In this document: positions 1 through 64,000 of the stretch, piece by piece
Position numbering within the stretch: position 1 is the stretch's first letter
How the letters are laid out: every line of letters begins with the position of its first letter
From: a bacterium
GTDB taxonomy: Bacteria > Zhuqueibacterota > Zhuqueibacteria > Residuimicrobiales > Oceaniaggregativiventaceae
Reading direction: 5' to 3'
Length of the DNA stretch: 64,000 nucleotides
Assembly (NCBI GenBank): GCA_029565675.1
Contig: JAKQNP010000014.1
Span: forward strand, 1-64,000
Notes under the pieces: generated by a model
The model's input: the letters and a program-made list of their open reading frames with translations, nothing else
The model's database searches: none
What the model was told of the DNA's origin: nothing
Made by a program: the position numbers and the translations under genes

Positions 1-95
1 GGATGGGTTTTTTTATGGTTTTGCGATGGTCCAGGCCAGGCATTGACTTGAAAACCAAAACCGAACAGAAAGATTGACCAATGAATGGAATTTTC

Positions 96-124
96 TTGCA
101 TATGAAAAGTAAATCTTATATACT
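96..124 (+). promoter_or_regulatory. Sigma-70-like promoter of the first operon
   Basis: TTGCAT (96-101) and TATACT (119-124) are separated by exactly 17 bp and lie 34 bp before the ATG of the first gene. Both hexamers are close to the sigma-70 consensus. Called by eye. Confidence 0.55.
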
Positions 125-157
125 TAATCATATCAGTCGGCCATTTTCAGGGGTGCA

Positions 158-571
158 ATGAATCTCGTCTGGAAAATTCTTCTCTTTTTAAAAGAATGGA
201 TGCAACTGCATCCGATCAGAACAGTTATTCTGGCGCTGCTAATATGGGCCATCATGGTCAAGTCGGGCGCAAACCTGGTCAAATGGACCCGTTGGGGTAT
301 GGTTATACTTTATGGCGCCTTTGCACTCAAATACCATCAGCTGTTGGCAGACAAAGCCATTCAAATCAGCCGCGGGATGGGATTACAGCATTCACGGTTA
401 TTTTCCCAATCTCTGGATTACAACTGGTATCAAGGTTTTATGACCGGCGCCATGTATATGACTCTTTTCTGTATTTTTCTTTTTCTTTGGATTTATGAAT
501 ATAAAAAATCTGCCAAAAAGCCCTCAAATCTCGACGCCAAGACGACTGGTACGGTCAGGTTCCCTATTTAA
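158..571 (+). CDS. Small membrane protein of unknown function
   Basis: 137 residues. I do not recognise a family. A hydrophobic stretch at about residues 20-35, a weaker one near 45-57, and a strong one near 95-112 suggest two or three membrane segments; the C-terminal tail is polar and basic (YEYKKSAKKPSN). An AGGGG ribosome-binding site precedes the ATG and a good promoter lies upstream. The 3' end precedes the acyltransferase gene closely, so the two are probably co-transcribed. A role in envelope lipid handling would be inference from position only. Confidence 0.6.
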   Translation: MNLVWKILLFLKEWMQLHPIRTVILALLIWAIMVKSGANLVKWTRWGMVILYGAFALKYHQLLADKAIQISRGMGLQHSRLFSQSLDYNWYQGFMTGAMYMTLFCIFLFLWIYEYKKSAKKPSNLDAKTTGTVRFPI

Positions 572-641
572 CTCAAATTTCCTTCGCGCTGTCTCCCCTG
601 CCAATCCAACAGCTGATCAATCGCGCACTGAGGATTTGCAA

Positions 642-1400
642 ATGCATCAATCGGGGACTCTATCAAAGCGGTTTTCACCACGCGTCTACCATGTCTGGCA
701 AAAAAACAGCCGCTGCTTTTTATACCTGACGCGTCTGCGGATCGAAACGGCGATGCAACTCCCGGGCAATGGTCCGGCGGTTCTGGCCTGCAATCACCTC
801 AACTGGAAAGATGTCTTTTTGCTCGCCGGGGCTATCCGACGCCCGATTTCGTTTGCCGCCACAGAATGGCTCTTTGATGTCGAAAAATGCCGACAGGTTC
901 TCACAGCCTATTTTTCAAGCCAATCCTTGCCCTGGCCAATTGGTCGTATTCTGCAAAAAATCATTCCGCCACTGTCAGAATTTATGATCAGGCGTGTGGC
1001 GGTGAGCGGAGCGTTTCCGGTACGCACCTCAGGCAATCCGTTTGCCATGGTTGAAGGCGCAAAAGAGCAGCTTCGCCAGGGCCATTTGGTGTGCATTTTC
1101 CCCGAAGGATCGATCGGACGTATGCGGCGTCTCCGTCGTTTCAAGTTCGGCCTTGCCAAAACCCTTTATGAGCTTTGGCGCGAAGATCAAATGGTCGTAC
1201 CGGTTTACCCGGCCGCTATCCAGGGAACCCAGGCTGCCTGTCATCCCGGCATGAAAATCTCGCTCAGAATTTCCAACCCCCTGACAATCGCTTCGTATGT
1301 CCAAAAAACGGAATATCGAACGTTGACTGCACTTAATCTTGCTCTGCGACAGCGGATAAGCCAGTTGTTCGCTGCATTGCCAATCCTCGATGTGGAATAA
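642..1400 (+). CDS. PlsC-type lysophospholipid acyltransferase
   Basis: 252 residues from the ATG at 642; an in-frame start at 495 is possible but would overlap the previous gene and add a low-complexity N-terminus. Motif I of the acyltransferase family, H-x4-D, is seen as NHLNWKD (H52, D57), and motif III as FPEGS (E155). In this family the His/Asp pair deprotonates the acceptor hydroxyl and the EG motif binds the phosphate of glycerol-3-phosphate-type acceptors. It probably acylates lysophosphatidate or a related lipid at the inner membrane. Whether it is the main PlsC or a side enzyme cannot be told. Confidence 0.85.
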   Translation: MHQSGTLSKRFSPRVYHVWQKNSRCFLYLTRLRIETAMQLPGNGPAVLACNHLNWKDVFLLAGAIRRPISFAATEWLFDVEKCRQVLTAYFSSQSLPWPIGRILQKIIPPLSEFMIRRVAVSGAFPVRTSGNPFAMVEGAKEQLRQGHLVCIFPEGSIGRMRRLRRFKFGLAKTLYELWREDQMVVPVYPAAIQGTQAACHPGMKISLRISNPLTIASYVQKTEYRTLTALNLALRQRISQLFAALPILDVE

Positions 1401-1505
1401 TCGGCAAAATTCTGCTGTTATACGGTCTTGTGACATCGTTCAAGTGAAACAGGTTTTATCGCAAATGGAGCAGAAAATTGTTGGACAATCGATCAGGAGG
1501 GTAGT

Positions 1506-1877
1506 ATGAAATTTCTTGACAGTCTCAAGCCCGTCGCGCCGTGGTTGTTGCGCATTGCTTTGGCCAGTGTCTTTATCTCGCACGGCTTGCTCAAATTCCC
1601 GGTGGAAAATTTTGCCAAGGCAATGGGCTTCCCAACTGTAATCGCTCTTTTGGTCGCGCTGGCGGAAGTTGGCGGCGGAATTCTTGTGCTGGTAGGCGGT
1701 TTCACCAAGGCAATCGTGACCCGTTTGGGTGCAGCGGCAATCGCTGTGGTGATGCTGGGGGCGATTGTTAAGGTTCATTTCAAGAACGGCTGGCTTGTTT
1801 CTGCCGGCGGATCCGAATTCGTGGTGGTTCTCTTGCTTGTCGCGCTCTATCTGCTGATCAAAGGAAATGACAAATAA
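1506..1877 (+). CDS. DoxX family membrane protein
   Basis: 123 residues with four predicted membrane helices and the DoxX/DoxD-like opening (WLLRIALASVFISHGLLKF, residues 14-32). A strong AGGAGG site (1496-1501) fixes the start. Family members are small inner-membrane proteins, some linked to thiol redox homeostasis or quinone reactions; the substrate here is unknown. It stands about 100 bp after the acyltransferase and is followed by a 246-bp convergent gap with no gene that I can see. Confidence 0.85.
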   Translation: MKFLDSLKPVAPWLLRIALASVFISHGLLKFPVENFAKAMGFPTVIALLVALAEVGGGILVLVGGFTKAIVTRLGAAAIAVVMLGAIVKVHFKNGWLVSAGGSEFVVVLLLVALYLLIKGNDK

Positions 1878-2123
1878 TATAGGCGCCGATCCAATTGGCA
1901 GTGGGCAACAGTTGGTTGCGCAAAACCAAGACATCGCCTCTGCGGGTCGGACCGATCAGTTGCGGTGCTCAACTTCCCCTGTGAATCGTCAATAAAACCA
2001 TTAATTGACTCGAACTTTCGGGCAGGTGGCCGGATATCAAATAAATCGGCCCCTGCCCTTTTGCTTTTTTCCCAGAGTGCAAACCCGAGCACAGGCAACA
2101 TCCAGGACTGCGTGCGTTTTATT

Positions 2124-3227
2124 TCAAATCGACAAAGGCATCTGCATCAAATGCTGATTGTCGGGACTTGCTTCGATCAGCCGCAACAAACCCTGCATCG
2201 ATGTCTTGGCATCGCGATCGGCGATCCACCTGCGCAATGTGCGCAACCAACTGATCTCCGTTTCCGTGTAGAGCAATTCTTCCCGCCGTGTGCTGCTGGC
2301 GATCAAATTGATGGCCGGGAAAATCCGGACCTCAGCCAGAGAGCGATCCAATACGATTTCGCTGTTGCCTGTCCCCTTGAATTCTTCATAGATATAATCA
2401 TCCATTCTCGATCCGGTATTGACCATTGCCGTAGCGATGACGGTGACCGAACCCCCGTTTTCGATATTGCGGGCTAAACCAAAAAATCGCCGGGGAATCT
2501 CCAGAGCGCGGCTATCGAGACCGCCGGAAAGAGTCTTGCGCGATCCGACGCCATATTGGTTGAAAGCGCGTGCCAGGCGAGTCAGACTGTCGAGCAAGAT
2601 CACGATGTGCCGTCTGCATTCCACTTCACAGCGAACATGGACCAACGTCAATTCAGCCAGTTTGACATGCGACTCGACACTCTGGTCTGCGGAACTGGCC
2701 AACACCTCTGCCGGCACAGTCCGGCGGAAATGGGTGACCTCTTCCGGTCGTTCATCGATCAGCAGCACAACGATCCGAGCTTCCGGTTCACTGACGTGGA
2801 TCGCCACAGCGATTTCTTCGAGAAGACGGGTTTTACCTGCCTTGGGTGGCGACACGATCAACCCGCGTGTCCCTTTGCCGATGGGTGCGATCAGATCGAT
2901 AATCCGCATCGATACATTTTGATTTGCACCCAACTCAAAACGCTGGTGCGGATGAACAGCAACAAGCCGGTCGAATGTCGTTCGGTTGCGGAAGTCCTGG
3001 ACGGATAATCCGCAGACCGATTGCACAGACTGAAGTTCCAGCCTGTTGTTGACTCGCTGGGCAGCCCCGCTGACGGTTGCGCCTTCGACCAGGTGGTTTT
3101 CTTTGATCAGGTTGGGAGAAACCCATACGTCATTGGGCAGAGGCTGAAATGACCGCTCAGGATCGCGCAAAAAACTATCGCCTCTTAAACCGGCCTGCAG
3201 AACGCCGCTAATCGAGTCAGATAGCAT
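2124..3227 (-). CDS. Rho-type transcription termination factor, short form
   Basis: Clear Rho ATPase core: Walker A PPKAGKT (about residues 127-133 from the ATG at 3227), LLIDERPEEVT, Walker B VILLDSLTRLARAFN (about 209-223), IATAMVNTGSRMDD and EEFKGTGN. The RNA-binding cold-shock-like domain is recognisable before it (DVWVSPNLIK). The usual Rho N-terminal helical domain is absent: only about 35 residues precede the cold-shock region, giving 367 residues against about 420 in E. coli. Starts at 3239 (TTG) and 3236 (GTG) are alternatives; longer starts run deep into the helicase gene. The region after RPEEV (SSADQSVESHVKLAEL) differs from the canonical TFDEPASRHVQVAEM. It may be the sole Rho or a second, specialised copy; the window cannot tell. 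Confidence 0.85.
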   Translation of the reverse strand: MLSDSISGVLQAGLRGDSFLRDPERSFQPLPNDVWVSPNLIKENHLVEGATVSGAAQRVNNRLELQSVQSVCGLSVQDFRNRTTFDRLVAVHPHQRFELGANQNVSMRIIDLIAPIGKGTRGLIVSPPKAGKTRLLEEIAVAIHVSEPEARIVVLLIDERPEEVTHFRRTVPAEVLASSADQSVESHVKLAELTLVHVRCEVECRRHIVILLDSLTRLARAFNQYGVGSRKTLSGGLDSRALEIPRRFFGLARNIENGGSVTVIATAMVNTGSRMDDYIYEEFKGTGNSEIVLDRSLAEVRIFPAINLIASSTRREELLYTETEISWLRTLRRWIADRDAKTSMQGLLRLIEASPDNQHLMQMPLSI

Positions 3228-3246
3228 CTGTTCCACCAAACCCTTT

Positions 3247-4686
3247 CTAGTTGCGCCGGCGTTGCGTGGGGCGCTTGCGGCGGCTGGAACGATTACGACT
3301 GGTTCTGCTTTTGTCGGATGGGGATTTTTGCTCGATTTCCGGCAGTACGAAAGCTGGAGCATGGAGAGATTTTTGATAAAAATCGTCCAAGAGCATGGCA
3401 ATAATGGCCGATTCATCTTCGTTTTCGGCCAAAGCGCGGCCCAGCGGCACAAAGCGCAAACTGCGCTCAACAAGCCGTTTTTCGCGTTCGCGCAAACGCG
3501 CCTCAAGTAGAGCGATCACCCGTTCTGCAACAACGGTTTGCACGTCTTCGTCGGTCGGCACAGGTCTTTCATGCAAATCGATGCCAAAGCGCTTGCCAAT
3601 GCGGTCAAGAGTGAACTTTTCGACCGTGTTGACCAGAGAAATCGCAATCCCGGAAGCTCCAGCCCGGCCGGTACGTCCGGCGCGATGGATATAAGCTTCG
3701 GATTCGTCAGGTGGTTCATAAAGGATCACATGCGAAAGTTCCGGGATGTCGATACCGCGAGCCGCCACATCGGTGGCGACCAGGAAACGAAGAGCGCCTT
3801 TGCGCAACCGCATGAGAACGTGTTCGCGCGCGCTTTGCGGCAAATCAGAGGTCAATTCATCGGCATCATAACCGAACTGCTGCAAAACAACGGTGACATA
3901 ATGGACCTCGGCCTTGGTGTTGCAAAAGATGAGGGCGGAAGCCGGATTTTCGATCTCGATGATGCGAACCAGACTGCGGTCTTTATCCATACCGGCGACC
4001 GTGTAGACAATGTGTTCGGTATCGGCGACATGCACCTGACCTTCGCTCAACGATATGAATTGCGGATCATGTAAAAATTCGCCGGCGGTCGCCATCACAA
4101 AGCTCGGAAAAGTGGCAGAAAACAGACTCGAGGGTACTTTTCTGGCAGGCAGATAACTCTGGATTTTGATCATATCAGGATAAAAACCCATGGACAGCAT
4201 GCGGTCGGCTTCGTCAAAAATCAACATGGCCAATGAATCCAGAGTCAGGGTACCGCGCAAGAGATGATCCAGAACCCGGCCGGGGGTGCCGACGACGATA
4301 TGGCTGCCTCGCTTGAGCGCTTCGATTTGCGGGCCATATCCCACCCCGCCGTAGACTGCGGCAGTGCGCAATCCAGCAGGACCACAAAGCAGATCAGCTT
4401 CCTGGCTGACCTGGCGGGCGAGCTCACGAGTGGGAACCATGATCAAGGCTTGACACTGTTGTTTGGATACTTGCAGAATTTCCAGCAACGGCAAAAGATA
4501 GGCTCCGGTCTTGCCGCTGCCTGTACGCGCCTGGATCATCACATCGCGTTTGGCCAACAAGTAGGGTATCGTGCGCGATTGAACCGGCATCAAATCGGTC
4601 CATGCCGCCCGGGCAACTGCATCCTGCATGGCCGGCGACAGCTCCTGCAGGGTTACATCAGAAAGTGTTTCAAAAGAATTCGACAT
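3247..4686 (-). CDS. DEAD-box ATP-dependent RNA helicase
   Basis: 479 residues with all the usual motifs: Q-motif region (MPVQSRTIP), motif I ARTGSGKT (53-60), PTRELARQ, TPGR, DEAD (158-161), SAT (190-192), VATDVAARGID and HRAGRTGRAG. The C-terminus is a basic tail rich in Arg, Lys and Ser (RNRSSRRKRPTQRRRN), typical of RNA-tethering extensions in RhlE/CsdA/DeaD-type helicases. It unwinds RNA, for example during ribosome assembly or mRNA decay. The short Rho-type gene starts within about 20 bp of its stop, so the two RNA translocases are very likely expressed together. Confidence 0.93.
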   Translation of the reverse strand: MSNSFETLSDVTLQELSPAMQDAVARAAWTDLMPVQSRTIPYLLAKRDVMIQARTGSGKTGAYLLPLLEILQVSKQQCQALIMVPTRELARQVSQEADLLCGPAGLRTAAVYGGVGYGPQIEALKRGSHIVVGTPGRVLDHLLRGTLTLDSLAMLIFDEADRMLSMGFYPDMIKIQSYLPARKVPSSLFSATFPSFVMATAGEFLHDPQFISLSEGQVHVADTEHIVYTVAGMDKDRSLVRIIEIENPASALIFCNTKAEVHYVTVVLQQFGYDADELTSDLPQSAREHVLMRLRKGALRFLVATDVAARGIDIPELSHVILYEPPDESEAYIHRAGRTGRAGASGIAISLVNTVEKFTLDRIGKRFGIDLHERPVPTDEDVQTVVAERVIALLEARLREREKRLVERSLRFVPLGRALAENEDESAIIAMLLDDFYQKSLHAPAFVLPEIEQKSPSDKSRTSRNRSSRRKRPTQRRRN

Positions 4687-5239
4687 AGCATCCTCGGATA
4701 GTTATGGATGTTGCAGGCTGAATCAGCTGCAAAAGGATTATTTTTTGCCCCAGTGAACGACAACCGCGGACGTTCGATAAAGATGCAGAGGCTCAGATTA
4801 TCAATTGATAAATTTACTGCAGAAATCAGGGGCTGTACGGCTTAACGGCTGCATCGATCCCCAGGAGTGAAAACACCGCAGAAGGACAATTGTTTGCGTT
4901 TGACAATTTACGGGATTTTTGCCTAGATTGCTACAGATATTATTCTACGGCACCATTTTGTGTCAACAATACAATTTGCTTGATTTTTTCACTATTATTT
5001 TTATATTTCGCTAATTACCGAATTGACAGAAACCATTATACGAAAATTAATCGAAATCTTCCATACGATTTCCATCACAAAGAATCTGCCCATTTTGCAG
5101 AGTTTCACTTTTATTGTAAGAGGCGCTCGAGGTGGAATTTGACTGAAATTCCACGTGTGAAGCGCGGTGTAAACTCTTGCGGCACGGCAATAAATCAAAA
5201 AAACTCTGTCTGATGTTCACTTAAAAGGGAACGGATTGG
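4687..5239. other. AT-rich divergent intergenic region
   Basis: No convincing gene. The stretch about 4900-5110 is clearly more AT-rich than its neighbours. A TTGACA at 5023-5028 with ATTAAT 17 bp later could be a weak promoter for the ars-like operon. The region should also carry the helicase promoter on the minus strand, but I could not pick one out confidently. Confidence 0.4.
5132..5154. promoter_or_regulatory. Perfect inverted repeat upstream of thiol/arsenate operon
   Basis: GTGGAATTT - GACTG - AAATTCCAC: two perfect 9-bp arms around 5 bp, about 85 bp before the first gene of the cluster. It could be an operator for a dimeric repressor (no ArsR-type gene is present in the window) or an RNA hairpin in the leader. 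Function is inference. Confidence 0.35.
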
Positions 5240-5572
5240 ATGAAAACAGTTGCACAAATCAAAGCAGGGGTCTGCGGCTTTAACACACTGGTGCAGGCCG
5301 ATTGCATTGATGGCCAGAACGTCGAGCTGCACATCGAAAGCGATTGCGAAAAGATTAAAACCCTCAGCCAAACGATCAAACAACACAACCCAGTTGACGC
5401 CTATGCGGAAGTGTTTGGCGCGCAAAACAATGTGCTGTCGCTGGCTCGCGACCAGTTGAGCGGATGTTGCGCCGGTTGTGTGGTGCCAGCCGGAATATTT
5501 AAGACGATTCAGACATCGTCCCGTTTGGCCTTGCCGCAAGAAATTCACATCAAAATCAGTGTCCAGGAATAA
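5240..5572 (+). CDS. Cysteine-rich small protein (DUF6951-like)
   Basis: 110 residues with eight or so cysteines, including an N-terminal AGVCGF motif and a central GCCAGCVVP cluster. It resembles small bacterial/archaeal proteins that I remember as DUF6951; that name is tentative. No signal peptide, so probably cytoplasmic. The AAGGGA at 5224-5229 can serve as ribosome-binding site. It is the first gene of a cluster with an arsenate reductase and thiol-disulfide proteins, so a thiol or metal(loid)-binding role is plausible but unproven. Confidence 0.65.
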   Translation: MKTVAQIKAGVCGFNTLVQADCIDGQNVELHIESDCEKIKTLSQTIKQHNPVDAYAEVFGAQNNVLSLARDQLSGCCAGCVVPAGIFKTIQTSSRLALPQEIHIKISVQE

Positions 5573-5593
5573 TTCAGAGCGTCAGGAGGATGG

Positions 5594-6271
5594 ATGCGAA
5601 TTCTTGTTCTCTGTACCGGAAATTCCTGTCGCAGCCAGATGGCTGAGGCGTTTTTGCGCTCTTTTGACAGCCAAATCTCTGTCGATTCCGCTGGAACCGA
5701 ACCTGCAGAACGCGTTCACCCTTTGGTCTTAACGGTCATGCGCGAAATTGGTTTTGATTTGAGCAAGCAACGGCCGAAAAACGCCAATGCCTTTATCGAT
5801 CAATCCTTTGACTATGTGATCACGGTCTGCGACCATGCCAATGAAACCTGTCCGGTGTTTCTCGGTTCGGTCAAACACCGTTTGCACTTTGGCTTTGACG
5901 ATCCAGCCAAAGCAATCGGCAGCGAGGAACAGGTGTTGGCTGAATTTCGCCGTATACGCGATGAAATCCGCAACAGATTCTATCACTTTTATCGTACAGA
6001 CATCTCAGGTAATATAAGGAAAAGGAGAAAATCGAAAATGCAAGTAAAAGTCCTCGGCACAGGATGTGCAAAATGCCGCGCGCTCGAGGAAAGGGTGCGC
6101 AAGGTAGCAGAACAGAATCAAATCGCCATCGAACTGGAAAAGGTGACGCAAATCGACGATTTGCTTTCCTATGGCATCATGATGACGCCAGGATTGGTAA
6201 TCGATGGACAAGTCAAAAGTGCAGGCAACCTGCCATTGGAGAAGGACATTCTCGCCTGGTTAAAAGGCTAA
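5594..6271 (+). CDS. Arsenate reductase (ArsC, LMW-PTP type) fused to thioredoxin-like domain
   Basis: 225 residues. Residues 1-138 are a thioredoxin-coupled ArsC: P-loop CTGNSCR (C7, R13), the resolving cysteines in CDHANETC (C79, C86) and the general acid in FDDP (D102/D103). Residues 149-225 are a small thioredoxin-fold protein like the redox-active disulfide protein 2 family, with GCAKC (C158, C161). The linker (140-148, basic) is encoded by sequence that looks like a former intergenic spacer: it holds AAGGAGA and is followed by an in-frame ATG at 6038. So the second domain may also be made alone. ArsC reduces arsenate to arsenite by a disulfide relay; a tethered thioredoxin could recycle it. 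No arsenite pump is nearby. Confidence 0.85.
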   Translation: MRILVLCTGNSCRSQMAEAFLRSFDSQISVDSAGTEPAERVHPLVLTVMREIGFDLSKQRPKNANAFIDQSFDYVITVCDHANETCPVFLGSVKHRLHFGFDDPAKAIGSEEQVLAEFRRIRDEIRNRFYHFYRTDISGNIRKRRKSKMQVKVLGTGCAKCRALEERVRKVAEQNQIAIELEKVTQIDDLLSYGIMMTPGLVIDGQVKSAGNLPLEKDILAWLKG

Positions 6272-6325
6272 TTTCCGAAAGCGACAAGTGTATTTCAACA
6301 AAAACCACATTTTGTGAGGTTGAAA

Positions 6326-6760
6326 ATGAAACGACTCTTTTTGTTGTCTATCCTTTACGTTTTTCTGCTCTCTTTTACATCAGCCTGTAGGTCAGACAAA
6401 ACGGAACCAGCAGACAAGGAAAAATCAACCACAACCCATTCAGCCGCTGATAAAAAAAATTCCACGGCCTTATTGGTCACCTTCATCGAGCTGGGATCGG
6501 TCAAATGCGTTCCATGCAGAATGATGCAACCGATTATGGATGAAATCGAAAAAGAATATGCCGATCAAGTAAAGGTGGTTTTTCATGATGTCTGGACCGC
6601 CGAGGGTCAGCCGTTTGCCAGACAATACAACATCCGAGTCATCCCCACACAGATTTTTCTCGACCGGGAAGGGAAAGAATACTTCCGCCACGAAGGGTTT
6701 TTCCCGAAAAATGAGTTGATCGAGATTCTCGAGCGTCAGGGGGTCAAGAAGTCCAAGTAG
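6326..6760 (+). CDS. Thioredoxin-fold lipoprotein
   Basis: 144 residues from the ATG at 6326, preceded by GAGG; a GTG at 6314 is less likely. Lipoprotein signal with lipobox FTSAC (C21), a Ser/Thr/Lys-rich spacer, then a thioredoxin fold with the redox motif KCVPC (C61, C64) and the cis-proline segment VIPTQIF. It should sit on the outer face of the inner membrane and take electrons from the CcdA-like protein encoded next. Target disulfides in the periplasm are unknown. Confidence 0.85.
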   Translation: MKRLFLLSILYVFLLSFTSACRSDKTEPADKEKSTTTHSAADKKNSTALLVTFIELGSVKCVPCRMMQPIMDEIEKEYADQVKVVFHDVWTAEGQPFARQYNIRVIPTQIFLDREGKEYFRHEGFFPKNELIEILERQGVKKSK

Positions 6761-6848
6761 TGGCTCTGGTGCGCCATCCCGGAAGAAAACCGACTATTCC
6801 GCATTGATTTAGTCCGATTGTAACAGATAGACCTATTGGAGCCAGAGA

Positions 6849-7550
6849 ATGAACAATCTTTTTGTATGGTTAACTGAAAGCTTAAGCGGTTCTGTGGCAG
6901 TCGCCTTTCTGGCGTCGTTGATTTGGGGAATCCTGAGCATTGCGCTCAGCCCTTGCCATCTATCATCCATTCCTCTGATCGTCGGTTTTATCAATGGACA
7001 GGGTGTGCGGGAAAAAAAACGCGCATTTTATTTGTCCGCTCTTTTTGCGGTCGGTATTCTGTTCACCATCGCTCTTATCGGCTTGATCACCGGACTTTTG
7101 GGACGAATTTTGGGAGACATCGGCAAAACTGCTAATTATGTTGTGGCAGTGATATTTTTTGTAATGGGCCTGCACTTGCTGGAATGGATCAAGCTGCCCT
7201 TTCTTGCTTTCGCCAACCGTCCCAAAATGAACAAACATGGCTTGTGGGCTGCTTTTTTAATCGGTTTGCTGTTTGGTCTTGCTCTTGGGCCTTGCACCTT
7301 TGCCTTTATGGCGCCAATCCTGGGAATCACTTTCAGCATTGCTTCGACAAAACCGGTATTTGCTGTGCTGCTGGTTCTTTTCTATGCCATTGGCCATTGC
7401 TCGATTATCGTGCTCGCCGGCACATTTACCGGTGCGCTGCAAAAAGCCCTCAACTGGAACGAACGCACCAAAGGTGCACTCATCTTGAAGAAAACCTGCG
7501 GTCTACTGGTCATACTTGGAGGCCTCTATCTGATTTGGAGTGCCTTTTAA
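6849..7550 (+). CDS. CcdA/DsbD-like transmembrane electron carrier
   Basis: 233 residues, six or so membrane helices. The paired cysteines of the CcdA family are visible in LSPCHLSSIP (C36) and LGPCTFAFMAP (C149). Such proteins pass electrons from cytoplasmic thioredoxin across the inner membrane to periplasmic thioredoxin-fold proteins. Here the likely partners are both in the same cluster: the ArsC-linked thioredoxin domain inside and the thioredoxin lipoprotein outside. The start ATG follows a purine-rich GGAG site (6839-6842). Confidence 0.88.
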   Translation: MNNLFVWLTESLSGSVAVAFLASLIWGILSIALSPCHLSSIPLIVGFINGQGVREKKRAFYLSALFAVGILFTIALIGLITGLLGRILGDIGKTANYVVAVIFFVMGLHLLEWIKLPFLAFANRPKMNKHGLWAAFLIGLLFGLALGPCTFAFMAPILGITFSIASTKPVFAVLLVLFYAIGHCSIIVLAGTFTGALQKALNWNERTKGALILKKTCGLLVILGGLYLIWSAF

Positions 7551-7637
7551 ACGAACCTTCATCCCGTTTCTGTCCAGTAAATTCACAATCTGATACCGAC
7601 AACTGCGCCAGTTGCAACAATCCAATGGCAGTATTAT

Positions 7638-7732
7638 CCGGGATTCAGTGCGAAGCACCAAATCTCACAGAAAATCAATCTGATGGCAATACACAGAGGG
7701 TGAAAACCGCCATTTGTGCAACCGCATAAGGA
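7638..7732 (+). repeat. Dispersed repeat R2, copy 1
   Basis: About 95 bp, nearly identical to 52425-52521 and, on the other strand, 63187-63283. Conserved blocks in order: GGATT, a small stem (GTGC-GAA-GCAC), CACAGAAAATCAATCTGA, ACACAGAGGGT and GCAACCGCATAAGGA. Lies downstream of the ccdA-like gene in the same orientation. No ORF is shared by the copies. Confidence 0.8.
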
Positions 7733-7922
7733 CGGTTAAACAATCGCAATAGCAGCTCTTGTACAGCGCAACAAGCGCAGATTTTTCTCAATACGGAGAA
7801 AACAGAGGCTGATTTTGCCGTCTTTTCAATAGGTTTCTGCTCGACATACGAGATCGACCGGAAAAGATCTTGGCGGTTTTCGCTCTTTCTCCTCAGTGCA
7901 GGTAAGAACTTGCTGTTTTTTC

Positions 7923-7951
7923 TTGCTTTTATCTAATTAGTGCAATATACT
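7923..7951 (+). promoter_or_regulatory. Sigma-70-like promoter of the amidohydrolase gene
   Basis: TTGCTT (7923-7928) and TATACT (7946-7951) with a 17-bp spacer, about 100 bp before the start codon at 8052. Very similar in form to the promoter at 96-124. Confidence 0.5.
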
Positions 7952-8051
7952 AAAGAAGAGTACAACCACTCCCACTTCCCCCACACTTTTGCCTCACCCG
8001 CGAGTGAACCAACCGTTCCACTTCAAATCTTATCTTCCAGGAGGAACTGCG

Positions 8052-11000
8052 ATGGCCATGCGACGACGTTTTCTCGTGCTGTTCTTGTTCGTCATTCTCG
8101 GGCCGCTTTTTGCCCAAGGAACGGCTGATTTGATTCTTTACAACGGCAAAATCATCACCGTCGACAGTGAAGACCGCATCTGCGAGGCAATGGCGATCAA
8201 GGACGGCAGGGTGCTGGCGGTCGGCGGATCGACAGAGATTGCAGGCTTTGCAGGTCCATACTGCAAAAAAATAAATTTGCACGGCAAGACGGTCACCCCT
8301 GGGTTGATCGATTCCCATTACCATATGATGTACTATGGCGCGCAATTTTGGCCAGGTTATCTCAATATCCGCATGCCGGTTGTCAAATCGAAAGCCGATC
8401 TCTTGCGGGTGGTAACCGAAACTGTCGCGGAGCTGGACTCGGGAGAATGGGTTTCCGCGAATCAGGGGTTCATCATGCAGTCCGATGAAACGCTGACGCG
8501 CTGGGATTTGGATGCGGTGGCGCCGAAAAATCCCTGTTACCTCCGTCATTGCAGCGGACAGTATTCGGTTGTCAACTCGCTGGCGCTTGCGATCGCCGGT
8601 ATCGACAGCAGCACTCCCAATCCGCCCAGCAGTCTGATCGGGCACGATGAAAACGGCCAGCCCAACGGCATTCTATCCCATTATGGCGCCGAGAATCTGG
8701 TTGGCCAGTATGCCACCGGTTACGGCGACCGCAGCGATGCAGATAAATTGAACGACATCCAGGTCGGGCAGGATCTTTGTCTGCAGGCAGGCTATACATC
8801 GGTGCAGGACGTTATTGTCGGACAAGTCAAGGATCTGCTTCTCTACAAACAATTCGCCGAAGAAGGCAAGCTAAAAGTGCGCGTCTATGCCTTGTTGCTT
8901 ATCGACACCGAACAAGAAGCAGACTCGCTGATTGCCAGACTGCAGCCAATCGAATATGGACGATTCAAATTCGGCGGTTGGAAACTGGCGATGGATGGTG
9001 GTCTGGCTGCCAAAACTGTGCTCTTTTATGACAAGACCCTGTATGCTTCAGAGATCAGCTATCCCTATCACGATCAGGCAACCCTGAACCGGATCGTGCG
9101 AAAATTGCACGATACCGGTCTGCAAATCGCCACCCATGTGGGCGGCGATGAAGGCATCGATATGACCATTACCGCCTATGAAGAAGCGATGAAAGCCAAT
9201 CCGCGACCTGATCCGCGTTTTCGCATCGAACACGGTTTGTTTCCAACATCCCAGGCCATTCAGAGGATGAGTGCGTCGCATATCATCCTCTCCACCCAGC
9301 CGCAATGGATTCCCTGGTACGGCAAGGCCTATACTGAAATGACCAGCAGTGCCGCCATGGAGAATCTGCTGCCGTTCAAGACCATGTTGAACATGGGCAT
9401 TCAGCTGGCATTTGGCTGTGATGTCCCGGCATCGCCCTATCAGGAGCCGCAATGGGCGTTTCGCGGCGCTGTTATTCGTCGCACAGCCGAAGGTACGCCG
9501 CTGACGCAATCAGAAAAACTCACTCCACAAGAAGCGTTGCGCATCCACACCATGGGTTCAGCTTATGCCAGCTTTTCGGAAAATGTGACCGGCTCGCTGG
9601 AACCGGGAAAATACGCCGATCTGGTCATCTGGTCGCATGATCTTTACACCATGGAGCCGACCCAGCTGGGAGACCTGCATCCCCAGTTGACCATGGTGGA
9701 GGGTGAAATCTTGCACGACACCGGCGAAAATCCGCTTTCCTATGCCAAAGGCACCTGGACCGCCAGCGGTGATTTGTTGAATGCCCGCCAGTTTCACACC
9801 GCAACGCTGTTGCAGGATGGCAGAGTGCTGATCGTCGGCTATGCGGGCAATTCTGCGGAGCTGTATGACCCCGTCGCGGGCAGCTGTTCGGAGACCGGCA
9901 CGACACTCGCCAGCCACAGCTGGGGTTCAACCGCCACCTTGCTGCAAGACGGCCGGGTTCTGGTCGTCGGAGGCAGGGGTGCGGAGAGGGTCGCAGAGCT
10001 TTATGATCCATCCACCGGTGCTTTCAGCTCCACAGACAGCACGGAGGTGCCGCACTGTTTCCACACTGCCACGCGTCTGAACGACGGCCGCGTGCTGATC
10101 GCAGGCGGACAGGATGACGCCAACAGCCAAACCCATCGCGTTGTCGAAATCTATGATCCACAATCCGGACTATTCTCTATGGCCGATTCGCTCCTGGAAG
10201 ATCGTTCCAGCCACCAGTCGGTCCTGTTGATGAACGACAAGGTCTTTTTGTGCGGTGGACAACAGAGCACCACGCCGGGAAATGCAATTGCCTTGCGGTC
10301 CTGCGAAATCTACGATCCGTCAACCGATCAGTTTTCATCAGCCGGCGACATGAACTCCGCTACCACAAGCCATCGCACGATTCTTCTGCCCAGCGGCAAA
10401 GTCTTGATCAGCGGCGGACTCTTCAAGACCCGCACAGATGAGCTCTATGACTGGCAAACAGGCCAATTTTCCCCGACCGGAACCATGCCGGTCAGCCGCA
10501 GATTCGATCATTCGGTAACCCTGTTGAACAACGGCCATGTGTTGTTGGCTGGCGGAAGGGCAGACAGCGTGCTGCAAATCTGTGAAATCTATGATCCGGA
10601 TAACAATTACTACTACCCCGCCGAGGATCTCATAACCCCGAGAACGGCACATGCAGCCACATCTCTTCTGGACGGCACGATTCTGGTGACCGGCGGGTAT
10701 GACGGGCATCAGACCTTAAAATCTGTCGAACGGTTGACTGCATTGCCCGTGGATGTCGTAGCGGTCAACCACGATGCAGAAAATCTGGTTGAGAATCCGG
10801 AAGACTATTATCTGTCGCCCAATTTCCCCAACCCCTTCAATCCAACGACCGTTATGCAGTACGAGGTCAAGAATTCCGCCCGGGTCAACATTGCGGTCTA
10901 CAATCTCCTGGGCGAACGGATAAAAGTGTTATGGGATGATGTGCGCGCCGGCGGGGTCTATCGGATAGAATGGAACGGCACCGACGCCCAGGGGCGGCCA

Positions 11001-11078
11001 CTGAGCAGCGGCATTTATATCGTTAGAATGGAAGCGAACCGGCACACGGCGACACGCAAAGTCCTGTTGTTGCGATAG
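8052..11078 (+). CDS. Secreted amidohydrolase fused to Kelch-like propeller and FlgD-Ig-like tail
   Basis: 1008 residues from the ATG at 8052, chosen for the AGGAGG at 8039-8044. A signal peptide (about 1-22) is followed by a YtcJ-type amidohydrolase (about 25-560): metal ligands in DSHYHMM (H89, H91), ATHVGGDEG, RIEHG and FGCDVPASP. Next come six or so repeats with the pattern H-T-A-T-L-L-x-D-G-R-V-L-(I/V)-x-G-G ... Y-D-P (about 570-900), a Kelch/galactose-oxidase-like beta-propeller. The last ~85 residues start NFPNPFNPTT and form a FlgD-Ig-like domain, used in FCB bacteria for sorting or surface attachment. The fusion implies a metal-dependent hydrolase displayed outside the cell. Substrate unknown. 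Confidence 0.85.
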   Translation: MAMRRRFLVLFLFVILGPLFAQGTADLILYNGKIITVDSEDRICEAMAIKDGRVLAVGGSTEIAGFAGPYCKKINLHGKTVTPGLIDSHYHMMYYGAQFWPGYLNIRMPVVKSKADLLRVVTETVAELDSGEWVSANQGFIMQSDETLTRWDLDAVAPKNPCYLRHCSGQYSVVNSLALAIAGIDSSTPNPPSSLIGHDENGQPNGILSHYGAENLVGQYATGYGDRSDADKLNDIQVGQDLCLQAGYTSVQDVIVGQVKDLLLYKQFAEEGKLKVRVYALLLIDTEQEADSLIARLQPIEYGRFKFGGWKLAMDGGLAAKTVLFYDKTLYASEISYPYHDQATLNRIVRKLHDTGLQIATHVGGDEGIDMTITAYEEAMKANPRPDPRFRIEHGLFPTSQAIQRMSASHIILSTQPQWIPWYGKAYTEMTSSAAMENLLPFKTMLNMGIQLAFGCDVPASPYQEPQWAFRGAVIRRTAEGTPLTQSEKLTPQEALRIHTMGSAYASFSENVTGSLEPGKYADLVIWSHDLYTMEPTQLGDLHPQLTMVEGEILHDTGENPLSYAKGTWTASGDLLNARQFHTATLLQDGRVLIVGYAGNSAELYDPVAGSCSETGTTLASHSWGSTATLLQDGRVLVVGGRGAERVAELYDPSTGAFSSTDSTEVPHCFHTATRLNDGRVLIAGGQDDANSQTHRVVEIYDPQSGLFSMADSLLEDRSSHQSVLLMNDKVFLCGGQQSTTPGNAIALRSCEIYDPSTDQFSSAGDMNSATTSHRTILLPSGKVLISGGLFKTRTDELYDWQTGQFSPTGTMPVSRRFDHSVTLLNNGHVLLAGGRADSVLQICEIYDPDNNYYYPAEDLITPRTAHAATSLLDGTILVTGGYDGHQTLKSVERLTALPVDVVAVNHDAENLVENPEDYYLSPNFPNPFNPTTVMQYEVKNSARVNIAVYNLLGERIKVLWDDVRAGGVYRIEWNGTDAQGRPLSSGIYIVRMEANRHTATRKVLLLR

Positions 11079-11111
11079 GACTGATCGAAAAAGCACCAAA
11101 AGTACAAACGC

Positions 11112-11154
11112 TATGGCCATTGGGGCAGATTTTGAACCTGCTCCAATGGCCATA
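11112..11154. terminator. Long stem-loop between convergent genes
   Basis: TATGGCCATTGG pairs perfectly with CCAATGGCCATA, extended inward by a GC-rich segment (GGCAG / CTGCT) around a short T-rich loop. Sits midway between the amidohydrolase stop and the convergent exchanger stop, as a bidirectional terminator would, but has no clear U-run on either side. Confidence 0.5.
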
Positions 11155-11222
11155 AGCAACTGCAGCCCAGAGTAGTTTATCGCTCATGTCTTTTTAGCGT
11201 TTTGGCTGAATCCCCTTCCTGT

Positions 11223-11660
11223 TCAGAGCAGCAAAGAGCCGAAATAGACACCATACACAATGAGCAGAATGCCGCCTTCCCAGCGATTCAATTGATTGTT
11301 GGACCAGATCAACGGCAACAAGAGAAAAGACAAACCGACCCTGACGGCGATGTGAATCGCAGAGAATTCTGCACTTTGCATCGGCGAAATCGTCGCCGCC
11401 AGCCCCAGAATCGCCAGAATATTGAACACATTTGACCCGACGATATTGCCCAATGCAATGTCTAAATTTTTGCGAAGGGATGCGACAACGCTGGTGGCCA
11501 GTTCCGGCATGCTCGTTCCATAGGCTACAATCGTCAGTCCGATCAGCAATGGTGAGATTTTAAGTCGACGGGCGAAAGAGACACATGCCATAACCAAAAT
11601 TTCAGCGCCACCGTAGAGCAAAGCGATTCCCAAACCAATCCAGAGTATATTCGCAGTCAT
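11223..11660 (-). CDS. Half-length CaCA-type sodium/calcium exchanger homologue
   Basis: 145 residues from the ATG at 11660. Contains one complete NCX half: the alpha-repeat signatures GTSMPELATS and GNIVGSNVFN, and four or five membrane helices. Full-length exchangers of this family are about 300-350 residues with two inverted halves; here the second half is absent, and only about 145 bp of non-coding DNA separates the stop from the next gene. It could function as a dimer or be a remnant; the reading frame is intact and the core motifs are undamaged. Confidence 0.75.
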   Translation of the reverse strand: MTANILWIGLGIALLYGGAEILVMACVSFARRLKISPLLIGLTIVAYGTSMPELATSVVASLRKNLDIALGNIVGSNVFNILAILGLAATISPMQSAEFSAIHIAVRVGLSFLLLPLIWSNNQLNRWEGGILLIVYGVYFGSLLL

Positions 11661-11715
11661 TGCAGTGCCTTTGTCGATGAATTCGGTTGCTGTATTATCG
11701 CGGCCGAGCCGGTGA

Positions 11716-12120
11716 TCAGTTGTATTGCCGGCGTTTTTCCGGCAGAAAAAGAGTGGTACGTCGGGATTGCAGCCCACAGGCCAGAAAGAGAAGACCGGGA
11801 AGTGAAAAAAGCAAGAAAAACCATCCCGATGGAAATCTGCCAACCGTCAACAAATTGAGCAGATAGAAAAATCCCAGTCCGGCAACAGCAATCGTACCGC
11901 CCAAAATTTCCTTCTGCCAGGCGATGATCATCCCGGCGCAGACCGCAAACGGGGAAAAAAACAGCCCAAGCCATTCTTCCGCTTCGATCCGGACTGGATC
12001 GAATCCTTCGCCGATAAAGAAAAGAAGAATCATCCCTATACTCAGAACCGACCAGACACGGGCGATCCAGCGGATCGTTTCAACCAACCGATGCTTTGCA
12101 TCCACTGACCTGTTTCGCAT
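11716..12120 (-). CDS. Membrane protein of unknown function
   Basis: 134 residues with four predicted membrane helices (segments around VWSVLSIGMILLFFIG, WLGLFFSPFAVCAGMII, TIAVAGLGFFYLLNLL and WFFLLFSLPGLLFLACG). Family not recognised with certainty; small four-helix DUF proteins look like this. The ATG at 12120 follows GTGAGG with good spacing, preferred over a GTG at 12132. About 55 bp upstream of the half-exchanger gene in the same direction, so probably one transcript. Confidence 0.65.
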   Translation of the reverse strand: MRNRSVDAKHRLVETIRWIARVWSVLSIGMILLFFIGEGFDPVRIEAEEWLGLFFSPFAVCAGMIIAWQKEILGGTIAVAGLGFFYLLNLLTVGRFPSGWFFLLFSLPGLLFLACGLQSRRTTLFLPEKRRQYN

Positions 12121-12151
12121 TATTGACCTCACATTGGGGCCGACTAACGAT

Positions 12152-12982
12152 TCACGCTGTAAACGCGCTTTTCGACACCATTTGCAGGAATCTGTCTATA
12201 AAAACCGCAAAATCCACTTCAAAAACATTGCAAAACACCACATCATGATCCTCTCCTGACAACAGCTCGATCATATAGGAATGAAATCTTTCCATGCCGT
12301 AAGTATTTATGAGATTATCGACCAGGCAGCCGAATTCTGAGTAGATAAAGGCAATCCGGTTCGGCACGTCGAGTTCAGCACGGTTTTGGGCTTTGGTGTG
12401 ATAATCTTGTGGATGCAAAAAGTTGCCGCTCCGGATGGCTTCATAGGTTACCGTTTTGCTCGGGTACCAGGATGTTCCCATCTGCCCGGTGCTATAGACC
12501 GCGATGCCTTCGAGGAGCCATTTGGGATAACGCATAGAGTTGAAAAGTCCGGCGTGCTGGAACAGCAGCGAATGGGACAATTCGTGGCGCAAATAAATTT
12601 CCATCGATATAATCCCGTCGTTTGCCTCGCGTTGCGCCCACGGTGAAACCACGATAGCACCGTTATAAAAAGCACAAAACCGCGCTTTGGATAGCGAGCG
12701 CCTGGCATAGGTTCGCTCGTCGGCAAACAGAAAAATACGCGGTTTCATTTTGAATTCGAGGGCATGAAACCGCTCCACCAATGGGATATATTGATCGATC
12801 TCATCTACTTGGGTAAATTCAGCACCCGGTTGGGTGTAGACGATCGCATTGTCGAGCTCATTTCTGGCAAATCCGATCACAATTGGAGAATAAGGAAAGA
12901 GTTTGCCGAACAACACACTGTAAGCGAACACCGACGCAATGGCAGTGAACAGGACCAAAAACAATTTGTAGGCTCTTTTCAT
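12152..12982 (-). CDS. Putative membrane-anchored gluzincin metallopeptidase
   Basis: 276 residues. An N-terminal hydrophobic segment (residues 5-25) serves as signal or anchor. The zinc motif HExxH appears as LRHELSHSLLFQ, and WLLEGIAVYS about 25 residues later supplies the glutamate expected in gluzincin (peptidase MA-type) enzymes. The remainder does not match a family I can name. The active site faces the periplasm if the N-terminus is an anchor. Confidence 0.72.
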   Translation of the reverse strand: MKRAYKLFLVLFTAIASVFAYSVLFGKLFPYSPIVIGFARNELDNAIVYTQPGAEFTQVDEIDQYIPLVERFHALEFKMKPRIFLFADERTYARRSLSKARFCAFYNGAIVVSPWAQREANDGIISMEIYLRHELSHSLLFQHAGLFNSMRYPKWLLEGIAVYSTGQMGTSWYPSKTVTYEAIRSGNFLHPQDYHTKAQNRAELDVPNRIAFIYSEFGCLVDNLINTYGMERFHSYMIELLSGEDHDVVFCNVFEVDFAVFIDRFLQMVSKSAFTA

Positions 12983-13053
12983 CCATGCCTCTGATATTGA
13001 AAGATGGAAAACAAGTCATTGCTCTTTTCTTGAATTCCGGCTCGAGCTGACCT

Positions 13054-13911
13054 TCAGGGTGCGAATTCATAAGCGACACGGGCGATGCTTCCGCGCCAGT
13101 AGGGTTTCCGCCCCTCGGGAAGAAGCCAGGCGACTTCGCCTTGCAGGGGAATGCGCATCCCTTCTTTGATCTGGTAGTCATGCCACCGGCCTTCCCATGC
13201 AGTGGGCATGATCGCATCTCCGATCATACGGCCGCGCGCTTGCGCCCGCACCGACTCGATCAAACCACCTTCGCCAAAGCAAAAGGTCAGGCTGACCTCC
13301 GTAACCCCATCGACCAGGGTCGCCACCGCCGAAGAGTCATCGATCGCTTGCCATTGCACGCCCTGGCTTGGCAACAGAGCGGTGGGATACCAGGCTGCTT
13401 CAGCGAGAAAGCGCATCAATTCGCCGTGCGCCGCCGCCGGGGTGCCGCGCAAATTCACCAGAGGGATCAGGCCGAACAGCGAAACTTGCAGAATTCCCTC
13501 GCCAGCGATGTAAGCGTCGTGCACGCGAACGGTCAAACCCGGCATCATCGACATCCGGGCCTCCCAATCGAATCCCGGGCGTTGCATCACGACTCTCTGT
13601 ACAGAGGTGAAAGGCGTCCAGTTTTCTCCCGTTTCGCTCAGGTTGAAGGTCCCGGTGTGCTCAACCGCAACTGCGGTCACCATCGGTTGTCCTTCATTGA
13701 GAACGGCCATAAAGTATCGCTGCACCGGCGCGGGCAAATCGACCAGTTCATTGGGACTGTAGATCGACGGTGCAACCGTGCGTCGCGCACCATCCAGGTC
13801 AGCATGCATCTTTTTCGTACGGGATTGCCAGCGAAAAGATCCGTAGAGAAGCAGGCCCGCGATGAGCACTGCAAGTCCAAAAAATACCCACAGGATTGTT
13901 TTCCACCACAT
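13054..13911 (-). CDS. Membrane-anchored protein of the DUF6544/DUF6920 type
   Basis: 285 residues with one N-terminal membrane helix (about 4-24) and a soluble domain. The pattern LPAPVQRYF near residue 60 and the C-terminal WEGRWHDY ... GMRIPLQGEVAWLLPEG ... YWRG match a family of uncharacterised bacterial proteins that I recall as DUF6544 or DUF6920. No catalytic motif stands out. Function unknown. Confidence 0.65.
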   Translation of the reverse strand: MWWKTILWVFFGLAVLIAGLLLYGSFRWQSRTKKMHADLDGARRTVAPSIYSPNELVDLPAPVQRYFMAVLNEGQPMVTAVAVEHTGTFNLSETGENWTPFTSVQRVVMQRPGFDWEARMSMMPGLTVRVHDAYIAGEGILQVSLFGLIPLVNLRGTPAAAHGELMRFLAEAAWYPTALLPSQGVQWQAIDDSSAVATLVDGVTEVSLTFCFGEGGLIESVRAQARGRMIGDAIMPTAWEGRWHDYQIKEGMRIPLQGEVAWLLPEGRKPYWRGSIARVAYEFAP

Positions 13912-14081
13912 GTTTTTCCTTTTTCTTTTTTTCCGAGAATCGATACACCCGCGGATATCTTGTCGTCTTCCTTAGCGGTAATAAAATTGGACCGCGAGCT
14001 GGCATGTACAGAAACGCGATTGGAGTTGCCAAGCAAACCGGATTTCGAATGACAATAACCGGCAAATCGGGGTTGAGACGC

Positions 14082-14645
14082 TCAGGGGTATGTGAACCGA
14101 TGGTTCTGGAGAAAAATTTGCGCATCGGCGCGCTGATAAAAAACAAGTCGCACGTTATCCAGACTCTTTTCGCTGCCGAGAAAAGCTTGGATGGCCTCGG
14201 ACGACACGGCCGCGGCCTCTGCGCGCGGGTAACCGTAGACACCGGTGGAAATGGCCGGGAAGGCGATGGTGCGCAGATTGTGCTGCATGGCAACCGCAAG
14301 CGAGTTGCGATAGCAGGCAGCCAGCAGTTCTGCATCACGTCCTGCATTTCTTCCATAAACAGGGCCAACGGTATGAATCACATAATGCGCCGGCAGATTG
14401 CCGCCTGAGGTGATGACCGACTGGCCGGCAGGCAAGCCCTGAGGGTAACATGTGCGGCGGAGTTCGCGGCATTCACAGAGTATCTGCGGCCCGCCGGCAG
14501 CATGAATGGCGCCGTCGACCCCACCACCACCCATGAGCGACGAGTTGGCGGCATTGACGATTGCATCGACCTGCTGGTCGACGATGTTGCCGATGACTAT
14601 ACCAACATGTCCAAACATAAAAGTGGCAAGTTCTGTCGAATTCAT
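14082..14645 (-). CDS. Macro-domain ADP-ribose hydrolase (YmdB-like)
   Basis: 187 residues, a single macro domain: the ADP-ribose-binding segments DAIVNAANSSLMGGGGVDGA and AFPAISTGVYGYP are textbook. YmdB/TARG1-type enzymes remove O-acetyl-ADP-ribose or ADP-ribosyl groups. Length fits a stand-alone macro domain. No toxin or ADP-ribosyltransferase gene is adjacent, so a general repair or detoxification role is likeliest. Confidence 0.92.
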   Translation of the reverse strand: MNSTELATFMFGHVGIVIGNIVDQQVDAIVNAANSSLMGGGGVDGAIHAAGGPQILCECRELRRTCYPQGLPAGQSVITSGGNLPAHYVIHTVGPVYGRNAGRDAELLAACYRNSLAVAMQHNLRTIAFPAISTGVYGYPRAEAAAVSSEAIQAFLGSEKSLDNVRLVFYQRADAQIFLQNHRFTYP

Positions 14646-14716
14646 AATGTAACACCGAATTTCAGCCCTGATAGACGAAAAAGTTGATCGATGTTCAGAG
14701 GCATTTACACCACACA

Positions 14717-14870
14717 GAGCGGAGCGCGACCCCGCAGACCGCTGCTCTTGCGGTCGAGGAGGCGCGCGCAGCCGCCGCAGGACCCCGCAGGCGACGCGCC
14801 ATGGTCTTGTTCCGGCCGCTGCGCAGGTCGGTGGGCAGGCGCGTCGCCGAGGAGGCCGGAGGCGTCAGAG
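14717..14870. repeat. Structured GC-rich repeat R1, copy 1
   Basis: About 155 bp, related to 26472-26641 and 32933-33094. First hairpin: outer stem GCGCG (14724-14728)/CGCGC (14763-14767), inner stem GACCGC (14737-14742)/GCGGTC (14750-14755) closing TGCTCTT. A second stem of 11 perfect base pairs joins 14790-14800 with 14838-14848. Ends in GGCCGGAGGCGTC. Lies between the macro-domain gene and the M4 protease gene. Transcribed strand unknown. Confidence 0.75.
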
Positions 14871-14885
14871 CTATTTTTTGCCGGT

Positions 14886-14912
14886 ATAAAAACAGGCTGT
14901 TTGTCGACAGCC
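14886..14912 (-). terminator. Intrinsic terminator of the M4 protease gene
   Basis: On the minus strand GGCTGT-CGACAA-ACAGCC is followed by TGTTTTTAT, about 85 bp after the protease stop codon. Confidence 0.6.
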
Positions 14913-14995
14913 CGTTTGCAATGACCCCGCCGGGTTGCCGCCACACTCATTGAACACCTGGCACAGACATCCGGCGAAAGAACAATTAATTCAGG

Positions 14996-17900
14996 TCACT
15001 TGACCAGAATCATCTTTTGGCCGGCGCGAAAGCCGTTTTCCGTTTCCAGACGGCAGAAATAGACGCCGGAAGAGAGAGGCCGACCGTCGGTTGCGCTGGC
15101 ATTCCAGTTCACCTGATGGCTTCCGGCGGATTCGACGCCGTCCACCAGCACCTGCACCAACCGTCCCTGCATGTCATATACAGCAACTTTTATCCGACTT
15201 TGTTCGGGCAACGAGTAGGTGATGATGGTGCCGGCGTTGAATGGATTGGGATAATTGGCGTGCAAGGCGAATTCAGCGGGTTGGCTCGCCGCTTCGGGCT
15301 CGACCGCCAGATCGTAGTTGCCGCCGGTTACAAACCATTCCGGATAGCGCGCGCCGGTGGTGAGATTGAGAAGCGAAAAATTGAGCGAAGCGAGATCGAG
15401 AATCAGCAGTTTTTTATCGGAAAAGCGGTCGACGACGATCAGCTGGTCATCCGGAGAGAAGGACGGCCGCTCCACATCCCGGCCGGGAAACTGCAGAAAA
15501 AGATCCTGATCGACTTCAGCAAAATTGACGATATGGACATCCCAATACTCCGACTCGTCATCGATCATGCTGTAAGCGATGCGGTCGGGATCAGTGGAGC
15601 TGTACTGCACATTGCCGACGCTGATGCCGACAGGTTGAGCGGGCAACAGCGAGTAGATCTGCAGTTCATCGCCGGTGAAATCGATCTCCCCCATGCTCCA
15701 CCAATCGCGGACAGCCCCGGATGGCAGGGTCACCTGATTATACGCATCGAACGCCAGTTTGGGATATTTGGCATTGGGGGACCAATTGAGCACATCAGGA
15801 TATTGGATGGTCGAACTGCTGATGCCTTCCTGCGTGGAGGGCAAATCGAGCGTCAGATAATAAAGCTGGCCCGATATGAGCAGATAGATGTTGTTGTCAT
15901 TTTCATAACTGGAAGTAAAGGCAACGAACAGGCCGTCGCGCGAGATCGCGGCATTCCAGAGATCGCCGGGCGAATTGACATAGATATCGTCAAAGGTCTC
16001 AGTGGTTCCGGTCTGCATATTGGCTCGGGTAAAAACGCCGTTTTCGTCGATGAAATAGAGATAATTGCCGTCTGCAGTGGTGGAAAACTGGGTCCAATTG
16101 TAATCCTTGCTCTTGACGCGAACATTCAGAACATATTCTTTTTGGCTGTTCAAATCATAGAGCCCAACCCGCAGGTCATCGCGGACAAAAGCGATCCACT
16201 GGGTGCCGCCGGTGGTCGGCAAGACTTCATTATCACCGGCACCGCTGGGCGTCGTGCCGCCGCCACCACCGCTGCTGGTGGTGATTTTGACGGCATCGAA
16301 AGCAGATTTGACGGCCTCGAGTTCTGATCCGCTGCCGTACAGATCGATCGCGCATTGTTCGATCGCTTTGCGGGCGTCGATAAACTGCGATTGGCGCGTG
16401 AGATAAGAGCTCAGTGCCCGGTAGTAGATTTTTTCTGTTTTATCCTTGCCGATACGGTCTGCGATCAGGTAGGCGGCATAGCAGGGTATACCGCAATTGG
16501 TATGAACACCGCCGTAATCGCTGGAGGTATAGACATACTCGTCCATGGTCATGGGCAGCTGATCGAGCATGTTGCGGTTATGCGGATTGGATAGATCGCG
16601 CAGACCGCTGCCCATCCCGGGCAGCATGATGTCTTCGCCCATAATCCAATCATCGCGGTCGACCATGGCGCCAAAAAAATCGGAAAATGATTCATTAAGA
16701 GCGCCGGGTTGATCTTGATAAATCAGGTTGGCGGTGTATTCGGTGATCCCGTGGGTCAATTCGTGCGCGCAGATATCCAGCGCTTCGGCCAGAGACGAAA
16801 AGTAATCGCTGCCGTTGCCCCAGAAAATCGCTGAACCATTCCAGTAGGCATTGTCCATTGCCAGGCCACCTTCAGTCACATTGATCACTGTCATGATCGT
16901 CGATGCCCTTCCATCGATCGCCCGGCGGTTATGGGTGTTCTTGTAATAATTGTAAACGGTCGACAAATTGTGCATAGCCGAAACTGCAGCCCGATCGCCC
17001 CAGGAGGAGGGTGAAGTGGAAGTAACAAAGTAATATTGCGCCATTTCGGTGGGATCGTTGTTCTGCAAATCGATGACAAATAGACCGCCTGTCGGATCGT
17101 CGGGCAAATTTGCCGCGCCTCCCGAGAGCTCATTGAGATCGCTCAGCATATAATGGGTGCCGTCTTCCTCATAGGCGCGGAACGAGCGCGAGGAGCCGCT
17201 CAGGTCGATCCCTGAGGCATTGACGCTGCCTTCAGACATGGTGTTGCTGTATTTTTTCAGCACCTGTCCGGTTTCAATGTCGACCATAAGGGTAAACCAA
17301 TCGCGGACATTGGCGTAGAGTTCGACTTGCCAAACCAGATGGGGTCTATCCTGCTCGTCGATCCAGATCGTTTTCTTGCTGATCGGCTCGCTGAAACGAA
17401 GCAATTTGGTCATGTTCGCCGGAATGTCGTGCAGCAAATCGAGTTCAGCCAGATAGGCGCGGCAGACCTGCACAGCCTGATCGCTGTCGATTCCCTCTTT
17501 CCCGGGATCGATCCCGGCAGGCGTCGGCGCATAACGGCCATTCACCGTATAGACTTGATCGGTGGGGTCGATATGGACATAGAGCTCATTGGCCCATACC
17601 GGCACTCCCTGATAGGATTGCTGCAGGCGGAGATGGCGCATGCCCAGATCATCGGTCTCATGGCGAATCAGAGCAAATTCCGCCGCCGGCTGGTCGATTT
17701 TCATGGCTGCAGAAAAGGTCGAGAGCCAGCTCTGCGCCAACTGCAGATCGCGTTGAATCGGGCCATTTTCCGACACCGACTCCACCATCAAGGTTGAAAG
17801 TGGTACGGATTCAAGTTGGGCTGCACGGCCCAATTCGCCGCTGATAAAAAAGAGAGTGCCGTTTTCCGCCACCTGCACATCCCGCACCAACAGGCTTCGC

Positions 17901-18172
17901 TCGGCAGCCACAGCCAGGACATTTTCGGCAGGAGCAAGGGCTTGCTGGAACATGCCGTGGAACTGCTTTGTCGGCCGCGGCGCTGTGCTCTTTTTCCACA
18001 CCGGCCCGGCGCTGCGGAGATCCGGCAAAGAGCGAGTCTGTTCAGGCTTTTTTTGCGTCTTTTGATGATCAGCCCCCTTGCGCGCTGCCGCGGCAAGCGG
18101 TGCGACAGAGATGATCAAGGCGAGCAACAATGCAAAACGAAAATGTCTCAACTTTGTTTCTCCTTTACCCAT
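14996..18172 (-). CDS. Secreted M4 (thermolysin-like) metalloprotease with propeller and FlgD-Ig-like tail
   Basis: 1058 residues from the ATG at 18172. A TTG at 18151 with AAAGGAG just before it is the better-supported start and removes seven residues (GKGETK is encoded by the ribosome-binding region). Order: signal peptide; FTP and PepSY propeptide region (about 90-330); M4 catalytic domain with HELTH (470-474), NESFSD (E494) and GGVHTNCGIPC supplying the catalytic His; a Gly/Thr/Ser linker near 660; a beta-propeller-like region (about 670-960) with TolB-like strands; and a C-terminal FlgD-Ig-like domain beginning NYPNPFNAGT. All zinc ligands are intact. The usual SGIPN motif is CGIPC here, possibly a disulfide. 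Likely an exported, self-processing surface protease. Confidence 0.88.
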   Translation of the reverse strand: MGKGETKLRHFRFALLLALIISVAPLAAAARKGADHQKTQKKPEQTRSLPDLRSAGPVWKKSTAPRPTKQFHGMFQQALAPAENVLAVAAERSLLVRDVQVAENGTLFFISGELGRAAQLESVPLSTLMVESVSENGPIQRDLQLAQSWLSTFSAAMKIDQPAAEFALIRHETDDLGMRHLRLQQSYQGVPVWANELYVHIDPTDQVYTVNGRYAPTPAGIDPGKEGIDSDQAVQVCRAYLAELDLLHDIPANMTKLLRFSEPISKKTIWIDEQDRPHLVWQVELYANVRDWFTLMVDIETGQVLKKYSNTMSEGSVNASGIDLSGSSRSFRAYEEDGTHYMLSDLNELSGGAANLPDDPTGGLFVIDLQNNDPTEMAQYYFVTSTSPSSWGDRAAVSAMHNLSTVYNYYKNTHNRRAIDGRASTIMTVINVTEGGLAMDNAYWNGSAIFWGNGSDYFSSLAEALDICAHELTHGITEYTANLIYQDQPGALNESFSDFFGAMVDRDDWIMGEDIMLPGMGSGLRDLSNPHNRNMLDQLPMTMDEYVYTSSDYGGVHTNCGIPCYAAYLIADRIGKDKTEKIYYRALSSYLTRQSQFIDARKAIEQCAIDLYGSGSELEAVKSAFDAVKITTSSGGGGGTTPSGAGDNEVLPTTGGTQWIAFVRDDLRVGLYDLNSQKEYVLNVRVKSKDYNWTQFSTTADGNYLYFIDENGVFTRANMQTGTTETFDDIYVNSPGDLWNAAISRDGLFVAFTSSYENDNNIYLLISGQLYYLTLDLPSTQEGISSSTIQYPDVLNWSPNAKYPKLAFDAYNQVTLPSGAVRDWWSMGEIDFTGDELQIYSLLPAQPVGISVGNVQYSSTDPDRIAYSMIDDESEYWDVHIVNFAEVDQDLFLQFPGRDVERPSFSPDDQLIVVDRFSDKKLLILDLASLNFSLLNLTTGARYPEWFVTGGNYDLAVEPEAASQPAEFALHANYPNPFNAGTIITYSLPEQSRIKVAVYDMQGRLVQVLVDGVESAGSHQVNWNASATDGRPLSSGVYFCRLETENGFRAGQKMILVK

Positions 18173-18308
18173 AAAGTGTTGATGTCGAATAGCAGATCCT
18201 CTCCCCTTTGGAGGCGGTGCGTATGAACCGTTGCCACGCGTGTTGCGGAATTGTCTTCATTTTGACAAGCCGGCAGCGATTTGGCGGTGCCTGCCGGTAA
18301 AAATCACA

Positions 18309-18998
18309 TCAGAATCGACGGCGGTCCTGCTCGAAGAGAACACGACCGTCATGAGCATCGATAAAATAATCCCATTTGTTCATCCCGCCTTTCAGAGTGA
18401 CATACCAGGCCAAGCTGAGGTTTTTGTCCACAGGATAATAGACCAATTCAACACTGTCAACGGCTTGCATCTTGTGGCTGCTCCCCTTTTCCAGAGCAAG
18501 GTCAGTGGCTTGCTGAGCCGACAGGATGGAATCGCTGCTGGCGGCCTGGTTTGATGGTTCAGCGCCTGCCTCGCTGTCGTCTTTGACTATCGATGGATGA
18601 TACGATCCGTTGACCATATAGAGCCGAGCTTTGTCGTCAACATGCACGATCAATTCGTCGCCGTAGATCGGCACACCTCGATGCAGCCGTGCATAGCGAT
18701 AGTGGACGAATCCCAGTTCATCTTCATCGCTGCGCAGCAGGCGCAGTTCGCTGTCCGGAGCCAGCAGTTTAAATAATTCGGCATTTTCTGTAAAGAACAA
18801 CAGCAGCGGTTCAGGTCGATTTTCTTTTTTGACATTCGACAGATCAGCAAGCTGACCTCTGAGCAAGGTCGGTGTGGTGAGGTTGTCGTCCAGGGCAATT
18901 TCCAGATCCTGCCGTCCGGCAAGGCGCAGCGATGCCGGATCGATGCTCTGCGAACAATTCAGGCCGAGCAAGGCAGTCAACCACAACAGACTTTTCAT
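18309..18998 (-). CDS. Stand-alone M4-propeptide-like lipoprotein (FTP/PepSY)
   Basis: 229 residues from the ATG at 18998, with AAGGGGAG upstream; longer starts to 19205 would give an implausible N-terminus. A lipoprotein signal (LLGLNCSQ, Cys18) is followed by the FTP pattern (LRLLRSDEDELGFVHYRYARLHRGVPIYGDELIVHVD) and a PepSY-like end (AWYVTLKGGMNKWDYFIDAHDGRVLF). This matches the propeptide of the neighbouring protease, but the protein stops exactly where the catalytic domain would begin. Propeptides of this family inhibit and fold their enzyme, so a membrane-tethered inhibitor or chaperone for the neighbour is plausible; a truncated protease gene is the alternative. Confidence 0.78.
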   Translation of the reverse strand: MKSLLWLTALLGLNCSQSIDPASLRLAGRQDLEIALDDNLTTPTLLRGQLADLSNVKKENRPEPLLLFFTENAELFKLLAPDSELRLLRSDEDELGFVHYRYARLHRGVPIYGDELIVHVDDKARLYMVNGSYHPSIVKDDSEAGAEPSNQAASSDSILSAQQATDLALEKGSSHKMQAVDSVELVYYPVDKNLSLAWYVTLKGGMNKWDYFIDAHDGRVLFEQDRRRF

Positions 18999-19055
18999 GC
19001 GAATTGCACTCCCCTTTGTAAGATTTGCTATTTGATTTGCAGAGACAACCCGGTC

Positions 19056-19079
19056 GTGTCCCGTCGTCAGACGGGACAC
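19056..19079. repeat. REP-like palindrome R3, copy A
   Basis: GTGTCCCGTC (19056-19065), loop GTCA, GACGGGACAC (19070-19079): a perfect 10-bp stem. Same design as 56292-56325 with a compensatory pair change. Confidence 0.75.
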
Positions 19080-19186
19080 CGCTGATAACAACCCAAAGTT
19101 AGAAGTAAAATTGGAAAAGAAAAAGGAAAAAACAAGACATGAAAATCGGCCTTCCGACTTGCGCTTCCTGCCAACTTTACGATTAT

Positions 19187-19229
19187 TTAACATGGTCTTC
19201 ATCACCCGTTAACATTGCTGCTTTATATT
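19187..19229 (+). promoter_or_regulatory. PhoB-like box and promoter P1
   Basis: Three 7-bp elements at 11-bp period: TTAACAT (19187), TTCATCA (19198), TTAACAT (19209), followed by TATATT at 19224-19229. The 11-bp periodicity is that of PhoB half-sites replacing a -35 box. The same arrangement recurs 101 bp downstream. Confidence 0.65.
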
Positions 19230-19257
19230 TTGCTGTAACAAGCCCAACATAAGAAAA

Positions 19258-19265
19258 AAGGAGGT
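19258..19265 (+). other. Strong Shine-Dalgarno-like sequence without an obvious gene
   Basis: AAAAGGAGGTGAG is a near-perfect match to the 16S anti-SD but is followed only by a possible GTG mini-ORF of about ten codons that ends inside the second Pho box. It lies in the transcript of P1 only. Confidence 0.3.
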
Positions 19266-19287
19266 GAGAAAAATACTTTACCCAAAC

Positions 19288-19330
19288 TTAACATGAGCTT
19301 CATCAACAGTTAACATTCGTCAACTATATT
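19288..19330 (+). promoter_or_regulatory. PhoB-like box and promoter P2
   Basis: TTAACAT (19288), TTCATCA (19299), TTAACAT (19310), then TATATT at 19325-19330: same elements and same 15-bp offset from last repeat to -10 as in P1. The start codon of the porin gene is 53 bp further on. Confidence 0.7.
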
Positions 19331-19382
19331 GAGCCGTGCCGATTGTAAAATGGCCGACAAAACCTTTTTTGCTGGAGGAAAA

Positions 19383-20531
19383 ATGAAAACCACATCAATG
19401 CTGCTTATTCTGATCGTTTTTGCCTTGTCAATGACGGTCAGCCATGCCCAGACGAAATCGAAAATCGATGGCGTCGTGTTTGCCGACTATTATTACAACC
19501 TCGACAACAACAATCCGAAAGAGATCGATCGCAATGCTTTCCAATTGCGCCGCGTCTATTTTACCTATGAGAACAACATTACCGACGCCATCAAGCTGCG
19601 TTTCCGGCTCGAGTCAGAGCACGGCAGCTATGGCAGCACCAGCAAAATCAACCCGTTCGTCAAACATGCCTTTATCGAATGGGGCAATCTCCTTCCCAAA
19701 CACAAGCTCTATATCGGCATTGCGGAGACCAATGCTTTCAAAAACAGCGAAGATTTTTGGGGCTATCGGTCTATCGAAAAAACGATCATGGATCTGAACA
19801 AAATCAGTTCTTCTGCTGACATGGGTTTGGGATTGAAAGGCGACCTCAATCCCTTGCTCCACCATTGGTTGACCGTGATGAACGGTACCGGCTATGGGGC
19901 GTCAGAAGGCGATCGCTTCAAGAAAATCGGCTATGCCCTGTGGCTCACCCCTGCCAAAGGTTTGATGATCGAAGGCTATGTCGATTACGAAAAACAGGAT
20001 CCAGCTGAGCTGCAAACCGCTGCGGTCATGAGCGCCGGCAAAGATTATCTCGGTTCCACAGGTTATATGACGTGGAAGGCCTTTATTGGTTATGATCAGC
20101 CGCGTTTCACAGTCGGCGCCGAAGTTTTTCAGCGCACCAATCGAGAGTCTGGCATCGAAAATGGCCAGATCGCTGAAGGCAATTTGGTCGGTTATGACAA
20201 GGCAGACGTGGTCAAAGGAGGCTATTCGTTCTTTGGTTCGTTGATCACTCCCATTCCGAGAGTGAAAGCATATGCCCGCTATGACGTCTATGATCCCAAT
20301 CAGAGCGAAACGGTTTACACCAAATTTGCCAACGGCACTCTGAGTGGCAACGGTGCAGATGACGAAAACTCCCTGATCATCCTTGGACTGGACTACATTC
20401 CCGAGGCCGGCATTCACATCATGCCCAACGTATTGATCAAACAATACACCAAGGCGGACAGCAAAACCGACCTCACCGGCCGTCTGACTCTTTATGCCAA
20501 ATTCAACTCCGGCAAACTGGTCGGCGAATAA
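19383..20531 (+). CDS. Outer-membrane porin, probably phosphate-selective
   Basis: 382 residues from the ATG at 19383, preceded by GGAGGA; an upstream in-frame start would add residues before the signal peptide. Signal peptide (about 1-22, cut after SHAQ), then alternating hydrophobic/aromatic beta-strands typical of a 16-strand barrel, with DGVVFADYYYNLD and RLRFRLESEHG-like strands near the start and a final strand ending YAKFNSG. First gene after the tandem Pho promoters and directly before pstS, so an OprO/OprP-like phosphate porin is the natural inference. Confidence 0.8.
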   Translation: MKTTSMLLILIVFALSMTVSHAQTKSKIDGVVFADYYYNLDNNNPKEIDRNAFQLRRVYFTYENNITDAIKLRFRLESEHGSYGSTSKINPFVKHAFIEWGNLLPKHKLYIGIAETNAFKNSEDFWGYRSIEKTIMDLNKISSSADMGLGLKGDLNPLLHHWLTVMNGTGYGASEGDRFKKIGYALWLTPAKGLMIEGYVDYEKQDPAELQTAAVMSAGKDYLGSTGYMTWKAFIGYDQPRFTVGAEVFQRTNRESGIENGQIAEGNLVGYDKADVVKGGYSFFGSLITPIPRVKAYARYDVYDPNQSETVYTKFANGTLSGNGADDENSLIILGLDYIPEAGIHIMPNVLIKQYTKADSKTDLTGRLTLYAKFNSGKLVGE

Positions 20532-20644
20532 CCGTCAGCCATGATTGCATAAATGAACAAAAAAACAACCAAGCACCCGTGAATAAACATTTCCATTGCA
20601 AGGCGAATCATTCGCAAACAATCGAATATAAAGGAGAACCCATC

Positions 20645-21529
20645 ATGAACAAACGACTGTTCGTCATCCTCTTGGCAGTATTGGGAGTGACCACATCTGC
20701 AGTTTCGCAGAATTTCATTCAGATCAAAGGCTCTGACACTTCGGTCAATCTGGTGCAGCGTCTGGCCGAAGTCTATATGGAAAAAGATCCGAAAACAGCG
20801 ATCGCGGTGACCGGCGGCGGGTCGGGTGTCGGCATCGCCGCCCTGATCGCCAACAAGGTCCAAATCGCCGATGCCTCGCGGCCGATGAAAGAAAAAGAAT
20901 ACGCGGCAGCCAAGGAAAATGGCGTGCTGGCTGTCGAAATCGCAATTGGCATTGATGCCCTTTCGGTGATTGTCAATCACGACAATCCGATTCAATCGCT
21001 GAGCATGGCACAGGTCGGCGCAATCTTTCGCGGCGAGATCAGCAACTGGAAAGATCTGGGCGGACCCAATCTGCCGATATCGCTTTATGGGCGGCAGCCC
21101 AGTTCCGGAACCTATGTCTTCTTTCAAGAGCACGTGCTCGGCAACAAGGACTATTCGGCAAAAATGAAACAGATGAACGGTAACGCCCAGATCATCGAAG
21201 CGGTCAGCGCCGACAAAGCGGCTATCAGCTATTGCGGTGTGGGATATGTTTTTGCGGAGAACGGCGAGGTCCATTCCGGCATTAAAGTTCTGGACATCGA
21301 CAACGGCAACAAAAATCCGGTCAGTCCGTTGCTCAAAGAGAATATCACCAATGGCAAATATCCCATTGCCCGCGCTCTGTATCAGTACACCAACGGCAAA
21401 CCCAAGGCCAATGTAAAGAGTTTCGTCGGTTTTATTTTGAGCCCGGACGGACAGAAAATAGTCGAAGAAATGGGTTTCTACCCTGTATCCGGAGTCTATC
21501 TGGATAACAACAAAAAAGCGGGATTCTAA
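20645..21529 (+). CDS. pstS: Phosphate ABC transporter, periplasmic binding protein
   Basis: 294 residues from the ATG at 20645, with AAAGGAG at 20630-20636. Signal peptide without a lipobox (cut near SAVSQ). Phosphate-binding loops of the PstS family are seen: IKGSDTSV, GGGSGVG, ASRPMK and YGRQPSSGTYVFF. It captures phosphate in the periplasm and delivers it to PstC/PstA. Followed by pstC, pstA, pstB and phoU in the classical order. Confidence 0.95.
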   Translation: MNKRLFVILLAVLGVTTSAVSQNFIQIKGSDTSVNLVQRLAEVYMEKDPKTAIAVTGGGSGVGIAALIANKVQIADASRPMKEKEYAAAKENGVLAVEIAIGIDALSVIVNHDNPIQSLSMAQVGAIFRGEISNWKDLGGPNLPISLYGRQPSSGTYVFFQEHVLGNKDYSAKMKQMNGNAQIIEAVSADKAAISYCGVGYVFAENGEVHSGIKVLDIDNGNKNPVSPLLKENITNGKYPIARALYQYTNGKPKANVKSFVGFILSPDGQKIVEEMGFYPVSGVYLDNNKKAGF

Positions 21530-21641
21530 GGACAACGCCAAAACCTGCAAAGATCATGGCGGGAAATCCCATTGATTGCGAAATGGCAAAAAGCGCTGGT
21601 CGACTGCCGGCGCTTTTTGCCCATTGCATGGAATAAAACAT

Positions 21642-22544
21642 ATGAGCAAAATCAACAGCCGCACCCTGGGAAGCCGGCTGAAAGAACAAGCCATCGAAAA
21701 ATTCTTTCTTCTCAACGGTTTGCTCGCCGTGCTGGTGTTGCTTGGCATTTTCATCCTCTTGCTGCTGCAAGCCTGGCCGGCAGTCAAAGAGCTGGGAGTG
21801 AAAGCGTTTGCCGAGAGCCGATGGGATCCGACTTCGCCAGTGCAAGAGCGCTACGGCATTGGTGCGCTGTTGGTGGGCACACTGATGGTTTCGATCGGCG
21901 CGATGGCCATCGCGGTGCCGATCGGCATCGCCACCGCGGCTTGGCTTGCAGATGTGGCAGGAAACCGTTTGCGGGAAATCATCAAGCCCGTTATTGAAAT
22001 TCTGGCGGCGATCCCGTCAGTGGTTGTTGGCTTTCTTGGCTTGGTCGTCCTCAATCCTCTTCTGGCCCGTTTGTTCCACACTTCGAGCGGATTGAATGCC
22101 GTCAATGGCTCGATTTTGCTGGCGATCATGGCTTTGCCGACGATCATCAGCATTTCCGAGGATGCCATCATCTCTGTGCCGCAGGAACTCAAGAGCGCCT
22201 CGCTGGCGCTGGGCGCCAACAAATGGCAAACGCTGATCCGGGTGACCATCCCTTCCGCTCTTTCCGGAATCGTGGCGGCGATCATGCTCGGTCTGGGGCG
22301 CGCCATTGGCGAAACCATGACCGTGCTGATGGTTTGCGGCAATGCCGCAGCCATGCCGCACAGCTACCTCGATCCGGTGCGGACCATGACCGCCACCATC
22401 GCGATTGAACTGGGAGAAACGGTGCAAGGCGGCACCCACTATTACTCGCTGTTTGTGATCGCTTTTGTCCTTTTTATACTGACCTTTCTGGTGAATCTGG
22501 TCAGCGATCTGGTTTTGCAGCGTTTTCAAGAGGTGAGGCGATGA
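21642..22544 (+). CDS. pstC: Phosphate ABC transporter permease PstC
   Basis: 300 residues with six membrane helices and the EAA-type coupling motif (ELKSASLALGANKWQTLIRV). The start at 21642 gives the expected length; an in-frame TTG at 21576 is less likely. Forms the channel with PstA. Its stop overlaps the pstA start as ATGA. Confidence 0.94.
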   Translation: MSKINSRTLGSRLKEQAIEKFFLLNGLLAVLVLLGIFILLLLQAWPAVKELGVKAFAESRWDPTSPVQERYGIGALLVGTLMVSIGAMAIAVPIGIATAAWLADVAGNRLREIIKPVIEILAAIPSVVVGFLGLVVLNPLLARLFHTSSGLNAVNGSILLAIMALPTIISISEDAIISVPQELKSASLALGANKWQTLIRVTIPSALSGIVAAIMLGLGRAIGETMTVLMVCGNAAAMPHSYLDPVRTMTATIAIELGETVQGGTHYYSLFVIAFVLFILTFLVNLVSDLVLQRFQEVRR

Positions 22545-23413
22545 AAATAGAGGTGCGCAAAATAGAGCAAGAACTGGGATTTTTGTTGCTCCGGATCGCG
22601 GTCGTGGCAGTGTTGTTTATTGTCTTCTATATCATCTGGGACATTTTATCCAAAGGGTCTGGTGTCGTCAGCTGGGAGTTTCTCACCGCCAAACCGCGCA
22701 AGGGCATGACTGAAGGCGGTATCTGGCCGGCTATCGTCGGTACTTTTTGGGTCAGCCTGGTCACCGTTGTCTTTTCTGTACCGGTCGGAGTTTTCACAGC
22801 GATCTATCTCAACGAGTATGCGATTCAGGGACGACTGGTCCGGGTAATTCGTCTGGCGATCCGCAACCTTTCAGGCGTGCCGTCGATTGTGCATGGTCTA
22901 TTTGGATTTGCTTTATTTGTCCTGATGTTGAATTTGGGCCTTTCGATCCTGTCAGCCGGTTTGACTCTGGGGTTGCTGACTTTGCCCTGGACAATCACCG
23001 CCAGCGAAGAGGCGCTTAAAACCGTGCCCCTGTCGTATCGCGAGGGATCGCTGGCGCTCGGCGCGACCAAATGGCAGACAATCCGGACCAATGTTCTGCC
23101 CTATGCCCTGCCGGGCATGCTGACCGGCACGATACTGGGTCTGGCGCGGGCCGCGGGTGAGACGGCGCCCATTCTTTTCACCGGCGTGGCCTTTTTCTGG
23201 CCGCATCTCGAGTCGTTTCCCAAGGTGCTGGACAGCCAATTCATGGCTCTTCCCTATCATCTTTTCATCATGGCTACCCAACACCACGAGATTGTCAAAG
23301 TGCGGCCGCTGGCCTATGGCACTGCTCTGGTGCTGGTCTTGCTGGTGTTGTTGATGAATTTATCGGCTACCTGGATACGATACCGTTTCCGCAAAAAATA
23401 CAAACGTGTTTGA
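22541..23413 (+). CDS. pstA: Phosphate ABC transporter permease PstA
   Basis: 290 residues, six membrane helices, coupling motif YREGSLALGATKWQTIRT near residue 165. Starts on the ATGA overlap with pstC, implying translational coupling. Partner of PstC in the inner membrane. Confidence 0.94.
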   Translation: MKIEVRKIEQELGFLLLRIAVVAVLFIVFYIIWDILSKGSGVVSWEFLTAKPRKGMTEGGIWPAIVGTFWVSLVTVVFSVPVGVFTAIYLNEYAIQGRLVRVIRLAIRNLSGVPSIVHGLFGFALFVLMLNLGLSILSAGLTLGLLTLPWTITASEEALKTVPLSYREGSLALGATKWQTIRTNVLPYALPGMLTGTILGLARAAGETAPILFTGVAFFWPHLESFPKVLDSQFMALPYHLFIMATQHHEIVKVRPLAYGTALVLVLLVLLMNLSATWIRYRFRKKYKRV

Positions 23414-23440
23414 TCCACGGCAACACAAAAGGAAATCCTC

Positions 23441-24199
23441 ATGGCAAAAATCGCAATAGAAGCCAAAAAATTTTCTTTCTATTACGGCTCCTTCAAGGCA
23501 TTGAGCGACATCAACCTCAAAATAGACAAAAACCAGGTCACCGCCTTGATCGGGCCGTCCGGGTGCGGCAAATCGACTTTTCTGCGCTCGCTTAATCGCA
23601 CGAATGAAATCCTGCCCAACACGCATATTGAAGGTCGGATCATGCTGGATGGTGAGGATATTTATGATCGCGCTGTCGATGTCGTCGATTTGCGGCGCCG
23701 GGTAGGCATGGTTTTTCAAAAATCGAATCCCTTTCCCAAGTCGATTTTCGACAATGTCGCCTATGGTTTGCGGATCAACGGCGCGGGTAACAAGGCGATG
23801 ATCGAAGCACGAGTCGAGCAAAGCCTTAAAGACGCGGCTCTTTGGGATGAGGTGAGCGACCGCTTAAAAGATTCTGCCCTTGACCTTTCCGGTGGCCAGC
23901 AGCAACGCCTGTGTATCGCGCGGGCGCTGGCGGTGCAGCCCGAAGTGATCTTGATGGATGAGCCGGCTTCGGCCCTCGATCCCATCGCCACCCAAAAAAT
24001 CGAGGAATTGATTTTTACCCTCAAGGAGCGCTATACCATCGTCATCGTCACCCACAATATGCAGCAAGCAGCCCGGATCAGCGATGTCACCGCATTCTTT
24101 TATCTCGGACAATTGATCGAGGTCGATAAAACCAACAAAATCTTCACGGCCCCGAATAAAAAACAGACTGAAGAATATATAACCGGTCGTTTTGGATGA
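23441..24199 (+). CDS. pstB: Phosphate ABC transporter ATPase
   Basis: 252 residues. Walker [11 protein letters not shown]-loop region [14 protein letters not shown] (the PNPFP-like segment diagnostic of PstB), signature LSGGQQQR, Walker [13 protein letters not shown] and the H-loop VTHNM. Energises phosphate uptake through PstCA. Confidence 0.96.
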
Positions 24200-24235
24200 T
24201 CTGGAATCGCTTTTATCCTCTAAAAAGGAAGATGT

Positions 24236-24892
24236 ATGCAGAACCATTTTAACCAAGAATTGGCCAATCTGAAAAAAAATATCCAACAGATGGCTGAACT
24301 GGTCGATGTGCAGCTCGAATTCGCCATGCAGGCGATGCAGACCGGCAATCTGGAATTGTGCAAATTCGTCCGCAACCGTGACCGCGAAATCGACGCCTAC
24401 GACAACCTGATCCAGGCGCAGTGCGAAAACATCATCGCTCTCTTTCAGCCGGTAGCCGGCGATCTGCGGTTTATCATGACTTCCTTGATGATCAACAGCC
24501 AACTCGAACGGTGCGGCGATATTGCTGTCAATATCGTCAAACGGGTGCAGAAGACGCTGCAAAAGCGCGACCTTTTAACTGACTCCGGCATTCAGAAACT
24601 CGGCAGTCTGGCCCGCAGCATGGCGCGCGATGCCATTGAGGCGTTCATGAACAACAATCTCGAGTTGGCCGGCAAGGTTATTGCGCGCGATGATGAGGTG
24701 GACCAGCAGTGCCGCAATACTTTTCACTGGCTGATCGACAAGATGCAATCCGATGCCCAGTTGGTCGAACCAGGCGCCCACCTGATCGTGCTGTCGCGCC
24801 AACTGGAACGGCTGGCCGATCACGCCACCAATATCGCTGAAGATGTCATCTTTTTAATCGAAGCGCGCATTGTCGCCCATCAAAAAAAATAA
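24236..24892 (+). CDS. phoU: Phosphate signalling protein PhoU
   Basis: 218 residues, all-helical, with two PhoU repeats; the metal-binding style motifs (E/D)xxx(D) appear in RDREIDAYDN and ARDDEVDQQCRN, and ERCGDIAVNI / ERLADHATNIAED mark the two three-helix bundles. PhoU couples Pst activity to the sensor kinase, which is encoded next. Confidence 0.95.
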   Translation: MQNHFNQELANLKKNIQQMAELVDVQLEFAMQAMQTGNLELCKFVRNRDREIDAYDNLIQAQCENIIALFQPVAGDLRFIMTSLMINSQLERCGDIAVNIVKRVQKTLQKRDLLTDSGIQKLGSLARSMARDAIEAFMNNNLELAGKVIARDDEVDQQCRNTFHWLIDKMQSDAQLVEPGAHLIVLSRQLERLADHATNIAEDVIFLIEARIVAHQKK

Positions 24893-24935
24893 ATCGGCAT
24901 AAATAGCGTTAGCCGTTCGATGGAGGAAAAGTCGA

Positions 24936-26402
24936 ATGTTCCACCCCTCGTTACGCGTAAAACTGACTCTGGTCCATCTCTTGCTGATCGCCGCCTTGAG
25001 CCTGGCGGTCGGGATTTTTACTCTGGCAAGCATGCAACGTTTTTTCAAACAACGGCTTGCCCAAAATATGGAAACAGAGCTGCAACAAGTCCATTACCTG
25101 CTGCAGCATACAGCGCTCGGCAGCATCGCTGAGCCGATGCATTATCAGGAATTGAGCCGGTATGCGAACACCAGCCATTTTCGTCTGACCTTGATCGACT
25201 CCAGCGGCGTCGTGCGCTTCGATTCGAAAATCAGCGTCGACTCGCTTGCCTTGGTCGATAATCACCGCAACCGCCTCGAAGTGCGCATGGCGCTCAACGA
25301 AGGATTCGGCACGGACCAGCGTTTGAGCTCGACCTTGAACGAGCCGTTCTATTACGGTGCATTGCGCATCAAACACAACTACCTGCCGCAAACGAAAGGC
25401 GAAATGGTTCGTTTCATTCGCATCGCTTTGCCGCTCGCGGAAATCCAACGGCAGTTCCAAGACCTGCGCCGCCAGATTGTCATCGCCGGATTGGCGGCAT
25501 GGTTGTTGATCGGTTGTTTCAGCTTCTGGCTTGCCGGTCGGCTCTCCTACCCGATCCAAAAACTGGCTGCGGTTGCAGAAAAAGTCAGACGCGGCGACCT
25601 GGAAGTCAATTTTCAACACCGCAGCCGCGATGAGCTGGGAGAACTCGCCGACCACCTCAATCAGATGCTCAACAAATTACGCCGGGACATGGTGCAGCTT
25701 CGCAAGCTCGAACAGGTGCGCAGTCAATTCCTAGGCAATGTTTCCCACGAATTGCGCACGCCGGTTTTTACTCTGCTCGGTTATCTGGAAACCTTGCTCC
25801 ACAGCCATTTTGAAAATGCAGAACAGCAACAAGAATTCATTGGCAAAGCCTATCAACAATCGTCGCGATTGAACGATCTTCTCTCCGACCTGATCGACAT
25901 TTCCAGAATCGAATCGGGCGAGATGAAGATGGCCATTCGATCTTTTGATTTGCATGCTTTTCTGGCCAACCAGTGTGATGAACTGCAGAAAAAAGCGGAA
26001 CAGCAACACATCGCTCTATCTTTCGCGAACGTTGAGGCCAAAAACCAGGTTTGGGTCAAAGGAGATCCGGAGCACCTCAGCCAGGTTATCACCAATCTGG
26101 CGGAAAATGCCATCAAGTACAATGTTGAAAACGGCACAGTGGAGATCGGGTATCGCGAGGCCGGAGAAGGCGTGGAGGTCTATGTGCAGGACACCGGACG
26201 CGGTATACCGGAAAACCACCTGCCGCGCATTTTTGAACGTTTTTACCGGGTGGACAAAGAGCGCTCGCGCGCGGTCGGCGGCACGGGCCTGGGGTTGGCG
26301 ATTGTCAAACACATCATCGAAGCGCACGGTGGACAGGTACAGGTGCAGAGCCAGGTGGGCAAAGGCTCGCGATTTTATTTTCATCTGAGCAGAGCAAAGT
26401 AA
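24936..26402 (+). CDS. PhoR-like sensor histidine kinase
   Basis: 488 residues: membrane helix (about 10-30), periplasmic domain (about 30-180), second helix (about 182-205), HAMP, HisKA with VSHELRTP (His271), and HATPase with NLAENAIKYN, DTGRGIPENHLPRIFERFYR and GGTGLGLAIVK. Placed at the end of the pst-phoU operon, so PhoR function is the obvious inference. No PhoB response regulator is encoded within the window, which is unusual because phoB and phoR are normally adjacent. Confidence 0.9.
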   Translation: MFHPSLRVKLTLVHLLLIAALSLAVGIFTLASMQRFFKQRLAQNMETELQQVHYLLQHTALGSIAEPMHYQELSRYANTSHFRLTLIDSSGVVRFDSKISVDSLALVDNHRNRLEVRMALNEGFGTDQRLSSTLNEPFYYGALRIKHNYLPQTKGEMVRFIRIALPLAEIQRQFQDLRRQIVIAGLAAWLLIGCFSFWLAGRLSYPIQKLAAVAEKVRRGDLEVNFQHRSRDELGELADHLNQMLNKLRRDMVQLRKLEQVRSQFLGNVSHELRTPVFTLLGYLETLLHSHFENAEQQQEFIGKAYQQSSRLNDLLSDLIDISRIESGEMKMAIRSFDLHAFLANQCDELQKKAEQQHIALSFANVEAKNQVWVKGDPEHLSQVITNLAENAIKYNVENGTVEIGYREAGEGVEVYVQDTGRGIPENHLPRIFERFYRVDKERSRAVGGTGLGLAIVKHIIEAHGGQVQVQSQVGKGSRFYFHLSRAK

Positions 26403-26471
26403 GGAATACAGCAGGGTTTGGCAAAAAGAGTTAAAAGGTAAAAAGTCAAAAGTTGAAGGTTTAAAGCTTAA

Positions 26472-26641
26472 TCCAGCGGAGCGCGATCGCCGAGTCCGCT
26501 TCTTTTGCGGACGAGGAAGCGCGCAGAGCTCCGCGCAGGATCCCGGCCCCGCTGCGCAACCAATCACATGCCAGATGATCTTGATCATTTGCACCAAACA
26601 TGCGCCTGGGCTTAAAAGCGGGGCCGGAGCCGGAGCGGCTC
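26472..26641. repeat. Structured GC-rich repeat R1, copy 2
   Basis: First hairpin: outer GCGCG (26481-26485)/CGCGC, inner GTCCGC (26494-26499)/GCGGAC (26507-26512). Second stem: CGGCCCCGC (26543-26551) pairs perfectly with GCGGGGCCG (26619-26627), enclosing a segment with a small GATGATC-TTGATCATT palindrome. Ends GGAGCCGGAGCGGCT. Between the histidine kinase gene and the next gene. Confidence 0.75.
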
Positions 26642-26957
26642 AATAAAATCCTCTACGAATCCGGCAGAATCATTGGAAAACACTCAAAATATTTCTCGAA
26701 CTAAAACCGAGAAACAAATTTCTCTGTACCTCCAAAACAGAGAAAAATCCTGCTGCAACAAAATCTTGCAATTTTGACAAATTCGATTGTATATTAAAGC
26801 AGGAAAACGCTTTTCGCGACCGGCATTGCCGATTGTGCAACAGATATTTGTCTGATCTTGGGGCATTATTGCTATTGTTATCAATTTTTCCACCATTTCA
26901 ACTCAACACAGGGTATGACTCATACAATCACGATAGTGTATAAATTAGGAGCTGGCG
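26642..26957. other. AT-rich intergenic stretch
   Basis: No gene seen. TTGACA at 26774-26779 and TATATT at 26790-26795 are present but only 10 bp apart, so I do not call a promoter. Confidence 0.4.
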
Positions 26958-28073
26958 ATGAGCACAACAAAGCGTTTACCGGAGCTGAAATTCTGGTTGG
27001 CTGCTGTGTTGCTCGGGTGCATTTTGGCATCAACCACCGTTGCTGCGCCAACAGCCAAAAGAAACGCAGCTGCCAAGTCGGGTATCGTTCCTGACCCATT
27101 GGTTTTCGTCAAACAGGTCGAGCCCAATGAAAAAGCTTTCACCATCCTCGTTCCCAAAGGCTGGATCTGCGAAGGAGGCAGTTTTTTTGTGGACGGCAAC
27201 CAGGTCAATGGCTGGGCGAATTCAATCGAGACGAAATTCAATTATGTGGTCAAAAAAGATCAGGCCGGAACCGTCATGTTGCACTGGCTGCCCAATTACT
27301 ACTATTGCGATGGTCGCTATTCAGTGACGAGACAATACGGAATGATGCAGGATGGGACCTATTACAATGGCATGATGGTCATGAACAGATATCCCGCGCA
27401 GGATTTTTTGCTCTACATCGTGTTTCCACAATTGCGCCCGCAGGCTGCCGATGTAGAGGTGGTCGAAGTCACCCCGCTTCCGGAACTGGCGGCAAAGTGG
27501 AAACGTCAGGCGGTTCTGCCCAATCTGAACTATGATGCGGTTCTGGTCAAAGTGCGCTATACGGAAAACGGTGCCCAGTATCAAGAAGAGATGAAGAGCG
27601 TCATTGAAGATTTTGGTGCCGACGGTCAGGGCATGTGGCAAAATCGCGAAACGTTCCTCTACCGGGCTCCGGCCACTCAATTCAAAGAATGGCAAGGCGT
27701 ATGCAGCGCCATCTATTCATCCATCCATTTTGATCCGCAATGGGTGGCAGCCACCTCCAGAGCGGCCTCGCAGCGCATGCGAAACGCGCGTGCCACACAG
27801 GAGTATGTCAATCGCGTCGCCAATGAAATCGTCGACAATCGTCGACAGGTCAACGCAGAGATCCGCCATGAGGACTATTTGTTTCTCAGCGGGCAAAACG
27901 ATTACGTCAACCCCTATACCAACGAAGTCGAGCAGCGCCCGGACGGCTGGAAATACCATTGGCAAAACGGCAACGGCGAAATCATCATGACCAACGATGA
28001 TAGCTATGATCCCAACCGCGATCAGCACATTCGCAGAACCGATTACAAACGCAGCCAGGTGCGGCAGCGTTGA
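26958..28073 (+). CDS. Secreted protein of unknown function
   Basis: 371 residues with a signal peptide (about 1-30). No family recognised. The middle is rich in aromatic residues (HWLPNYYYCD, TYYNGMMVMNRYPAQDF) and the C-terminal 80 residues are polar, with Asn, Asp, Gln and Arg. The opening after the signal (FTILVPKGWICEGGSFF) resembles surface-exposed beta-rich domains that begin with 'IPxGW'. An AGGAG site precedes the ATG. Stands alone. Confidence 0.65.
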   Translation: MSTTKRLPELKFWLAAVLLGCILASTTVAAPTAKRNAAAKSGIVPDPLVFVKQVEPNEKAFTILVPKGWICEGGSFFVDGNQVNGWANSIETKFNYVVKKDQAGTVMLHWLPNYYYCDGRYSVTRQYGMMQDGTYYNGMMVMNRYPAQDFLLYIVFPQLRPQAADVEVVEVTPLPELAAKWKRQAVLPNLNYDAVLVKVRYTENGAQYQEEMKSVIEDFGADGQGMWQNRETFLYRAPATQFKEWQGVCSAIYSSIHFDPQWVAATSRAASQRMRNARATQEYVNRVANEIVDNRRQVNAEIRHEDYLFLSGQNDYVNPYTNEVEQRPDGWKYHWQNGNGEIIMTNDDSYDPNRDQHIRRTDYKRSQVRQR

Positions 28074-28121
28074 GCGTAAGCCTGCAATCCAATGCGGACG
28101 CCGAAAAGGATGAAAGTGTTC

Positions 28122-28583
28122 TCATTTGGCTCTGTGCACCAACACCCGCTCCACATCGTCGCGCCCCACAAATCGAATGTGCAGGATTTTTTTGCCGAGC
28201 ACATAAGAGATCGAGTGATTGAGGTGATCGCCATATGCAACACTCGGTGCAGAGGGACCGCAGCTTTTTTCCGTGCAGCCGATGGCCATTGAAAGAGAGA
28301 ATCCATCACCGATTTGATATTCACCCTCACAGGTGTTGCACGCATCCATGGCTTCGACTGTACCATCTGCCCTGAACCGGACCCAATAGGGCCATCCATC
28401 GTTCGCTTCCAGAAGAACAGAGCCGTTTGTCGCTGCAACTGCTTCGAGTTCCCATTTTGTATCGGTAAACTGTGGGTTGCTGTCGTCTTCACCGACATTC
28501 ACCCCGAAAAACTCACAGCCGGCTGGAAGCAAACAAATTACCAGCAGGAATTTTAAGAGATTTTGTTTCTTTTCATCACTCAT
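28122..28583 (-). CDS. META-domain (HslJ-like) lipoprotein
   Basis: 153 residues from the ATG at 28583 with GGAG upstream; the upstream extension to 28856 overlaps the next gene and is not credible. Lipobox LLPAGC (Cys near 21). The body, DTKWELEAVAATNGS ... GWPYWVRFRADGTVEAMDACNTCEGEYQI, is the pattern of META/HslJ domains, small beta-rich envelope proteins tied to stress or antibiotic tolerance. Convergent with the preceding gene. Confidence 0.7.
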   Translation of the reverse strand: MSDEKKQNLLKFLLVICLLPAGCEFFGVNVGEDDSNPQFTDTKWELEAVAATNGSVLLEANDGWPYWVRFRADGTVEAMDACNTCEGEYQIGDGFSLSMAIGCTEKSCGPSAPSVAYGDHLNHSISYVLGKKILHIRFVGRDDVERVLVHRAK

Positions 28584-28656
28584 CGCACATCTCCGTCGAT
28601 GCAAAGGAAAGTCTCGATAAGGTCGTGCTTTTTTTTTCTCAAGTCTGAATCGCTTT

Positions 28657-30276
28657 TTATTTCCTGCCGATCTCAGGATTTTTGGCAAGCCCATAAAAAA
28701 ACAAAGTGCTGAATCCGCGGTATTCGCCGTACCCTTCCGGCCGATAACCGGAGGCGTTGAGGACTTTCTCGGTGCAGGGCATATCGAGATCAAGACGTTG
28801 GTGATAATGGTTGAACATCGATTCCCAGATCGGCAAACGCAAACAATTGGTTTCAACTACCCTCTTTGCTGTGCCTTCGATGCCCTGCAAAAGCCGGTTG
28901 CTCTCAGCTGAATAGAGATCGAGACCCTGGTTCCAGGCCGTCTCGGCGAATCCCGCCAAAGCCCCGATGCCCATTTGCTCATGTCCCTGATCCCGCAGTG
29001 TCTCCTGCGTCGTACCGTCCGGCCGCACATAATAGGACATTCGGCCGTTGCCGACGCCGTGCAGATAATAATGCACCGCATGATCGAAGATCAAAGCATC
29101 ATCCAGATAGATGCCCATCGAAATCAACCCCTGACCGATGAGGGCATCCCAGTTGCCATTATAAGCAGGGACAAAATCCCGCAACAACGGCCATAAAACA
29201 CTGCGAAGCCAGTGAGCAAAATTTTCCTGTTCCGCCGGCTGCCATCCCGAATTGCTGTATTTCAGCAGTTCGGCGGCATTGCAGAACTGGATGCAAGCCG
29301 TCGCACCGGACAGTTTGGCATTTCCGCCGGTCAATGCTTTGTTGGTTTCTGACCAGGCATTGAGGATCTCGATTGCTTTTTCCGCAAACCGGCTGCTGTC
29401 GGTAAGCACCCACAACTGCGCATTGGAAAAAGCAGCTCGCGCATCGCGCGCCAGTTCGATATATCCTCTGCTCTTGCTGTAACCATAATAACCGGAAAAG
29501 GTCAAGGTATCCATTGGCGTTGGCCGATAGTTGCTTTGTGCATTTTCGCTGCTCCGTGCCGCTGCAAAGGCCTCGCGCCAAGGCGAAGCGTCAAGGCTAA
29601 TCTTTTCCCGGACAAAATCGATCTGCTCTTTGGTGATCAAAATACCTGGATGGGTGAACGAAGGTGGCGCGCAGGCTGGCGGGACCGTTTGTTGCAGAGT
29701 CAGGCCGCTGACCATAAATCGCGGTTTCAGATTGTCATAATCCTCCACACTGGCGAAAGAGAGTTCGGTGTCTTGTTGCTCAGCCGTAAAACACAGAGAG
29801 ATATAATAATCGCCTTTTGCTGATTTTTGCGCAACATAATCGGTTAAATCTATTTCGTAGAGCTTGTACGGATCATCGATCGCCAAAGTGAAAAGAGGGG
29901 TTGAAGCGATTTCCGGCCGCTGATCCCAGGTGATCGTGGATTCGTCCCATTCGTGAAATAAAACTGGATAGACCGAAAGCGGACCAGGCGAAACCACTTC
30001 CTTTGTCTGAATCCGCAACACTGCACTATCGATCCGGGAAAAACCGGGGATAAAAAATTTGAGATAGGCTATGGATTGCCCATGTGCAACCGTCAGTGTT
30101 TTGTCCTGGCCGAAATTTATCGAAGCCGCATTGCCGGCATTGACCGGTGCATCGTCGTTGGGTTCGACGCCGATCGAAACTTGTGCAGGCTTCCACATCT
30201 GGCGGTTGCGGTTGCAGGCACAAAACGCAGCCATCACTGCAATCAACAGAATGGTGGTTTGGATTGTTTTTTTCAT
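28657..30276 (-). CDS. Lipoprotein with DNRLRE-like module and alginate-lyase-like domain
   Basis: 539 residues from the ATG at 30276. Lipobox AFCAC. Residues about 30-200 resemble a DNRLRE/CBM96-type module (IAYLKFFIPGFSRIDSAVLRI, FHEWDESTITWDQRP). The rest resembles an alginate-lyase-type alpha/alpha toroid: NGNWDALIGQG and RDQGHEQMG are the likely active-site segments. Probably cleaves an acidic polysaccharide outside the cell by beta-elimination; substrate not deducible. Neighbours a ZIP transporter and another helical sugar-active lipoprotein, but no SusC/D pair or regulator is present. Confidence 0.75.
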   Translation of the reverse strand: MKKTIQTTILLIAVMAAFCACNRNRQMWKPAQVSIGVEPNDDAPVNAGNAASINFGQDKTLTVAHGQSIAYLKFFIPGFSRIDSAVLRIQTKEVVSPGPLSVYPVLFHEWDESTITWDQRPEIASTPLFTLAIDDPYKLYEIDLTDYVAQKSAKGDYYISLCFTAEQQDTELSFASVEDYDNLKPRFMVSGLTLQQTVPPACAPPSFTHPGILITKEQIDFVREKISLDASPWREAFAAARSSENAQSNYRPTPMDTLTFSGYYGYSKSRGYIELARDARAAFSNAQLWVLTDSSRFAEKAIEILNAWSETNKALTGGNAKLSGATACIQFCNAAELLKYSNSGWQPAEQENFAHWLRSVLWPLLRDFVPAYNGNWDALIGQGLISMGIYLDDALIFDHAVHYYLHGVGNGRMSYYVRPDGTTQETLRDQGHEQMGIGALAGFAETAWNQGLDLYSAESNRLLQGIEGTAKRVVETNCLRLPIWESMFNHYHQRLDLDMPCTEKVLNASGYRPEGYGEYRGFSTLFFYGLAKNPEIGRK

Positions 30277-30337
30277 CTGAATACTCTTTGGTTTAAATTG
30301 AAGGTTGATCGCCATCACATAGTGTACGAGTTCAGAT

Positions 30338-31144
30338 TCAAGCAAAAAGAACCAGGCTCAGAGCCATAACCATCATACCTGCGATCAAGCCGGCGATGGA
30401 AACGTGGTGTTTGCCATATTCTTCAGCTGTCGGCAGCAATTCATCTAGTGAAATATAAACCATGATGCCGGCGACAGCGGCAAAGACCACTCCAAATGTC
30501 GCTTCGCTGAAGAATTGTTTCAGAAGGAAAAAACCAACCACAGCACCGACCGGTTCTGCAAAACCGGAAAGGAAAGAATAGAAAAACGCCCGCTTTTTGC
30601 TTCCTGTTGCATAGTAAATGGGGACAGAAACGGCAATACCTTCCGGTATATTGTGGATCGCTACAGCGACAGCAATGCTGATACCCATTGCCGGATTCTG
30701 CAAAGCTCCGATGAAGGTCGCCAACCCCTCAGGAAAATTGTGAATGGCGATCGCCAACGCCGAAAAAACGCCCATGCGCATCAATTTGTTTTTCCTGTCT
30801 TGTTCGAATGCATCGCTTTTGATAACTTTCACCTCGTGTGGATTCTCGAACGATGGGACCATTTTATCGATGAGGGCAATGACACCCATGCCAACAAAGT
30901 AGGCGAGTACGGTGATCCAATACCCCTGTTTGGTGCCATAGATCACGACCAGAGAATCTTTGGCTTTGGCAAAGATCTCAACCAATGAAACATAGATCAT
31001 CACGCCGGCTGAAAATCCCAAAGCTCCGGCAAGAAATTTGTGATTAAAGCTTTTCGAGAAAAATGCCATCACGCTGCCGACTCCTGTAGACAAGCCGGCA
31101 AATACGGTCAGTGCAAAAGCAAAGAGAAAGCTGTTTTCCTCCAT
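30338..31144 (-). CDS. zupT: ZIP family metal transporter (ZupT-like)
   Basis: 268 residues, eight membrane helices, and the two metal-site motifs HNFPEGLATF and HNIPEGIAVS. The variable loop between helices 3 and 4 is short and charged. Imports zinc and other divalent metals into the cytoplasm. AGAGGAG lies upstream of the start. Ends 62 bp before the lyase lipoprotein start on the same strand. Symbol assigned by similarity to ZupT. Confidence 0.9.
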   Translation of the reverse strand: MEENSFLFAFALTVFAGLSTGVGSVMAFFSKSFNHKFLAGALGFSAGVMIYVSLVEIFAKAKDSLVVIYGTKQGYWITVLAYFVGMGVIALIDKMVPSFENPHEVKVIKSDAFEQDRKNKLMRMGVFSALAIAIHNFPEGLATFIGALQNPAMGISIAVAVAIHNIPEGIAVSVPIYYATGSKKRAFFYSFLSGFAEPVGAVVGFFLLKQFFSEATFGVVFAAVAGIMVYISLDELLPTAEEYGKHHVSIAGLIAGMMVMALSLVLFA

Positions 31145-31337
31145 TAGAATTGACTCCTCTGTTCAGGCAAATTCAGTAACGCCTTTGCTCCAACCATACG
31201 ATCGTTTTGTTTGTCCAATTAACAAGGTGCAAATCTACTCGGATGCGGTGGTGTTCAACCCTTTGCCCAAATAAAAAACGGCCTGGGCGACAGGTGTGGC
31301 AAGGGTGGTTCTGCAGCAGCGGATCAGAAACCCGCCC

Positions 31338-32666
31338 CTATTCGATCATCGATGTTGCCAGCAAATGATTCGCCAACACGATGCCGATCGGCGCATTGGT
31401 CCAGCCGCTGTAGATGCTGCCGGCGCCGCCCTCGATGCGATCACCGCCGCCCCAGCTTCTGGTTTGCATGTTGTACATGCCGCGCCAGCAGCCGCGAAAA
31501 GCCAGAGAAGAACTTGTATCCTGGATGTCGATCACCAAATTCAGCAACTTTTGATAAGCCTCCTGAAATTGCGGCCGTTCGGAAACCGCCAGCAAATTCT
31601 GAAACGCGAGCAAACTCCAATTGACCGTATAAATCATGTCGACAAAATGGGGCCCGATCGGCGCCTCATAGTGTTCGGCGGGTATGTTGCCGTACACGGG
31701 ATCCATTTTGGCGACGAGACGATCGGCGAACGTTTCAGCGACCGTCAGGAAAAGCGTGTTTTTGGGAAAGACTTTGGCACAAGTCGATGCACCGATCACG
31801 GCATAGGCGCATTCACTGGCGTTGAAACGCTCGACGTTTTTTTCGAGATAGATATGATATCGTTGCACGACAGCCTCGACCGGAACATCTGTGAGCAGTC
31901 CGGCGCGCCAGGAAAATGCCAATGCCGCACAGGCAAGGGATCCCCAATGCGGCAGCCAGATGTTGCCCTGCCAGATCCCATGCGGATCAACACAATCGCC
32001 CTGGCCCTCTTTTCCCGCCAAAAGGGTGCGGTTAAAACCCTCGAAAAAGCAAAGGCTCAGCTGTTCGGCATAGTGACGCATGTTGAAGCGATGGGCGATT
32101 TCCGGAAATCGCTGTTCGATAATTAGGGGAACGATCAAATTCCACGAATGGTCGTCGAACCAGAGATAGAGATCCTTGCGAATATTCGACCAGTTCCAGG
32201 TTCCGACCAGAGTATCCGGATGCCAACGTGTCAACAAGGCGCTGCGGCAGTAGAGATATTCCAAAATATTTTCGGCAGTGGTCGATGGTTCCAGATCGAG
32301 TTCCCTGGCAAGCAGAAACAAGAGCGCGGTTTGAAAATTGCAGTCCGGCCGTCTCGCTTCGATCACGGTCCAGTCCTTGTAGTTTGTCCATGAATTGAAA
32401 GACTGCAAAAGAGCGGACAAGGATTCCTGGTCTGGCGGGACAAAAATCCGCTCTGCGACACCCCATCGCCCGTCATTCGGAAGCATGATGGATGAATTTT
32501 TGAACCAGGAGAGGTTATGCTGCAAGGCGGTGCGGGCGCGATCGGTTTGGTGAAGCGGGTGCATTGTTGATTCAGAACCATTCGACCGGCAGGCGAGCCA
32601 CAATGCAGCTGCGGCGCACAAGAAGAAGAGCATTCCTGACAGGCGGCGCGGGCAAGGATCGATCAT
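31338..32666 (-). CDS. Lipoprotein with (alpha/alpha)6 hairpin-type fold, probable glycan-active enzyme
   Basis: 442 residues. Lipobox LWLAC (Cys26). Repeating Trp-rich helical segments (RWHPDTLVGTWNWSNIRKDLYLWFDDHSWN, GNIWLPHWGSLACAALAFSWRAG, IYTVNWSLLAFQNLLA) and the ending GGGDRIEGGAGSIYSGWTNAPI are typical of six-hairpin glycosidase-like or heparinase-like toroids. Exact family not recognised. Same orientation as the lyase two genes on, so co-regulated glycan breakdown is possible. Confidence 0.68.
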   Translation of the reverse strand: MIDPCPRRLSGMLFFLCAAAALWLACRSNGSESTMHPLHQTDRARTALQHNLSWFKNSSIMLPNDGRWGVAERIFVPPDQESLSALLQSFNSWTNYKDWTVIEARRPDCNFQTALLFLLARELDLEPSTTAENILEYLYCRSALLTRWHPDTLVGTWNWSNIRKDLYLWFDDHSWNLIVPLIIEQRFPEIAHRFNMRHYAEQLSLCFFEGFNRTLLAGKEGQGDCVDPHGIWQGNIWLPHWGSLACAALAFSWRAGLLTDVPVEAVVQRYHIYLEKNVERFNASECAYAVIGASTCAKVFPKNTLFLTVAETFADRLVAKMDPVYGNIPAEHYEAPIGPHFVDMIYTVNWSLLAFQNLLAVSERPQFQEAYQKLLNLVIDIQDTSSSLAFRGCWRGMYNMQTRSWGGGDRIEGGAGSIYSGWTNAPIGIVLANHLLATSMIE

Positions 32667-32932
32667 TGTGCTTCCTTTCAGAAAATGGGTGATTGTTATC
32701 CAGCAACTACAGTATAAGAAATCATCAGATAAATTGCATCACTATTCTGGCATCGACAGGCGAATACTGTCACCACCAACAACAGAAAAACAGGATAAAA
32801 TGCCCATCAATACGATAGAGGCTGCAGAACGGGAGCAAAGAATAACGGCGCTCTCTCCATCTGGATCTGGTGTTCCATACTCAGGTTGGATTGTTTTCGC
32901 CCCCGCGGGGATGAAAAGAGTTTCTCTCCAAA

Positions 32933-33094
32933 ATCCAGCGAAGCGCGATCGCCGAGTCCGCTGCTCTTGCGGACGAGGAAGCGCGCGGGCCCGCGGAGGA
33001 TCCGGAACCGCTGACATTGCATACGGAAGTTGTCCTTGTCATCCCCTGCGATCAACCATCAAGGCCCCAATGCGGGGACGAAGCCGGAGCGGAC
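32933..33094. repeat. Structured GC-rich repeat R1, copy 3
   Basis: First hairpin: outer GCGCG (32943-32947)/CGCGC, inner GTCCGC (32956-32961)/GCGGAC (32969-32974) closing TGCTCTT. The second stem position is kept only approximately (CCGC..CATT with AATGCGG). Ends GAAGCCGGAGCGGAC. In the large gap between the glycan-active lipoprotein and tRNA-Pro. Confidence 0.75.
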
Positions 33095-33159
33095 TTAAAA
33101 CAACAATTTTTACAAAACCGAGACAATCTGGGAAGACAGGAAAATTTAGCGGGAAAACC

Positions 33160-33192
33160 AAAAAAAGGCCGCAAAACTGACGTCCTGCGGCC
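33160..33192 (-). terminator. Intrinsic terminator, minus strand
   Basis: On the minus strand GGCCGC ... GCGGCC (33187-33192 with 33167-33172) is followed by a run of seven T. Second terminator downstream of tRNA-Pro. Confidence 0.55.
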
Positions 33193-33270
33193 AATACAAC
33201 CCGGGATTCAACAAATATCAAGAACTCAAAGTGAGCTAGTTTTGAGCTCTTTTTTTAGTTCAAATTCGCA

Positions 33271-33303
33271 AAAAAAGGGCTTCTGCTGATCAGACAGAGC
33301 CCT
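33271..33303 (-). terminator. Intrinsic terminator of tRNA-Pro
   Basis: On the minus strand AGGGCT-CTG ... CAG-AGCCCT-like stem (33298-33303 with 33276-33281) is followed by a T-run, 18 bp after the tRNA 3' end. Confidence 0.6.
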
Positions 33304-33320
33304 AACTCGTTGTTTTTTAG

Positions 33321-33395
33321 TCGAGGCGGGGAGATTTGAACTCCCGACCCCTTGACCCCCAGTCAAGTGCGCTAACCGGACTGCGCTACGCCTCG
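33321..33395 (-). tRNA. tRNA-Pro (anticodon GGG)
   Basis: 75 nt folding as a standard cloverleaf: acceptor CGAGGCG/CGCCTCG, D arm GCGC..GCGC, anticodon stem CTTGA/TCAAG with loop CTGGGGG (anticodon GGG), T arm with GTTCAAATC, discriminator A. The 3' CCA is not encoded. Intrinsic terminators follow it; a tandem array of degenerate copies of its 5' half lies immediately upstream. Confidence 0.95.
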
Positions 33396-33410
33396 CGATT
33401 GATTTTTTTA

Positions 33411-33900
33411 TAAAGTCAATGAATTGACTTTATACGCCCCCAGTCAAGTGCGCTTGCGTGTTTGCTGCGCTGCGCACACGAGAGATGAGAGCATTCAAGT
33501 CAGCAAACTGACTTTATGTTACCCCAGTCAAGTGCGCTTGCGTGTTTGCTGCGCTGCGCACCCGAGAGATGAGAGCATTTTTTAAGTCAGCAAACTGACT
33601 TTATGTTACCCCAGTCAAGTGCGTTTGCGTGTTTGCTGCGCTGCGCACCCGAGAGATGAGAGCAGTTAAGTCAGTAAACTGACTTTATGTTCCACCAGTC
33701 AAGTGCGCTTGCGTGTTTGCTGCGCTGCGCACCCGAGAGATGAGAGCATTCAAGTCAGTAAACTGACTTTATGTTCCCCCAGTCAAGTGCGCTTGCGTGT
33801 TTGCTGCGCTGCGCACCCGAGAAATGAGAGCATTCAAGTCAGTAAACTGACTTTATATATCCCCAGTCAAGTGCGCCTGCGTGTTGCCTGTGCTGCGCAC
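33411..33900 (-). repeat. Tandem array of six tRNA-Pro 5'-half-like units with hairpins
   Basis: The anchor CCCCAGTCAAGTGCG recurs with its AGTC at 33442, 33526, 33613, 33697, 33781 and 33865 (period 84 bp, once 87). It is identical to the D-stem/anticodon-arm part of tRNA-Pro at 33357-33371. Each unit also keeps a D-arm-like GCAGCGCAG, diverges in the acceptor, and carries a perfect hairpin (AAGTCAG-N4-CTGACTT; first version TAAAGTCAAT-GA-ATTGACTTTA at 33411-33432). No unit contains the tRNA 3' half. The last copy is degraded. Lies on the 5' side of the tRNA gene. Confidence 0.85.
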
Positions 33901-34168
33901 CGAATCCGCGAAGATTGTTATAATTGGCCAACCATTGAAATTTATTTACCACCAAGCGAACAAGGAAAATTTATATAAATCATTTATTTTCTATTATTTG
34001 AGCTTTTTCCCTTTCGTGGTTTAGGAATAATTCAAGTGATGCATGTCAAATGTGCTGACCAACCAACACTTGCCTGCCATTCACAAGCCCGTAAATATAT
34101 ACAATCAGCAACAATTATGCAAGCACTTCGTTTCTGTGGCTGCCCTTTTTTTGCGGCATGGCTGGACC
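33901..34168. other. AT-rich gap beyond the tRNA array
   Basis: No gene or clear signal found. Confidence 0.4.
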
Positions 34169-34561
34169 CTAATCCTTGCTCGCTGTCTCGCCGGCCGTAG
34201 GCTGCTTGTCTTCCAAAAGATCGAGCAACTCCGTTAACAGCTGGCGCATGTCCTGCAACAGGTCGTCTTTTTTGACCTCCTCCAGCAAAAAATCCATCTG
34301 TTCGCCCTGCTGCCGCCGAAGCGCCCGCAGTTTTTGCCGCGCGCCTTCTATCGTATATTTGTCGTGGTATAGCAATTTCTTGATCAAAAAGATCGTGCGC
34401 ACATCCGATTTGCGGTAGGTACGGTTGCCGGCGCGATTTTTATCCGGATTCAATTCGGGAAATTCAGTCTCCCAATAGCGCAATACATAGGGCTTGAGCC
34501 CGGTGATCCGGCTCACTTCAGAAATCGAATAATAGAGCCTTTTGATTGCTCGTTGTTCCAT
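34169..34561 (-). CDS. MerR family transcriptional regulator
   Basis: 130 residues from the ATG at 34561, which has GAGG six bases upstream; ATG at 34612 would add 17 residues. N-terminal winged helix-turn-helix YYSISEVSRITGLKPYVLRYWETEFPEL is the MerR signature, followed by RAGNRTYRKSDV and a short coiled-coil dimerisation helix. No C-terminal metal- or drug-binding domain and no conserved Cys, so it belongs to the small HTH-only MerR group common near infB/pnp blocks. Last gene of the minus-strand block. Confidence 0.88.
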   Translation of the reverse strand: MEQRAIKRLYYSISEVSRITGLKPYVLRYWETEFPELNPDKNRAGNRTYRKSDVRTIFLIKKLLYHDKYTIEGARQKLRALRRQQGEQMDFLLEEVKKDDLLQDMRQLLTELLDLLEDKQPTAGETASKD

Positions 34562-34681
34562 GCGCACCTCGTCGCGATCGATATCCCCCTCGAAATTGAG
34601 AGTTAACTGCATCACTTAATGCAATACTTTACGCTAGTTTTGTTGCCGCTCACTCTTTATCGACGCCAGAGCGGTTGCCTG

Positions 34682-35473
34682 CTATTCACGAGATGCTCTG
34701 ATCCGATCCCACTGGGTCGGAATGAGTTGTTTGACCACAACGGTGCCATTCGAACAAAAGTCGATGCCTCTCTGTAAATAATGAACAATTTGTTTATTTT
34801 TTCCAAGACATTTTTGCACAAAAAGCCGTCGGGTATCGAAACGATAGACGCCGATGCGCGACAACGTCATTTTTGAAAAAAAGCCGTCAAACTTGTTGCT
34901 CGAGACCACCCCTGCACGATAACCGATATCTGTTGCCAACTGCACCGTTTTCCGTGAGACGTTGCCAAAGGGATAGGCGATGGCGGCCGGCCAGTTTCCT
35001 GACCTCTCATAGATCAGTTGCCGCGAAACGCGCAGCTCTTCAGCACAGTCCGTTTCCGGCAGGCGGCTCAAGTCGCGGTGACTCAAACCGTGCGAGCCGA
35101 TTTCCCATCCCGCATCCACGAGTTTGCCGATCTGCGGCCAATCGAGATGGCGAATCTTTTGCCCAAACCAATTGACGTCCCAGGAATTGTATTTGCCGGC
35201 ATAGAGCGGTAGGACAAAAACCGTCGCCACCACACCGAACTCGCGGCAAATGGATAAGGCGATGGTTTCAATATCGCTGTAGCCATCGTCAAAGGTGAGC
35301 GCAACCCGTTTTTGTGCTGGCTCGTCCAGCTTGGCGATGTATTGGCTTAGAGTGACAAAATGTATCCCTTGTTCCACGGCGGTAGCGAGAAAATTTCTCA
35401 ATTGCCCGGGTGTCAGGCTGTTGATACCCCAAATCCATCTGGGTGTGATATGGTGGCAGACGAGAATCGACAT
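34682..35473 (-). CDS. Polysaccharide deacetylase family protein
   Basis: 263 residues from the ATG at 35473 with AAGGGTG upstream. NodB-homology motifs: TFDDGYSD (motif 1, catalytic Asp and metal Asp), SHGLSHRDL (motif 2, metal His pair), AYPFGNVS (motif 3). No signal peptide, so the location is unclear. Removes N-acetyl groups from a sugar polymer or cell-wall precursor. The 263-bp gap before it holds nothing I can identify. Confidence 0.87.
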   Translation of the reverse strand: MSILVCHHITPRWIWGINSLTPGQLRNFLATAVEQGIHFVTLSQYIAKLDEPAQKRVALTFDDGYSDIETIALSICREFGVVATVFVLPLYAGKYNSWDVNWFGQKIRHLDWPQIGKLVDAGWEIGSHGLSHRDLSRLPETDCAEELRVSRQLIYERSGNWPAAIAYPFGNVSRKTVQLATDIGYRAGVVSSNKFDGFFSKMTLSRIGVYRFDTRRLFVQKCLGKNKQIVHYLQRGIDFCSNGTVVVKQLIPTQWDRIRASRE

Positions 35474-35736
35474 GGGAGCACCCTTAAAAACTAAACGGGA
35501 GCTGAAAACGGTTCCGTTTTCTGTCTCCCGCGCTGTGCTTAGGAAACTCAAGCGATGGTTGATCGATGGAACATCAAGCGCTTCTTATGCGCTACCCGGA
35601 CCAAAGGTAATCGTCTTGCGGCTGTATTTCGATTCGATCAACAGAAGCCATGGCGAAAAAGTGCGAAAACAATCGCGTTTCCAGCACCATTCAATGGTCT
35701 TGAAAACCGATTCAAGAAGAAAAGGTCAGCTGTTGG

Positions 35737-36993
35737 CTATTTCTTTTTTAGCTTTTTAGGCATGATCAGGTTAACGCTGAATTGCGAACGGTCATAAAAG
35801 GTCTGCGCCAGCGAGACCAGATCCTCTTTTTTGATCTGCTCAATTTGCCGAATCACTTCTTGTACCGACTGTTGCGGCATATCAAAAAATGCTTGTTCGC
35901 CCAGACGGCGCATACGACGATAGCTGCTTTCGAGACTCAGCAGGATGGAACCTTTGATTTGTGACTTGGTCTGGGCCAGTTCTTCGGCTGTGAAATTCCC
36001 CTGACGAACCTCTCCTATTTCATGAAAAAGCAATTCGACTGATTTTTCCTCATAACGAGGAGCACAAGCCATGTAAAGAGCAAAAACACCGCCGTCAGCC
36101 ATGGGATCATAAAAGCTGTAAACCGTATAGGCAAAGCCATACTTTTCGCGGATATTTTGAAAAAGACGAGAGCTCATGCCGCCACCGATCATGACGTCGA
36201 GCAAAGCGGCTGCATAGCGGCGGTCATCCCCAATGGAAACGGTGTGAGCGCCCAGGGCGATGTGGGTTTGCTGCGCACTGGGTTCGGTGCGCGTATGGCT
36301 GGGGGCAACCTTGGCAAGAAGTGGCGGATGTGTTTGTTTTTCGGGCGATCTTTTCCAGGCAGCAGTAGTTTTGCTGACTTCATCGACAAAAAATTGATGG
36401 TCAAGTCGACCGGCTGCGGCAAAGATGGCTTGATCGCAGGTGTAATAGCGGTTCCTGTAGTCGCACAAATCCGAACGGGAAAATGCTGAAACCGACTTCC
36501 GGCTGCCGAGTATCTGATAACCCAAAGGATGTTCCGGAAAAAGGTTTGCATAGAGCTGATCGATGAGCAATTCTTCCGGATCTTCGTGGGCATGCGACAG
36601 CTCAGCAAGCACAACCTGTTTTTCCAATTGAATGTCATTTTCCAGCAGGGAGGCATTCTGGAGCAAATCGCCGACCACATCGATGGCCAATGGCAGGTGG
36701 TGGTCCAGAGCGTGCGCGGTATAGAGGGTTGATTCTTTGCCGGTCTGAGCATTGAGATTGCCGCCCACCTGCTCGAGGCTGAGGGCGATTTCGCGCGCCG
36801 AGCGATGGGTGGTTCCTTTAAAAACCATGTGCTCGAGAAAATGGGAAATGCCGCAGTTGTGCGGTTGTTCGGTTAAAGAGCCAGCGTTGACCCAAACGCC
36901 GAGAGAAATTGACCGCACATGCGGCATAGTTTCCGAGACAACCCGGCAGCCGTTGTCGAGAATGGTCGATTGAGTGGTGATTCTTCTGGCCAA
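35737..36993 (-). CDS. M16 family zinc peptidase (processing-peptidase-like)
   Basis: 418 residues from a TTG at 36993, preceded by GAGAGG and located just after the pnp stop; a GTG at 37050 would overlap pnp. Inverted zinc motif HFLEH with the distal Glu region (LDHHLPLAIDVVGDLLQNASL). Single-chain ~420-residue M16B member of the type encoded next to pnp in many bacteria (YmxG-like). Probably cytoplasmic, degrading or processing peptides. Confidence 0.9.
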   Translation of the reverse strand: MARRITTQSTILDNGCRVVSETMPHVRSISLGVWVNAGSLTEQPHNCGISHFLEHMVFKGTTHRSAREIALSLEQVGGNLNAQTGKESTLYTAHALDHHLPLAIDVVGDLLQNASLLENDIQLEKQVVLAELSHAHEDPEELLIDQLYANLFPEHPLGYQILGSRKSVSAFSRSDLCDYRNRYYTCDQAIFAAAGRLDHQFFVDEVSKTTAAWKRSPEKQTHPPLLAKVAPSHTRTEPSAQQTHIALGAHTVSIGDDRRYAAALLDVMIGGGMSSRLFQNIREKYGFAYTVYSFYDPMADGGVFALYMACAPRYEEKSVELLFHEIGEVRQGNFTAEELAQTKSQIKGSILLSLESSYRRMRRLGEQAFFDMPQQSVQEVIRQIEQIKKEDLVSLAQTFYDRSQFSVNLIMPKKLKKK

Positions 36994-37012
36994 CGGCTTT
37001 GCCTCTCGCCCT

Positions 37013-39124
37013 TTATTCGGTGGTTTTTTGGTCTTGTGCCGGCTTGTCACGGTTGAGCAGAACTTTGCGACTCAGGTCGATTTTGCCGCCTTCGACCTTG
37101 ATCACTTTGACCGTCACTTCATCGCCAATTTTCAGCACGTCCTCGACGCGGTCGATGCGGCGATTCTCGATAGCCGAAATATGCAGCAATCCTTCGCGGC
37201 CCGGCAAGATTTCGACAAAAGCGCCGAAATTGAGGATACGCTTGACCTTGCCGGTATAGATCTCACCGACTTCCACCTCAGCGGTCATGGCGCGGACGAT
37301 GCGCGCTGCCGCTTCACCCGCTTCAGCCTCGACCGAAGCGATGGTCACGGTGCCGTCATCGGCGATATCGATCGTTGCGCCGGTTTTTTCAATGATCTCG
37401 CGAATGGTCTTGCCGCCGGGACCGATAACCGTTCCGATGGAATCGACCGGAATCTTGATGGTCAAGATACGTGGCGCCCAATTGGACAGCGATTTTCGAG
37501 GCTCAGGCAATACTGCTTTCATCTTGGAAAGCACATAATGCCGCGCTTCTTTTGCCTGTTGCAGCGCGCGTGACATGATTTGCTTGGAAATACCAGCGAT
37601 TTTGATATCCATCTGAAAAGCAGTGATCCCGTTCTGCGTCCCGGCCACTTTGAAATCCATGTCACCCAGATGGTCTTCATCGCCGAGGATGTCGGTCAAA
37701 ATGACCACTCGGTCACCCTCTTTAATCAAACCCATGGCAATGCCGGCAACTGCATCCTTAACCGGTACACCGGCATCCATAAGCGACAAAGATCCGGCAC
37801 AAACAGTAGCCATGGAGGATGACCCGTTTGACTCTAAAACATCGGAAACGATGCGCAGGGTATAGGGAAAAATCTGGTCAGAGGGAATCATCGGCTTGAT
37901 GGCGCGTTCGGCAAGGTTGCCGTGTCCAACCTCCCGCCGGCTCACACCCCGAACCGGTTTGACTTCACCGGTAGCGAACGGCGGAAAATTGTAATGCAGC
38001 ATATAGCTTTTCCAAAATTCGCCTTCCAGCCCTTCGATGCGCTGTTCGTCGATTTTGGTGCCCAGCGTGGTGGCAGCCAAAGCCTGAGTCTGGCCGCGCG
38101 TGAAAAGCGCCGAACCGTGAGCGCGTGGCAAAACGCCCACTTCAACGGTGATTTCACGGATTTCATCGGCCTTGCGCCCGTCGAGCCGGACACCGGTATT
38201 GAGCACCTTGCCCCGCATCAGCTCTTTCTCAAGGTCGTGAATGACCGACTTGATGCGGGCAATCTGTGCAGGTTCGCTGTTCTCATCGGTCATTTGCTGC
38301 AAAACTGCATCGACCACCTCAGCCAAGGCGTTCTGTCGTTCTTGCTTTTCATGTGCTTCCAACGCTTTGGCGATGGAATCACCGGCGAGTTTCTTGACCT
38401 GTTTGTCAAGTTCGCTCCAATCGGTTTCGACAACAGTCATTTTAGGCTTGCCGGCAAGCGCGATGATCTCTTTCTCGACAGCAATGATCTTGCGAATCTC
38501 TTCGTGCCCGAATTCCAGAGCTGCGACCATATCTTCTTCAGAAATCTCACTGGCAGCGCCTTCGACCATCAGCACCGAGTCTTCCGACGCAGCCATTACC
38601 AGGTCGATATCGCTTTCGATCTTTTGCGCATAGGTGGGATTGACGATGAATTCGCCGTTGATTCGTCCGACGCGTACACCGGCGATGACCGCCTGGATCG
38701 GGATATCCGACAAATTTAAGGCAATCGATGCGCCGGTGATGCCCAGTACATCCGCATCGTGTTCCCGGTCGGCTGAAAGCACCCAGATGAAGACCTGCGT
38801 CTCATTTCTATAAGCCTCGGGAAATAACGGCCGGATCGGCCGATCGACCAGCCGCGCGCTGAGCACTTCGGTATCCGAAGGCTTGCCTTCGCGTTTGAAA
38901 AATCCGCCAGGTATTTTGCCAACTGCATAGGCTTTTTCGCGATAATCCACGCTGAGCGGGAAAAAGTCGATGTCCTCTTTGGCTGTTTTGTCACAAACCG
39001 CGGTGGCCAAAATCACGGTTTCACCGAGCTGCACCCAGGCCGCTCCGTTCGCCTGTTTGGCCAATTTTCCGGTTTCGATGATAAACGGTTTACCGCCTAT
39101 CGGTGTCTCTTTTCTATAAATCAT
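37013..39124 (-). CDS. pnp: Polyribonucleotide nucleotidyltransferase (PNPase)
   Basis: 703 residues: two RNase PH domains separated by the all-helical domain, active-site segments (VLPRAHGSALFTRGQTQ, DILGDEDHLGDMDFKVAGT), KH domain (IGPGGKTIREIIEKTGATIDI) and S1 domain (GEIYTGKVKRILNFGAFVEI). Phosphorolytic 3'-5' exoribonuclease of mRNA decay. It normally follows rpsO directly; here four ABC-transporter genes lie between. Confidence 0.97.
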   Translation of the reverse strand: MIYRKETPIGGKPFIIETGKLAKQANGAAWVQLGETVILATAVCDKTAKEDIDFFPLSVDYREKAYAVGKIPGGFFKREGKPSDTEVLSARLVDRPIRPLFPEAYRNETQVFIWVLSADREHDADVLGITGASIALNLSDIPIQAVIAGVRVGRINGEFIVNPTYAQKIESDIDLVMAASEDSVLMVEGAASEISEEDMVAALEFGHEEIRKIIAVEKEIIALAGKPKMTVVETDWSELDKQVKKLAGDSIAKALEAHEKQERQNALAEVVDAVLQQMTDENSEPAQIARIKSVIHDLEKELMRGKVLNTGVRLDGRKADEIREITVEVGVLPRAHGSALFTRGQTQALAATTLGTKIDEQRIEGLEGEFWKSYMLHYNFPPFATGEVKPVRGVSRREVGHGNLAERAIKPMIPSDQIFPYTLRIVSDVLESNGSSSMATVCAGSLSLMDAGVPVKDAVAGIAMGLIKEGDRVVILTDILGDEDHLGDMDFKVAGTQNGITAFQMDIKIAGISKQIMSRALQQAKEARHYVLSKMKAVLPEPRKSLSNWAPRILTIKIPVDSIGTVIGPGGKTIREIIEKTGATIDIADDGTVTIASVEAEAGEAAARIVRAMTAEVEVGEIYTGKVKRILNFGAFVEILPGREGLLHISAIENRRIDRVEDVLKIGDEVTVKVIKVEGGKIDLSRKVLLNRDKPAQDQKTTE

Positions 39125-39202
39125 TTGTCCTCCAAATGGTCAGCCAACTCTTTCCCGCTCTTTTGATGCACCGATCGCAAAACCACAACAGATGCGATTG
39201 CA

Positions 39203-40555
39203 CTATTGTGTATTGGCTTGCTGATCCGACACAGGCAGACCGATGTCATCGAGTTTGGGAGTCAGCTTGCTAAAGATCTCTTTTTTAATCATGACGACGC
39301 GTGGTTCATCGCCTCGTTTGGCATAGATCAATTCGTTGCGGATGTCGCCCAACAGCAGTTCATAGACCAGCACATCGTGGATATAGAAACGTGTCCGCGA
39401 TTTCGGTACGGCCAGACCATAGGGCTGCAGAGAGCGAGACGATTCGCTGACAAATTCGACAACCTTCAGATCAGTCACATTTTTAAGCAGATCCCGGATC
39501 ACCCAGGCTTTTCCCTGTCGCGCTTCCGGTTCGACTACATTCCAGGCGCCGCTGGTGTCTTTGGTGCACACCACGATTTTGCCCGAATGTTCGAATTCAA
39601 TTCTATCAATTTCGTTTTGATTGAAAAACACCATGCGCTTGTCGCGCAAATGAAACAAGGTCGGACTGATGAGACGCACAAGCGAGCTGTCGACCGTAAA
39701 GACCGGTGGATTTTCGCTGGTTCGAGCATAATAGCGGCCGTCAACAGGGTTGCCAATCGCCAGCACCAACGGATCTTTGTTTTCGTCGATGACCAATTCC
39801 ACCTGGACCTTTGGCCGTACCAGCCCAAATGGTGTCAGGGAAGCAGGATTTTCATCGACAAAGGCACGCGCTTTTTCAGTCGACAAACGCGATACAATTT
39901 GCCCGACATTGGTGCGCTCGGCAAGCGCCTGGACCGGTTCGTTAATAAGCCAATCCGAACCCGTTCGCCGCAATACAAATTTACCATTGGGGTTATTCAA
40001 AACGCATTTTTTGACATCAGTGGATTGAATCGAAAATATATTTTTATTGCGCCAATCGAACAGAGTCTTCTCCAGATTGCTCTGCAGAGAGGTCGTGGCC
40101 AGAAAAACATCCGGAGATCCGGCCTTCCTGGCATAGACCAAAGAGCCAGTCACGTTTTTATCACCAACATAGATCGTGTCGCTGATTCCCTTGTGGGTGA
40201 TGATCAGCATACCTTTATAAGGATCGAGGCCATAGGTCGAATAGTCTGAAGGTTGGGCGGCAAAAACTCTTTCTTGCTTGGCCCAATCGAAAGTGTTGAT
40301 CAGCGTGCGGACCGTGTTTTCATCCGCTTTGGTCTCGATGGGTTCGACGATTTTCCAGCCGTCCGGCTGGCGAACAATACGGATCCCGCTGGGCTGCAAA
40401 AACACTTGCTCAGCTTCTTGTTCGGTCATAACGATTATCTTTTGACTGGTCTCTTTGCTGGTCGTCTCTTTTTTTTCTTTTTTATCGAGAAAAACAACAG
40501 ACACGATACCGATTGCGAGAACCAGCGCCAGAATGAGTGTGGTCTTGTAGTTCAT
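39203..40555 (-). CDS. DUF4340 domain protein of Gld-type ABC cluster
   Basis: 450 residues with an N-terminal membrane anchor (about 4-22) and a large extracytoplasmic body of repeated beta-rich units (GWKIVEP..., DWLINEPVQA..., AWNVVEPEA...), characteristic of DUF4340 proteins. These occur as the fourth partner of GldA/F/G-like ABC systems. It is the last gene of this four-gene set. Role in the complex unknown. Confidence 0.85.
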   Translation of the reverse strand: MNYKTTLILALVLAIGIVSVVFLDKKEKKETTSKETSQKIIVMTEQEAEQVFLQPSGIRIVRQPDGWKIVEPIETKADENTVRTLINTFDWAKQERVFAAQPSDYSTYGLDPYKGMLIITHKGISDTIYVGDKNVTGSLVYARKAGSPDVFLATTSLQSNLEKTLFDWRNKNIFSIQSTDVKKCVLNNPNGKFVLRRTGSDWLINEPVQALAERTNVGQIVSRLSTEKARAFVDENPASLTPFGLVRPKVQVELVIDENKDPLVLAIGNPVDGRYYARTSENPPVFTVDSSLVRLISPTLFHLRDKRMVFFNQNEIDRIEFEHSGKIVVCTKDTSGAWNVVEPEARQGKAWVIRDLLKNVTDLKVVEFVSESSRSLQPYGLAVPKSRTRFYIHDVLVYELLLGDIRNELIYAKRGDEPRVVMIKKEIFSKLTPKLDDIGLPVSDQQANTQ

Positions 40556-40697
40556 CTAACAGCCCTCAATTCTGTTCACCTCTTTGTGCTCAAAAAATCA
40601 TCCGCACCAGAAGCACGGAATAATTGCACAAACAGCAGGTGCAATTAAAGCTGCGATCCGGATTCCTGATGGCGGTGGAGACAGGTGAATAACCAGC

Positions 40698-40743
40698 GAG
40701 CGTCCACCTGAGAAAAACCGCATGTGTGGTCAGGCAGACGCTC
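40698..40743. repeat. Hairpin downstream of the GldG-like gene
   Basis: GAGCGTC-CA-CCTGA ... TCAGG-CA-GACGCTC: a 7+5 bp stem with a symmetrical CA/CA internal loop, 11 bp after the stop codon. No T-run, so more likely an mRNA-stabilising or processing hairpin than a terminator. Confidence 0.45.
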
Positions 40744-40753
40744 ATCTGAACAT

Positions 40754-42319
40754 TTATTTGCGTTTGATATAGACAACGATACCGGCAATAACAACCAAAA
40801 TGGGCAACAAAATGACACCGAGATAGAGAATCAGGCGTGTCTGTTTTTGAGTCAAGGTCAAGCGGCGGTCTTCAGGATCTTTGGCGCGAACCGAGATCAG
40901 ATCTTCTTCCTCGGCCAGCCAACTGATCGAATTGAGGATCAGGTCCGAATTGCCCTGCATGCTGATCATACCGTCGCTGGCAAAATCCGAGTCGCCGAAA
41001 ACCAGCACCCGGGCCTTGCTGGATGGGCGGCCCAAGCCGAATTTGTCTTCCTTGAGCACCGTCGGTTCATCAGCCTCCTTTTCGGCAACGGCCAACAGGG
41101 AAACCGGTCCGATCAGGTCCACCTTGGGATCAGCCTCCAATCGCGGCGACTTGCTCAAAGGCGTGGTTTCACCCCAGCTGCGCGGATTGGTTCTGGCGAT
41201 CTCGGTTACCGTGATCCCGGAAGGCACCATTTCGGCCTCGGTGATCGAGCGGGCTTGATTGAAAAAGGTCATGACCTTGAAATTTTCGACAATTGGGTGG
41301 TTCGCGTAATCAGAGACCAATGGCATGATCGGCCCGGCACCGAAAAGCTGTCCTATACCCGAGGCATCGACTACCACGTCATGGCCAACCCGAATGCCAT
41401 AACCTGCAGAAAAATCAACCCAGGAGTCAGGCGATTCAGGGTCAAGCAGCAGAAGCACATCGCCGCCCTTTCGCAAATAGGCGTCGAGCGCTTGTTTCTC
41501 GTTGGGCAATAGATCGGTTTTTGGGCCAGCGACAACCATCACTGAAGCATCTTCAGGCACCTGCATTGATTCGAGCTGGGCGAGGTTGACCTGTTCCACC
41601 AAATAATTCTCATCGAGCAATCGCTGTTTGAGCACCGAGAGTCCTTCGGCTTGCATGGCTTCGAGCGGCCGTTCACCGTGGCCGGTGGTAAAGTAGATCC
41701 TTTTTGCCGTTTCACGGCTGACCTTGATCAGCGAATTGGTCAAATTTTCTTCGCTGATGGCGGTCAATCGTTCTTCAGCGCTTTTGCTTTGCAGAACAAT
41801 GGTGCCATAATTGGTGACGTTCATGGTTTTTGCCAGGCCGGGATTCTTATCCGGGTCGACGATTTCCCATTTGAAATTCGGCGAGAGGTTGTTGTATTCG
41901 ATAAACAGACTGCGCGGCTGAAAATCCTCTCCGCCTTTGAAAAAACCTGTCACCTGAATGGGCTGGTCAAGGTTTTTCAATACTTTTCGGGTTTGATCGG
42001 CCAGGCTGAACTGTTTGGCAGCAGTGGTATCGACACGCCAGTTCACTTTGCTCAGCAGGATGTTGAGCACGATCAAAATACCGAGCACAAAGATGATCAT
42101 CAGAGCAGCGTTGCTGCCGAATTTGGCTGAACGGCTCGAGAGGCCTTCCTTGATCTGCTTGAAATTGACAATCAGATAAGCGATGACCAGGATGGCACCA
42201 ACAATGAGCAAGACAATTGCGGTTGCAGTCATGATCGAATTGATCGACCAGATCATCAGACCAGCCAGCAAGAGCGCAAGGCCGAGCAAACCGGCAATGG
42301 GTGGAAATTTATACATCAT
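40754..42319 (-). CDS. GldG-like ABC auxiliary protein
   Basis: 521 residues. Starts on the ATGA overlap with the permease gene (42319; in-frame ATGs also at 42331 and 42316). Two N-terminal hydrophobic segments and a third near residue 75, a long extracytoplasmic region of the GldG/ABC_transp_aux type (VMVVAGPKTDLLPNEKQALDAYLRKGGDVLLLLDP), and a C-terminal membrane helix ending YIKRK. In gliding Bacteroidota GldA/F/G support motility; in other FCB bacteria the cargo is unknown. Confidence 0.85.
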   Translation of the reverse strand: MMYKFPPIAGLLGLALLLAGLMIWSINSIMTATAIVLLIVGAILVIAYLIVNFKQIKEGLSSRSAKFGSNAALMIIFVLGILIVLNILLSKVNWRVDTTAAKQFSLADQTRKVLKNLDQPIQVTGFFKGGEDFQPRSLFIEYNNLSPNFKWEIVDPDKNPGLAKTMNVTNYGTIVLQSKSAEERLTAISEENLTNSLIKVSRETAKRIYFTTGHGERPLEAMQAEGLSVLKQRLLDENYLVEQVNLAQLESMQVPEDASVMVVAGPKTDLLPNEKQALDAYLRKGGDVLLLLDPESPDSWVDFSAGYGIRVGHDVVVDASGIGQLFGAGPIMPLVSDYANHPIVENFKVMTFFNQARSITEAEMVPSGITVTEIARTNPRSWGETTPLSKSPRLEADPKVDLIGPVSLLAVAEKEADEPTVLKEDKFGLGRPSSKARVLVFGDSDFASDGMISMQGNSDLILNSISWLAEEEDLISVRAKDPEDRRLTLTQKQTRLILYLGVILLPILVVIAGIVVYIKRK

Positions 42320-43101
42320 CTTCCCCTCCATCTGGCAGATTCAATAGAGATGAATGACAAGAACAGTCCCATAAAAATGAAGCTCAGGTAGAAAATCACA
42401 TTTTGGGTATCAAAGATCCCTTTGGAAAAATCATTGAAATACTCGATTACACTCAACTTTTCCACAAATTGACCGAGAAAAGGCCCAACCAACCCCGAAA
42501 GCCAGCCGACCACATAAAAGAAGAGGATAAAGACCATGGTGCTGATGGCGGCGATCAATTGGTTGTCAGTCAAAGTGGAAAAAAAGATCCCAAATGCGAT
42601 GTAGCAGAGCCCGAGCAAAAAGAGACCGAGATAGCCGGTCATAATGGGACCAAGCTCAGGATTGCCAAAGATGAACAGGAGAAGCATGTAGACAAAGGTA
42701 AACAGCAACATGAAAAGATAGAGGATCGCCGCGGCGCTGAACTTGCCGAGGATATGCTGCAGATTGGTAACCGGTGATGTCAACAGCAATTCGATGGTGC
42801 CGGATCGCTTTTCATCGGCGTACAATCGCATGGTTATCAAAGGCATAAAAAAGAGCGCAAACATGCTCATGTTGTGAAACAGAGGCCGAATCGCCATCAT
42901 GTTGATGTTCAACTTTGGCGGTGCCATGCGATACATCTGTGCCTGGACATCCGCACGCATACACAACTGAACAAAGCTGGTAATCAACAAGTAGAAAAAA
43001 ACGCCGGATATTGCCAAAAACAAGCCGATGACGACATAGGCGATCGGCGATGAAAAATAGGATTTGAGTTCTCGGGTGACAATGGTCCAATAGTTTCTCA
43101 T
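42316..43101 (-). CDS. ABC-2 type permease (GldF-like)
   Basis: 261 residues, six membrane helices, with the conserved cytoplasmic segment YADEKRSGTIELLLTSPVTN of ABC-2 permeases. Lies between the ATPase and the GldG-like gene with 12-bp spacing and ATGA overlap respectively. Confidence 0.88.
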   Translation of the reverse strand: MRNYWTIVTRELKSYFSSPIAYVVIGLFLAISGVFFYLLITSFVQLCMRADVQAQMYRMAPPKLNINMMAIRPLFHNMSMFALFFMPLITMRLYADEKRSGTIELLLTSPVTNLQHILGKFSAAAILYLFMLLFTFVYMLLLFIFGNPELGPIMTGYLGLFLLGLCYIAFGIFFSTLTDNQLIAAISTMVFILFFYVVGWLSGLVGPFLGQFVEKLSVIEYFNDFSKGIFDTQNVIFYLSFIFMGLFLSFISIESARWRGR

Positions 43102-43113
43102 GGTCAGTCTCCC

Positions 43114-44052
43114 CTATTCCTTGGTGGTCAGATGCAAAAAGACGTCTTCCAGACTCAGGTCTTCGGGTTTTATTTCGTACAACTCCCAGCCGTTTTCGAT
43201 TACACTTTTGGCAACCTGTGGCCTGATTTCCTCGTCTGCTACACTTTCGAGCAGAAAATGGTGGGTGTCAGAGTCTTTTTCGGTTTCAGAGGTTATGACT
43301 TGAGAAACAGTTTTTAGAGCGCTCAACTTGCTCTGGATCTCCTTTTTCGGCCCCTTGACCACAACACCAATACGATGGGAGCCGGTAAGTCCACGAGTCA
43401 AGTTTTCGGGGCGATCTTCAGCCACAATCCTGCCGTGGTCGATGATCATCACCCTTTGACAGGTCATACTGACCTCAGGTAGAATATGGGTGCTGAGAAT
43501 GATGGTGTGATTGCCTGCCAGGTTCTTGATCAGCTCGCGAACCTCGATGATCTGCTTGGGATCGAGCCCCACAGTAGGTTCATCGAGAATCAAAACATCG
43601 GGATTGTGCACCAGTGCCTGCGCGATTCCGACTCTTTGCTTGTAACCTTTGGACAGCGTTTTTATGACTCGATCGCTGACATGGGCGATCCCGGTCTTGT
43701 CCATGGTTTCTGCAACGGCACGCTTTCGATCTCGTGGATCGACACCTTTGATTGCGGCAACAAAATCGATATAGTCGCGCACGCGCATCTCATGGTAGAG
43801 TGGCGGATTTTCGGGCATATAACCGATGCGTTTGCGAACCTCCATCGATTGTGTGTGCACATCAAACCCTGCGACAGTAGCTGTCCCCTTGGTTGCGGGC
43901 AAAAAAGTGGTCAAAATGCGCATCGTGGTCGTCTTGCCGGCGGCATTCGGACCGAGAAATCCCAAGATTTCGCCCTTTTCAACCTGAAAGGTGACCTGGT
44001 CAACAGCTTTTACCCGGCCAAAATAACGGGTAACCTGTCGAACGTCGATCAT
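43114..44052 (-). CDS. ABC transporter ATPase (GldA-like)
   Basis: 312 residues. Walker A GPNAAGKTT (Ala for the usual Gly, common in GldA-like proteins), signature LSKGYKQRVGIAQAL, Walker B VLILDEPTVGLDP, H-loop STH. The extra ~80-residue C-terminal domain is typical of ATPases paired with ABC-2 exporters. First gene of the cassette inserted between rpsO and pnp. Confidence 0.9.
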   Translation of the reverse strand: MIDVRQVTRYFGRVKAVDQVTFQVEKGEILGFLGPNAAGKTTTMRILTTFLPATKGTATVAGFDVHTQSMEVRKRIGYMPENPPLYHEMRVRDYIDFVAAIKGVDPRDRKRAVAETMDKTGIAHVSDRVIKTLSKGYKQRVGIAQALVHNPDVLILDEPTVGLDPKQIIEVRELIKNLAGNHTIILSTHILPEVSMTCQRVMIIDHGRIVAEDRPENLTRGLTGSHRIGVVVKGPKKEIQSKLSALKTVSQVITSETEKDSDTHHFLLESVADEEIRPQVAKSVIENGWELYEIKPEDLSLEDVFLHLTTKE

Positions 44053-44111
44053 CGGACATTCCTCCTTTCATCTGTCAGTTCCACTTGCTGCGATTTTGTC
44101 TGCCAGGCGGC

Positions 44112-44381
44112 TTAGCGGCGAAGACCGAGATCCTGAATCAACGAACGATATTTTTCAATATCCTCATTCTTCAAGTACTCGAGCATTCTTTTGCGTTTGC
44201 CGACCAGCTTCAACAATCCCCGTCGAGAGTGAAAATCTTTCGGATTTTCCTTGAAATGGCGCTGAAGATCGGTGATACGCTCAGTCAAAAGAGCGATCTG
44301 CACTTCCGGACGCCCGGTATCGGCAGTGTTGACACCGAATTTATCAACGATCTCCGTTTTGCGTTCTTTTTGCACACTCAT
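44112..44381 (-). CDS. rpsO: Ribosomal protein S15
   Basis: 89 residues, full length, with the S15 signature ([16 protein letters not shown] ... [20 protein letters not shown]). Binds 16S rRNA helices 20-22. Last gene of the rimP-nusA-infB-rbfA-truB-ribF run. Confidence 0.97.
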
Positions 44382-44400
44382 GCAATACCTCCGGCTTTGA

Positions 44401-45333
44401 CTATTGGTTTAAAATGTGTTGAATGCTTTTGATATCTGTTTCGATCTGTTCAATCAAACTCCTTTTATCGCCAAACGAACGATCTTCGCGCATCCACCGG
44501 CACAACTGCAGCTCGGCGTGTTCCTGGTAGAGCTCAATATTCTGTCCGATAATGTGGACTTCGATGCTCGGTTCGTTGATGCCAAAAGTCGGCTTGGTGC
44601 CAATATAGGTCGCCGAACTGTAAATCTGTCCCTTGACAGCCAATCTGGAAGCATACACTCCCGACCTCGGAATCAGCTTTTGCCGCGAACAGGGCCGGAT
44701 ATTGGCGGTCGGAAATCCCAAACTCCGCCCGCGCTGATCACCCTTGATAACCTGACCGCTCAAGGAGTAACAGCGTCCTAGCAGACGATTGGCTTTTGCG
44801 AGATCGCCGGCATGGAGCGCTTGACGGATCTGTGTGCTGCTGATGGTGTCGCCCTGATTTTGCACCGCTTCGATCGTTTCGACGGTGAAATGATTTTTAA
44901 CGCTCAAATCGAGCAAAAGTTGCAAATTCCCACGCCTTTTTTTGCCAAATGCATGGTCGTGGCCGATCACAATGTGTTGCATGCGCATCTTGCGACAAAG
45001 TATGTTTGTCACAAAATCCTCTGGTTCAATGGCAGCGAATTGAGAAGTAAATTGGGCCACCACCAGGTGATGCAAATTGCGATCCTGCAACAATCGGATC
45101 TTTTCTTCGATGCACGTCAACAGCTGAACAGAAGGCTGTCGTTGGCTGGCGAGGACCATCTGCGGGTGCGGCTCAAAGGTCATCAAGACCGAAAGCGCAT
45201 CGCGTTCTTGCGCAGCCTGGTTGAGCTTTTCGATTATCCTGCCATGGCCTTGATGGACCCCATCAAAAGTGCCCAGTGTGATCACTGTGGCCTTTGATGG
45301 TTGAAAGTCATCGACATCCCAATTCACTTGCAT
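44401..45333 (-). CDS. ribF: Bifunctional riboflavin kinase / FAD synthetase
   Basis: 310 residues. N-terminal adenylyltransferase domain with [10 protein letters not shown] and the ISSTQIR segment; C-terminal flavokinase domain with [11 protein letters not shown] and GVYAS. Converts riboflavin to FMN and FAD. Placed between truB (4-bp gap) and rpsO as in many bacteria. Confidence 0.95.
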
Positions 45334-45336
45334 CGA

Positions 45337-46050
45337 TTATGGTCTTTTCCCGCAATTGGCTGAACTTTGTTTCAATTCGGCAATCTCGCACGCATCACGC
45401 AAAAAATAGTCACCGACGCGTGTTCGCAACAAATTTTGTACATAACCGACTGTATCCAGAGAAACTGCGATATCGCGCGCCAAAGCGCGGATATAGGTGC
45501 CTTTTGAGCACTCCACCTCGATGATCAGCCGATCAGTCGATAAATCGACAAGAGCGAGGCAATAAATCTCGATCGCCCTCGAAACGAGTTCGATGGTTTT
45601 GCCTGAACGGGCCAGATGATAGGCGCGTTTGCCGTCGATTTGCAGTGCAGAAAAATCGGGCGGTTTCTGCATCTGTTTGCCGAGAAAAGAACGCAGCGTC
45701 GTTTCAACTTGATCACGGGTCAGTCTGGGAACGGAGCGCCTCTCGATCGTTTGACCGCTTAGATCCAGGGTATCTGTGGTCAAACCCATGCGGATCTCCG
45801 CGCGATAGCCCTTTACTCCTTGCACGAGTTCGGCGACTCGCTTCGTCGCTTTGCCAACACAGACCAGCAAAACGCCTTCGGCAAAGGGATCAAGTGTTCC
45901 CGCGTGACCAACCTTGCAACGCGGCCAGATCCGCTTTGTATATCGAACAACATCAAAGGATGACCAGCCGATCGGCTTGCGGATATTGAGAACCAGATCC
46001 GGTGTGGCTTCCGGCGTACTTTCATTTTCCTGCCCAGCGATCGGTGCCAT
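45337..46050 (-). CDS. truB: tRNA pseudouridine-55 synthase
   Basis: 237 residues from the ATG at 46050, two bases after the rbfA stop; the longer frame overlaps rbfA. Motif KVGHAGTLDPFAEGVLLV carries the catalytic Asp; KPPDFSALQIDGKRAY and CSKGTYIRALARDIA are also present. Slightly short because the C-terminal PUA domain is missing, as in several bacterial lineages. Confidence 0.95.
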   Translation of the reverse strand: MAPIAGQENESTPEATPDLVLNIRKPIGWSSFDVVRYTKRIWPRCKVGHAGTLDPFAEGVLLVCVGKATKRVAELVQGVKGYRAEIRMGLTTDTLDLSGQTIERRSVPRLTRDQVETTLRSFLGKQMQKPPDFSALQIDGKRAYHLARSGKTIELVSRAIEIYCLALVDLSTDRLIIEVECSKGTYIRALARDIAVSLDTVGYVQNLLRTRVGDYFLRDACEIAELKQSSANCGKRP

Positions 46051-46051
46051 A

Positions 46052-46399
46052 TCACTTTTTAATTTTTTGCAACAGCGACTCGATGTGGGCGGCATATTCG
46101 ATCGAATCGTCAAATTCGAAGCGAATCTCCGGCACATAGCGAAGATTGAGCGCCGAAGCAATATGGCGGCGGATGTTCTTCAGCTTGTCTGCAATCGCCT
46201 GGCCGACCTCCGCTTTAATCGATTGATCGCCCAAGACGCTGTAAAAAAGAGTTGCATATTTCAGATCGCTGCTCATCTTGGTGCTGGTGATGGTCATGCG
46301 TTGAAAAAGCAGAACACCCGATTCCTGCAGCAAATATCGGCTGACCTCTTGCTGCAACAAAGCCGCAACGCGATCTGCGCGTTGATAATGATTCATCAT
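46052..46399 (-). CDS. rbfA: Ribosome-binding factor A
   Basis: 115 residues, KH-like fold protein with the RbfA pattern RADRVAALLQQEVSRYL ... ITSTKMSSDLKYATLFYSV ... LRYVPEIRFEFDDSIEYAAHIESLL. Helps 30S maturation. Coupled to truB. Confidence 0.93.
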   Translation of the reverse strand: MMNHYQRADRVAALLQQEVSRYLLQESGVLLFQRMTITSTKMSSDLKYATLFYSVLGDQSIKAEVGQAIADKLKNIRRHIASALNLRYVPEIRFEFDDSIEYAAHIESLLQKIKK

Positions 46400-46410
46400 C
46401 TATCCTCACT

Positions 46411-46436
46411 GCTGTCCTTGTTGACAACGGGACAGC
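46411..46436. repeat. REP-like palindrome R3, copy C (degenerate)
   Basis: GCTGTCC (46411-46417) pairs with GGACAGC (46430-46436), with TTGT/ACAA inside; flanked by CACTG as in copy B. Between the DUF503 gene and rbfA. Confidence 0.55.
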
Positions 46437-46471
46437 ACTGATCTATCCTGTCGACGAAAATGCAATCTAGA

Positions 46472-46759
46472 TCAGATCACTTCGAACTGCTGCTGTAAAA
46501 CTTGAACGTCGACCTCATCGTAGATCAATTTCATGATCTGCGCAACACTCTGATCGAGAAAACGCCTTTCGTTGCCAACCAAAGCGATTCCCAAGGTTGC
46601 GCGCTGCCATTTGTCGTTGTGATCGACTTCCGCAACTGAAATATTGAATTTGTTGCTCAGTCGGCTTTTTAAACTGGAAAGGACAAACCGCTTCTCCTTA
46701 AGCGACTGGCTCGCGGGTATAAACAATTCGATTTGCAGCAATCCAACCAGGAATGGCAT
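46472..46759 (-). CDS. DUF503 (YlxP-like) protein
   Basis: 95 residues from the ATG at 46759 (GTG at 46768 also possible). Matches the DUF503 family: GLLQIELFIPASQSLKEKRFVLSSLKSRL ... NISVAEVDHNDKWQRATLGIALV. Usually encoded between infB and rbfA, as here; probably ribosome- or translation-linked, precise role unknown. Confidence 0.9.
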   Translation of the reverse strand: MPFLVGLLQIELFIPASQSLKEKRFVLSSLKSRLSNKFNISVAEVDHNDKWQRATLGIALVGNERRFLDQSVAQIMKLIYDEVDVQVLQQQFEVI

Positions 46760-46770
46760 AGCGCACACTT

Positions 46771-49392
46771 TTATTGCTTGGATTGTTCCAGAGTGCGTTT
46801 GGTTTCCACAATTCGATAGGCTTCGATGACATCGCCGATTTTGACATCATCGAACCGATCAAATCCCAAACCGCACTCAAAACCGGTGGCCACTTCTTTC
46901 ACATCGTCCTTGAAGCGTTTCAGAGAGGCCAACTTTCCTTCATAGATCAGTCGATCGTCGCGATAAAGTTTGATTTTGGTGTTTCGATTGAGCTTGCCCG
47001 ATTGTACATAGCAACCTGCCACAGCACCGATTTTGGGTATCTTGAAAACCTGGCGCACTTCTGCGGTGCCGAACAATTCTTCGGTGATTTCGGGTGATAA
47101 AAAGCCTTCCAACGCCAGCTTGATATCGCTGAGAATGTCGTAAATAATCTCATATTGGCGGATGTCAACGCTTTCCTTGGCAGCCAACTCGCGCGCCTTG
47201 GATGTCGGGCGAACGTTGAAGCCGAGAATGATCGCCTCCGATGCCGCTGCCAACAACACATCCGACTCGGAGATCGCTCCAACTCCCTTATGGATGACAT
47301 CGACAGCCACTTCCCCGGTAGAGAGTTTCATCAGCGAATCGACAATAGCCTGGATGGATCCATCCACATCCGCTTTGACCACCAAAGACAACTGTTGGAC
47401 CTGTCCCTTTTGGATCTGACGCGAAAACTCATCGAGGGTGCGCGGTCGATTGCGCCAATGCTCGTGTTCGCGCTGCAGCTGCTGTCGTTTGGCGGAAATA
47501 TCACGGGTGTCCCGTTCTGATTCGAGAACAATGAAAGAATCCCCAGCTTGCGGCAGGCTATCGAAACCCAAAACCTGAACCGGAGATGACGGTCCCGCGC
47601 TCTTAATCCGTCGGATTCGTTCGTCAAACATGGAGCGGACTTTGCCGAAATTGGAACCCGCGATAAAAGGATCGCCGACCTTGAGCGAACCGTTTTGCAC
47701 CAGCACCGTCGCCACCGGTCCCTTGCCGCGGTCGAGCTTGCTCTCGATGATCACCCCGCGCGCCAGCCGATTTGGATTGGCTTTGCAGTCGAGCAGCTCA
47801 GCTTCCAATAAAATCGATTCCAACAAGCGGTCGACATTTTGCCCGGTTTTCGCCGAGATCTCTACCGACTGATACTTGCCGCCCCACTGTTCAATCAGCA
47901 CACCTTCGGTGGCCAGTTGTTGGCGTATCATGTCGGGGTTGGCACCGGGTTTATCGATCTTGTTGATGGCAACGATGATCGGCACAGATGCGGCTTTTGC
48001 ATGGCTGATCGCTTCGATCGTCTGCGGCATCACATTGTCATCTGCCGCAACCACCAGGACAACGATATCCGTTACCTGGGCGCCGCGAGCGCGCATCGCT
48101 GTAAAAGCCTCATGGCCAGGAGTATCCAAAAAAGTGATGCTCTTGCTATCCTGGACAGTGACTTCATAAGCACCGATATGCTGGGTGATCCCGCCAGCTT
48201 CCCCGGCGATAATATTGCTCTTGCGGATATAGTCGAGGAGCGAGGTTTTGCCGTGATCCACATGGCCCATAATCGTCACCACCGGCGGACGCGGATACAG
48301 GTCCGCATCGCTATCCTCTTCATGCATTTCTTCAAGTATATCTTGAGCGAAATCCTCCAAGGCTTCGATTTCATATTCATATTCGGAAGCCAGGAGAGTT
48401 ATGGTATCCATATCAAGCCGTTGGTTGATGGTCACCATCATCCCAAGATCCATACATTTGCGGATCAGTTCAGTTGGTTCGACCTCCATCAGGTTGGCCA
48501 ACTCGGACAGCGACATGAATTCGCTGACCCGAATGACCGAGGTCTCTTCAACTTCTTCGACTTCATCCGCAGAAGCATGGCGTTTGCGATGCTTGCTGCG
48601 AGAATCATCCATTTCAGCCAAGGTCTGGCGGATGGTGTCTTGAATCTCTTGTTCGTTGAAAACAGGCCGTTTCCGCCGAGCTTTGCGTTTGCGTTCAGGA
48701 TGCTTTTCTTTTTGCTCGACACGTCCTTCCACCGGCTCTTCTTCGGTTCCGTGTTTTTTGCGTTTTTTGCGGCGGCGTCTTTTTTTATCGGTTGAGATCT
48801 CGGCGTCTTTCTTCGGCGGTGCACCTGCGGCTGCAACAGGCTCTTTCTCAACTCGCACTGGTGCTTGTGCCGTCTCAAGTTCCGAATGAGGTTTAGCCAC
48901 TTCGCGTGGACGTTTGCCTTTTTCTTCCGGCGGAATCTCGATCACTTTGAGCTTCTTCTTGACTCGCCGCGGTGCTTCTTTCTCCTCTTCAACAGGTGGT
49001 TCGGCGGCTGCATGTTTTTGCTCTTCAAGCTCGCGCGCGCGTTGTTGATCAGCTTTTTCCTTTTCGATGCGCTGCTTTCTGATAATTGGGCGCTCTTTTG
49101 CCAACTCGTCCGCAGCCTGCCGTCGGCGTTCAATTCCCGCCTCGACCTCGCGCTTTTTCTCCTCCTCGATGACGCGTTTGTCGCGCAATCGCTTGCGAAA
49201 TTCCTGCTCCTCGTCCTTGTGAAGTTCAGGAACAACTCCATACTTTTCCACCACCTGGTCATAAGCCTCATCAGACAAAAGACTCATGTGGTTGCGGATA
49301 TCGTAATTGAGTTTGTGCAGAAACTCGATCAGCGCCTCATTCGAAATGTTGAATTCGCGTGCGACTTGAAAGACTCGTTTCTTAACAGCCAA
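46771..49392 (-). CDS. infB: Translation initiation factor IF-2
   Basis: 873 residues from a TTG at 49392 preceded by GGGAGAG; this yields the expected N-terminus ([14 protein letters not shown]). The longer frame to 49467 has no good start signal. IF2_N domain, long charged Lys/Glu/Arg/Pro-rich linker (about 75-290), second IF2_N, G domain with [17 protein letters not shown] and NKIDKP, and C-terminal beta-barrels and IF2-C2 ([20 protein letters not shown]). Delivers initiator tRNA to the 30S subunit. Confidence 0.97.
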
Positions 49393-49551
49393 ACCATCTC
49401 TCCCAATGGTTATTTCCTTTAAGTGGTTTTGCAGAATATTTAGCGCCACAAAACCAAGAAACAACAATTTGTTGCCTTCCCTGTTTCGCCTTCATCGCTG
49501 CTGATGTCATCCTGCAGCCGCAGCCGACAGAGCGCTCAAGCTAGCCGGGCG

Positions 49552-50802
49552 CTACTCCTCCCGCGTTAAAAAAGATTGAACCGTCTCTTTGATTTTAATC
49601 GCTGTCTTTTCACCGATATTCGGCAACGCCATCAGCGATTTGATATTCGCTTCGGCGATATCCTGAACGGTTTCGAAACCGCCTTTGACCAGAGTACTTT
49701 TAAGCTTGTCGGAGAGAGCCTCGATATCGGAAATCGACATCTCCTCATCTCGCTCATGGCGCATCATCTCGTCGTATTCGTCTTCACGAACCGTCTGAAT
49801 ATCGTAATCGGTCAATTTTGCCGCTAAGCGGCGGTTTTGCCCGCCTTTGCCGATGGCCAAAGAGATCTGCTCATCGTCGATCACGGCGATCACTTTGTGC
49901 GCTTCTTCATCGATGGCGATGCGCAGCGGTTTTGCCGGGCTCAGAGCACGGGTAATAAAGATCTCCGGTTCACTGCTCCAGTTGATGATATCGATTTTTT
50001 CATTGTTGAGCTCTTTGACGATTGCCTGGATCCGCATCCCTTTCATACCCACACAAGCGCCGACCGCGTCGATGCGCTTGTCGTTGGAATAGACCGCAAT
50101 CTTGGAGCGCTCACCAGCCTCGCGTGCGATGCGTTTGATTTCGATAATACCATCAGAGATCTCAGGAACTTCCAGTTCGAAAAGACGAACAAGAAAGAGT
50201 GGCGAACTGCGCGAAACAATGATCTCTGGGCCTCTTGCGCTCTTGACGACCTCCTTGATAACCGCCCGGACATGGTCCCCGCGATGGTACCGTTCAGTCG
50301 GGATCTGCTCGTTCTTGGGCAAGACGACCTCGGTCTTGTCGACATTCAAATAGATTTCATCGCGATTAATCTGACGGATGTCGCCGCTGATGATCTCGCC
50401 GATGCGGTTGTTGAATTCATTGAAGATCAGTTCTTTTTCAATCTCTTTGATCTTTTGGTTGAGGTTTTGTTTGGCGGAAATGATAAGCCGGCGGCCGAAA
50501 GTCGAGGGATTGACGATCTCCATAAACTCATCTCCGAGTTCGAGATCAGGCTCGAGTGCGCGCGCCACATCGACCGGGATTTGCGTCACAGGATCCTCTA
50601 CCTCTTCGACGATGGTTTTGTATTGATAGATTTCGATCTCGCCTTTTTCCATATTGACAAAAATGTCAAAATTTTCCGCCTGCCCAAACTTTTTTCTGAT
50701 CATCGTCAAAAAGATTTCCTGCAAGATTTGCGACAGTACCTCTTTGTCGATGTTTTTTTCCCGCGCCAACTGGCTGAAAGCTTCAACAATCTCGCTTTTC
50801 AT
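49552..50802 (-). CDS. nusA: Transcription termination/antitermination factor NusA
   Basis: 416 residues: NusA N-terminal domain, S1 domain (RYHRGDHVRAVIKEV), two KH domains (GACVGMKGMRIQAIVKEL; AIGKGGQNRRLAAKLTDYDI) and a C-terminal helix-hairpin-helix (LMALPNIGEKTAIKIKETV). Binds RNA polymerase and nascent RNA. Between rimP and infB as usual. Confidence 0.97.
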   Translation of the reverse strand: MKSEIVEAFSQLAREKNIDKEVLSQILQEIFLTMIRKKFGQAENFDIFVNMEKGEIEIYQYKTIVEEVEDPVTQIPVDVARALEPDLELGDEFMEIVNPSTFGRRLIISAKQNLNQKIKEIEKELIFNEFNNRIGEIISGDIRQINRDEIYLNVDKTEVVLPKNEQIPTERYHRGDHVRAVIKEVVKSARGPEIIVSRSSPLFLVRLFELEVPEISDGIIEIKRIAREAGERSKIAVYSNDKRIDAVGACVGMKGMRIQAIVKELNNEKIDIINWSSEPEIFITRALSPAKPLRIAIDEEAHKVIAVIDDEQISLAIGKGGQNRRLAAKLTDYDIQTVREDEYDEMMRHERDEEMSISDIEALSDKLKSTLVKGGFETVQDIAEANIKSLMALPNIGEKTAIKIKETVQSFLTREE

Positions 50803-50821
50803 CGCAAGAACCCATTCATAG

Positions 50822-51280
50822 TTATTTGAATTCCACCACGATTTTTGCTTTTACAATTTTGGCCAATTCAAAATTATTCACCTGACCCTCAACATCGAGG
50901 GTGAGCAACTGGTCGTCGACCTCAATGATCCGTCCGACAACACTCTGCGGTTTCTCTTCATCGACACGCGAATAGTCCAGTTTGACTTTCCGGTTAAGGT
51001 GACGCCGATAATCGCGCGCCTCCCGCAAAGGCCAATCGGTGCCGGGCGAAGAGACCTGCAAATCATAATGCGAAGGAATCAAATCGAGCCGATTCAGAGC
51101 ATCGGCGATCTGCCGGCTGGCTTGTGAACAGCGATCGATGGAAATACCGCCCGGCTCATCGATATAGACACAAAGCTGGGTGCTTTTCCCGTGGCAGCCG
51201 ATCGTGATGCCCACCACTTCGATTGCCAAAGGAGCCAAAACCCCTTGAATCACTTTTTCCAATTCAACCTTGTCGATCAT
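50822..51280 (-). CDS. rimP: Ribosome maturation factor RimP
   Basis: 152 residues with the RimP pattern LEVSSPGTDWPLRE-like (here LQVSSPGTDWPLREARDY) and GISIDRCSQASRQI. Needed for 30S maturation. First gene of the operon, downstream of a terminator hairpin. Confidence 0.95.
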   Translation of the reverse strand: MIDKVELEKVIQGVLAPLAIEVVGITIGCHGKSTQLCVYIDEPGGISIDRCSQASRQIADALNRLDLIPSHYDLQVSSPGTDWPLREARDYRRHLNRKVKLDYSRVDEEKPQSVVGRIIEVDDQLLTLDVEGQVNNFELAKIVKAKIVVEFK

Positions 51281-51299
51281 CGCCGATACCGTTTATATA

Positions 51300-51327
51300 A
51301 CAAAAAAGTGGGCCGTTGAGCCCACTT
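51300..51327 (-). terminator. Intrinsic terminator upstream of rimP
   Basis: Minus strand: AAGTGGGC-TCAACG-GCCCACTT followed by TTTT. Ends the transcript of the TPR gene before the rimP operon. Confidence 0.7.
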
Positions 51328-51521
51328 GCCATCGAATTTACTGATTTATAAACCAAAAAGCAAGTCATTTCATTACTTGCATCAGTCGCCAGAAAAGGGC
51401 TTTCCCGAATCCGCAATCGTATTGCCGGCTAATAAATTTGCACTCGATTCAAGCGGATTCAGGCAATGGTCATCCGTTTACATGGCATATCCGTGTAGGC
51501 TCTGAATAAACATACTGGCTT

Positions 51522-52196
51522 TCAAGAACCCAGCATTTTTTTCAACAAAATAGCGTCGTTTTTTTCCTGCGACTCTGGAAACTCTTTGACGACGCGATCA
51601 AAAAGCTGTTGGGCCTTGTCTTTTTTATCAATCTTGGCAAAATTTTGTGCTGCACTGATCAGATAATTCGGGCACATCAGACAAGTCGGATAGTCTTTGC
51701 TGATTTTTTCATAGAGCTCGGCTGCCTCGGCAAAATTGCTTTTCTCCTCGAGGATGGCGGCTTTGCTGGCCATGGCAGCAGCCTGCAAATTTACATCGCC
51801 CTTGTACTTGCGCAGAAAAGCAGAAAAGAGATCAAAGGCGTCGTCAGTTCGACCATTTTTGACGTAACAATTGGCCAGGTAGAGCTGACTCAAGATCCCA
51901 TAGGAAGTACCGCCGTATTCATCGATCACATTTTCAAACTTTTGCGCGGCTGCATGGAAATCGCCTTGCTGGAACTCACTCGTTGCGCGCAAAAAAATCT
52001 CGCTGGCGTTTTGTTCCGCTGCTTTTTGAGCCCGAGAGCTAAAGATCGCTGCGAGCCCAACGATCAATAAAAGCGCCAAACCGATAGTCAGGTATTTGCG
52101 ATGTTGCCCAAGCCAGCGATTGGCTTTGACATAAGAAGTCAACAACTTGTCTTCTTTTAGTTCCTTTTTGGTGATTCTTTTTCTGGGTTTTAGCAT
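51522..52196 (-). CDS. TPR-containing, membrane-anchored protein (YfgM/TPR_21-like)
   Basis: 224 residues from the ATG at 52196. A basic N-terminus (KPRKRITKKELKED) precedes one membrane helix (about 32-52, YLTIGLALLLIVGLAAIF), then three or four TPR units (FHAAAQKFENVIDEY, LQLYLANCYVKNGRTDDAFDLFSAFL, NFAEAAELYEKISKDYP, KDKAQQLFDRVVKEFP). This layout is that of YfgM-like proteins, which join the Sec translocon with periplasmic chaperones. Assignment is by architecture. Confidence 0.8.
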   Translation of the reverse strand: MLKPRKRITKKELKEDKLLTSYVKANRWLGQHRKYLTIGLALLLIVGLAAIFSSRAQKAAEQNASEIFLRATSEFQQGDFHAAAQKFENVIDEYGGTSYGILSQLYLANCYVKNGRTDDAFDLFSAFLRKYKGDVNLQAAAMASKAAILEEKSNFAEAAELYEKISKDYPTCLMCPNYLISAAQNFAKIDKKDKAQQLFDRVVKEFPESQEKNDAILLKKMLGS

Positions 52197-52329
52197 ATCA
52201 GACCCGTCAGCTAGAGTTCGATTTTCCCGGCAGAGGTGCTTCTGCAATATTTCCGAATAAACTGATTATTTTAAGCAATTTGTTTGATTTATGCAAGCAC
52301 AAATTTAACGATTATTGCTATCCGCACGT

Positions 52330-52368
52330 TCGGTTTGAAGCACCAAATCTTATAAAACATCAATCCGA
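52330..52368 (+). repeat. Fragment of dispersed repeat R2
   Basis: Resembles the first 40 bp of R2 (GAAGCACCAAATCT ... CATCAATC), about 90 bp before the full copy 2. Degenerate. Confidence 0.5.
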
Positions 52369-52424
52369 GAATCCTGCACAAATCGTGATGGTTGTCCTTT
52401 TCACAGAACCGTAAAGACCAAGAC

Positions 52425-52521
52425 TCGGATTCGATGCGAAGCACCACCGGGTCTCACAGAAAATCAATCTGATAGCAATACACAGAGGGTGAAAACTGCC
52501 ATTTGTGCAACCGCATAAGGA
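52425..52521 (+). repeat. Dispersed repeat R2, copy 2
   Basis: Differs from copy 1 by a few substitutions and a 3-5 bp insertion after GAAGCACC. Blocks CACAGAAAATCAATCTGA, ACACAGAGGGT and GCAACCGCATAAGGA are identical. In a 470-bp gap between two minus-strand genes that otherwise holds no gene. Confidence 0.8.
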
Positions 52522-52666
52522 TTAATTGATTGAATGCTTTTTGACTCGGTTAACACCGAATCTGGAAGGCATTTTACCACAAGAAAACAACCAGATCAGA
52601 AACAAACCGGAAAAAGTGGGTCCCGCTGTGGTGGCGATGCAACCGTTCGATGTGCAGATGATGAGT

Positions 52667-53038
52667 TCAATCAGGCGGTCTGGCTTCGCGTGCAGAGACC
52701 GTTACCACTTCATAGGCATGCGTGGAGACCATCGCGACAAAGAGAATAATCAGCAAAAGAATACCCGCTTGACCGACTTTTTGTGATACACTGAGCACAT
52801 TTGCCAGTCGAATAAATAACGGCACCGTCAAAATGCCGATAAGAAAGGCACAAGTAACACTGAAGATAATTTTCGAGCTATTGTATCTGCCGCCGGCAAT
52901 ATAGGCAATAAACATAATGAGAATCCCCACCACCAAGGCGACAATGGAAATGGTCGGGTGAATATGCGGCCAGTAAATATAGTCAATCGCCGTATTGGCC
53001 GCTGCGGTCTGTGTCGAGTCAGCAATGGTTTGTAACAT
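52667..53038 (-). CDS. Small membrane protein of unknown function
   Basis: 123 residues, three predicted helices (about 30-50, 57-78 and 88-110). No family recognised. It follows the lipid-kinase gene by about 20 bp, so both probably share a transcript. Confidence 0.6.
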   Translation of the reverse strand: MLQTIADSTQTAAANTAIDYIYWPHIHPTISIVALVVGILIMFIAYIAGGRYNSSKIIFSVTCAFLIGILTVPLFIRLANVLSVSQKVGQAGILLLIILFVAMVSTHAYEVVTVSAREARPPD

Positions 53039-53057
53039 AATTACCCCTCATTCAAAG

Positions 53058-53948
53058 TTACACATTTTCTGGTAGAACAATGGCGACTCGCTTCGGCAGA
53101 ACCGAGATACGCAATTCGCCGTCTGTCCAGCGATAAAGCTCTCCTTCGAGCTGCAGCTGCAATGAACAATTGCTTTTGATGCTGAGCGAATCCGCAGTAA
53201 ACACTTCGCTTTCCGGTAAACGATGGTGTTGGCCGATGGCAAAAAAGAGCAGTGCCCTGGCCCTTTTCCAACCCGGCATATCGCGAAAGAGCATAAAATT
53301 CAGTTGACCATCGCTTATATCAGCTTTTGGCGCAATGCGAAAACCACCGCCGAATTGTTTGCCGTTGGCAGCCACAAAGAGAATAACATCCCGCTCGGTT
53401 GATGTGCCCTGATTTTCGATCACCAGATGCACAGCCGTAAACCCGAATAAATTTTGAAAAACAGTGATGAGGTAATTGATGAATTGTCGTTTCCCCGATT
53501 TTTGCAGACTTAAGATGACGTCCACATCAAAACCAATTCCAGCAGCGTTGATGAAATAGCGCTCTCCGATACAGGCGACATCGAAGCGCTTAACATTCGA
53601 ACTCGTCAGCGCAGCAGAGGCCAATTTAAGATCAGCCGGCAGGGGTATGGAACGAATAAAATCGTTGCAGGTACCGACCGGTAGAATGACCAATTCCGGA
53701 TCAGCAGCGTTTTGCATGAATCCATTGATTACCTGATTGACTGTGCCGTCTCCGCCAGCCACAGCGATGCGCCGAAATCCAGCAGCAACAGCCTCGGCGG
53801 CCAACAGTTCGGCATGTTGGTGATAGAGGGTTTCCGACCAATCGTAGGGAATTTTTGTTTTGTCTAGATAAAACAAAATCTCTTTCCGCCGCGCTGCCGA
53901 GCGATCCGGTGCGGCGGCAGGATTGTAGATGACTTTAATCGGTTCCAA
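53058..53948 (-). CDS. Diacylglycerol/lipid kinase family protein (YegS-like)
   Basis: 296 residues from a TTG at 53948, preceded by AGGGAG; this gives the normal start (MEPIKVIYNPAA). Longer frames to 54020 add residues unlike the family. Catalytic-domain motifs: NPAA, GGDGTVNQVING, PVGTCNDFIRS and ISDGQLNFMLF. Phosphorylates diacylglycerol or a related lipid at the membrane using ATP. Confidence 0.9.
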   Translation of the reverse strand: MEPIKVIYNPAAAPDRSAARRKEILFYLDKTKIPYDWSETLYHQHAELLAAEAVAAGFRRIAVAGGDGTVNQVINGFMQNAADPELVILPVGTCNDFIRSIPLPADLKLASAALTSSNVKRFDVACIGERYFINAAGIGFDVDVILSLQKSGKRQFINYLITVFQNLFGFTAVHLVIENQGTSTERDVILFVAANGKQFGGGFRIAPKADISDGQLNFMLFRDMPGWKRARALLFFAIGQHHRLPESEVFTADSLSIKSNCSLQLQLEGELYRWTDGELRISVLPKRVAIVLPENV

Positions 53949-54248
53949 AGTTTTCTCCCTGCAGTCACCCCGCATGTCCAAACCACTAAAAGCAATTGGA
54001 TTAACTACGCTGACCATCACCGCGCTTTTGGTTTAGCAGCGATAACGCCCCCAGAGACTGTGATCGAACAGGCAAAGCTTTCAAGACAAGGCAAAGGCAA
54101 TTGAACTGGTTACAGCCGCCTAAACATATTGAAACCGCAGAGAAATCGCAAGTGAATTGTTTGCCCAACGACAAAATCCGCGCTGCAGAGTCGACAAAGC
54201 CAACAGTTTGGTGCTCTGGTTGTCTGAGCCTGTGCTATAATGATTTTT
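53949..54248. other. Intergenic gap
   Basis: About 300 bp without a recognisable gene, terminator or repeat. Confidence 0.4.
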
Positions 54249-55121
54249 TCAGCGGTTCTTCTTTTTGCTGTTGTCCCAGATCAGGTAGCGGATAAAGGTC
54301 ATTCCCATGAGACGAGTCGAATTGCCGGCGCTATCAAAAACAATGGGATTTTCCTCAGCGCGGATATAGAGCTCACGTTCTTCAGAATCAAATCCTGCTT
54401 GTTTGGTTGCGTCGACCTCAAAATCGTGCAACAACACTCCACCGTTAACCGAAGGTATGACCCAAATTTTGCCCAGACGTTCAGTAAAAAACTCAACCAC
54501 CTGCGTGAAACGATCGCGGGTCGCAATAACAAAAATTTCGCCGTCAGAGCCAATCCGTTCCATCTCATCCTCAGCGATATCTTCGCGCATTTCACCGGCA
54601 TATACAAGAACAGAACCAATTTTTTCTTTGAGAGTGAGTGCAGTACGGTTGAGATAAGTCGAATCCTTGGCGATTGGCAAACAGACCAACACAATGTCAA
54701 TTTGGGTAGGCCAGTAGTCTGGGCGGACAAAGGGCAGTTCAATCGAGGTGATTTCCACTCTTGACCGCGGTTTAAAGGCGTTTTCATCGATTATCGACCT
54801 ATAACCTGAAACGGTTCGCAGAAAACGCGGCAAATTCAAATTCATATAATGAAACAGCACATTGTGTAGATTATCCGCCGTCAGACAACTGGCCGTAAAA
54901 ATGCTCTTTGCCTCCGGGAAATGGTCTTTGTATTGGTCATGAAGTAAAAGTGCACGGCTCGAATCAATCTTTGCGCCAGGATAGAGCAAGCGTTGGAATG
55001 TGTTTTCGTGCAACACCATCTGCGCATTAGCGGATTGCTGGGCAGCAAGCAAAGGAATAAAAAAGCAAATCAGCCACGCATGCAACAATCGACACTTGCA
55101 GATTCGCTCGAGTGGTCCCAT
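54249..55121 (-). CDS. Secreted protein of unknown function
   Basis: 290 residues with a signal peptide (about 10-34, cut after SANA). No family recognised; the C-terminal part (GSVLVYAGEMREDIAEDEMERIGSDGEIFVIAT ... RYLIWDNSK) looks like a compact alpha/beta domain. The start lies four bases after the hisI stop, so translation is probably coupled to the his operon, though no role in histidine synthesis is apparent. Confidence 0.6.
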   Translation of the reverse strand: MGPLERICKCRLLHAWLICFFIPLLAAQQSANAQMVLHENTFQRLLYPGAKIDSSRALLLHDQYKDHFPEAKSIFTASCLTADNLHNVLFHYMNLNLPRFLRTVSGYRSIIDENAFKPRSRVEITSIELPFVRPDYWPTQIDIVLVCLPIAKDSTYLNRTALTLKEKIGSVLVYAGEMREDIAEDEMERIGSDGEIFVIATRDRFTQVVEFFTERLGKIWVIPSVNGGVLLHDFEVDATKQAGFDSEERELYIRAEENPIVFDSAGNSTRLMGMTFIRYLIWDNSKKKNR

Positions 55122-55124
55122 AGT

Positions 55125-55508
55125 TTATTTTTCCAGGCTGTTTTTTTGTGATGATTCGCCGGGTCTGAGTTGGCGGTAGAAACAAGAACGCTCGCCGGTA
55201 TGACAGGTAGGACCCTTAGCCTCAGCCTTGATCAGTAACGCATCGGCATCGCAATCATACAGGATTTCCTTGACCAGCAAAAAATTGCCGCTGGTTTCTC
55301 CTTTGGTCCACAGTTTTTTACGCGACCGGCTCCAGAAAGTGACCAAACCGGTTTCCAGCGTTTTTGTCATACTTTCGCGGTTCATATAGCCGAGCATCAA
55401 CACTGCATAATCCTGATAGTCCTGAATAATTGCCGGGATCAGGCCTTTATCATCGAAAACGAATTTCTCACGCCAGGACGTCTGGTCGATTTTCTCAATT
55501 TCGGACAT
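55125..55508 (-). CDS. hisI: Phosphoribosyl-AMP cyclohydrolase
   Basis: 127 residues with the metal-site motifs [28 protein letters not shown] and [13 protein letters not shown]. Only the cyclohydrolase is present: there is no fused HisE. Opens the ring of PR-AMP in histidine synthesis. Overlaps hisF by 14 bp. Confidence 0.96.
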
Positions 55509-56253
55509 CTATTCCTCTCCTCGCCAAATACTTTTTAACCTCCGTGATCGAATTCTCACGGTAATGAAATATCGAGGCAGCCAGCGCCGCATCTGCATGG
55601 CCGATGGCAAACGCTTCGTGAAGATGTGCCAGATCCCCGCACCCTCCAGAGGCGATAACCGGTATTTTTACTGCATCCGAGATTGTGCGAGTCAGCAACA
55701 AATCATAGCCCTCGCGCGTTCCGTCGCGATCCATGCTGGTAAGCAACAGTTCACCGGCGCCGAGTTCGGCGGCCTTCTGCGCCCATTCGAGCGCATCCAA
55801 ATGGGTATCCTCACGCCCGCCATAGATATAGACGTTCCATTGTCCTTCGCTGACCTGCTTGGCGTCTATGGCAACCACCACAGCCTGACTGCCGAATCGA
55901 TCTGCGCATTCTGTGATCACTTCTGGATGCAGCACAGCGGCGGTATTCACCGCAATCTTGTCCGCGCCGCTGCTCAATAATTTCTGCGCATCGCCGGCAT
56001 GGCGCACGCCGCCGCCAACCGTCATCGGCATGAAGACTCGTTCGGCAGTCCGGCGCACCACATCGATCATGATATCCCGTTTCTCTGCCGAAGCGGTTAT
56101 ATCAAGATAGACCAATTCATCCGCGCCCTGTTGGTCATAAAAGATGGCTTGCTCGACCGGATCACCTGCATCAACCAAGTTCAAAAAATTAATACCTTTG
56201 ACCACCCGACCATCTTTGACATCCAGACAAGGGATGATCCGTTTCGCCAACAT
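55495..56253 (-). CDS. hisF: Imidazole glycerol phosphate synthase, cyclase subunit
   Basis: 252-residue (beta/alpha)8 barrel. [15 protein letters not shown] with the catalytic Asp, [24 protein letters not shown], and [15 protein letters not shown] with the second catalytic Asp. Works with HisH. Confidence 0.97.
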
Positions 56254-56291
56254 CCAGGTCTCCGCTGTGAAAATAGACGTTTATCGCGACC

Positions 56292-56325
56292 CACTGGTGT
56301 CCCATCGTCAGATGGGACACCAGTG
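56292..56325. repeat. REP-like palindrome R3, copy B
   Basis: CACTGGTGTCCCATC (56292-56306), loop GTCA, GATGGGACACCAGTG (56311-56325): a perfect 15-bp stem between hisA and hisF. Compared with copy A the inner pairs change from CGTC/GACG to CATC/GATG, a compensatory change. Confidence 0.8.
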
Positions 56326-56339
56326 ATCGCGACCTTCTA

Positions 56340-57077
56340 TTAATAGCCATTTTGAAAAGCGGCAATCAATTCCCGCAAATCCAAAAGCCCCTCATACAAA
56401 GCCTTGCCGACAATTGCCCCTTCGATGTTGCAGCTTTGGTGGCCACACAAGTCAACAAAGTGATCGCGCGAAGCAAAACCGCCGGAAGCAATCACTTTAA
56501 GTCCGGATTTCTCTGCCAGGCGGTGGGTGGCAGCGACATTCGGACCGGACAACATACCGTCGCGGCTGACATCGGTATAGATCAATCGTTCCACGCCCAG
56601 CTGCTTCATCGCGGCGGCCAGATCGAGCATCTGAACGTCGGTATCTTCCTCCCAACCTTGCACCGTGACTTGCTCGCCCCGCGCATCGATTCCGACCACA
56701 ACGCGTTCTGAACCGAATGTCTGAATCGTTTCTCCGACTGTTTCAGGATGACGTACCGCTGCAGTGCCAAAGATGATGCGCTCGATGCCGACCTGGCGCA
56801 GCCAGCCTTCCGCATCCTGCAGGGTACGAACACCACCACCCAGTTCGAGCATCATATCCACGCTCTGCCGGATGCGCAGAATTTGTTCGGCATTGGTGTT
56901 TGCCTGTCCGAAAGCGCCGTCAAGGTTAACCAGGTGCAACAGGCGTGCGCCTGCATCTTCCCATTGTTTGGCCACATCGACAGGATTGTCGCTGTAAACC
57001 CGACGATCCTGTCGTTTTCCTTGTGCCAGCCGGACACATTGACCGTCGATAAGATCGATTGCCGGTATGATCAGCAT
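56340..57077 (-). CDS. hisA: ProFAR isomerase HisA
   Basis: 245-residue (beta/alpha)8 barrel: IPAIDLIDGQCVRL, GGGVRTLQDAEGWL, YTDVSRDGMLSGPN and ASGGFAS. Isomerises ProFAR to PRFAR. A 145-bp gap without a gene separates it from hisH. Confidence 0.96.
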   Translation of the reverse strand: MLIIPAIDLIDGQCVRLAQGKRQDRRVYSDNPVDVAKQWEDAGARLLHLVNLDGAFGQANTNAEQILRIRQSVDMMLELGGGVRTLQDAEGWLRQVGIERIIFGTAAVRHPETVGETIQTFGSERVVVGIDARGEQVTVQGWEEDTDVQMLDLAAAMKQLGVERLIYTDVSRDGMLSGPNVAATHRLAEKSGLKVIASGGFASRDHFVDLCGHQSCNIEGAIVGKALYEGLLDLRELIAAFQNGY

Positions 57078-57222
57078 GAAGCCCTGATTCTCCTGGAAGT
57101 TTTGAGTGATTTATTGCGCTGCCAAATCGCTCGAGCAATTTTCGCCAAACCCTGAAGACCTGTGCACAAAGCAATGACGATCGTTTTCCTTTGCCCGCAA
57201 ATCGATCAAATCCGAGATCACA

Positions 57223-57822
57223 TCACAATGCAACAAAATTAGCCAGGAGCTGCAGCCCCCTCTGTTGTGATTTCTCTGGATGAAACTGAATCCCAAAAAC
57301 ATTTCCCTGTTGAACGGCGGAAGGGAAATAACCGTTATAATCAGTTCGTCCGTTGACGAGTGAATAATCGAGTGCTTCGACGAAATAGGAATGGGCAAAA
57401 TAGAAATAACTGCCGTCCGGGACCTGGCGCCATAAAACAGACTCTGTGGACTGCTCGACCTGATTCCATCCCAAGTGCGGGACTTTAAGGTCATGGCCGA
57501 AGCGTCTGACCCGACCCGGAAGCACCGCCAGCCCGGGTACCGACGGCGATTCGTCGCTGCTGGCGAAAAGCATCTGCATGCCCAAACAGATGCCGAGAAA
57601 GGGCTTGCCGGCTGCGATTGCGCCGCACAACACCTCGACAAGGTGACACTCTTGCAGTGCGCGCATGGCCTGGCCAAAAGATCCAACACCGGGGAGGATC
57701 ACTTTATCGGATCGTTTGAGTGTTGCCGGATCATGGGTGACCAACGGCTGAGCGCCGATGTATTCCAGTGCCTTTTGCACACTGAACAAATTGCCGGCGC
57801 CGTAATCGACAACCGCGATCAT
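57223..57822 (-). CDS. hisH: Imidazole glycerol phosphate synthase, glutaminase subunit
   Basis: 199 residues from the ATG at 57822, on an ATGA overlap with hisB. Class I glutamine amidotransferase: GICLGMQML with the nucleophilic Cys, FHPEKS with the catalytic His and Glu, and VVDYGAGNLFSVQKAL at the start. Supplies ammonia to HisF. Confidence 0.96.
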   Translation of the reverse strand: MIAVVDYGAGNLFSVQKALEYIGAQPLVTHDPATLKRSDKVILPGVGSFGQAMRALQECHLVEVLCGAIAAGKPFLGICLGMQMLFASSDESPSVPGLAVLPGRVRRFGHDLKVPHLGWNQVEQSTESVLWRQVPDGSYFYFAHSYFVEALDYSLVNGRTDYNGYFPSAVQQGNVFGIQFHPEKSQQRGLQLLANFVAL

Positions 57823-58406
57823 CGCAGGGTCCCTTTGGTGGAGGGAATATCGGTTTCTCCGGACAATTGGACCGCTTGCCTGAGCGCAACCGCCAGAGAT
57901 TTGGCAACAGCCTCCAGACAATGGTGGCGATTGCTGCCAAAGAGCAAATCGATGTGCAGGGTGATTTTGGCATTGCTGGACAAGGCCCGTAAAAATTCTT
58001 CCATTAATTCAACGGGAAACATGCCCACCAGGCCGTCGGCAATAGGCGCTCGATAGGCCAGGTAATTGCGTCCGCTGATATCGACAACCGCGCGAGCAAG
58101 CGCCTCATCCAGTGGACAGTAACCGGTGCCGAACCGCTGAATACCCCTGCGATCGCCCAGGGCGGCATCCAGGGCTTGACCCAAGGCGATGCCGACGTCC
58201 TCGACTGTATGGTGCGCGTCCACATTGAGATCGCCTTTCGCCTGCAACTGCAGATCAAAGCGCGCATGCTTGCTCAACGCCGTCAGCAAATGATCGAAAA
58301 AGCCGATCCCGGTCTTGACCGCCGATTTGCCCTGACCGTCGAGCAACAACTCAACCTGGATGTCGGTTTCGCTTGTTTTTCGTTCAATTCTGCCCATGCG
58401 TTTCAT
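57819..58406 (-). CDS. hisB: Imidazoleglycerol-phosphate dehydratase
   Basis: 195 residues from the ATG at 58406, on an ATGA overlap with hisC. Motifs GIGFFDHLLTALSKHA, DAHHTVEDVGIALG, DEALARAVVDISG and LLFGSNRHHCLEA (metal-binding His clusters). Only the dehydratase is present, not the bifunctional HisNB. Confidence 0.96.
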   Translation of the reverse strand: MKRMGRIERKTSETDIQVELLLDGQGKSAVKTGIGFFDHLLTALSKHARFDLQLQAKGDLNVDAHHTVEDVGIALGQALDAALGDRRGIQRFGTGYCPLDEALARAVVDISGRNYLAYRAPIADGLVGMFPVELMEEFLRALSSNAKITLHIDLLFGSNRHHCLEAVAKSLAVALRQAVQLSGETDIPSTKGTLR

Positions 58407-59479
58407 TTTTTTACCCAATTTGTCAAAGCTCGAATAAAGAGCTGATTTTCTTCATGCAGGCTGACTGATACGCGGAAATGATCGTGCAGCCGCAGATCGC
58501 TGCCGCCAATATTGCGGACCGCTATACCCTGTTCACGCAAATGGGCGATAACCGACAACGCATCAGGTACATGGATCAGAAAAAAGTTTGCCTGTGAAGG
58601 ATAGACTTTGATCTTCTCGATCATGCTCAGCTGGCCATACATCCAGTCGCGCTCCCGCACCAAATACCGCACGTTTTGTTCGATCCAGGGTTGATGATCC
58701 AAAAGAGCCAAAGCAACCGTTTCGGTTAAACTGTTGATGCTGAAAGGCAGATTGACTTTCCTGATCTCGGCGATCAGTTGCGGATGGCCGATGAGATAGC
58801 CGAGGCGTAGGCCTGCCATGCTGCACGCCTTTGAAAAAGTTCTTGAGATGATGAGATTTTCGCATTCCGACAATAGGGTTAGTGCATTTTGTCGGCTGAA
58901 CTCGGCATAAGCTTCGTCCCAAAAGACCAATCCAGCGGATTCGCGGCACAATCGGCGGACAAAATCGAGTTCGACCTCGCTGCCGGTGGGGTTATTGGGC
59001 GAACAAAGCACTGTCAAAGCAGGCTTTTCTCGGCGGCACGTCTCGAGAAGATCCTTGAGAGGGAAATCGAACCGTTCATCGAGAGGAACGGGTATGAGTT
59101 TGGTCTCATAGATGCGGCCAAAAATTTCATACAGAGAGAAGGTCGGCGGGCAATAGACCAGTTTATCGTCGCCCCGCAGAACCGTGCTGACCAAGGTTTG
59201 ATAGAGCTGATTCGAGCCATTGCCCAACAAAATCGATTCGGCCGGCACGGCTATCCATCGGCTGAGCTTGTGCCGCAGTTCAGAAGGTTCCGCTTTGGGA
59301 TATCGATTCCAGGGCACATTCAGCAATTTTTCGGCCAATTCCCGCTTGATATCAACCGGAAGATCGAAAGGATTTTCATTCTGGTTGAGTTTAGCAGCGA
59401 CTTTTTCCAGTGGCGGGGCAGGATAGCCGGTCATTTGTTGAATAGATCCTTTGACGTATCGCGACAGATCCATGGTCAA
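58403..59479 (-). CDS. hisC: Histidinol-phosphate aminotransferase
   Basis: 358 residues, PLP fold type I: LNQNENPFDLP, GNGSNQLYQTL, SPNNPTGSEV, DEAYAEFSRQ and the lysine segment SRTFSKACSMAGLRLGY. Start overlaps the hisD stop as ATGA. Confidence 0.95.
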   Translation of the reverse strand: MTMDLSRYVKGSIQQMTGYPAPPLEKVAAKLNQNENPFDLPVDIKRELAEKLLNVPWNRYPKAEPSELRHKLSRWIAVPAESILLGNGSNQLYQTLVSTVLRGDDKLVYCPPTFSLYEIFGRIYETKLIPVPLDERFDFPLKDLLETCRREKPALTVLCSPNNPTGSEVELDFVRRLCRESAGLVFWDEAYAEFSRQNALTLLSECENLIISRTFSKACSMAGLRLGYLIGHPQLIAEIRKVNLPFSINSLTETVALALLDHQPWIEQNVRYLVRERDWMYGQLSMIEKIKVYPSQANFFLIHVPDALSVIAHLREQGIAVRNIGGSDLRLHDHFRVSVSLHEENQLFIRALTNWVKK

Positions 59480-60777
59480 CTCCGATCGGGATGGGAGTCT
59501 ATGCGGACGCGAATGGAATGAGCATGCGCAGTCAACCCCTCTGCTTGAGCGAATCGAATGATTTTATTGCCGTTTCTTTGCATGGCGCCGGGTGAATAGG
59601 CCACAATGCTGCTCGTTTTAAGAAAATCCTCGGTTCGCAGTGGCGACAAAAAGCGTCCCGCGCCGTTGGTCGGCAGCACATGATTGGGCCCGGCCCAATA
59701 ATCGCCGACCGCTTCGGGGGAATAGGAACCGATAAAGATCGCACCCGCAGTCTGGATTGCGCCGAGCAAACTCCAGGCATCCTGTATGTGCAATCCAAGG
59801 TGTTCAGGTGCCAGTCGATTGCAGATCTCGATGCACGACTGCAGGTCCTCGGTTTGCAATATCGCGCCATAGTTGGTCAGCGATTCGAGGATGATTTCCC
59901 GGCGTTCCAGAGTATCCAACTGAGCCTCAACCGCAGCGGCAACAGCAGTCGCAAGATCGGCTGATGGTGTCAACAAAATGGCGGAAGACAAAGGATCATG
60001 CTCGGCCTGCGCGAGCAGATCCGCAGCCACATAGTCGGGATTGGCTTGGTGGTCGCCTATAATTACCACTTCGCTGGGACCTGCGACCATATCGATGCCG
60101 ACATCCCCAAAAACCATCTTTTTTGCTGTGGCAACGTAGGCGTTTCCCGGCCCGACAATCTTATCCACACGTGGTACGGTCTCGGTGCCATAAGCCATGG
60201 CGGCGATCGCCTGAGCGCCGCCGACCCGCAAAACCCGGTGGATTCCGAGCAGATGCGCCGCCGCCAGGATGGTTGGATTGACCTGGCCGTCGCGATTGGC
60301 TGGAGTGCTGATGATGATTTCCTCGACACCCGCCACCTGAGCCGGTATGACGCCCATCAACAGCGATGAAGGATAAGCAGCGCGGCCGCCCGGGACATAG
60401 ACGCCGACCCGCTGCAGCGCTGAGACTTTTTGTCCCAATACCACTTGATCAGCTTCCCAGGTGAGCCAGGATTGCGGCAAGGCCTTGGCATGAAATTTGG
60501 CGATGTTTTCCTGCGCTTCGTGAAGAATTTGCCGTAAATCCGGATCGAGGGCGTGATAGGCATCCTCCAGTTCCGCTTCGCTGACATAAAATCCGTGGTT
60601 GCGAATATCACACCCGTCATATCGCCTGGCGAATTCCGCCAGCGCCGCATCGCCGCGTGTGCGTACCGCCGTAACAATCTCGCGCACAGAGACGATAATA
60701 TTCTGTTCATCAGACTTGCGCCGCGACTCGAAAGTCTGGATAAAAGTATCAATCTGTTCTGGGCGAAAAATCTGCAT
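59476..60777 (-). CDS. hisD: Histidinol dehydrogenase
   Basis: 433 residues from the ATG at 60777 with GGAGGAG upstream. Motifs VYVPGGRAAYPSSLLM, GPGNAYVATAKK, GPSEVVII, LAQAEHDPLSSAIL (zinc ligands) and APEHLGLH. Catalyses the last two steps of histidine synthesis. Confidence 0.96.
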   Translation of the reverse strand: MQIFRPEQIDTFIQTFESRRKSDEQNIIVSVREIVTAVRTRGDAALAEFARRYDGCDIRNHGFYVSEAELEDAYHALDPDLRQILHEAQENIAKFHAKALPQSWLTWEADQVVLGQKVSALQRVGVYVPGGRAAYPSSLLMGVIPAQVAGVEEIIISTPANRDGQVNPTILAAAHLLGIHRVLRVGGAQAIAAMAYGTETVPRVDKIVGPGNAYVATAKKMVFGDVGIDMVAGPSEVVIIGDHQANPDYVAADLLAQAEHDPLSSAILLTPSADLATAVAAAVEAQLDTLERREIILESLTNYGAILQTEDLQSCIEICNRLAPEHLGLHIQDAWSLLGAIQTAGAIFIGSYSPEAVGDYWAGPNHVLPTNGAGRFLSPLRTEDFLKTSSIVAYSPGAMQRNGNKIIRFAQAEGLTAHAHSIRVRIDSHPDRS

Positions 60778-60827
60778 GCTGCTCCTCCACCGATAAATGC
60801 GGGACCTGCCGGATGAGCGTTTGATGC

Positions 60828-61724
60828 TCAATAGATCACTTTATTGAGCGGGTATTCAATAATATCTTCAGCGCCGGCGCGTTTGAGGGCTGGAATCAAG
60901 GTGCGGACGATCTTTTCGTCGATGATGGTCTCCACCGCCGCCCAGTCATTGCCATAAAGAGGCGAAATGGTCGGCCTTTTCATCGATGGCAGCTGACCGA
61001 TCACGTCATCGAGGCGTTCACGGGGAACGTTCATTTTCAAACCAACTTTCCCCTCAGCCATAATCGCCCCTTGCAGAAGCATTTTGAGATTTTCGATTTT
61101 TTGCCTTTTGCTGTCAATCTTCAGACTCGATGCATTGGCGATCAACAGCGTTTGTGATTCGAGCAAAGTCTCGATGATGCGCAAATTGTTGGCGCGCAGC
61201 GAACTGCCGGTTTCGGTTACATCGACGATCGCATCCACGAGCGTCGGTGCCTTCACTTCGGTCGCTCCCCACGAAAACTCGACTTCAGCCTTGATGCCGT
61301 GTTTCTGCAAATAATCATTCGTCAAATTGACCAGTTCGGTGGCGATGCGTTTATCTTGAAGGTCGGCAATCGATTGAACAGGGGAAGAGTCCGGCACTGC
61401 AAAAACCCAGCGGACAGGGCGCATCGTCGATTTTGCATAAGTAAGCTCACAGATCTCCACCACATCGGCTCGCGTCTCCAGTATCCAGTCGCGGCCGGTC
61501 AAACCGATATCAAAAATGCCGTCTTGTACATAACGAGCAATTTCCTGCGCGCGGATCAAAATCGCCTGGATCTCGTCATCATCGATGGAAGGAAAATAGG
61601 AACGCTGGCTGGTGGAAAAATGGAACCCTGCTTTGGCCAACAATCGCAGAGTCGCGTCCTGCAAACTGCCTTTCGGCAAACCGATTTTTAATATCCGTTG
61701 ATCCAGCTCTTTTAAATCGACCAT
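60828..61724 (-). CDS. hisG: ATP phosphoribosyltransferase (long form)
   Basis: 298 residues from the ATG at 61724 with AAAGGAG upstream (61742 is an alternative). [48 protein letters not shown] and [23 protein letters not shown] are HisG motifs; the ~80-residue C-terminal ACT-like domain makes it the long, homohexameric, histidine-inhibited form. First and controlling step of the pathway; preceded by a leader that may be an attenuator. Confidence 0.96.
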
Positions 61725-61796
61725 CCTCTCTCCTTTCGCCATCAACACCCAGATACGGGGTTGACTGAAGCAAAAAACATGCAATCGCATCAGAAA

Positions 61797-61818
61797 CCCG
61801 TCGTCAGAGACGGGACAC
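61797..61818. repeat. REP-like palindrome R3, copy D (partial)
   Basis: CCCGTC-GTCAGA-GACGGG followed by ACAC: the inner part of the R3 element with a six-base loop. Just upstream of hisG. Confidence 0.5.
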
Positions 61819-61878
61819 TTGCACCAATTTCAATAATTTTCGTACTTGACACGACTTTCGTCCGAGTTCTGATCAACA

Positions 61879-61910
61879 ATAAAAAAGCTCACCTGGCTTC
61901 AGGTGAGCTT
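61879..61910 (-). terminator. Terminator/attenuator hairpin before hisG
   Basis: Minus strand: AAGCTCACCTG-AAGC-CAGGTGAGCTT followed by TTTT, an 11-bp perfect stem. Lies 33 bp after a candidate His-rich leader peptide and about 155 bp before hisG. Could also end the ROK gene transcript. Confidence 0.8.
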
Positions 61911-61942
61911 CATCCAAATAGATCAATCAAAAATCGGTTGTT

Positions 61943-62002
61943 TCACCCACCAGCGCAGCTATCGAAACAAATCCAAGAATGATGTCGGTGATTGCGAAGC
62001 AT
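61943..62002 (-). CDS. Candidate his leader peptide
   Basis: 19 codons: MLRNHRHHSW..., with His at 5, 7 and 8 (CAC CGA CAT CAT), followed by a TGA 33 bp before the terminator stem. AGGA lies seven bases before the ATG. The sequence covering its stop codon (TGGGTGA) can pair with TCACCTG of the terminator 5' arm (seven pairs, two of them G-U), giving a possible antiterminator when ribosomes stall at the His codons. Seen directly: ORF, SD, hairpin. Inference: regulatory role. Confidence 0.5.
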   Translation of the reverse strand: MLRNHRHHSWICFDSCAGG

Positions 62003-62046
62003 GGTTTGTCCTGTTGATTTCGCCTGACCCGTCAGGTTATTATTGA

Positions 62047-62077
62047 CAAATATACACATTATCCAACAATTACCAAA
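62047..62077 (-). promoter_or_regulatory. Candidate promoter of the his leader (Bacteroidetes-type)
   Basis: Minus strand TTTG (62077-62074), 19 bp, TATATTTG (62054-62047): an exact fit to TTTG-N19-TAnnTTTG. It also reads as TTTGGT-17-TATATT. About 45 bp before the leader peptide. Confidence 0.5.
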
Positions 62078-62132
62078 CATTTTTTTTGTCCAGCACATTT
62101 TAGCGCTTGTTCCGGACAGAGAGATTTTATGT

Positions 62133-63104
62133 TCAAACTTGCCTTTGAGCGGCATAGGCATCTGCGGCCAGCATAATGGCGCCTACTTGACCGGCGCGAT
62201 TGCCGAGCTCAGCGCGTTTGACTTGTACCTGGCGAACTGCGGGCGGCAATGCGCGTTGTTTCATCACTTTTTCGATTTGCTGCATAAGGTCGATATCGGC
62301 ATCCGCCACACCACCGCCAATGACGATGACATCAGGATTAAAGATATTGACCAGGTTGGCAAGAGCATAGCCGAGATAGGCACAAACCTCTTGCACAGTT
62401 TCCACCGCTGCCGCCTGCCCTGAGGCAACCTGTTCAAAAAGAAGAAAAGTCGACAGCTCCACGGGAACAGGCAGATTTTGTTCGTGCAATTTCTGGCCAT
62501 ACAAACGCAGCATTGCAGGCGCCGAAGCATATTGTTCGATGCATCCAAAATTGCCACAATTGCACTTTGGGCCGAGAAAATTGATGCTCATATGGCCAAG
62601 TTCAGCTCCCGCATAGTCGGAACCGCGGTAGACCTCGCCTGCAATCAGGATACCGCCGCCGATACCGGTACCCAGAGTTAAAGCGATAACGTTGGCTTTG
62701 CCGCGCGCAGCACCGACACGCGCTTCTGCCAAGGCCATGACATTGGCGTCATTGTCGACCCAGGTTGGCAGGCCATAACGAGCCTCAAGACGACCGCGAA
62801 TATCGGCATCGGTCCAATCGTTTATGTTTGGAGTGGCACCGATCAGACGGCCGTGTTCAAAATCGACTGAACCGGGACTGCCAAACCCGATTGCGACGAT
62901 CTGACCATGCAGCCTTTCCTGGTGCATCAGCAAGTCATCGACGATGGAGTAAATGACGGAAAAAATGGTGTCCTGACTCTGATCGGCTCGGCTAGGTCTT
63001 TTATCAGCGTAGAGAAGATTGCCCTGGCGATCGCCGATCGCATATTTGATAAAACTGCCGCCGAGATCCATGCCGATGAACAATTCTTTTTTTGCTGTCG
63101 TCAT
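62133..63104 (-). CDS. ROK family sugar kinase (glucokinase-like)
   Basis: 323 residues. ATP-site GMDLGGSFIKYAI, catalytic VDNDANVMALAEARVGAARG, GTGIGGGILI, and the ROK zinc motif CNCGNFGCIEQY. No N-terminal helix-turn-helix, so it is a kinase and not a repressor. Phosphorylates glucose or a related hexose in the cytoplasm. Confidence 0.93.
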   Translation of the reverse strand: MTTAKKELFIGMDLGGSFIKYAIGDRQGNLLYADKRPSRADQSQDTIFSVIYSIVDDLLMHQERLHGQIVAIGFGSPGSVDFEHGRLIGATPNINDWTDADIRGRLEARYGLPTWVDNDANVMALAEARVGAARGKANVIALTLGTGIGGGILIAGEVYRGSDYAGAELGHMSINFLGPKCNCGNFGCIEQYASAPAMLRLYGQKLHEQNLPVPVELSTFLLFEQVASGQAAAVETVQEVCAYLGYALANLVNIFNPDVIVIGGGVADADIDLMQQIEKVMKQRALPPAVRQVQVKRAELGNRAGQVGAIMLAADAYAAQRQV

Positions 63105-63186
63105 GTGAGAATCCCGTATCTGAAAGTACCGACCATCACTTCCTAGATTCGGTATTAACCGAATTAAAAAACATTTAATCGCTTAT

Positions 63187-63283
63187 TCTTTATGCGGTTG
63201 CGAAAATCGTTATTTTGACCCTTTGTGTGTTTCTCTCAGATTGATTTTCTGTGGCATGAGGTGCTTTGCACCAAATCCGGGAT
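63187..63283 (-). repeat. Dispersed repeat R2, copy 3
   Basis: Inverted relative to copies 1 and 2. Perfect small stem GGTGC-AAA-GCACC, then CACAGAAAATCAATCTGA, ACACAAAGGGT and GCAACCGCATAAAGA. Starts about 5 bp after the nucleotidyltransferase stop codon, in the same orientation. Confidence 0.8.
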
Positions 63284-63287
63284 TTCT

Positions 63288-64000
63288 TTACAGACTGCCT
63301 ATTTCGGTCAAGTTCGGCATTTCCTGACCGAACTGCCGACAGACTGCCAGGTATGATTCAAGAGTCCCAATATCCACCGCCGGAGTGGGCATGGAAAAAA
63401 CAGCAATCTTGCGGTGCTGTAAAAGCCAGGCGATGAAACGGCCGGGCAGGTCAGGGTTTTCTCCTTCCGCGAGATAATCCCCGATCAGTGCGCAAGTCTC
63501 GGGTTTGAAGAGATAGAGCGCCGGACACACCCAATTTGAAGCGGGTTGGGATGGTTTTTCGACAAATGAAGTCGCCCAGCCATCCTCATCCATGGCAATG
63601 ACCCCGGAGCGCTGCAATTTTTCCAGACTGCTAACCGCATAAGCGGTGACACAATCGCTGTTGCGGGCGAGAAAGAAACGGTGCCATTCGGAAAAATCGA
63701 GGTCAAATAGATTGTCTCCGGCAGCGACCAAAAGATTACCGTTGATATCGTGGCGGTCGAGTACGTATTGCATATCGCGAACCGCTCCGAGCCGGGTTTC
63801 ATTGCTGGACGAGCCGTCATCGACAACGATCAACTCAAATGGATAGAGGCCGCGCTTCTCCGCAGCTGCCGCCCAGTTTAAAAAATCTTGGGCAAAACGA
63901 GCGTTGCTGACGATAAATATCCTTTTGAGGTCATTGATCTGCGCCAAGCGCTGCAGCAGGTGGTCGATCAAAGGTTTACCGTCAACCGGCAACAGCGGTT
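63288..64000 (-). CDS. Sugar-phosphate nucleotidyltransferase, N-terminus cut by window end
   Basis: At least 237 residues; the N-terminal GxGTRL-type loop lies beyond the window. Visible: LLPVDGKPLIDHLL, LVAAGDNLFDLDF (metal-binding GD), GVIAMDEDGWATSFVEKP and CPALYLFKPET, ending AVDIGTLESYLAV. This is the GT-A nucleotidyltransferase pattern (RmlA/GalU-like). Makes an NDP-sugar; which one is not clear. Confidence 0.87.
   Translation of the reverse strand, partial: PLLPVDGKPLIDHLLQRLAQINDLKRIFIVSNARFAQDFLNWAAAAEKRGLYPFELIVVDDGSSSNETRLGAVRDMQYVLDRHDINGNLLVAAGDNLFDLDFSEWHRFFLARNSDCVTAYAVSSLEKLQRSGVIAMDEDGWATSFVEKPSQPASNWVCPALYLFKPETCALIGDYLAEGENPDLPGRFIAWLLQHRKIAVFSMPTPAVDIGTLESYLAVCRQFGQEMPNLTEIGSL

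Follow-up and report, generated by a model that had tools for sequence, protein, structure and literature searches.

An in-frame ArsC::ArsE reading frame as a candidate self-contained arsenate reductase

Introduction

The catalytic cycle of thioredoxin-coupled arsenate reductases (ArsC) ends with a disulfide between the second and third redox cysteines, which a thioredoxin must reduce. In the window (the whole stretch of 64,000 nucleotides analyzed here, from a bacterium of the phylum Zhuqueibacterota), one ORF encodes an ArsC-like domain followed by a thioredoxin domain of the ArsE type, and the question arises whether this frame specifies an enzyme that carries its own reductant, a tolerated by-product of a lost stop codon, or a sequence error. 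We lean slightly towards the view that neighboring arsC and arsE genes were fused in frame recently, giving what would be a self-contained arsenate reductase with ArsE acting in cis to restore reduced ArsC.

Results

The fused frame and its domains

The initial annotation described ORF 5594-6271 as an arsenate reductase and a thioredoxin domain within one frame, and the open frame of 225 aa indeed contains both (Table 1): residues 3-129 match LMWPc (Pfam PF01451, E 1.3e-22; 81 bits vs. a cut-off of 23.2) and residues 149-224 match Thioredoxin_3 (Pfam, E 1.7e-25). The best NCBIfam model for the first half is TIGR02691 (pI258-type arsenate reductase), at 117.5 bits under an equivalog cut-off of 174.3, so this half is called ArsC-like by its cysteines and fold, and not a TIGR02691 equivalog. 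The second half clears the cut-off of TIGR00412 (MTH895/ArsE family, NCBIfam; 95 vs. 62 bits).

The ArsC half has the CxxxxxR catalytic loop (CTGNSCR, residues 7-13), and its catalytic cysteines Cys7, Cys79 and Cys86 are kept in 138, 139 and 138, respectively, of 139 ArsC sequences (window included); it is predicted to be an arsenate reductase of the thioredoxin-coupled LMWP type. The CxxC motif of the ArsE half (Cys158 and Cys161) occurs in all 36 ArsE sequences compared (window included), and one ArsE retrieved later than this set, that of locus L197, is devoid of the first cysteine. A built-in reductant, as had been proposed from the tethering of the two domains, would need catalytic cysteines, and these are all present in both halves.

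An AlphaFold2 model of the fusion, computed with 56 relatives, has a mean pLDDT of 92.2 and both domains well predicted, with a placement of the domains that is uncertain at a pTM of only 0.67. In the model, the C-terminal helix of ArsC continues into the linker, which is basic and looks untuned (one helix at residues 111-145; pLDDT about 70 at 141-150). Using Foldseek, the ArsC half was matched, among other structures, to ArsC of Bacillus subtilis and D. indicus and to the ArsC partner in 2ipa (a Trx-ArsC complex); the ArsE half was matched to MTH895 (1ilo). No solved chain covering both domains was found among the sequence matches to the fusion.

Table 1. Position of the features of the arsC::arsE locus within the window
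Feature	Position	Strand	Basis or remarks
DUF6951 protein, first gene of the cluster	5240..5572	+	Pfam PF22263, E 1.3e-24; recurs as a neighbor of ars genes
Fused ArsC::ArsE ORF	5594..6271	+	225 aa, from ATG 5594 to the stop ending at 6271, uninterrupted frame
ArsC domain, aa 1-135	5594..5998	+	thioredoxin-coupled, pI258-like fold; LMWPc, TIGR02691, cysteines, fold match
Linker, aa 136-148	5999..6037	+	translated former spacer; genes apart in G003, L007, L014
TAA in the +2 frame, at the natural ArsC end	6010..6012	+	sequence
TAA in the +1 frame, at the natural ArsC end	6015..6017	+	sequence
Shine-Dalgarno-like AAGGAGA within the fused frame	6022..6028	+	sequence; duplex energy -8.7 kcal/mol
ArsE/MTH895-type thioredoxin domain, aa 149-225	6038..6268	+	own ATG at 6038; Thioredoxin_3, TIGR00412
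ArsF-like thioredoxin, signal/lipobox-like start, CVPC motif	6326..6760	+	PF00085, E 3.5e-11
ArsG-like DsbD/CcdA-type membrane protein	6849..7550	+	PF02683, E 3.2e-15, 56.5 bits vs. 27.1

Gene neighborhood

The genes are arranged in the order DUF6951 - arsC::arsE - arsF-like - arsG-like, and the two downstream genes identify the second domain of the fusion as the ArsE of an arsEFG-type cluster. This context had been missed initially, and the partner of the reductase may include the adjoining membrane protein. The CxxC motif of the ArsF-like protein is present in 27 of 27 sequences compared, and Cys36 and Cys149 of the ArsG-like protein, one in each half of its DsbD_TM domain, are both present in 24 of 24 (window included in each case); the latter protein thus has the domain and cysteines of a predicted DsbD/CcdA transmembrane dithiol relay. 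Given the near-invariant cysteines of the ArsC, ArsE, ArsF-like and ArsG-like proteins, the set looks like a dithiol chain, to which a putative direction and function are assigned below.

NCBIfam names its families ArsE and ArsG and labels ArsG an efflux permease for aromatic arsenicals, which suggests another role, in which ArsE would bind As(III) or aromatic arsenicals and pass them to the ArsG permease, the fusion handing the product of the reductase to the exporter. A published paper, in its introduction, attributes resistance to organic arsenicals to ArsE and ArsF and describes ArsG as an efflux transporter, which counts for this role. We nevertheless consider it very improbable here. The best NCBIfam match of the window's ArsG-like protein is indeed ArsG (NF040495), but at 56.6 bits it lies far below the cut-off of 200, which is also missed by a paralogue from the same genome (50.9) and by the corresponding protein of genome G003 (54). 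The DsbD/CcdA-type cysteines, found in every ArsG-like sequence compared, suit a dithiol relay, and a second ArsC::ArsE fusion, that of Sulfurospirillum cavolei (see below), exists without an arsG orthologue.

ArsE/ArsF/ArsG genes lie within 1.5 kb of DUF6951 at 4 of 11 DUF6951 loci (window included). When DUF6951 was used as an anchor for an orthologous locus, 8 of 60 genomes were matched (including that of the window), and the window's was the only retrieved flank with ArsC::ArsE. The DUF6951 proteins of the window (5240-5572) and of loci L196, L197 and L200 bear a cluster of cysteines, which reads CCAGC in the window and in L200 and GCAAC in L197; DUF6951 is a candidate metal or metalloid protein associated with ars genes.

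The junction and the internal start codon

It had been proposed that the linker codons contain AAGGAGA followed by an in-frame ATG, the natural start of the thioredoxin-like domain. The ATG (6038-6040) does stand downstream of this motif, and the ribosome-binding sequence proved unusually strong. Anti-Shine-Dalgarno duplex energies were computed for all in-frame ATGs inside 48 long ORFs of the window (299 sites); the value at 6038 (-8.7 kcal/mol) was equalled by 3 of the 299 (very probably counting 6038 itself) and reached by 13 of the 48 gene starts. The medians were -6.7 kcal/mol for gene starts and -2.1 kcal/mol for internal ATGs, in a comparison that took the best-scoring candidate as the start of each ORF, a choice favoring gene starts. 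The site at 6038 looks like a gene start retained inside a longer frame and, as the ribosome-binding site and ATG of arsE survive in the fused frame, free ArsE is probably produced alongside the fusion. Scans for promoters and terminators yielded results near chance level. Programmed frameshifting was set aside, since the fused frame is already the default frame.

Both non-fused frames carry a TAA where the ArsC proteins of relatives end. The old stop codon that had been placed in the +1 frame at about 6014 exists at 6015-6017, and the TAA of the +2 frame (6010-6012) had been overlooked. With a TAA in both other frames, one base too many or too few in the assembly shortly before this point, near 6010, would be enough to mask a stop, and the true genes would then be separate, as they are in G003. 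Such an assembly or sequencing error, which we hold to be unlikely though deserving serious attention, would also agree with the draft state of the genome (64 contigs), with the separate arsC and arsE genes of relatives, and with another apparent arsC read-through in a draft relative, G013. Several points speak against it: (i) of ten conserved window genes compared with NCBIfam models, nine have full length (the tenth, Rho, is described below), which argues against frequent indels in the window, (ii) a random indel has only about a one-in-three chance of leaving the two genes in frame, and (iii) the S. cavolei fusion sits in a complete chromosome.

Relatives with separate genes and the history of the two halves

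In G003, a genome of the same family, arsC, arsE, arsF and arsG are separate genes in unchanged order, with arsE in the frame of arsC and two TAA codons between them; arsC and arsE are likewise separate in L007 and L014. As these relatives hold the arsC and thioredoxin genes apart, the linker of the fusion is a former intergenic spacer that is now translated, as the initial annotation had supposed. Homologues mostly have separate genes: when nine loci with arsC near arsE were read through (L007, L008, L009, L011, L012, L014, L041, L057 and L062), eight had separate genes, and one, L062, is a second single-frame case. The distance between arsC and arsE is larger in G001 (same genus) and in a second cluster of the window's own genome (contig C4, L117). 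This second cluster was rejected as the direct ancestor of the fusion, since its arsC and arsE are apart and its arsC is 62% identical.

The two halves of the fusion appear to differ in their history. The ArsE half groups with the ArsE proteins of the family, the nearest being that of G003 (support 98/80). The ArsC half is unplaced in a tree in which many forks are unresolved, and forcing it together with four other ArsC proteins of the family was marginally rejected (AU test, p 0.047, a soft value, as the tested clade was named after inspection of the tree). With the ArsC half apart from the family's other ArsCs, the G003 arsC-arsE-arsF-arsG locus was rejected as a strict orthologous ancestor. 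These groupings suggest that a different arsC may have come beside a family arsE before the stop codon was lost. No close orthologue of the window's locus was found among the relatives, and the single base change that had been proposed as the origin of the fusion is a candidate event.

A second fusion in Sulfurospirillum cavolei

Locus L062 belongs to the complete chromosome of S. cavolei UCH003 and contains a single in-frame ArsC::ArsE ORF of 213 aa (Pfam E-values of 5.8e-17 for the ArsC and 3.4e-26 for the ArsE domain). Its junction, AAGGAGAAAGCGATG, contains a ribosome-binding-like sequence and an ATG (-8.5 kcal/mol). A sibling genome (G101) has the order arsC - arsG-like - arsF-like - arsE, with the same upstream genes as S. 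cavolei and a related permease gene downstream, and the S. cavolei locus is devoid of the two middle genes (arsG-like and arsF-like). A search of the S. cavolei genome with the arsG-like protein revealed no arsG orthologue, the only match being a distant DsbD-like protein (26%). Judged by this gene order, the S. cavolei fusion probably arose through the loss of the middle genes, in an event distinct from that in the window, and the joining of ArsC and ArsE thus seems to have arisen independently twice. The persistence of ArsC::ArsE without an arsG orthologue is expected if ArsE serves ArsC directly.

Distribution of the fusion

In the window's phylum, 82 genomes were surveyed (E<=1e-40); 22 had some match, and one had a spanning match without a stop. 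Such a match also occurred in 1 of 24 genomes of the S. cavolei genus and, at E<=1e-45, in 1 of 397 of the S. cavolei phylum, of which 139 had some match; the latter is again UCH003. In a further genome of this phylum (G123), arsC and arsE lie in one frame with a single TAA between them. Spanning unstopped matches were absent from two further phyla, each surveyed with 395 genomes: that of Seramator (E<=1e-50), where 111 genomes gave a match, and that of a Geobacteraceae genome (E<=1e-38), where 17 did; E-value cut-offs such as these could overlook diverged fusions. A stop occurs within reach in 118 of 119 distinct ArsC relatives, and only the window ORF and that of G013 (a different fusion) exceed 200 aa, in a set from which the S. 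cavolei fusion is missing because its ArsC match ended early. Among 854 plasmid records matching the S. cavolei protein, two had a place covering at least 80% of the query, one with the genes annotated separately and the other spanning arsC and an efflux gene. ArsC::ArsE is rare and sporadic and not a fixed architecture, with two cases and no fixed fusion clade found in the surveys.

Discussion

Proposed function of ArsC::ArsE

In the self-contained reductase that we slightly favor, arsenate would be reduced by ArsC through Cys7, Cys79 and Cys86, ending in a Cys79-Cys86 disulfide, and the CxxC of the tethered ArsE (Cys158/Cys161) would reduce this disulfide, a task otherwise left to a freely diffusing thioredoxin. 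ArsE itself might be recharged either by a cytoplasmic thioredoxin reductase or by the neighboring ArsG/ArsF dithiol proteins, and free ArsE made from 6038 would leave a pool for ArsF/ArsG.

The same internal start has a more modest explanation. The fusion could be real and yet a tolerated by-product of neutral stop loss, the useful product being free ArsE that serves ArsF/ArsG and not ArsC. The strong Shine-Dalgarno sequence and ATG retained at 6038 would fit such a situation, as would the arsF and arsG genes directly downstream and the lack of a fixed fusion clade in the genome surveys. We judge it improbable, since the S. cavolei fusion has the identical domain order although its genome lacks an arsG orthologue, and both domains of the window's fusion retain every catalytic residue.

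A more elaborate version of cis reduction, for which we see only a slender chance, would have ArsC::ArsE dock on ArsG, so that cytoplasmic arsenate reduction exchanges electrons with the extracytoplasmic ArsF via ArsG. If so, the locus would encode a membrane-coupled arsenate reductase, with enzyme, reductant and transmembrane dithiol relay as one unit, and detoxification would not draw solely on the cytoplasmic thioredoxin pool.

Comparison with known systems

The ArsC half shares with ArsC of pI258 and B. subtilis (1jl3, 1ljl, 2ipa) the LMWP fold, the CxxxxxR loop, the second and third redox cysteines and a thioredoxin-type partner; it differs in that the partner is covalently joined and of the ArsE/MTH895 type instead of TrxA, and in scoring below the equivalog cut-off. 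The ArsE half resembles the MTH895/ArsE family (TIGR00412; 1ilo) in passing the family cut-off, in its CxxC and in its fold, but here the domain is the C-terminal part of ArsC.

A paper from 2010 proposed that small redox proteins encoded beside arsC in ars operons supply this enzyme as parts of an arsenate reductase system. The three redox genes are those found beside arsC in the window; they are described there as separate genes, whereas here arsC and the gene of the redox-active disulfide protein encode one polypeptide. As regards ArsC and ArsE, the proposal gains support from the fusion: an ArsC and a redox protein in one chain, apparently arisen twice, are direct genetic evidence for their partnership, which becomes testable with a single purified protein. 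The fusion also questions the reading of ArsE solely as part of an aromatic-arsenical system.

Fusions of ArsC in print include Acr3-ArsC (Mycobacterium tuberculosis), ArsR-ArsC, AqpS-ArsC and ArsN-ArsC, as reviewed in PMC6205960. Like the window's protein, these join ArsC to a functional partner from arsenic resistance, but the partner described in that source is a regulator, channel, exporter or ArsN, whereas in the window it is a redox partner. No report of an ArsC-ArsE or ArsC-thioredoxin fusion was found in the open-licence literature under the terms searched.

Other ArsC fusions and minor observations

Several loci of the S. cavolei phylum (L161-L166, L168, L169 and L171; e.g., L164:504-1157) encode ArsC with another C-terminal domain of about 85 aa, which has a conserved cysteine motif such as NCKTGACECM and, in L164, no Pfam match besides LMWPc; this looks like a recurrent ArsC fusion. 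In L173 (498-1385) and L172, a single ORF encodes ArsC, a BFD-like [2Fe-2S] domain (a Pfam match in L173, similar by eye in L172) and, after it, the cysteine-rich C-terminal domain just described. In the G013 read-through (L175:1536-2738; 400 aa), ArsC reads in frame into an F420_oxidored/P5CR-like NAD-binding protein; NAD-binding genes similar by eye adjoin DUF6951 in L197, L200 and contig C44 of the window's genome.

Elsewhere in the window, the Rho gene (2124-3506) leaves the first 50 positions of its NCBIfam model unmatched, and the start of its ORF overlaps a DEAD-box helicase gene; the N-terminus of this Rho is unusual or truncated.

Follow-up and report, generated by a model that had tools for sequence, protein, structure and literature searches.

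R1 copies in the 64 kb window

The window, meaning the whole 64 kb stretch of DNA that was analysed, carries three plus strand copies of a repeat that we call R1. Copy 1 (14718-14864) has a subfamily A scaffold, and copies 2 (26475-26638) and 3 (32937-33092) belong to subfamily B. All three are present where the original prediction placed them, and a 44 nt pattern taken from the 5' part of R1 matches the window three times but is absent from 100 shuffles of the window. The predicted size of approximately 160 nt holds for the window copies, but not as a limit for the family, since relatives reach approximately 260 nt.

Copy 2 is located between a gene ending at 26402 and a gene starting at 26958, which we take, from reading the sequence, to encode a kinase and an mnmA-like protein, respectively. 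Copy 3 adjoins a tRNA-Pro gene. More generally, R1 copies lie between genes, at most overlapping short ORFs of doubtful status, and have no constant orientation to their neighbours; three rows of the gene context listing are false regex matches. None of the loci read holds a gene-bearing R1.

Each copy comprises two domains. In copy 1, matched by the covariance model at 14710-14784, the outer stem of domain 1, P1, pairs GCGCG (14724-14728) with CGCGC (14763-14767). It encloses the socket-1 hairpin (14737-14755), in which GACCGC (14737-14742) and GCGGTC (14750-14755) flank the loop TGCTCTT. Domain 2 (14773-14864) has an outer CGCC/GGCG stem (14773-14776 with 14861-14864) around an 11 bp socket-2 hairpin, GGCGACGCGCC/GGCGCGTCGCC (14790-14800 with 14838-14848). 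In copy 2, domain 1 (26481-26524) has the P1 stem GCGCG/CGCGC (26481-26485 with 26520-26524) and the socket-1 stem GTCCGC/GCGGAC (26494-26499 with 26507-26512), and domain 2 (26531-26638) has the outer stem CCGC/GCGG (26531-26534 with 26635-26638) and a 10 bp socket-2 hairpin, CCGGCCCCGC/GCGGGGCCGG (26543-26552 with 26618-26627). Domain 1 of copy 3 is intact, with P1 at 32943-32947 and 32982-32986 and GTCCGC/GCGGAC at 32956-32961 and 32969-32974. Its socket-2 hairpin is decayed, and of the second stem only the 4 bp outer CCGC/GCGG (32991-32994 with 33089-33092) remains intact.

These pairings bear out the predicted outer GCGCG/CGCGC stem and the six-pair inner stem, which is GTCCGC/GCGGAC in copies 2 and 3 versus GACCGC/GCGGTC in copy 1, as well as the 7 nt loop (TGCTCTT or TTCTTTT) and the shared 3' end CCGGAG-GGC/GCGG. 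The long second stem was predicted at 11 bp in copy 1, as found, and at 9 bp in copy 2, where we find 10 bp; about its decay in copy 3 the prediction was silent.

Two other repeats occur in the window. A tandem array of 5.8 units of 84 bp (33413-33901) lies beside the tRNA-Pro(GGG) gene (33320-33395, minus strand). Read on the minus strand, each unit contains a stretch resembling the 5' half of tRNA-Pro, GCGCAGCGCAG...AGCGCACTTGACTGGGG, followed by the palindrome AAGTCAGTTTACTGACTT. The local alignment score between the unit and the tRNA-Pro 5' half is 57, with a maximum of 53 in 1000 shuffles, and the array is absent from the tRNA loci read in two related genomes (G001 and G003). An interspersed repeat of approximately 100 nt, GAAGCACCAAATCTCACAGAAAATCAATCTGATGGCAATACACAGAGGGTGAAAAC..., is found at 7636-7732, 52433-52563 and 63145-63283 (minus strand) and is unrelated to R1.

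A covarying two-hairpin scaffold found in KSB1

In the copies parsed, three short conserved linkers hold two hairpins, arranged in tandem and pointing the same way, in the order C1, socket-1 hairpin, C2, socket-2 hairpin, C3. Linker C1 reads (A/T)GCGGAG-NNNNN-A(C/T)C, where NNNNN is a stem strand, C2 reads N'N'N'N'N'-NN-AGCC-NNNN-GNAGGATC, and C3 reads AGCC-GGA-N'N'N'N'. Socket-1 hairpins span 28-109 nt and socket-2 hairpins 23-113 nt, giving elements of 145-260 nt; in relatives the first hairpin can reach approximately 105 nt. The genome that contains the window has two socket-1 subfamilies, ACCCCGCAGGCC and ATCGCCGAGTCC, and two domain 2 subfamilies, GCCGCC...GGCG and GCCCGC...GCGG. In genome G001 these types are found in all combinations (e.g. 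L081, L083 and L085), and therefore the two domains reassort.

Covariation cannot be established from the three window copies alone; the proof comes from 84-114 copies in other genomes. P1 was tested in 84 distinct elements, using anchors outside the stem. Eight different perfect 5 bp stems were found (GCGCG, GGGCG, GCGAG, GTGCG, AGGCG, GCACG, ACGCG and GGACG, each with its complement). Perfect stems occur in 46 of the 84 elements, whereas 2000 block shuffles gave 14.6 on average and never more than 24. In domain 2, both sides have changed in 11 of 17 pairs, amounting to 124 both-side-changed cells; shuffles give 43.7, and sliding the pairing gives no more than 28. As related R1 copies are not independent, none of these shuffle counts is a probability. 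Its outer stem takes four perfect forms, CCGC/GCGG, CGCC/GGCG, CGAC/GTCG and CGGC/GCCG. It should be noted that the alignment used, A2, had a pairing threshold applied to the hairpin arms, from which the outer stem was exempt; with this filter off, 54 of 62 C2-C3 pairs still have at least 7 of 10 Watson-Crick pairs. The inner stem of domain 1 covaries as well. The prediction that structure is conserved while sequence changes is thus upheld in P1, domain 2 and the domain 1 inner stem, and it persists in the larger alignment. R1 is a genuine repeat: dispersed, modular, built of two hairpins and covarying.

BLAST and pattern searches found more than 25 R1 places in the 4.43 Mb genome (64 contigs) to which the window belongs, and 28 were found with a covariance model trained on 26 copies. 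A search of relatives with this model gave 10 other genomes with 1-28 copies each. Altogether, R1 is present in 12 of 82 genomes of the KSB1 phylum, 11 by the model and one (G002) by BLAST; the model missed the latter because its first hairpin is long. The genomes found by the model form two separate groups, one from the genus, family and order of the window genome (G000, G001, G003, G007 and G015) and one from family f10 of the same class (G039, G062, G036, G031, G059 and G061). When 84,980 species were scanned for the pattern, at least 117 stretches were obtained. Among the matches listed, true scaffolds occur only in records titled 'candidate division KSB1', and the other stretches are without linkers C1 and C3. 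Within the searches made, R1 is confined to KSB1. A phage or plasmid origin was also considered, but R1 gave no match in the plasmid or phage collections, and three pattern matches in IMG/VR lack C1/C3 and are due to chance.

Exchange of hairpins and turnover of loci

The hairpin caps, exchangeable modules of approximately 20-110 nt, are shared between the two sockets. Of 85 socket-1 modules, 32 have a socket-2 homologue on the same strand and none on the opposite strand (E <= 1e-4), a few of these entries being overlapping parses of one element. In one element (L151) the two hairpins are 84% identical. A CCCGCACCTATCGC...GCGATAGGTGCGGG stem is present in both sockets in G002/G003, as is a CCCGA...TCGGG module in family f10. 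At a locus common to G062 and G039 (L315/L337), both sockets hold wholly different hairpins. Hairpin modules moving alone, as free-standing units, were sought with the HP2 module, and the matches, in four genomes, are R1 scaffolds except for one 20-base match. Derivatives without the second hairpin exist (C56:119039, C56:122996 and C4:3074) and have deletions between short direct repeats.

The conserved linkers could act as recombination sites that move whole hairpin caps between sockets and copies. If a dedicated enzyme actively exchanged the caps, each genome would carry a combinatorial set of folded single-strand cassettes, DNA or RNA, on a two-socket scaffold, and R1 would stand for a new, KSB1-specific class of either modular mobile elements or multi-copy structured RNAs. 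We regard such a dedicated exchange system as rather improbable.

Template switching generally perfects long hairpins, and R1 could in principle be inert, spread only by replication slippage and ectopic gene conversion, its arms kept complementary by quasi-palindrome correction and not by selection. The modules replaced at L315/L337, the internal deletions between short direct repeats and tandem partial duplications on contig C9 are in line with such a process. It does not readily explain new positions in gene-tight regions, such as that of copy 2, nor why three separate short stems were each compensated independently around conserved unpaired linkers, and we consider it very improbable.

R1 varies in presence and absence at orthologous sites. 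At the site of copy 2, the two flanking genes nearly abut in G001, G002 and G003, and R1 is absent. The tRNA-Pro gene and the neighbouring gene of copy 3 are present in G001, again with no R1 there. G062 and G039 belong to one genus and are 93% identical in one shared 1.6 kbp stretch. Several R1 loci are common to both, but the G039 locus orthologous to an R1 on contig C213 of G062 holds unrelated sequence and no R1. As copies 2 and 3 are absent in relatives and genomes of the same genus differ, R1 is a gained-and-lost dispersed element and not a fixed RNA gene. A joined-flank search for exact empty sites in G039 corresponding to G062 insertions found no contiguous junction. Comparison of R1 flanks revealed 5' AAATTN and 3' GGCCCNAAA tendencies with no consistent duplication. 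The termini given here are therefore approximate.

The original prediction took the conserved structure as the hallmark of a selected RNA, with a DNA cruciform as its alternative. On this view R1 would encode a structured RNA that has become multi-copy in the genome, acting in trans as a small RNA or together with a partner protein, with selection on its plus strand transcript. The strong covariation agrees with this, although DNA-hairpin elements would show it likewise, and so does the two-domain layout with purine-rich internal loops. Selection on the plus strand RNA would be expected to tolerate G·U better than A·C. We count 18 distinct contexts with G·U among imperfect pairs versus 10 with A·C, an excess that is not significant (p = 0.18). 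The remaining 53 mismatches are of other kinds, with many G·A and other purine mismatches. The prediction recognised no known RNA family, and an Rfam search agrees: tRNA alone scored above threshold, and the best sub-threshold match, in copy 2, was 16.2 bits (threshold 50). Together with the wholesale replacement of hairpin caps, the dispersal of R1, its absence at orthologous loci and its lack of a fixed gene context or orientation, these observations leave the selected RNA without support and make a structured RNA fairly unlikely. A DNA hairpin or cruciform repeat fits better.

Relation of R1 to known repeats and its probable nature

Genes encoding Y1 transposases (PF01797) are found in 70 of the 82 KSB1 genomes, with and without R1. 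They occur in 11 of the 12 R1-bearing genomes and are equally common in genomes lacking it. None of 22 Y1 loci scanned has R1 on both sides of the gene. At one locus (L239) R1 is found on one side only, the Y1 element apparently being inserted at the R1 5' end, and the Y1 loci on contigs C49 and C32 have no full R1.

REPs are palindromes of 20-50 nt tagged by GTAG (PMC8266576) or alternatively CGTC (PMC3733652), and RAYT genes are reported to be REP-flanked without exception (PMC2817692). R1 differs in being 145-260 nt long, in carrying GCGGAG/GCGAGG in C1 and no GTAG/CGTC, and in not flanking a RAYT gene at the 22 loci. We nevertheless asked if R1 might belong with the REP/BIME elements, as an atypical member or a degenerate descendant moved by a RAYT (TnpA-REP), with GGAG replacing GTAG. 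A GGAG-like tetranucleotide 5' of each hairpin, the same-orientation, intergenic, dispersed hairpins and the Y1 genes in nearly all R1-bearing genomes point that way. Such an origin is nonetheless unlikely, given that R1 falls outside the REP definition in length and tag, that no Y1 gene examined is R1-flanked, and that Y1 presence fails to separate genomes with R1 from those without. R1 may still work in a similar way to REPs, despite lacking their tag and their flanking of RAYT genes.

Compared with REP, BIME and REPIN elements, R1 is likewise intergenic, hairpin-forming, dispersed and non-autonomous, with compensated stem mutations, but its tandem hairpins share one orientation and it has approximately 20-30 copies, not hundreds. 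BOX elements of Streptococcus pneumoniae have a boxA-boxB(n)-boxC architecture. Like that family (PMC3049150), R1 is small, modular, interspersed, structured and intergenic with variable middle modules; it differs in its two sockets with wholly different exchangeable caps and compensated stems, its occurrence in another phylum and the lack of a database match. With MITEs such as ERIC, Correia and RUP it shares being short, non-coding, dispersed and different between close relatives, but no terminal inverted repeats, target duplications or parent transposon were found among the loci compared. The prediction had named a database match to a known transposon end or MITE as an outcome that would refute it; no plasmid or phage record matches R1, but its behaviour is MITE-like. 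Integron attC sites are also imperfect palindromes with structure conserved over sequence and a variable terminal structure, but the R1 linkers lack RYYYAAC/GTTRRRY boxes and the copies are scattered. An attC-like cassette array was considered and rejected, as no cassette genes lie between neighbouring copies on contig C29.

We lean towards reading R1 as a MITE/REP-like DNA element, interspersed, non-autonomous and specific to its lineage, the folded strand of which is presumably recognised by a trans-acting enzyme. R1 is probably a small passenger mobile element, which does not move itself, rather than an RNA gene. The copies would spread when their folded strand is recognised by a DNA enzyme acting in trans, which may be an HUH (Y1) single-strand transposase or a different recombinase of the host, although recombination alone, with no transposase, may also account for the spread. 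Recognition would presumably take place via the conserved purine-rich linkers and the internal loops (GGA/GGA and GA-type). Because it would read only shape and linkers, stem and loop sequences could drift freely as long as pairing is restored.

With age, small bacterial repeats usually lose their shape while their sequence is retained. In R1, shape is kept across two separate KSB1 groups while nearly all sequence has been replaced and hairpins have been shuffled between two positions. We suggest that R1 is a natural system for testing whether elements are recognised by shape when folded and not by sequence, and that its covariation can serve as a model of the contacts made by the recognising enzyme. 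R1 is also a caution against taking strong covariation in a repeat, by itself, as evidence of an RNA gene.

Other hairpin repeats accompany R1 in these genomes. At L062 (G000:C32:1-1782), a Y1 gene at the contig start is followed by several GTCCCGTCAGGGACGAAATATTTATAG palindromes, a family other than R1, and the two are likely a REP/RAYT pair of this genome. Tandem GC-rich palindromes, ATCATCCCGCAGGGACAAGCCCTGCGGTGATGG and relatives, are abundant at L033 (G000:C29:600-1030) and in several R1 flanks, often directly upstream of R1, forming mosaic clusters of different hairpin repeats. At L041 (G000:C9:33000-33340) and the end of L040, a unit of approximately 85 nt, GCGGCCCCAAAAAGCAAATGC...AAATCGC, is repeated in tandem downstream of subfamily B copies, and therefore R1 may form the centre of a more extended array.

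Follow-up and report, generated by a model that had tools for sequence, protein, structure and literature searches.

The window, a stretch of 64,000 bp, contains one intact tRNA-Pro(GGG) gene on the minus strand, identified by both ARAGORN and Rfam and apparently the sole gene of its kind. Read along the minus strand, a MerR gene is followed by a promoter, approximately 175 bp of further sequence in which no content could be recognised, six repeat units of 84-87 bp (u1 to u6) and, immediately downstream of these, the tRNA gene (Table 1). Tandem Repeats Finder placed the array at 33413-33901, with a period of 84, 5.8 copies and 91% matches. The six units that the earlier note had described upstream of an intact tRNA-Pro(GGG) are confirmed. 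Counted from the MerR side, the units are spaced by 84, 84, 84, 87 and 84 bp, and the tRNA's own 5' half comes 82 bp past the last unit, so that the tRNA forms a seventh copy in register.

Table 1. Features of the tRNA-Pro(GGG) locus, ordered from the tRNA gene towards the MerR gene.
Feature	Positions	Strand	Basis
tRNA-Pro(GGG), intact; in register as a seventh copy	33320..33395	-	ARAGORN; Rfam RF00005, 64.8 bits
26-bp perfect dyad TATAAAGTCAAT-GA-ATTGACTTTATA (written on the + strand), between u6 and the tRNA	33409..33434		sequence reading; fold
u6, unit closest to the tRNA; palindrome and spacer diverged	33394..33480	-	
u5	33481..33564	-	
u4, 87 bp, with a 3-bp insertion	33565..33651	-	
u3	33652..33735	-	
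u2	33736..33819	-	
u1, unit most distant from the tRNA; 5' half most diverged	33820..33903	-	
Rest of the inserted stretch, proposed remainder of an element	33904..34079	-	
Candidate decayed native tRNA-Pro 5' half	34036..34079	-	position-constrained test, post hoc
Ancestral tRNA-Pro promoter, TTGCAT-17-TATATT	34094..34122	-	homology to the G001 promoter
Regulator of the MerR family (PF13411), by synteny the gene upstream of tRNA-Pro across the class	34169..34615	-	

Each unit consists of a 43-nt piece resembling the tRNA 5' half (CGGGTGCGCAGCGCAGCAAACACGCAAGCGCACTTGACTGGGG) and approximately 41 nt that contain the palindrome AAGTCAG-TTTA-CTGACTT. Units and tRNA are identical over 15-18 nt, from tRNA positions 23/25 to 37/40, and the exact match extends to position 40, the 3' edge of the anticodon loop of 7 nt. 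The acceptor and D part is only similar to the tRNA, with 14 of 16 positions shared at the 5' end and a D loop that is 3-4 nt longer. The description of the units as 5' halves with a diverged acceptor therefore holds, the copies being exact over positions 23-40 and similar in the acceptor and D part. The whole unit matches the tRNA far better than expected by chance, with p = 0.02 for the D/acceptor part alone; chance resemblance was rejected because every one of the six units has the 15-18 nt match, next to the tRNA and in register with it. The shared sequence CCCCAGTC, which the earlier note had placed in every unit, is not present in its exact form in u3, owing to a G-to-T change. The tRNA 3' half is never copied, as had been stated, and its other matches throughout the genome are to other tRNA-Pro genes only.

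The hairpin reported for each unit is present, with arms of 7 bp (AAGTCAG/CTGACTT), alternatively read as AAGTCAGT-TT-ACTGACTT; the arms range from 7 to 12 bp over the units, and the copy adjoining the tRNA has perfect 12-bp arms. Each unit has three TGACT half-sites, whose orientation alternates, and TTGACT is shared by the anticodon stem and the palindrome arm. Units u2-u5 are nearly identical, differing at 2-8 columns, and the greatest divergence is seen in the end units, u1 and the 3' part of u6. Head-to-tail copies of high mutual identity, varied by substitutions and an indel, are characteristic of a minisatellite-type tandem array. A protein-coding repeat was rejected, since there is no continuous frame; the 28-residue repeat ORF noted earlier is indeed accidental, although it does not run through the array, being broken by stops in u3 and in u4, where the 3-bp insertion creates a TAA. 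An 18-bp tandem repeat of two copies was also observed elsewhere in the window (31578-31614), within a gene for 442 amino acids without a Pfam match. Repeats tend to collapse or expand in assembly, and the array comes from a single draft genome of 64 contigs, but the distinct substitutions and the indel among the units, the divergence of both ends and the position within an 88.8-kb contig make an assembly artefact extremely unlikely.

The array was found nowhere else. It is absent from the rest of its own genome, from 59 relatives searched at the DNA level, including G001 of the same genus, from an order-wide search by unit sequence, and, as a structure, from 61 relatives searched with a covariance model. 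Two motif patterns yielded no array in 63 genomes of the class, and IMG/VR contained none. By blastn, the array had no match among plasmids and only one among phages (E 0.8, located in the array). A GTDB-wide pattern scan gave one match, in Candidatus Rifleibacterium and within a coding gene, where about one was expected by chance. A dispersed repeat family was rejected, there being no further copy in the genome or in the 61 relatives. A literature search for tandem arrays of tRNA fragments likewise found none. The comparison with related genomes proposed earlier thus returned the array in no relative, and it is limited to one genome. The class-wide search found in G010 a single intergenic GTTAGCGCACTTGACTGGGGTTAAGG, part of the tRNA-Pro anticodon arm but distant from any tRNA gene (G010:C29:51266-51281, L047), which is possibly a secondary attachment site or a relic.

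A functional leader or small-RNA array would be transcribed from the old promoter described below, which is directed into the array, and the transcripts would regulate the tRNA or be processed together with it, as an attenuator, a decoy or a tRNA-half-like RNA. Each unit folds as two hairpins, better than shuffled sequences (z -2.4 to -3.7), the whole leader reaches a z of -8.9, and one compensatory change, from a G-C to an A-U pair, is seen in the palindrome among the six units. However, palindromic DNA folds well without any RNA function. Neither a known family nor covariation, either of which would mark a structured RNA or a leader attenuator, was found: the units have no match in Rfam, their covariation is within the range of shuffles (90/500), and the structure is absent from the 61 relatives, its presence in one genome only making an argument from conservation unusable. 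The roles suggested in the earlier note, as tRNA-half RNA, attenuator or decoy, are therefore left without positive support, with no Rfam match, no relative and a single compensatory pair. These results give no support to a leader or small-RNA role, which we regard as conceivable but improbable.

Most relatives have polysaccharide deacetylase, MerR and tRNA-Pro in this order, the last two separated by a few to approximately 100 bases. G001 has a promoter, TTGCAT-17-TATATT, 14 nt 5' of the tRNA. A homologous promoter is retained in the window behind MerR (none of 5000 shuffles reached its score), and therefore approximately 684 bp came between promoter and tRNA, the original promoter now lying about 700 bp 5' of the tRNA. 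Directly before the tRNA no clear sigma-70 promoter was found; a possible -10 element, TATAAA, lies 11 nt 5' of the tRNA, inside part of the 33409-33434 dyad. Beside the old promoter, AGCACATTTGAC at 34056-34045 agrees with AGCGCACTTGAC at 10 of 12 positions and lies 37 nt after the old -10 element, as compared to 36 nt in G001. This likeness is suggestive of a decayed native tRNA-Pro 5' half, with p of 0.004-0.009 in a position-constrained, post hoc test and p of 0.2, not significant, in free local alignment, and the native fragment is thus a candidate only. The remaining inserted sequence, 33904-34079, has no match in the own genome, in plasmids or in phages.

A gene of approximately 360 codons has likewise come to lie between MerR and tRNA-Pro in G003, a member of the same family (L072/L073, G003:C233 and C154), and therefore the gap is insertion-prone. 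One and the same stretch reaching from MerR into the tRNA-Pro 5' half has two continuations (G039:C55:25774-25872 at the end of L040, and the start of L061): one contig runs on into the tRNA, the other into foreign sequence after CTGGGGGTCAA. The difference may reflect variation between strains at a site of integration.

Within the class, tRNA-Pro(GGG) is a hot spot for islands of the usual 3'-fragment kind. Copies of the 3' half with a boundary in the anticodon arm were found in G002, G007, G014, G026, G031 (two, in tandem) and G043, and the copy in G007 adjoins an integrase gene (PF00589, 3e-21). The two 3' halves in G031 lie 24 kb apart on one contig (L036 and L037; G031:C358:7661 and 31806) and are tandem islands accreted at one tRNA. 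In the own genome, outside the window, a tyrosine integrase gene was observed just downstream of tRNA-Pro(UGG) (G000:C39:14086-14571 and 15149-15225, L118).

A second route was seen in IMG/VR, where eight contigs (L093-L100) contain a tRNA-Pro(GGG) 5' half that ends after CTGGGGG, at the same base as the array units. A tyrosine integrase gene lies directly beyond the 5' half in at least seven of the eight; one of these integrases was tested (PF00589, 3e-31), and the five that were compared share 41-67% identity and form one family (for example L094:11141-12295 and L096:12055-13170). Both ends are present in the proviruses G064 (IMGVR_UViG_3300031110_000342) and G065 (2915646033_000006), where an intact tRNA-Pro follows the displaced 5' fragment at a distance of 43.7 and 44.0 kb. 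The two ends share a direct repeat of 80-84 bp, composed of an approximately 41-bp promoter-like upstream segment and the 5' half ending in CTGGGGG, which matches the 84-bp unit of the window (approximately 41 bp and 43 bp, respectively) in composition and length. Thus, tRNA-Pro(GGG) is targeted by tyrosine-integrase elements of two types, the 3'-fragment type in the class and the 5'-fragment type in proviruses that probably belong to other bacteria. In the latter, the element supplies a promoter-like segment together with a new 5' half of the tRNA, displacing the old promoter and the old 5' half in the upstream direction.

This 5'-half route, taken by the provirus integrase family, is rare but real, in agreement with surveys. 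The Islander survey recorded 5' tDNA fragments in 159 of 3919 islands, and 2083 as anticodon-centred (PMC4383910), and pTN3-like archaeal integrases use the 5' half as attachment site attB and have the tRNA re-expressed from their own promoter (PMC8371274). The earlier argument that an integrase attachment site is unlikely because the 3' half is uncopied is consequently wrong, given these documented islands and the 5' halves of the proviruses.

We consider it moderately probable that the array is the relic of such a 5'-fragment, anticodon-centred attachment site, whose copies then multiplied in tandem through slippage or unequal crossing-over. In polarity and cut point the locus corresponds to a 5'-fragment island, because the promoter is displaced, the 5' halves lie upstream of an intact tRNA in the same orientation and they end at the loop edge, in the overlap region of the anticodon loop and at the same base as in the eight proviruses. 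The block of identity over positions 23-40 is sharply bounded, the remainder of the 5' half having diverged, as expected for an attachment-site core. The displaced promoter, the candidate decayed 5' half at its expected place and the repeated islands of the class at tRNA-Pro(GGG) also speak for this origin, as does the absence of the array from G001 and from all other relatives examined.

An element would have integrated at the tRNA-Pro anticodon, as the anatomy and the proviruses suggest. Its body, including the integrase gene, would then have been lost, leaving two direct repeats of the 5' half around approximately 41 bp with the palindrome. Slippage or unequal crossing-over between these repeats, possibly aided by the hairpins, would finally have yielded six 84-bp units. 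Tandem amplification is supported because the inner units are near-identical and the end units diverged, and the earlier suggestion of replication-slippage debris is probably right for the multiplication of the copies. The tRNA is maintained by selection and would be transcribed either from the old promoter through the array or from the weak TATAAA nearby, the units probably being passive.

Several observations speak against the relic. The insert of approximately 684 bp contains no integrase or other element gene, and the locus is therefore at most a relic and not an intact member of the 5'-fragment islands. The distance of approximately 175 bp from u1 to the old promoter calls for two or more events, or for a remnant in between. 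A search of 63 genomes of the class at 1e-50, made without a positive control, yielded no member of the provirus integrase family; the genome itself has seven tyrosine recombinases, only about 25-34% identical to the provirus integrases and none of them at the array locus. In addition, the sequence following CTGGGG in the units is unlike that of the proviruses, the tRNA is not preceded by a clear sigma-70 promoter, and the decayed 5' half is a post hoc finding that loses significance without the position constraint.

The main rival, which we regard as possible though rather unlikely, is a plain tandem duplication, in which palindrome, spacer and 5' half were copied through a template switch, either at the hairpin or at the anticodon stem, and then expanded as a minisatellite without any integrase. 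The absence of element genes would then be expected, and so would the homogeneous inner units, the register of the tRNA with the array (82 versus 84 bp) and the microhomology provided by TTGACT in anticodon stem and palindrome arm. However, the array begins with a 5' half in u1 and not with a palindrome, the approximately 175 bp between u1 and the old promoter are additional inserted DNA, and the identity is confined to the att-like core in copies that have otherwise diverged from the tRNA.

A protein-binding or recombination array in present use, with the palindromes and TTGACT half-sites binding an integrase or MerR as a landing or decoy site, would make sense of the three alternating TGACT half-sites per unit and of the adjoining MerR gene. 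We consider it very unlikely, as the relatives examined, G001 among them, lack the palindrome in the gap that separates MerR from tRNA-Pro, and as the search of the class, which had no positive control, yielded no integrase of the 5'-fragment family. We regard it as improbable that the array, as a chromosomal tandem series of tRNA anticodon half-sites, is maintained for a function, for example by offering anticodon-targeting integrases several sites for landing or as decoys, or by controlling tRNA-Pro through serial hairpins in a leader once the promoter had been displaced.

Compared with known systems, the relic reading places the array closest to the A-type islands of Islander (PMC4383910), which likewise have 5' fragments that lie upstream of an intact tRNA and end at the anticodon loop, and a displaced promoter. 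It differs from them in having neither integrase nor cargo, in measuring approximately 0.7 kb as compared to more than 2 kb, and in containing six tandem fragments and not one. With G064 and G065 it shares the tRNA, the cut base and the direct repeats of 80-84 bp, made of upstream segment and 5' half, with the intact tRNA downstream; in the proviruses the repeats are 44 kb apart with phage genes and an integrase gene between them, and the sequences flanking the core differ. Tandem repeats that contain a piece of the adjoining tRNA are also found as the rtT repeats downstream of E. coli tyrT, where it is the tRNA 3' end that is copied, downstream of the gene, as opposed to the 5' half and the upstream side here. 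The pTN3-like integrases resemble the proposed element in using a tRNA 5' half as attachment site and in the re-expression of the tRNA from an element promoter, but they are archaeal, the T. nautili case concerns tRNA-Leu, and the available part of the paper describes no tandem array (PMC8371274).

Based on this analysis, the observation itself is real and the exotic readings of the array are unsupported; most likely, a mobile element once inserted at the tRNA anticodon, and the array is its scar, since multiplied, rather than a regulatory RNA of a new kind. The duplication of an anticodon attachment site as a 5' fragment is already known, and what is new here is its tandem, orphan form. The locus suggests that a tandem array can be seeded by duplication of an attachment site within a tRNA gene and come to part an apparently sole tRNA-Pro(GGG) from its promoter, and the provirus integrase family at tRNA-Pro(GGG) provides a handle on how elements give an essential tRNA a new promoter.
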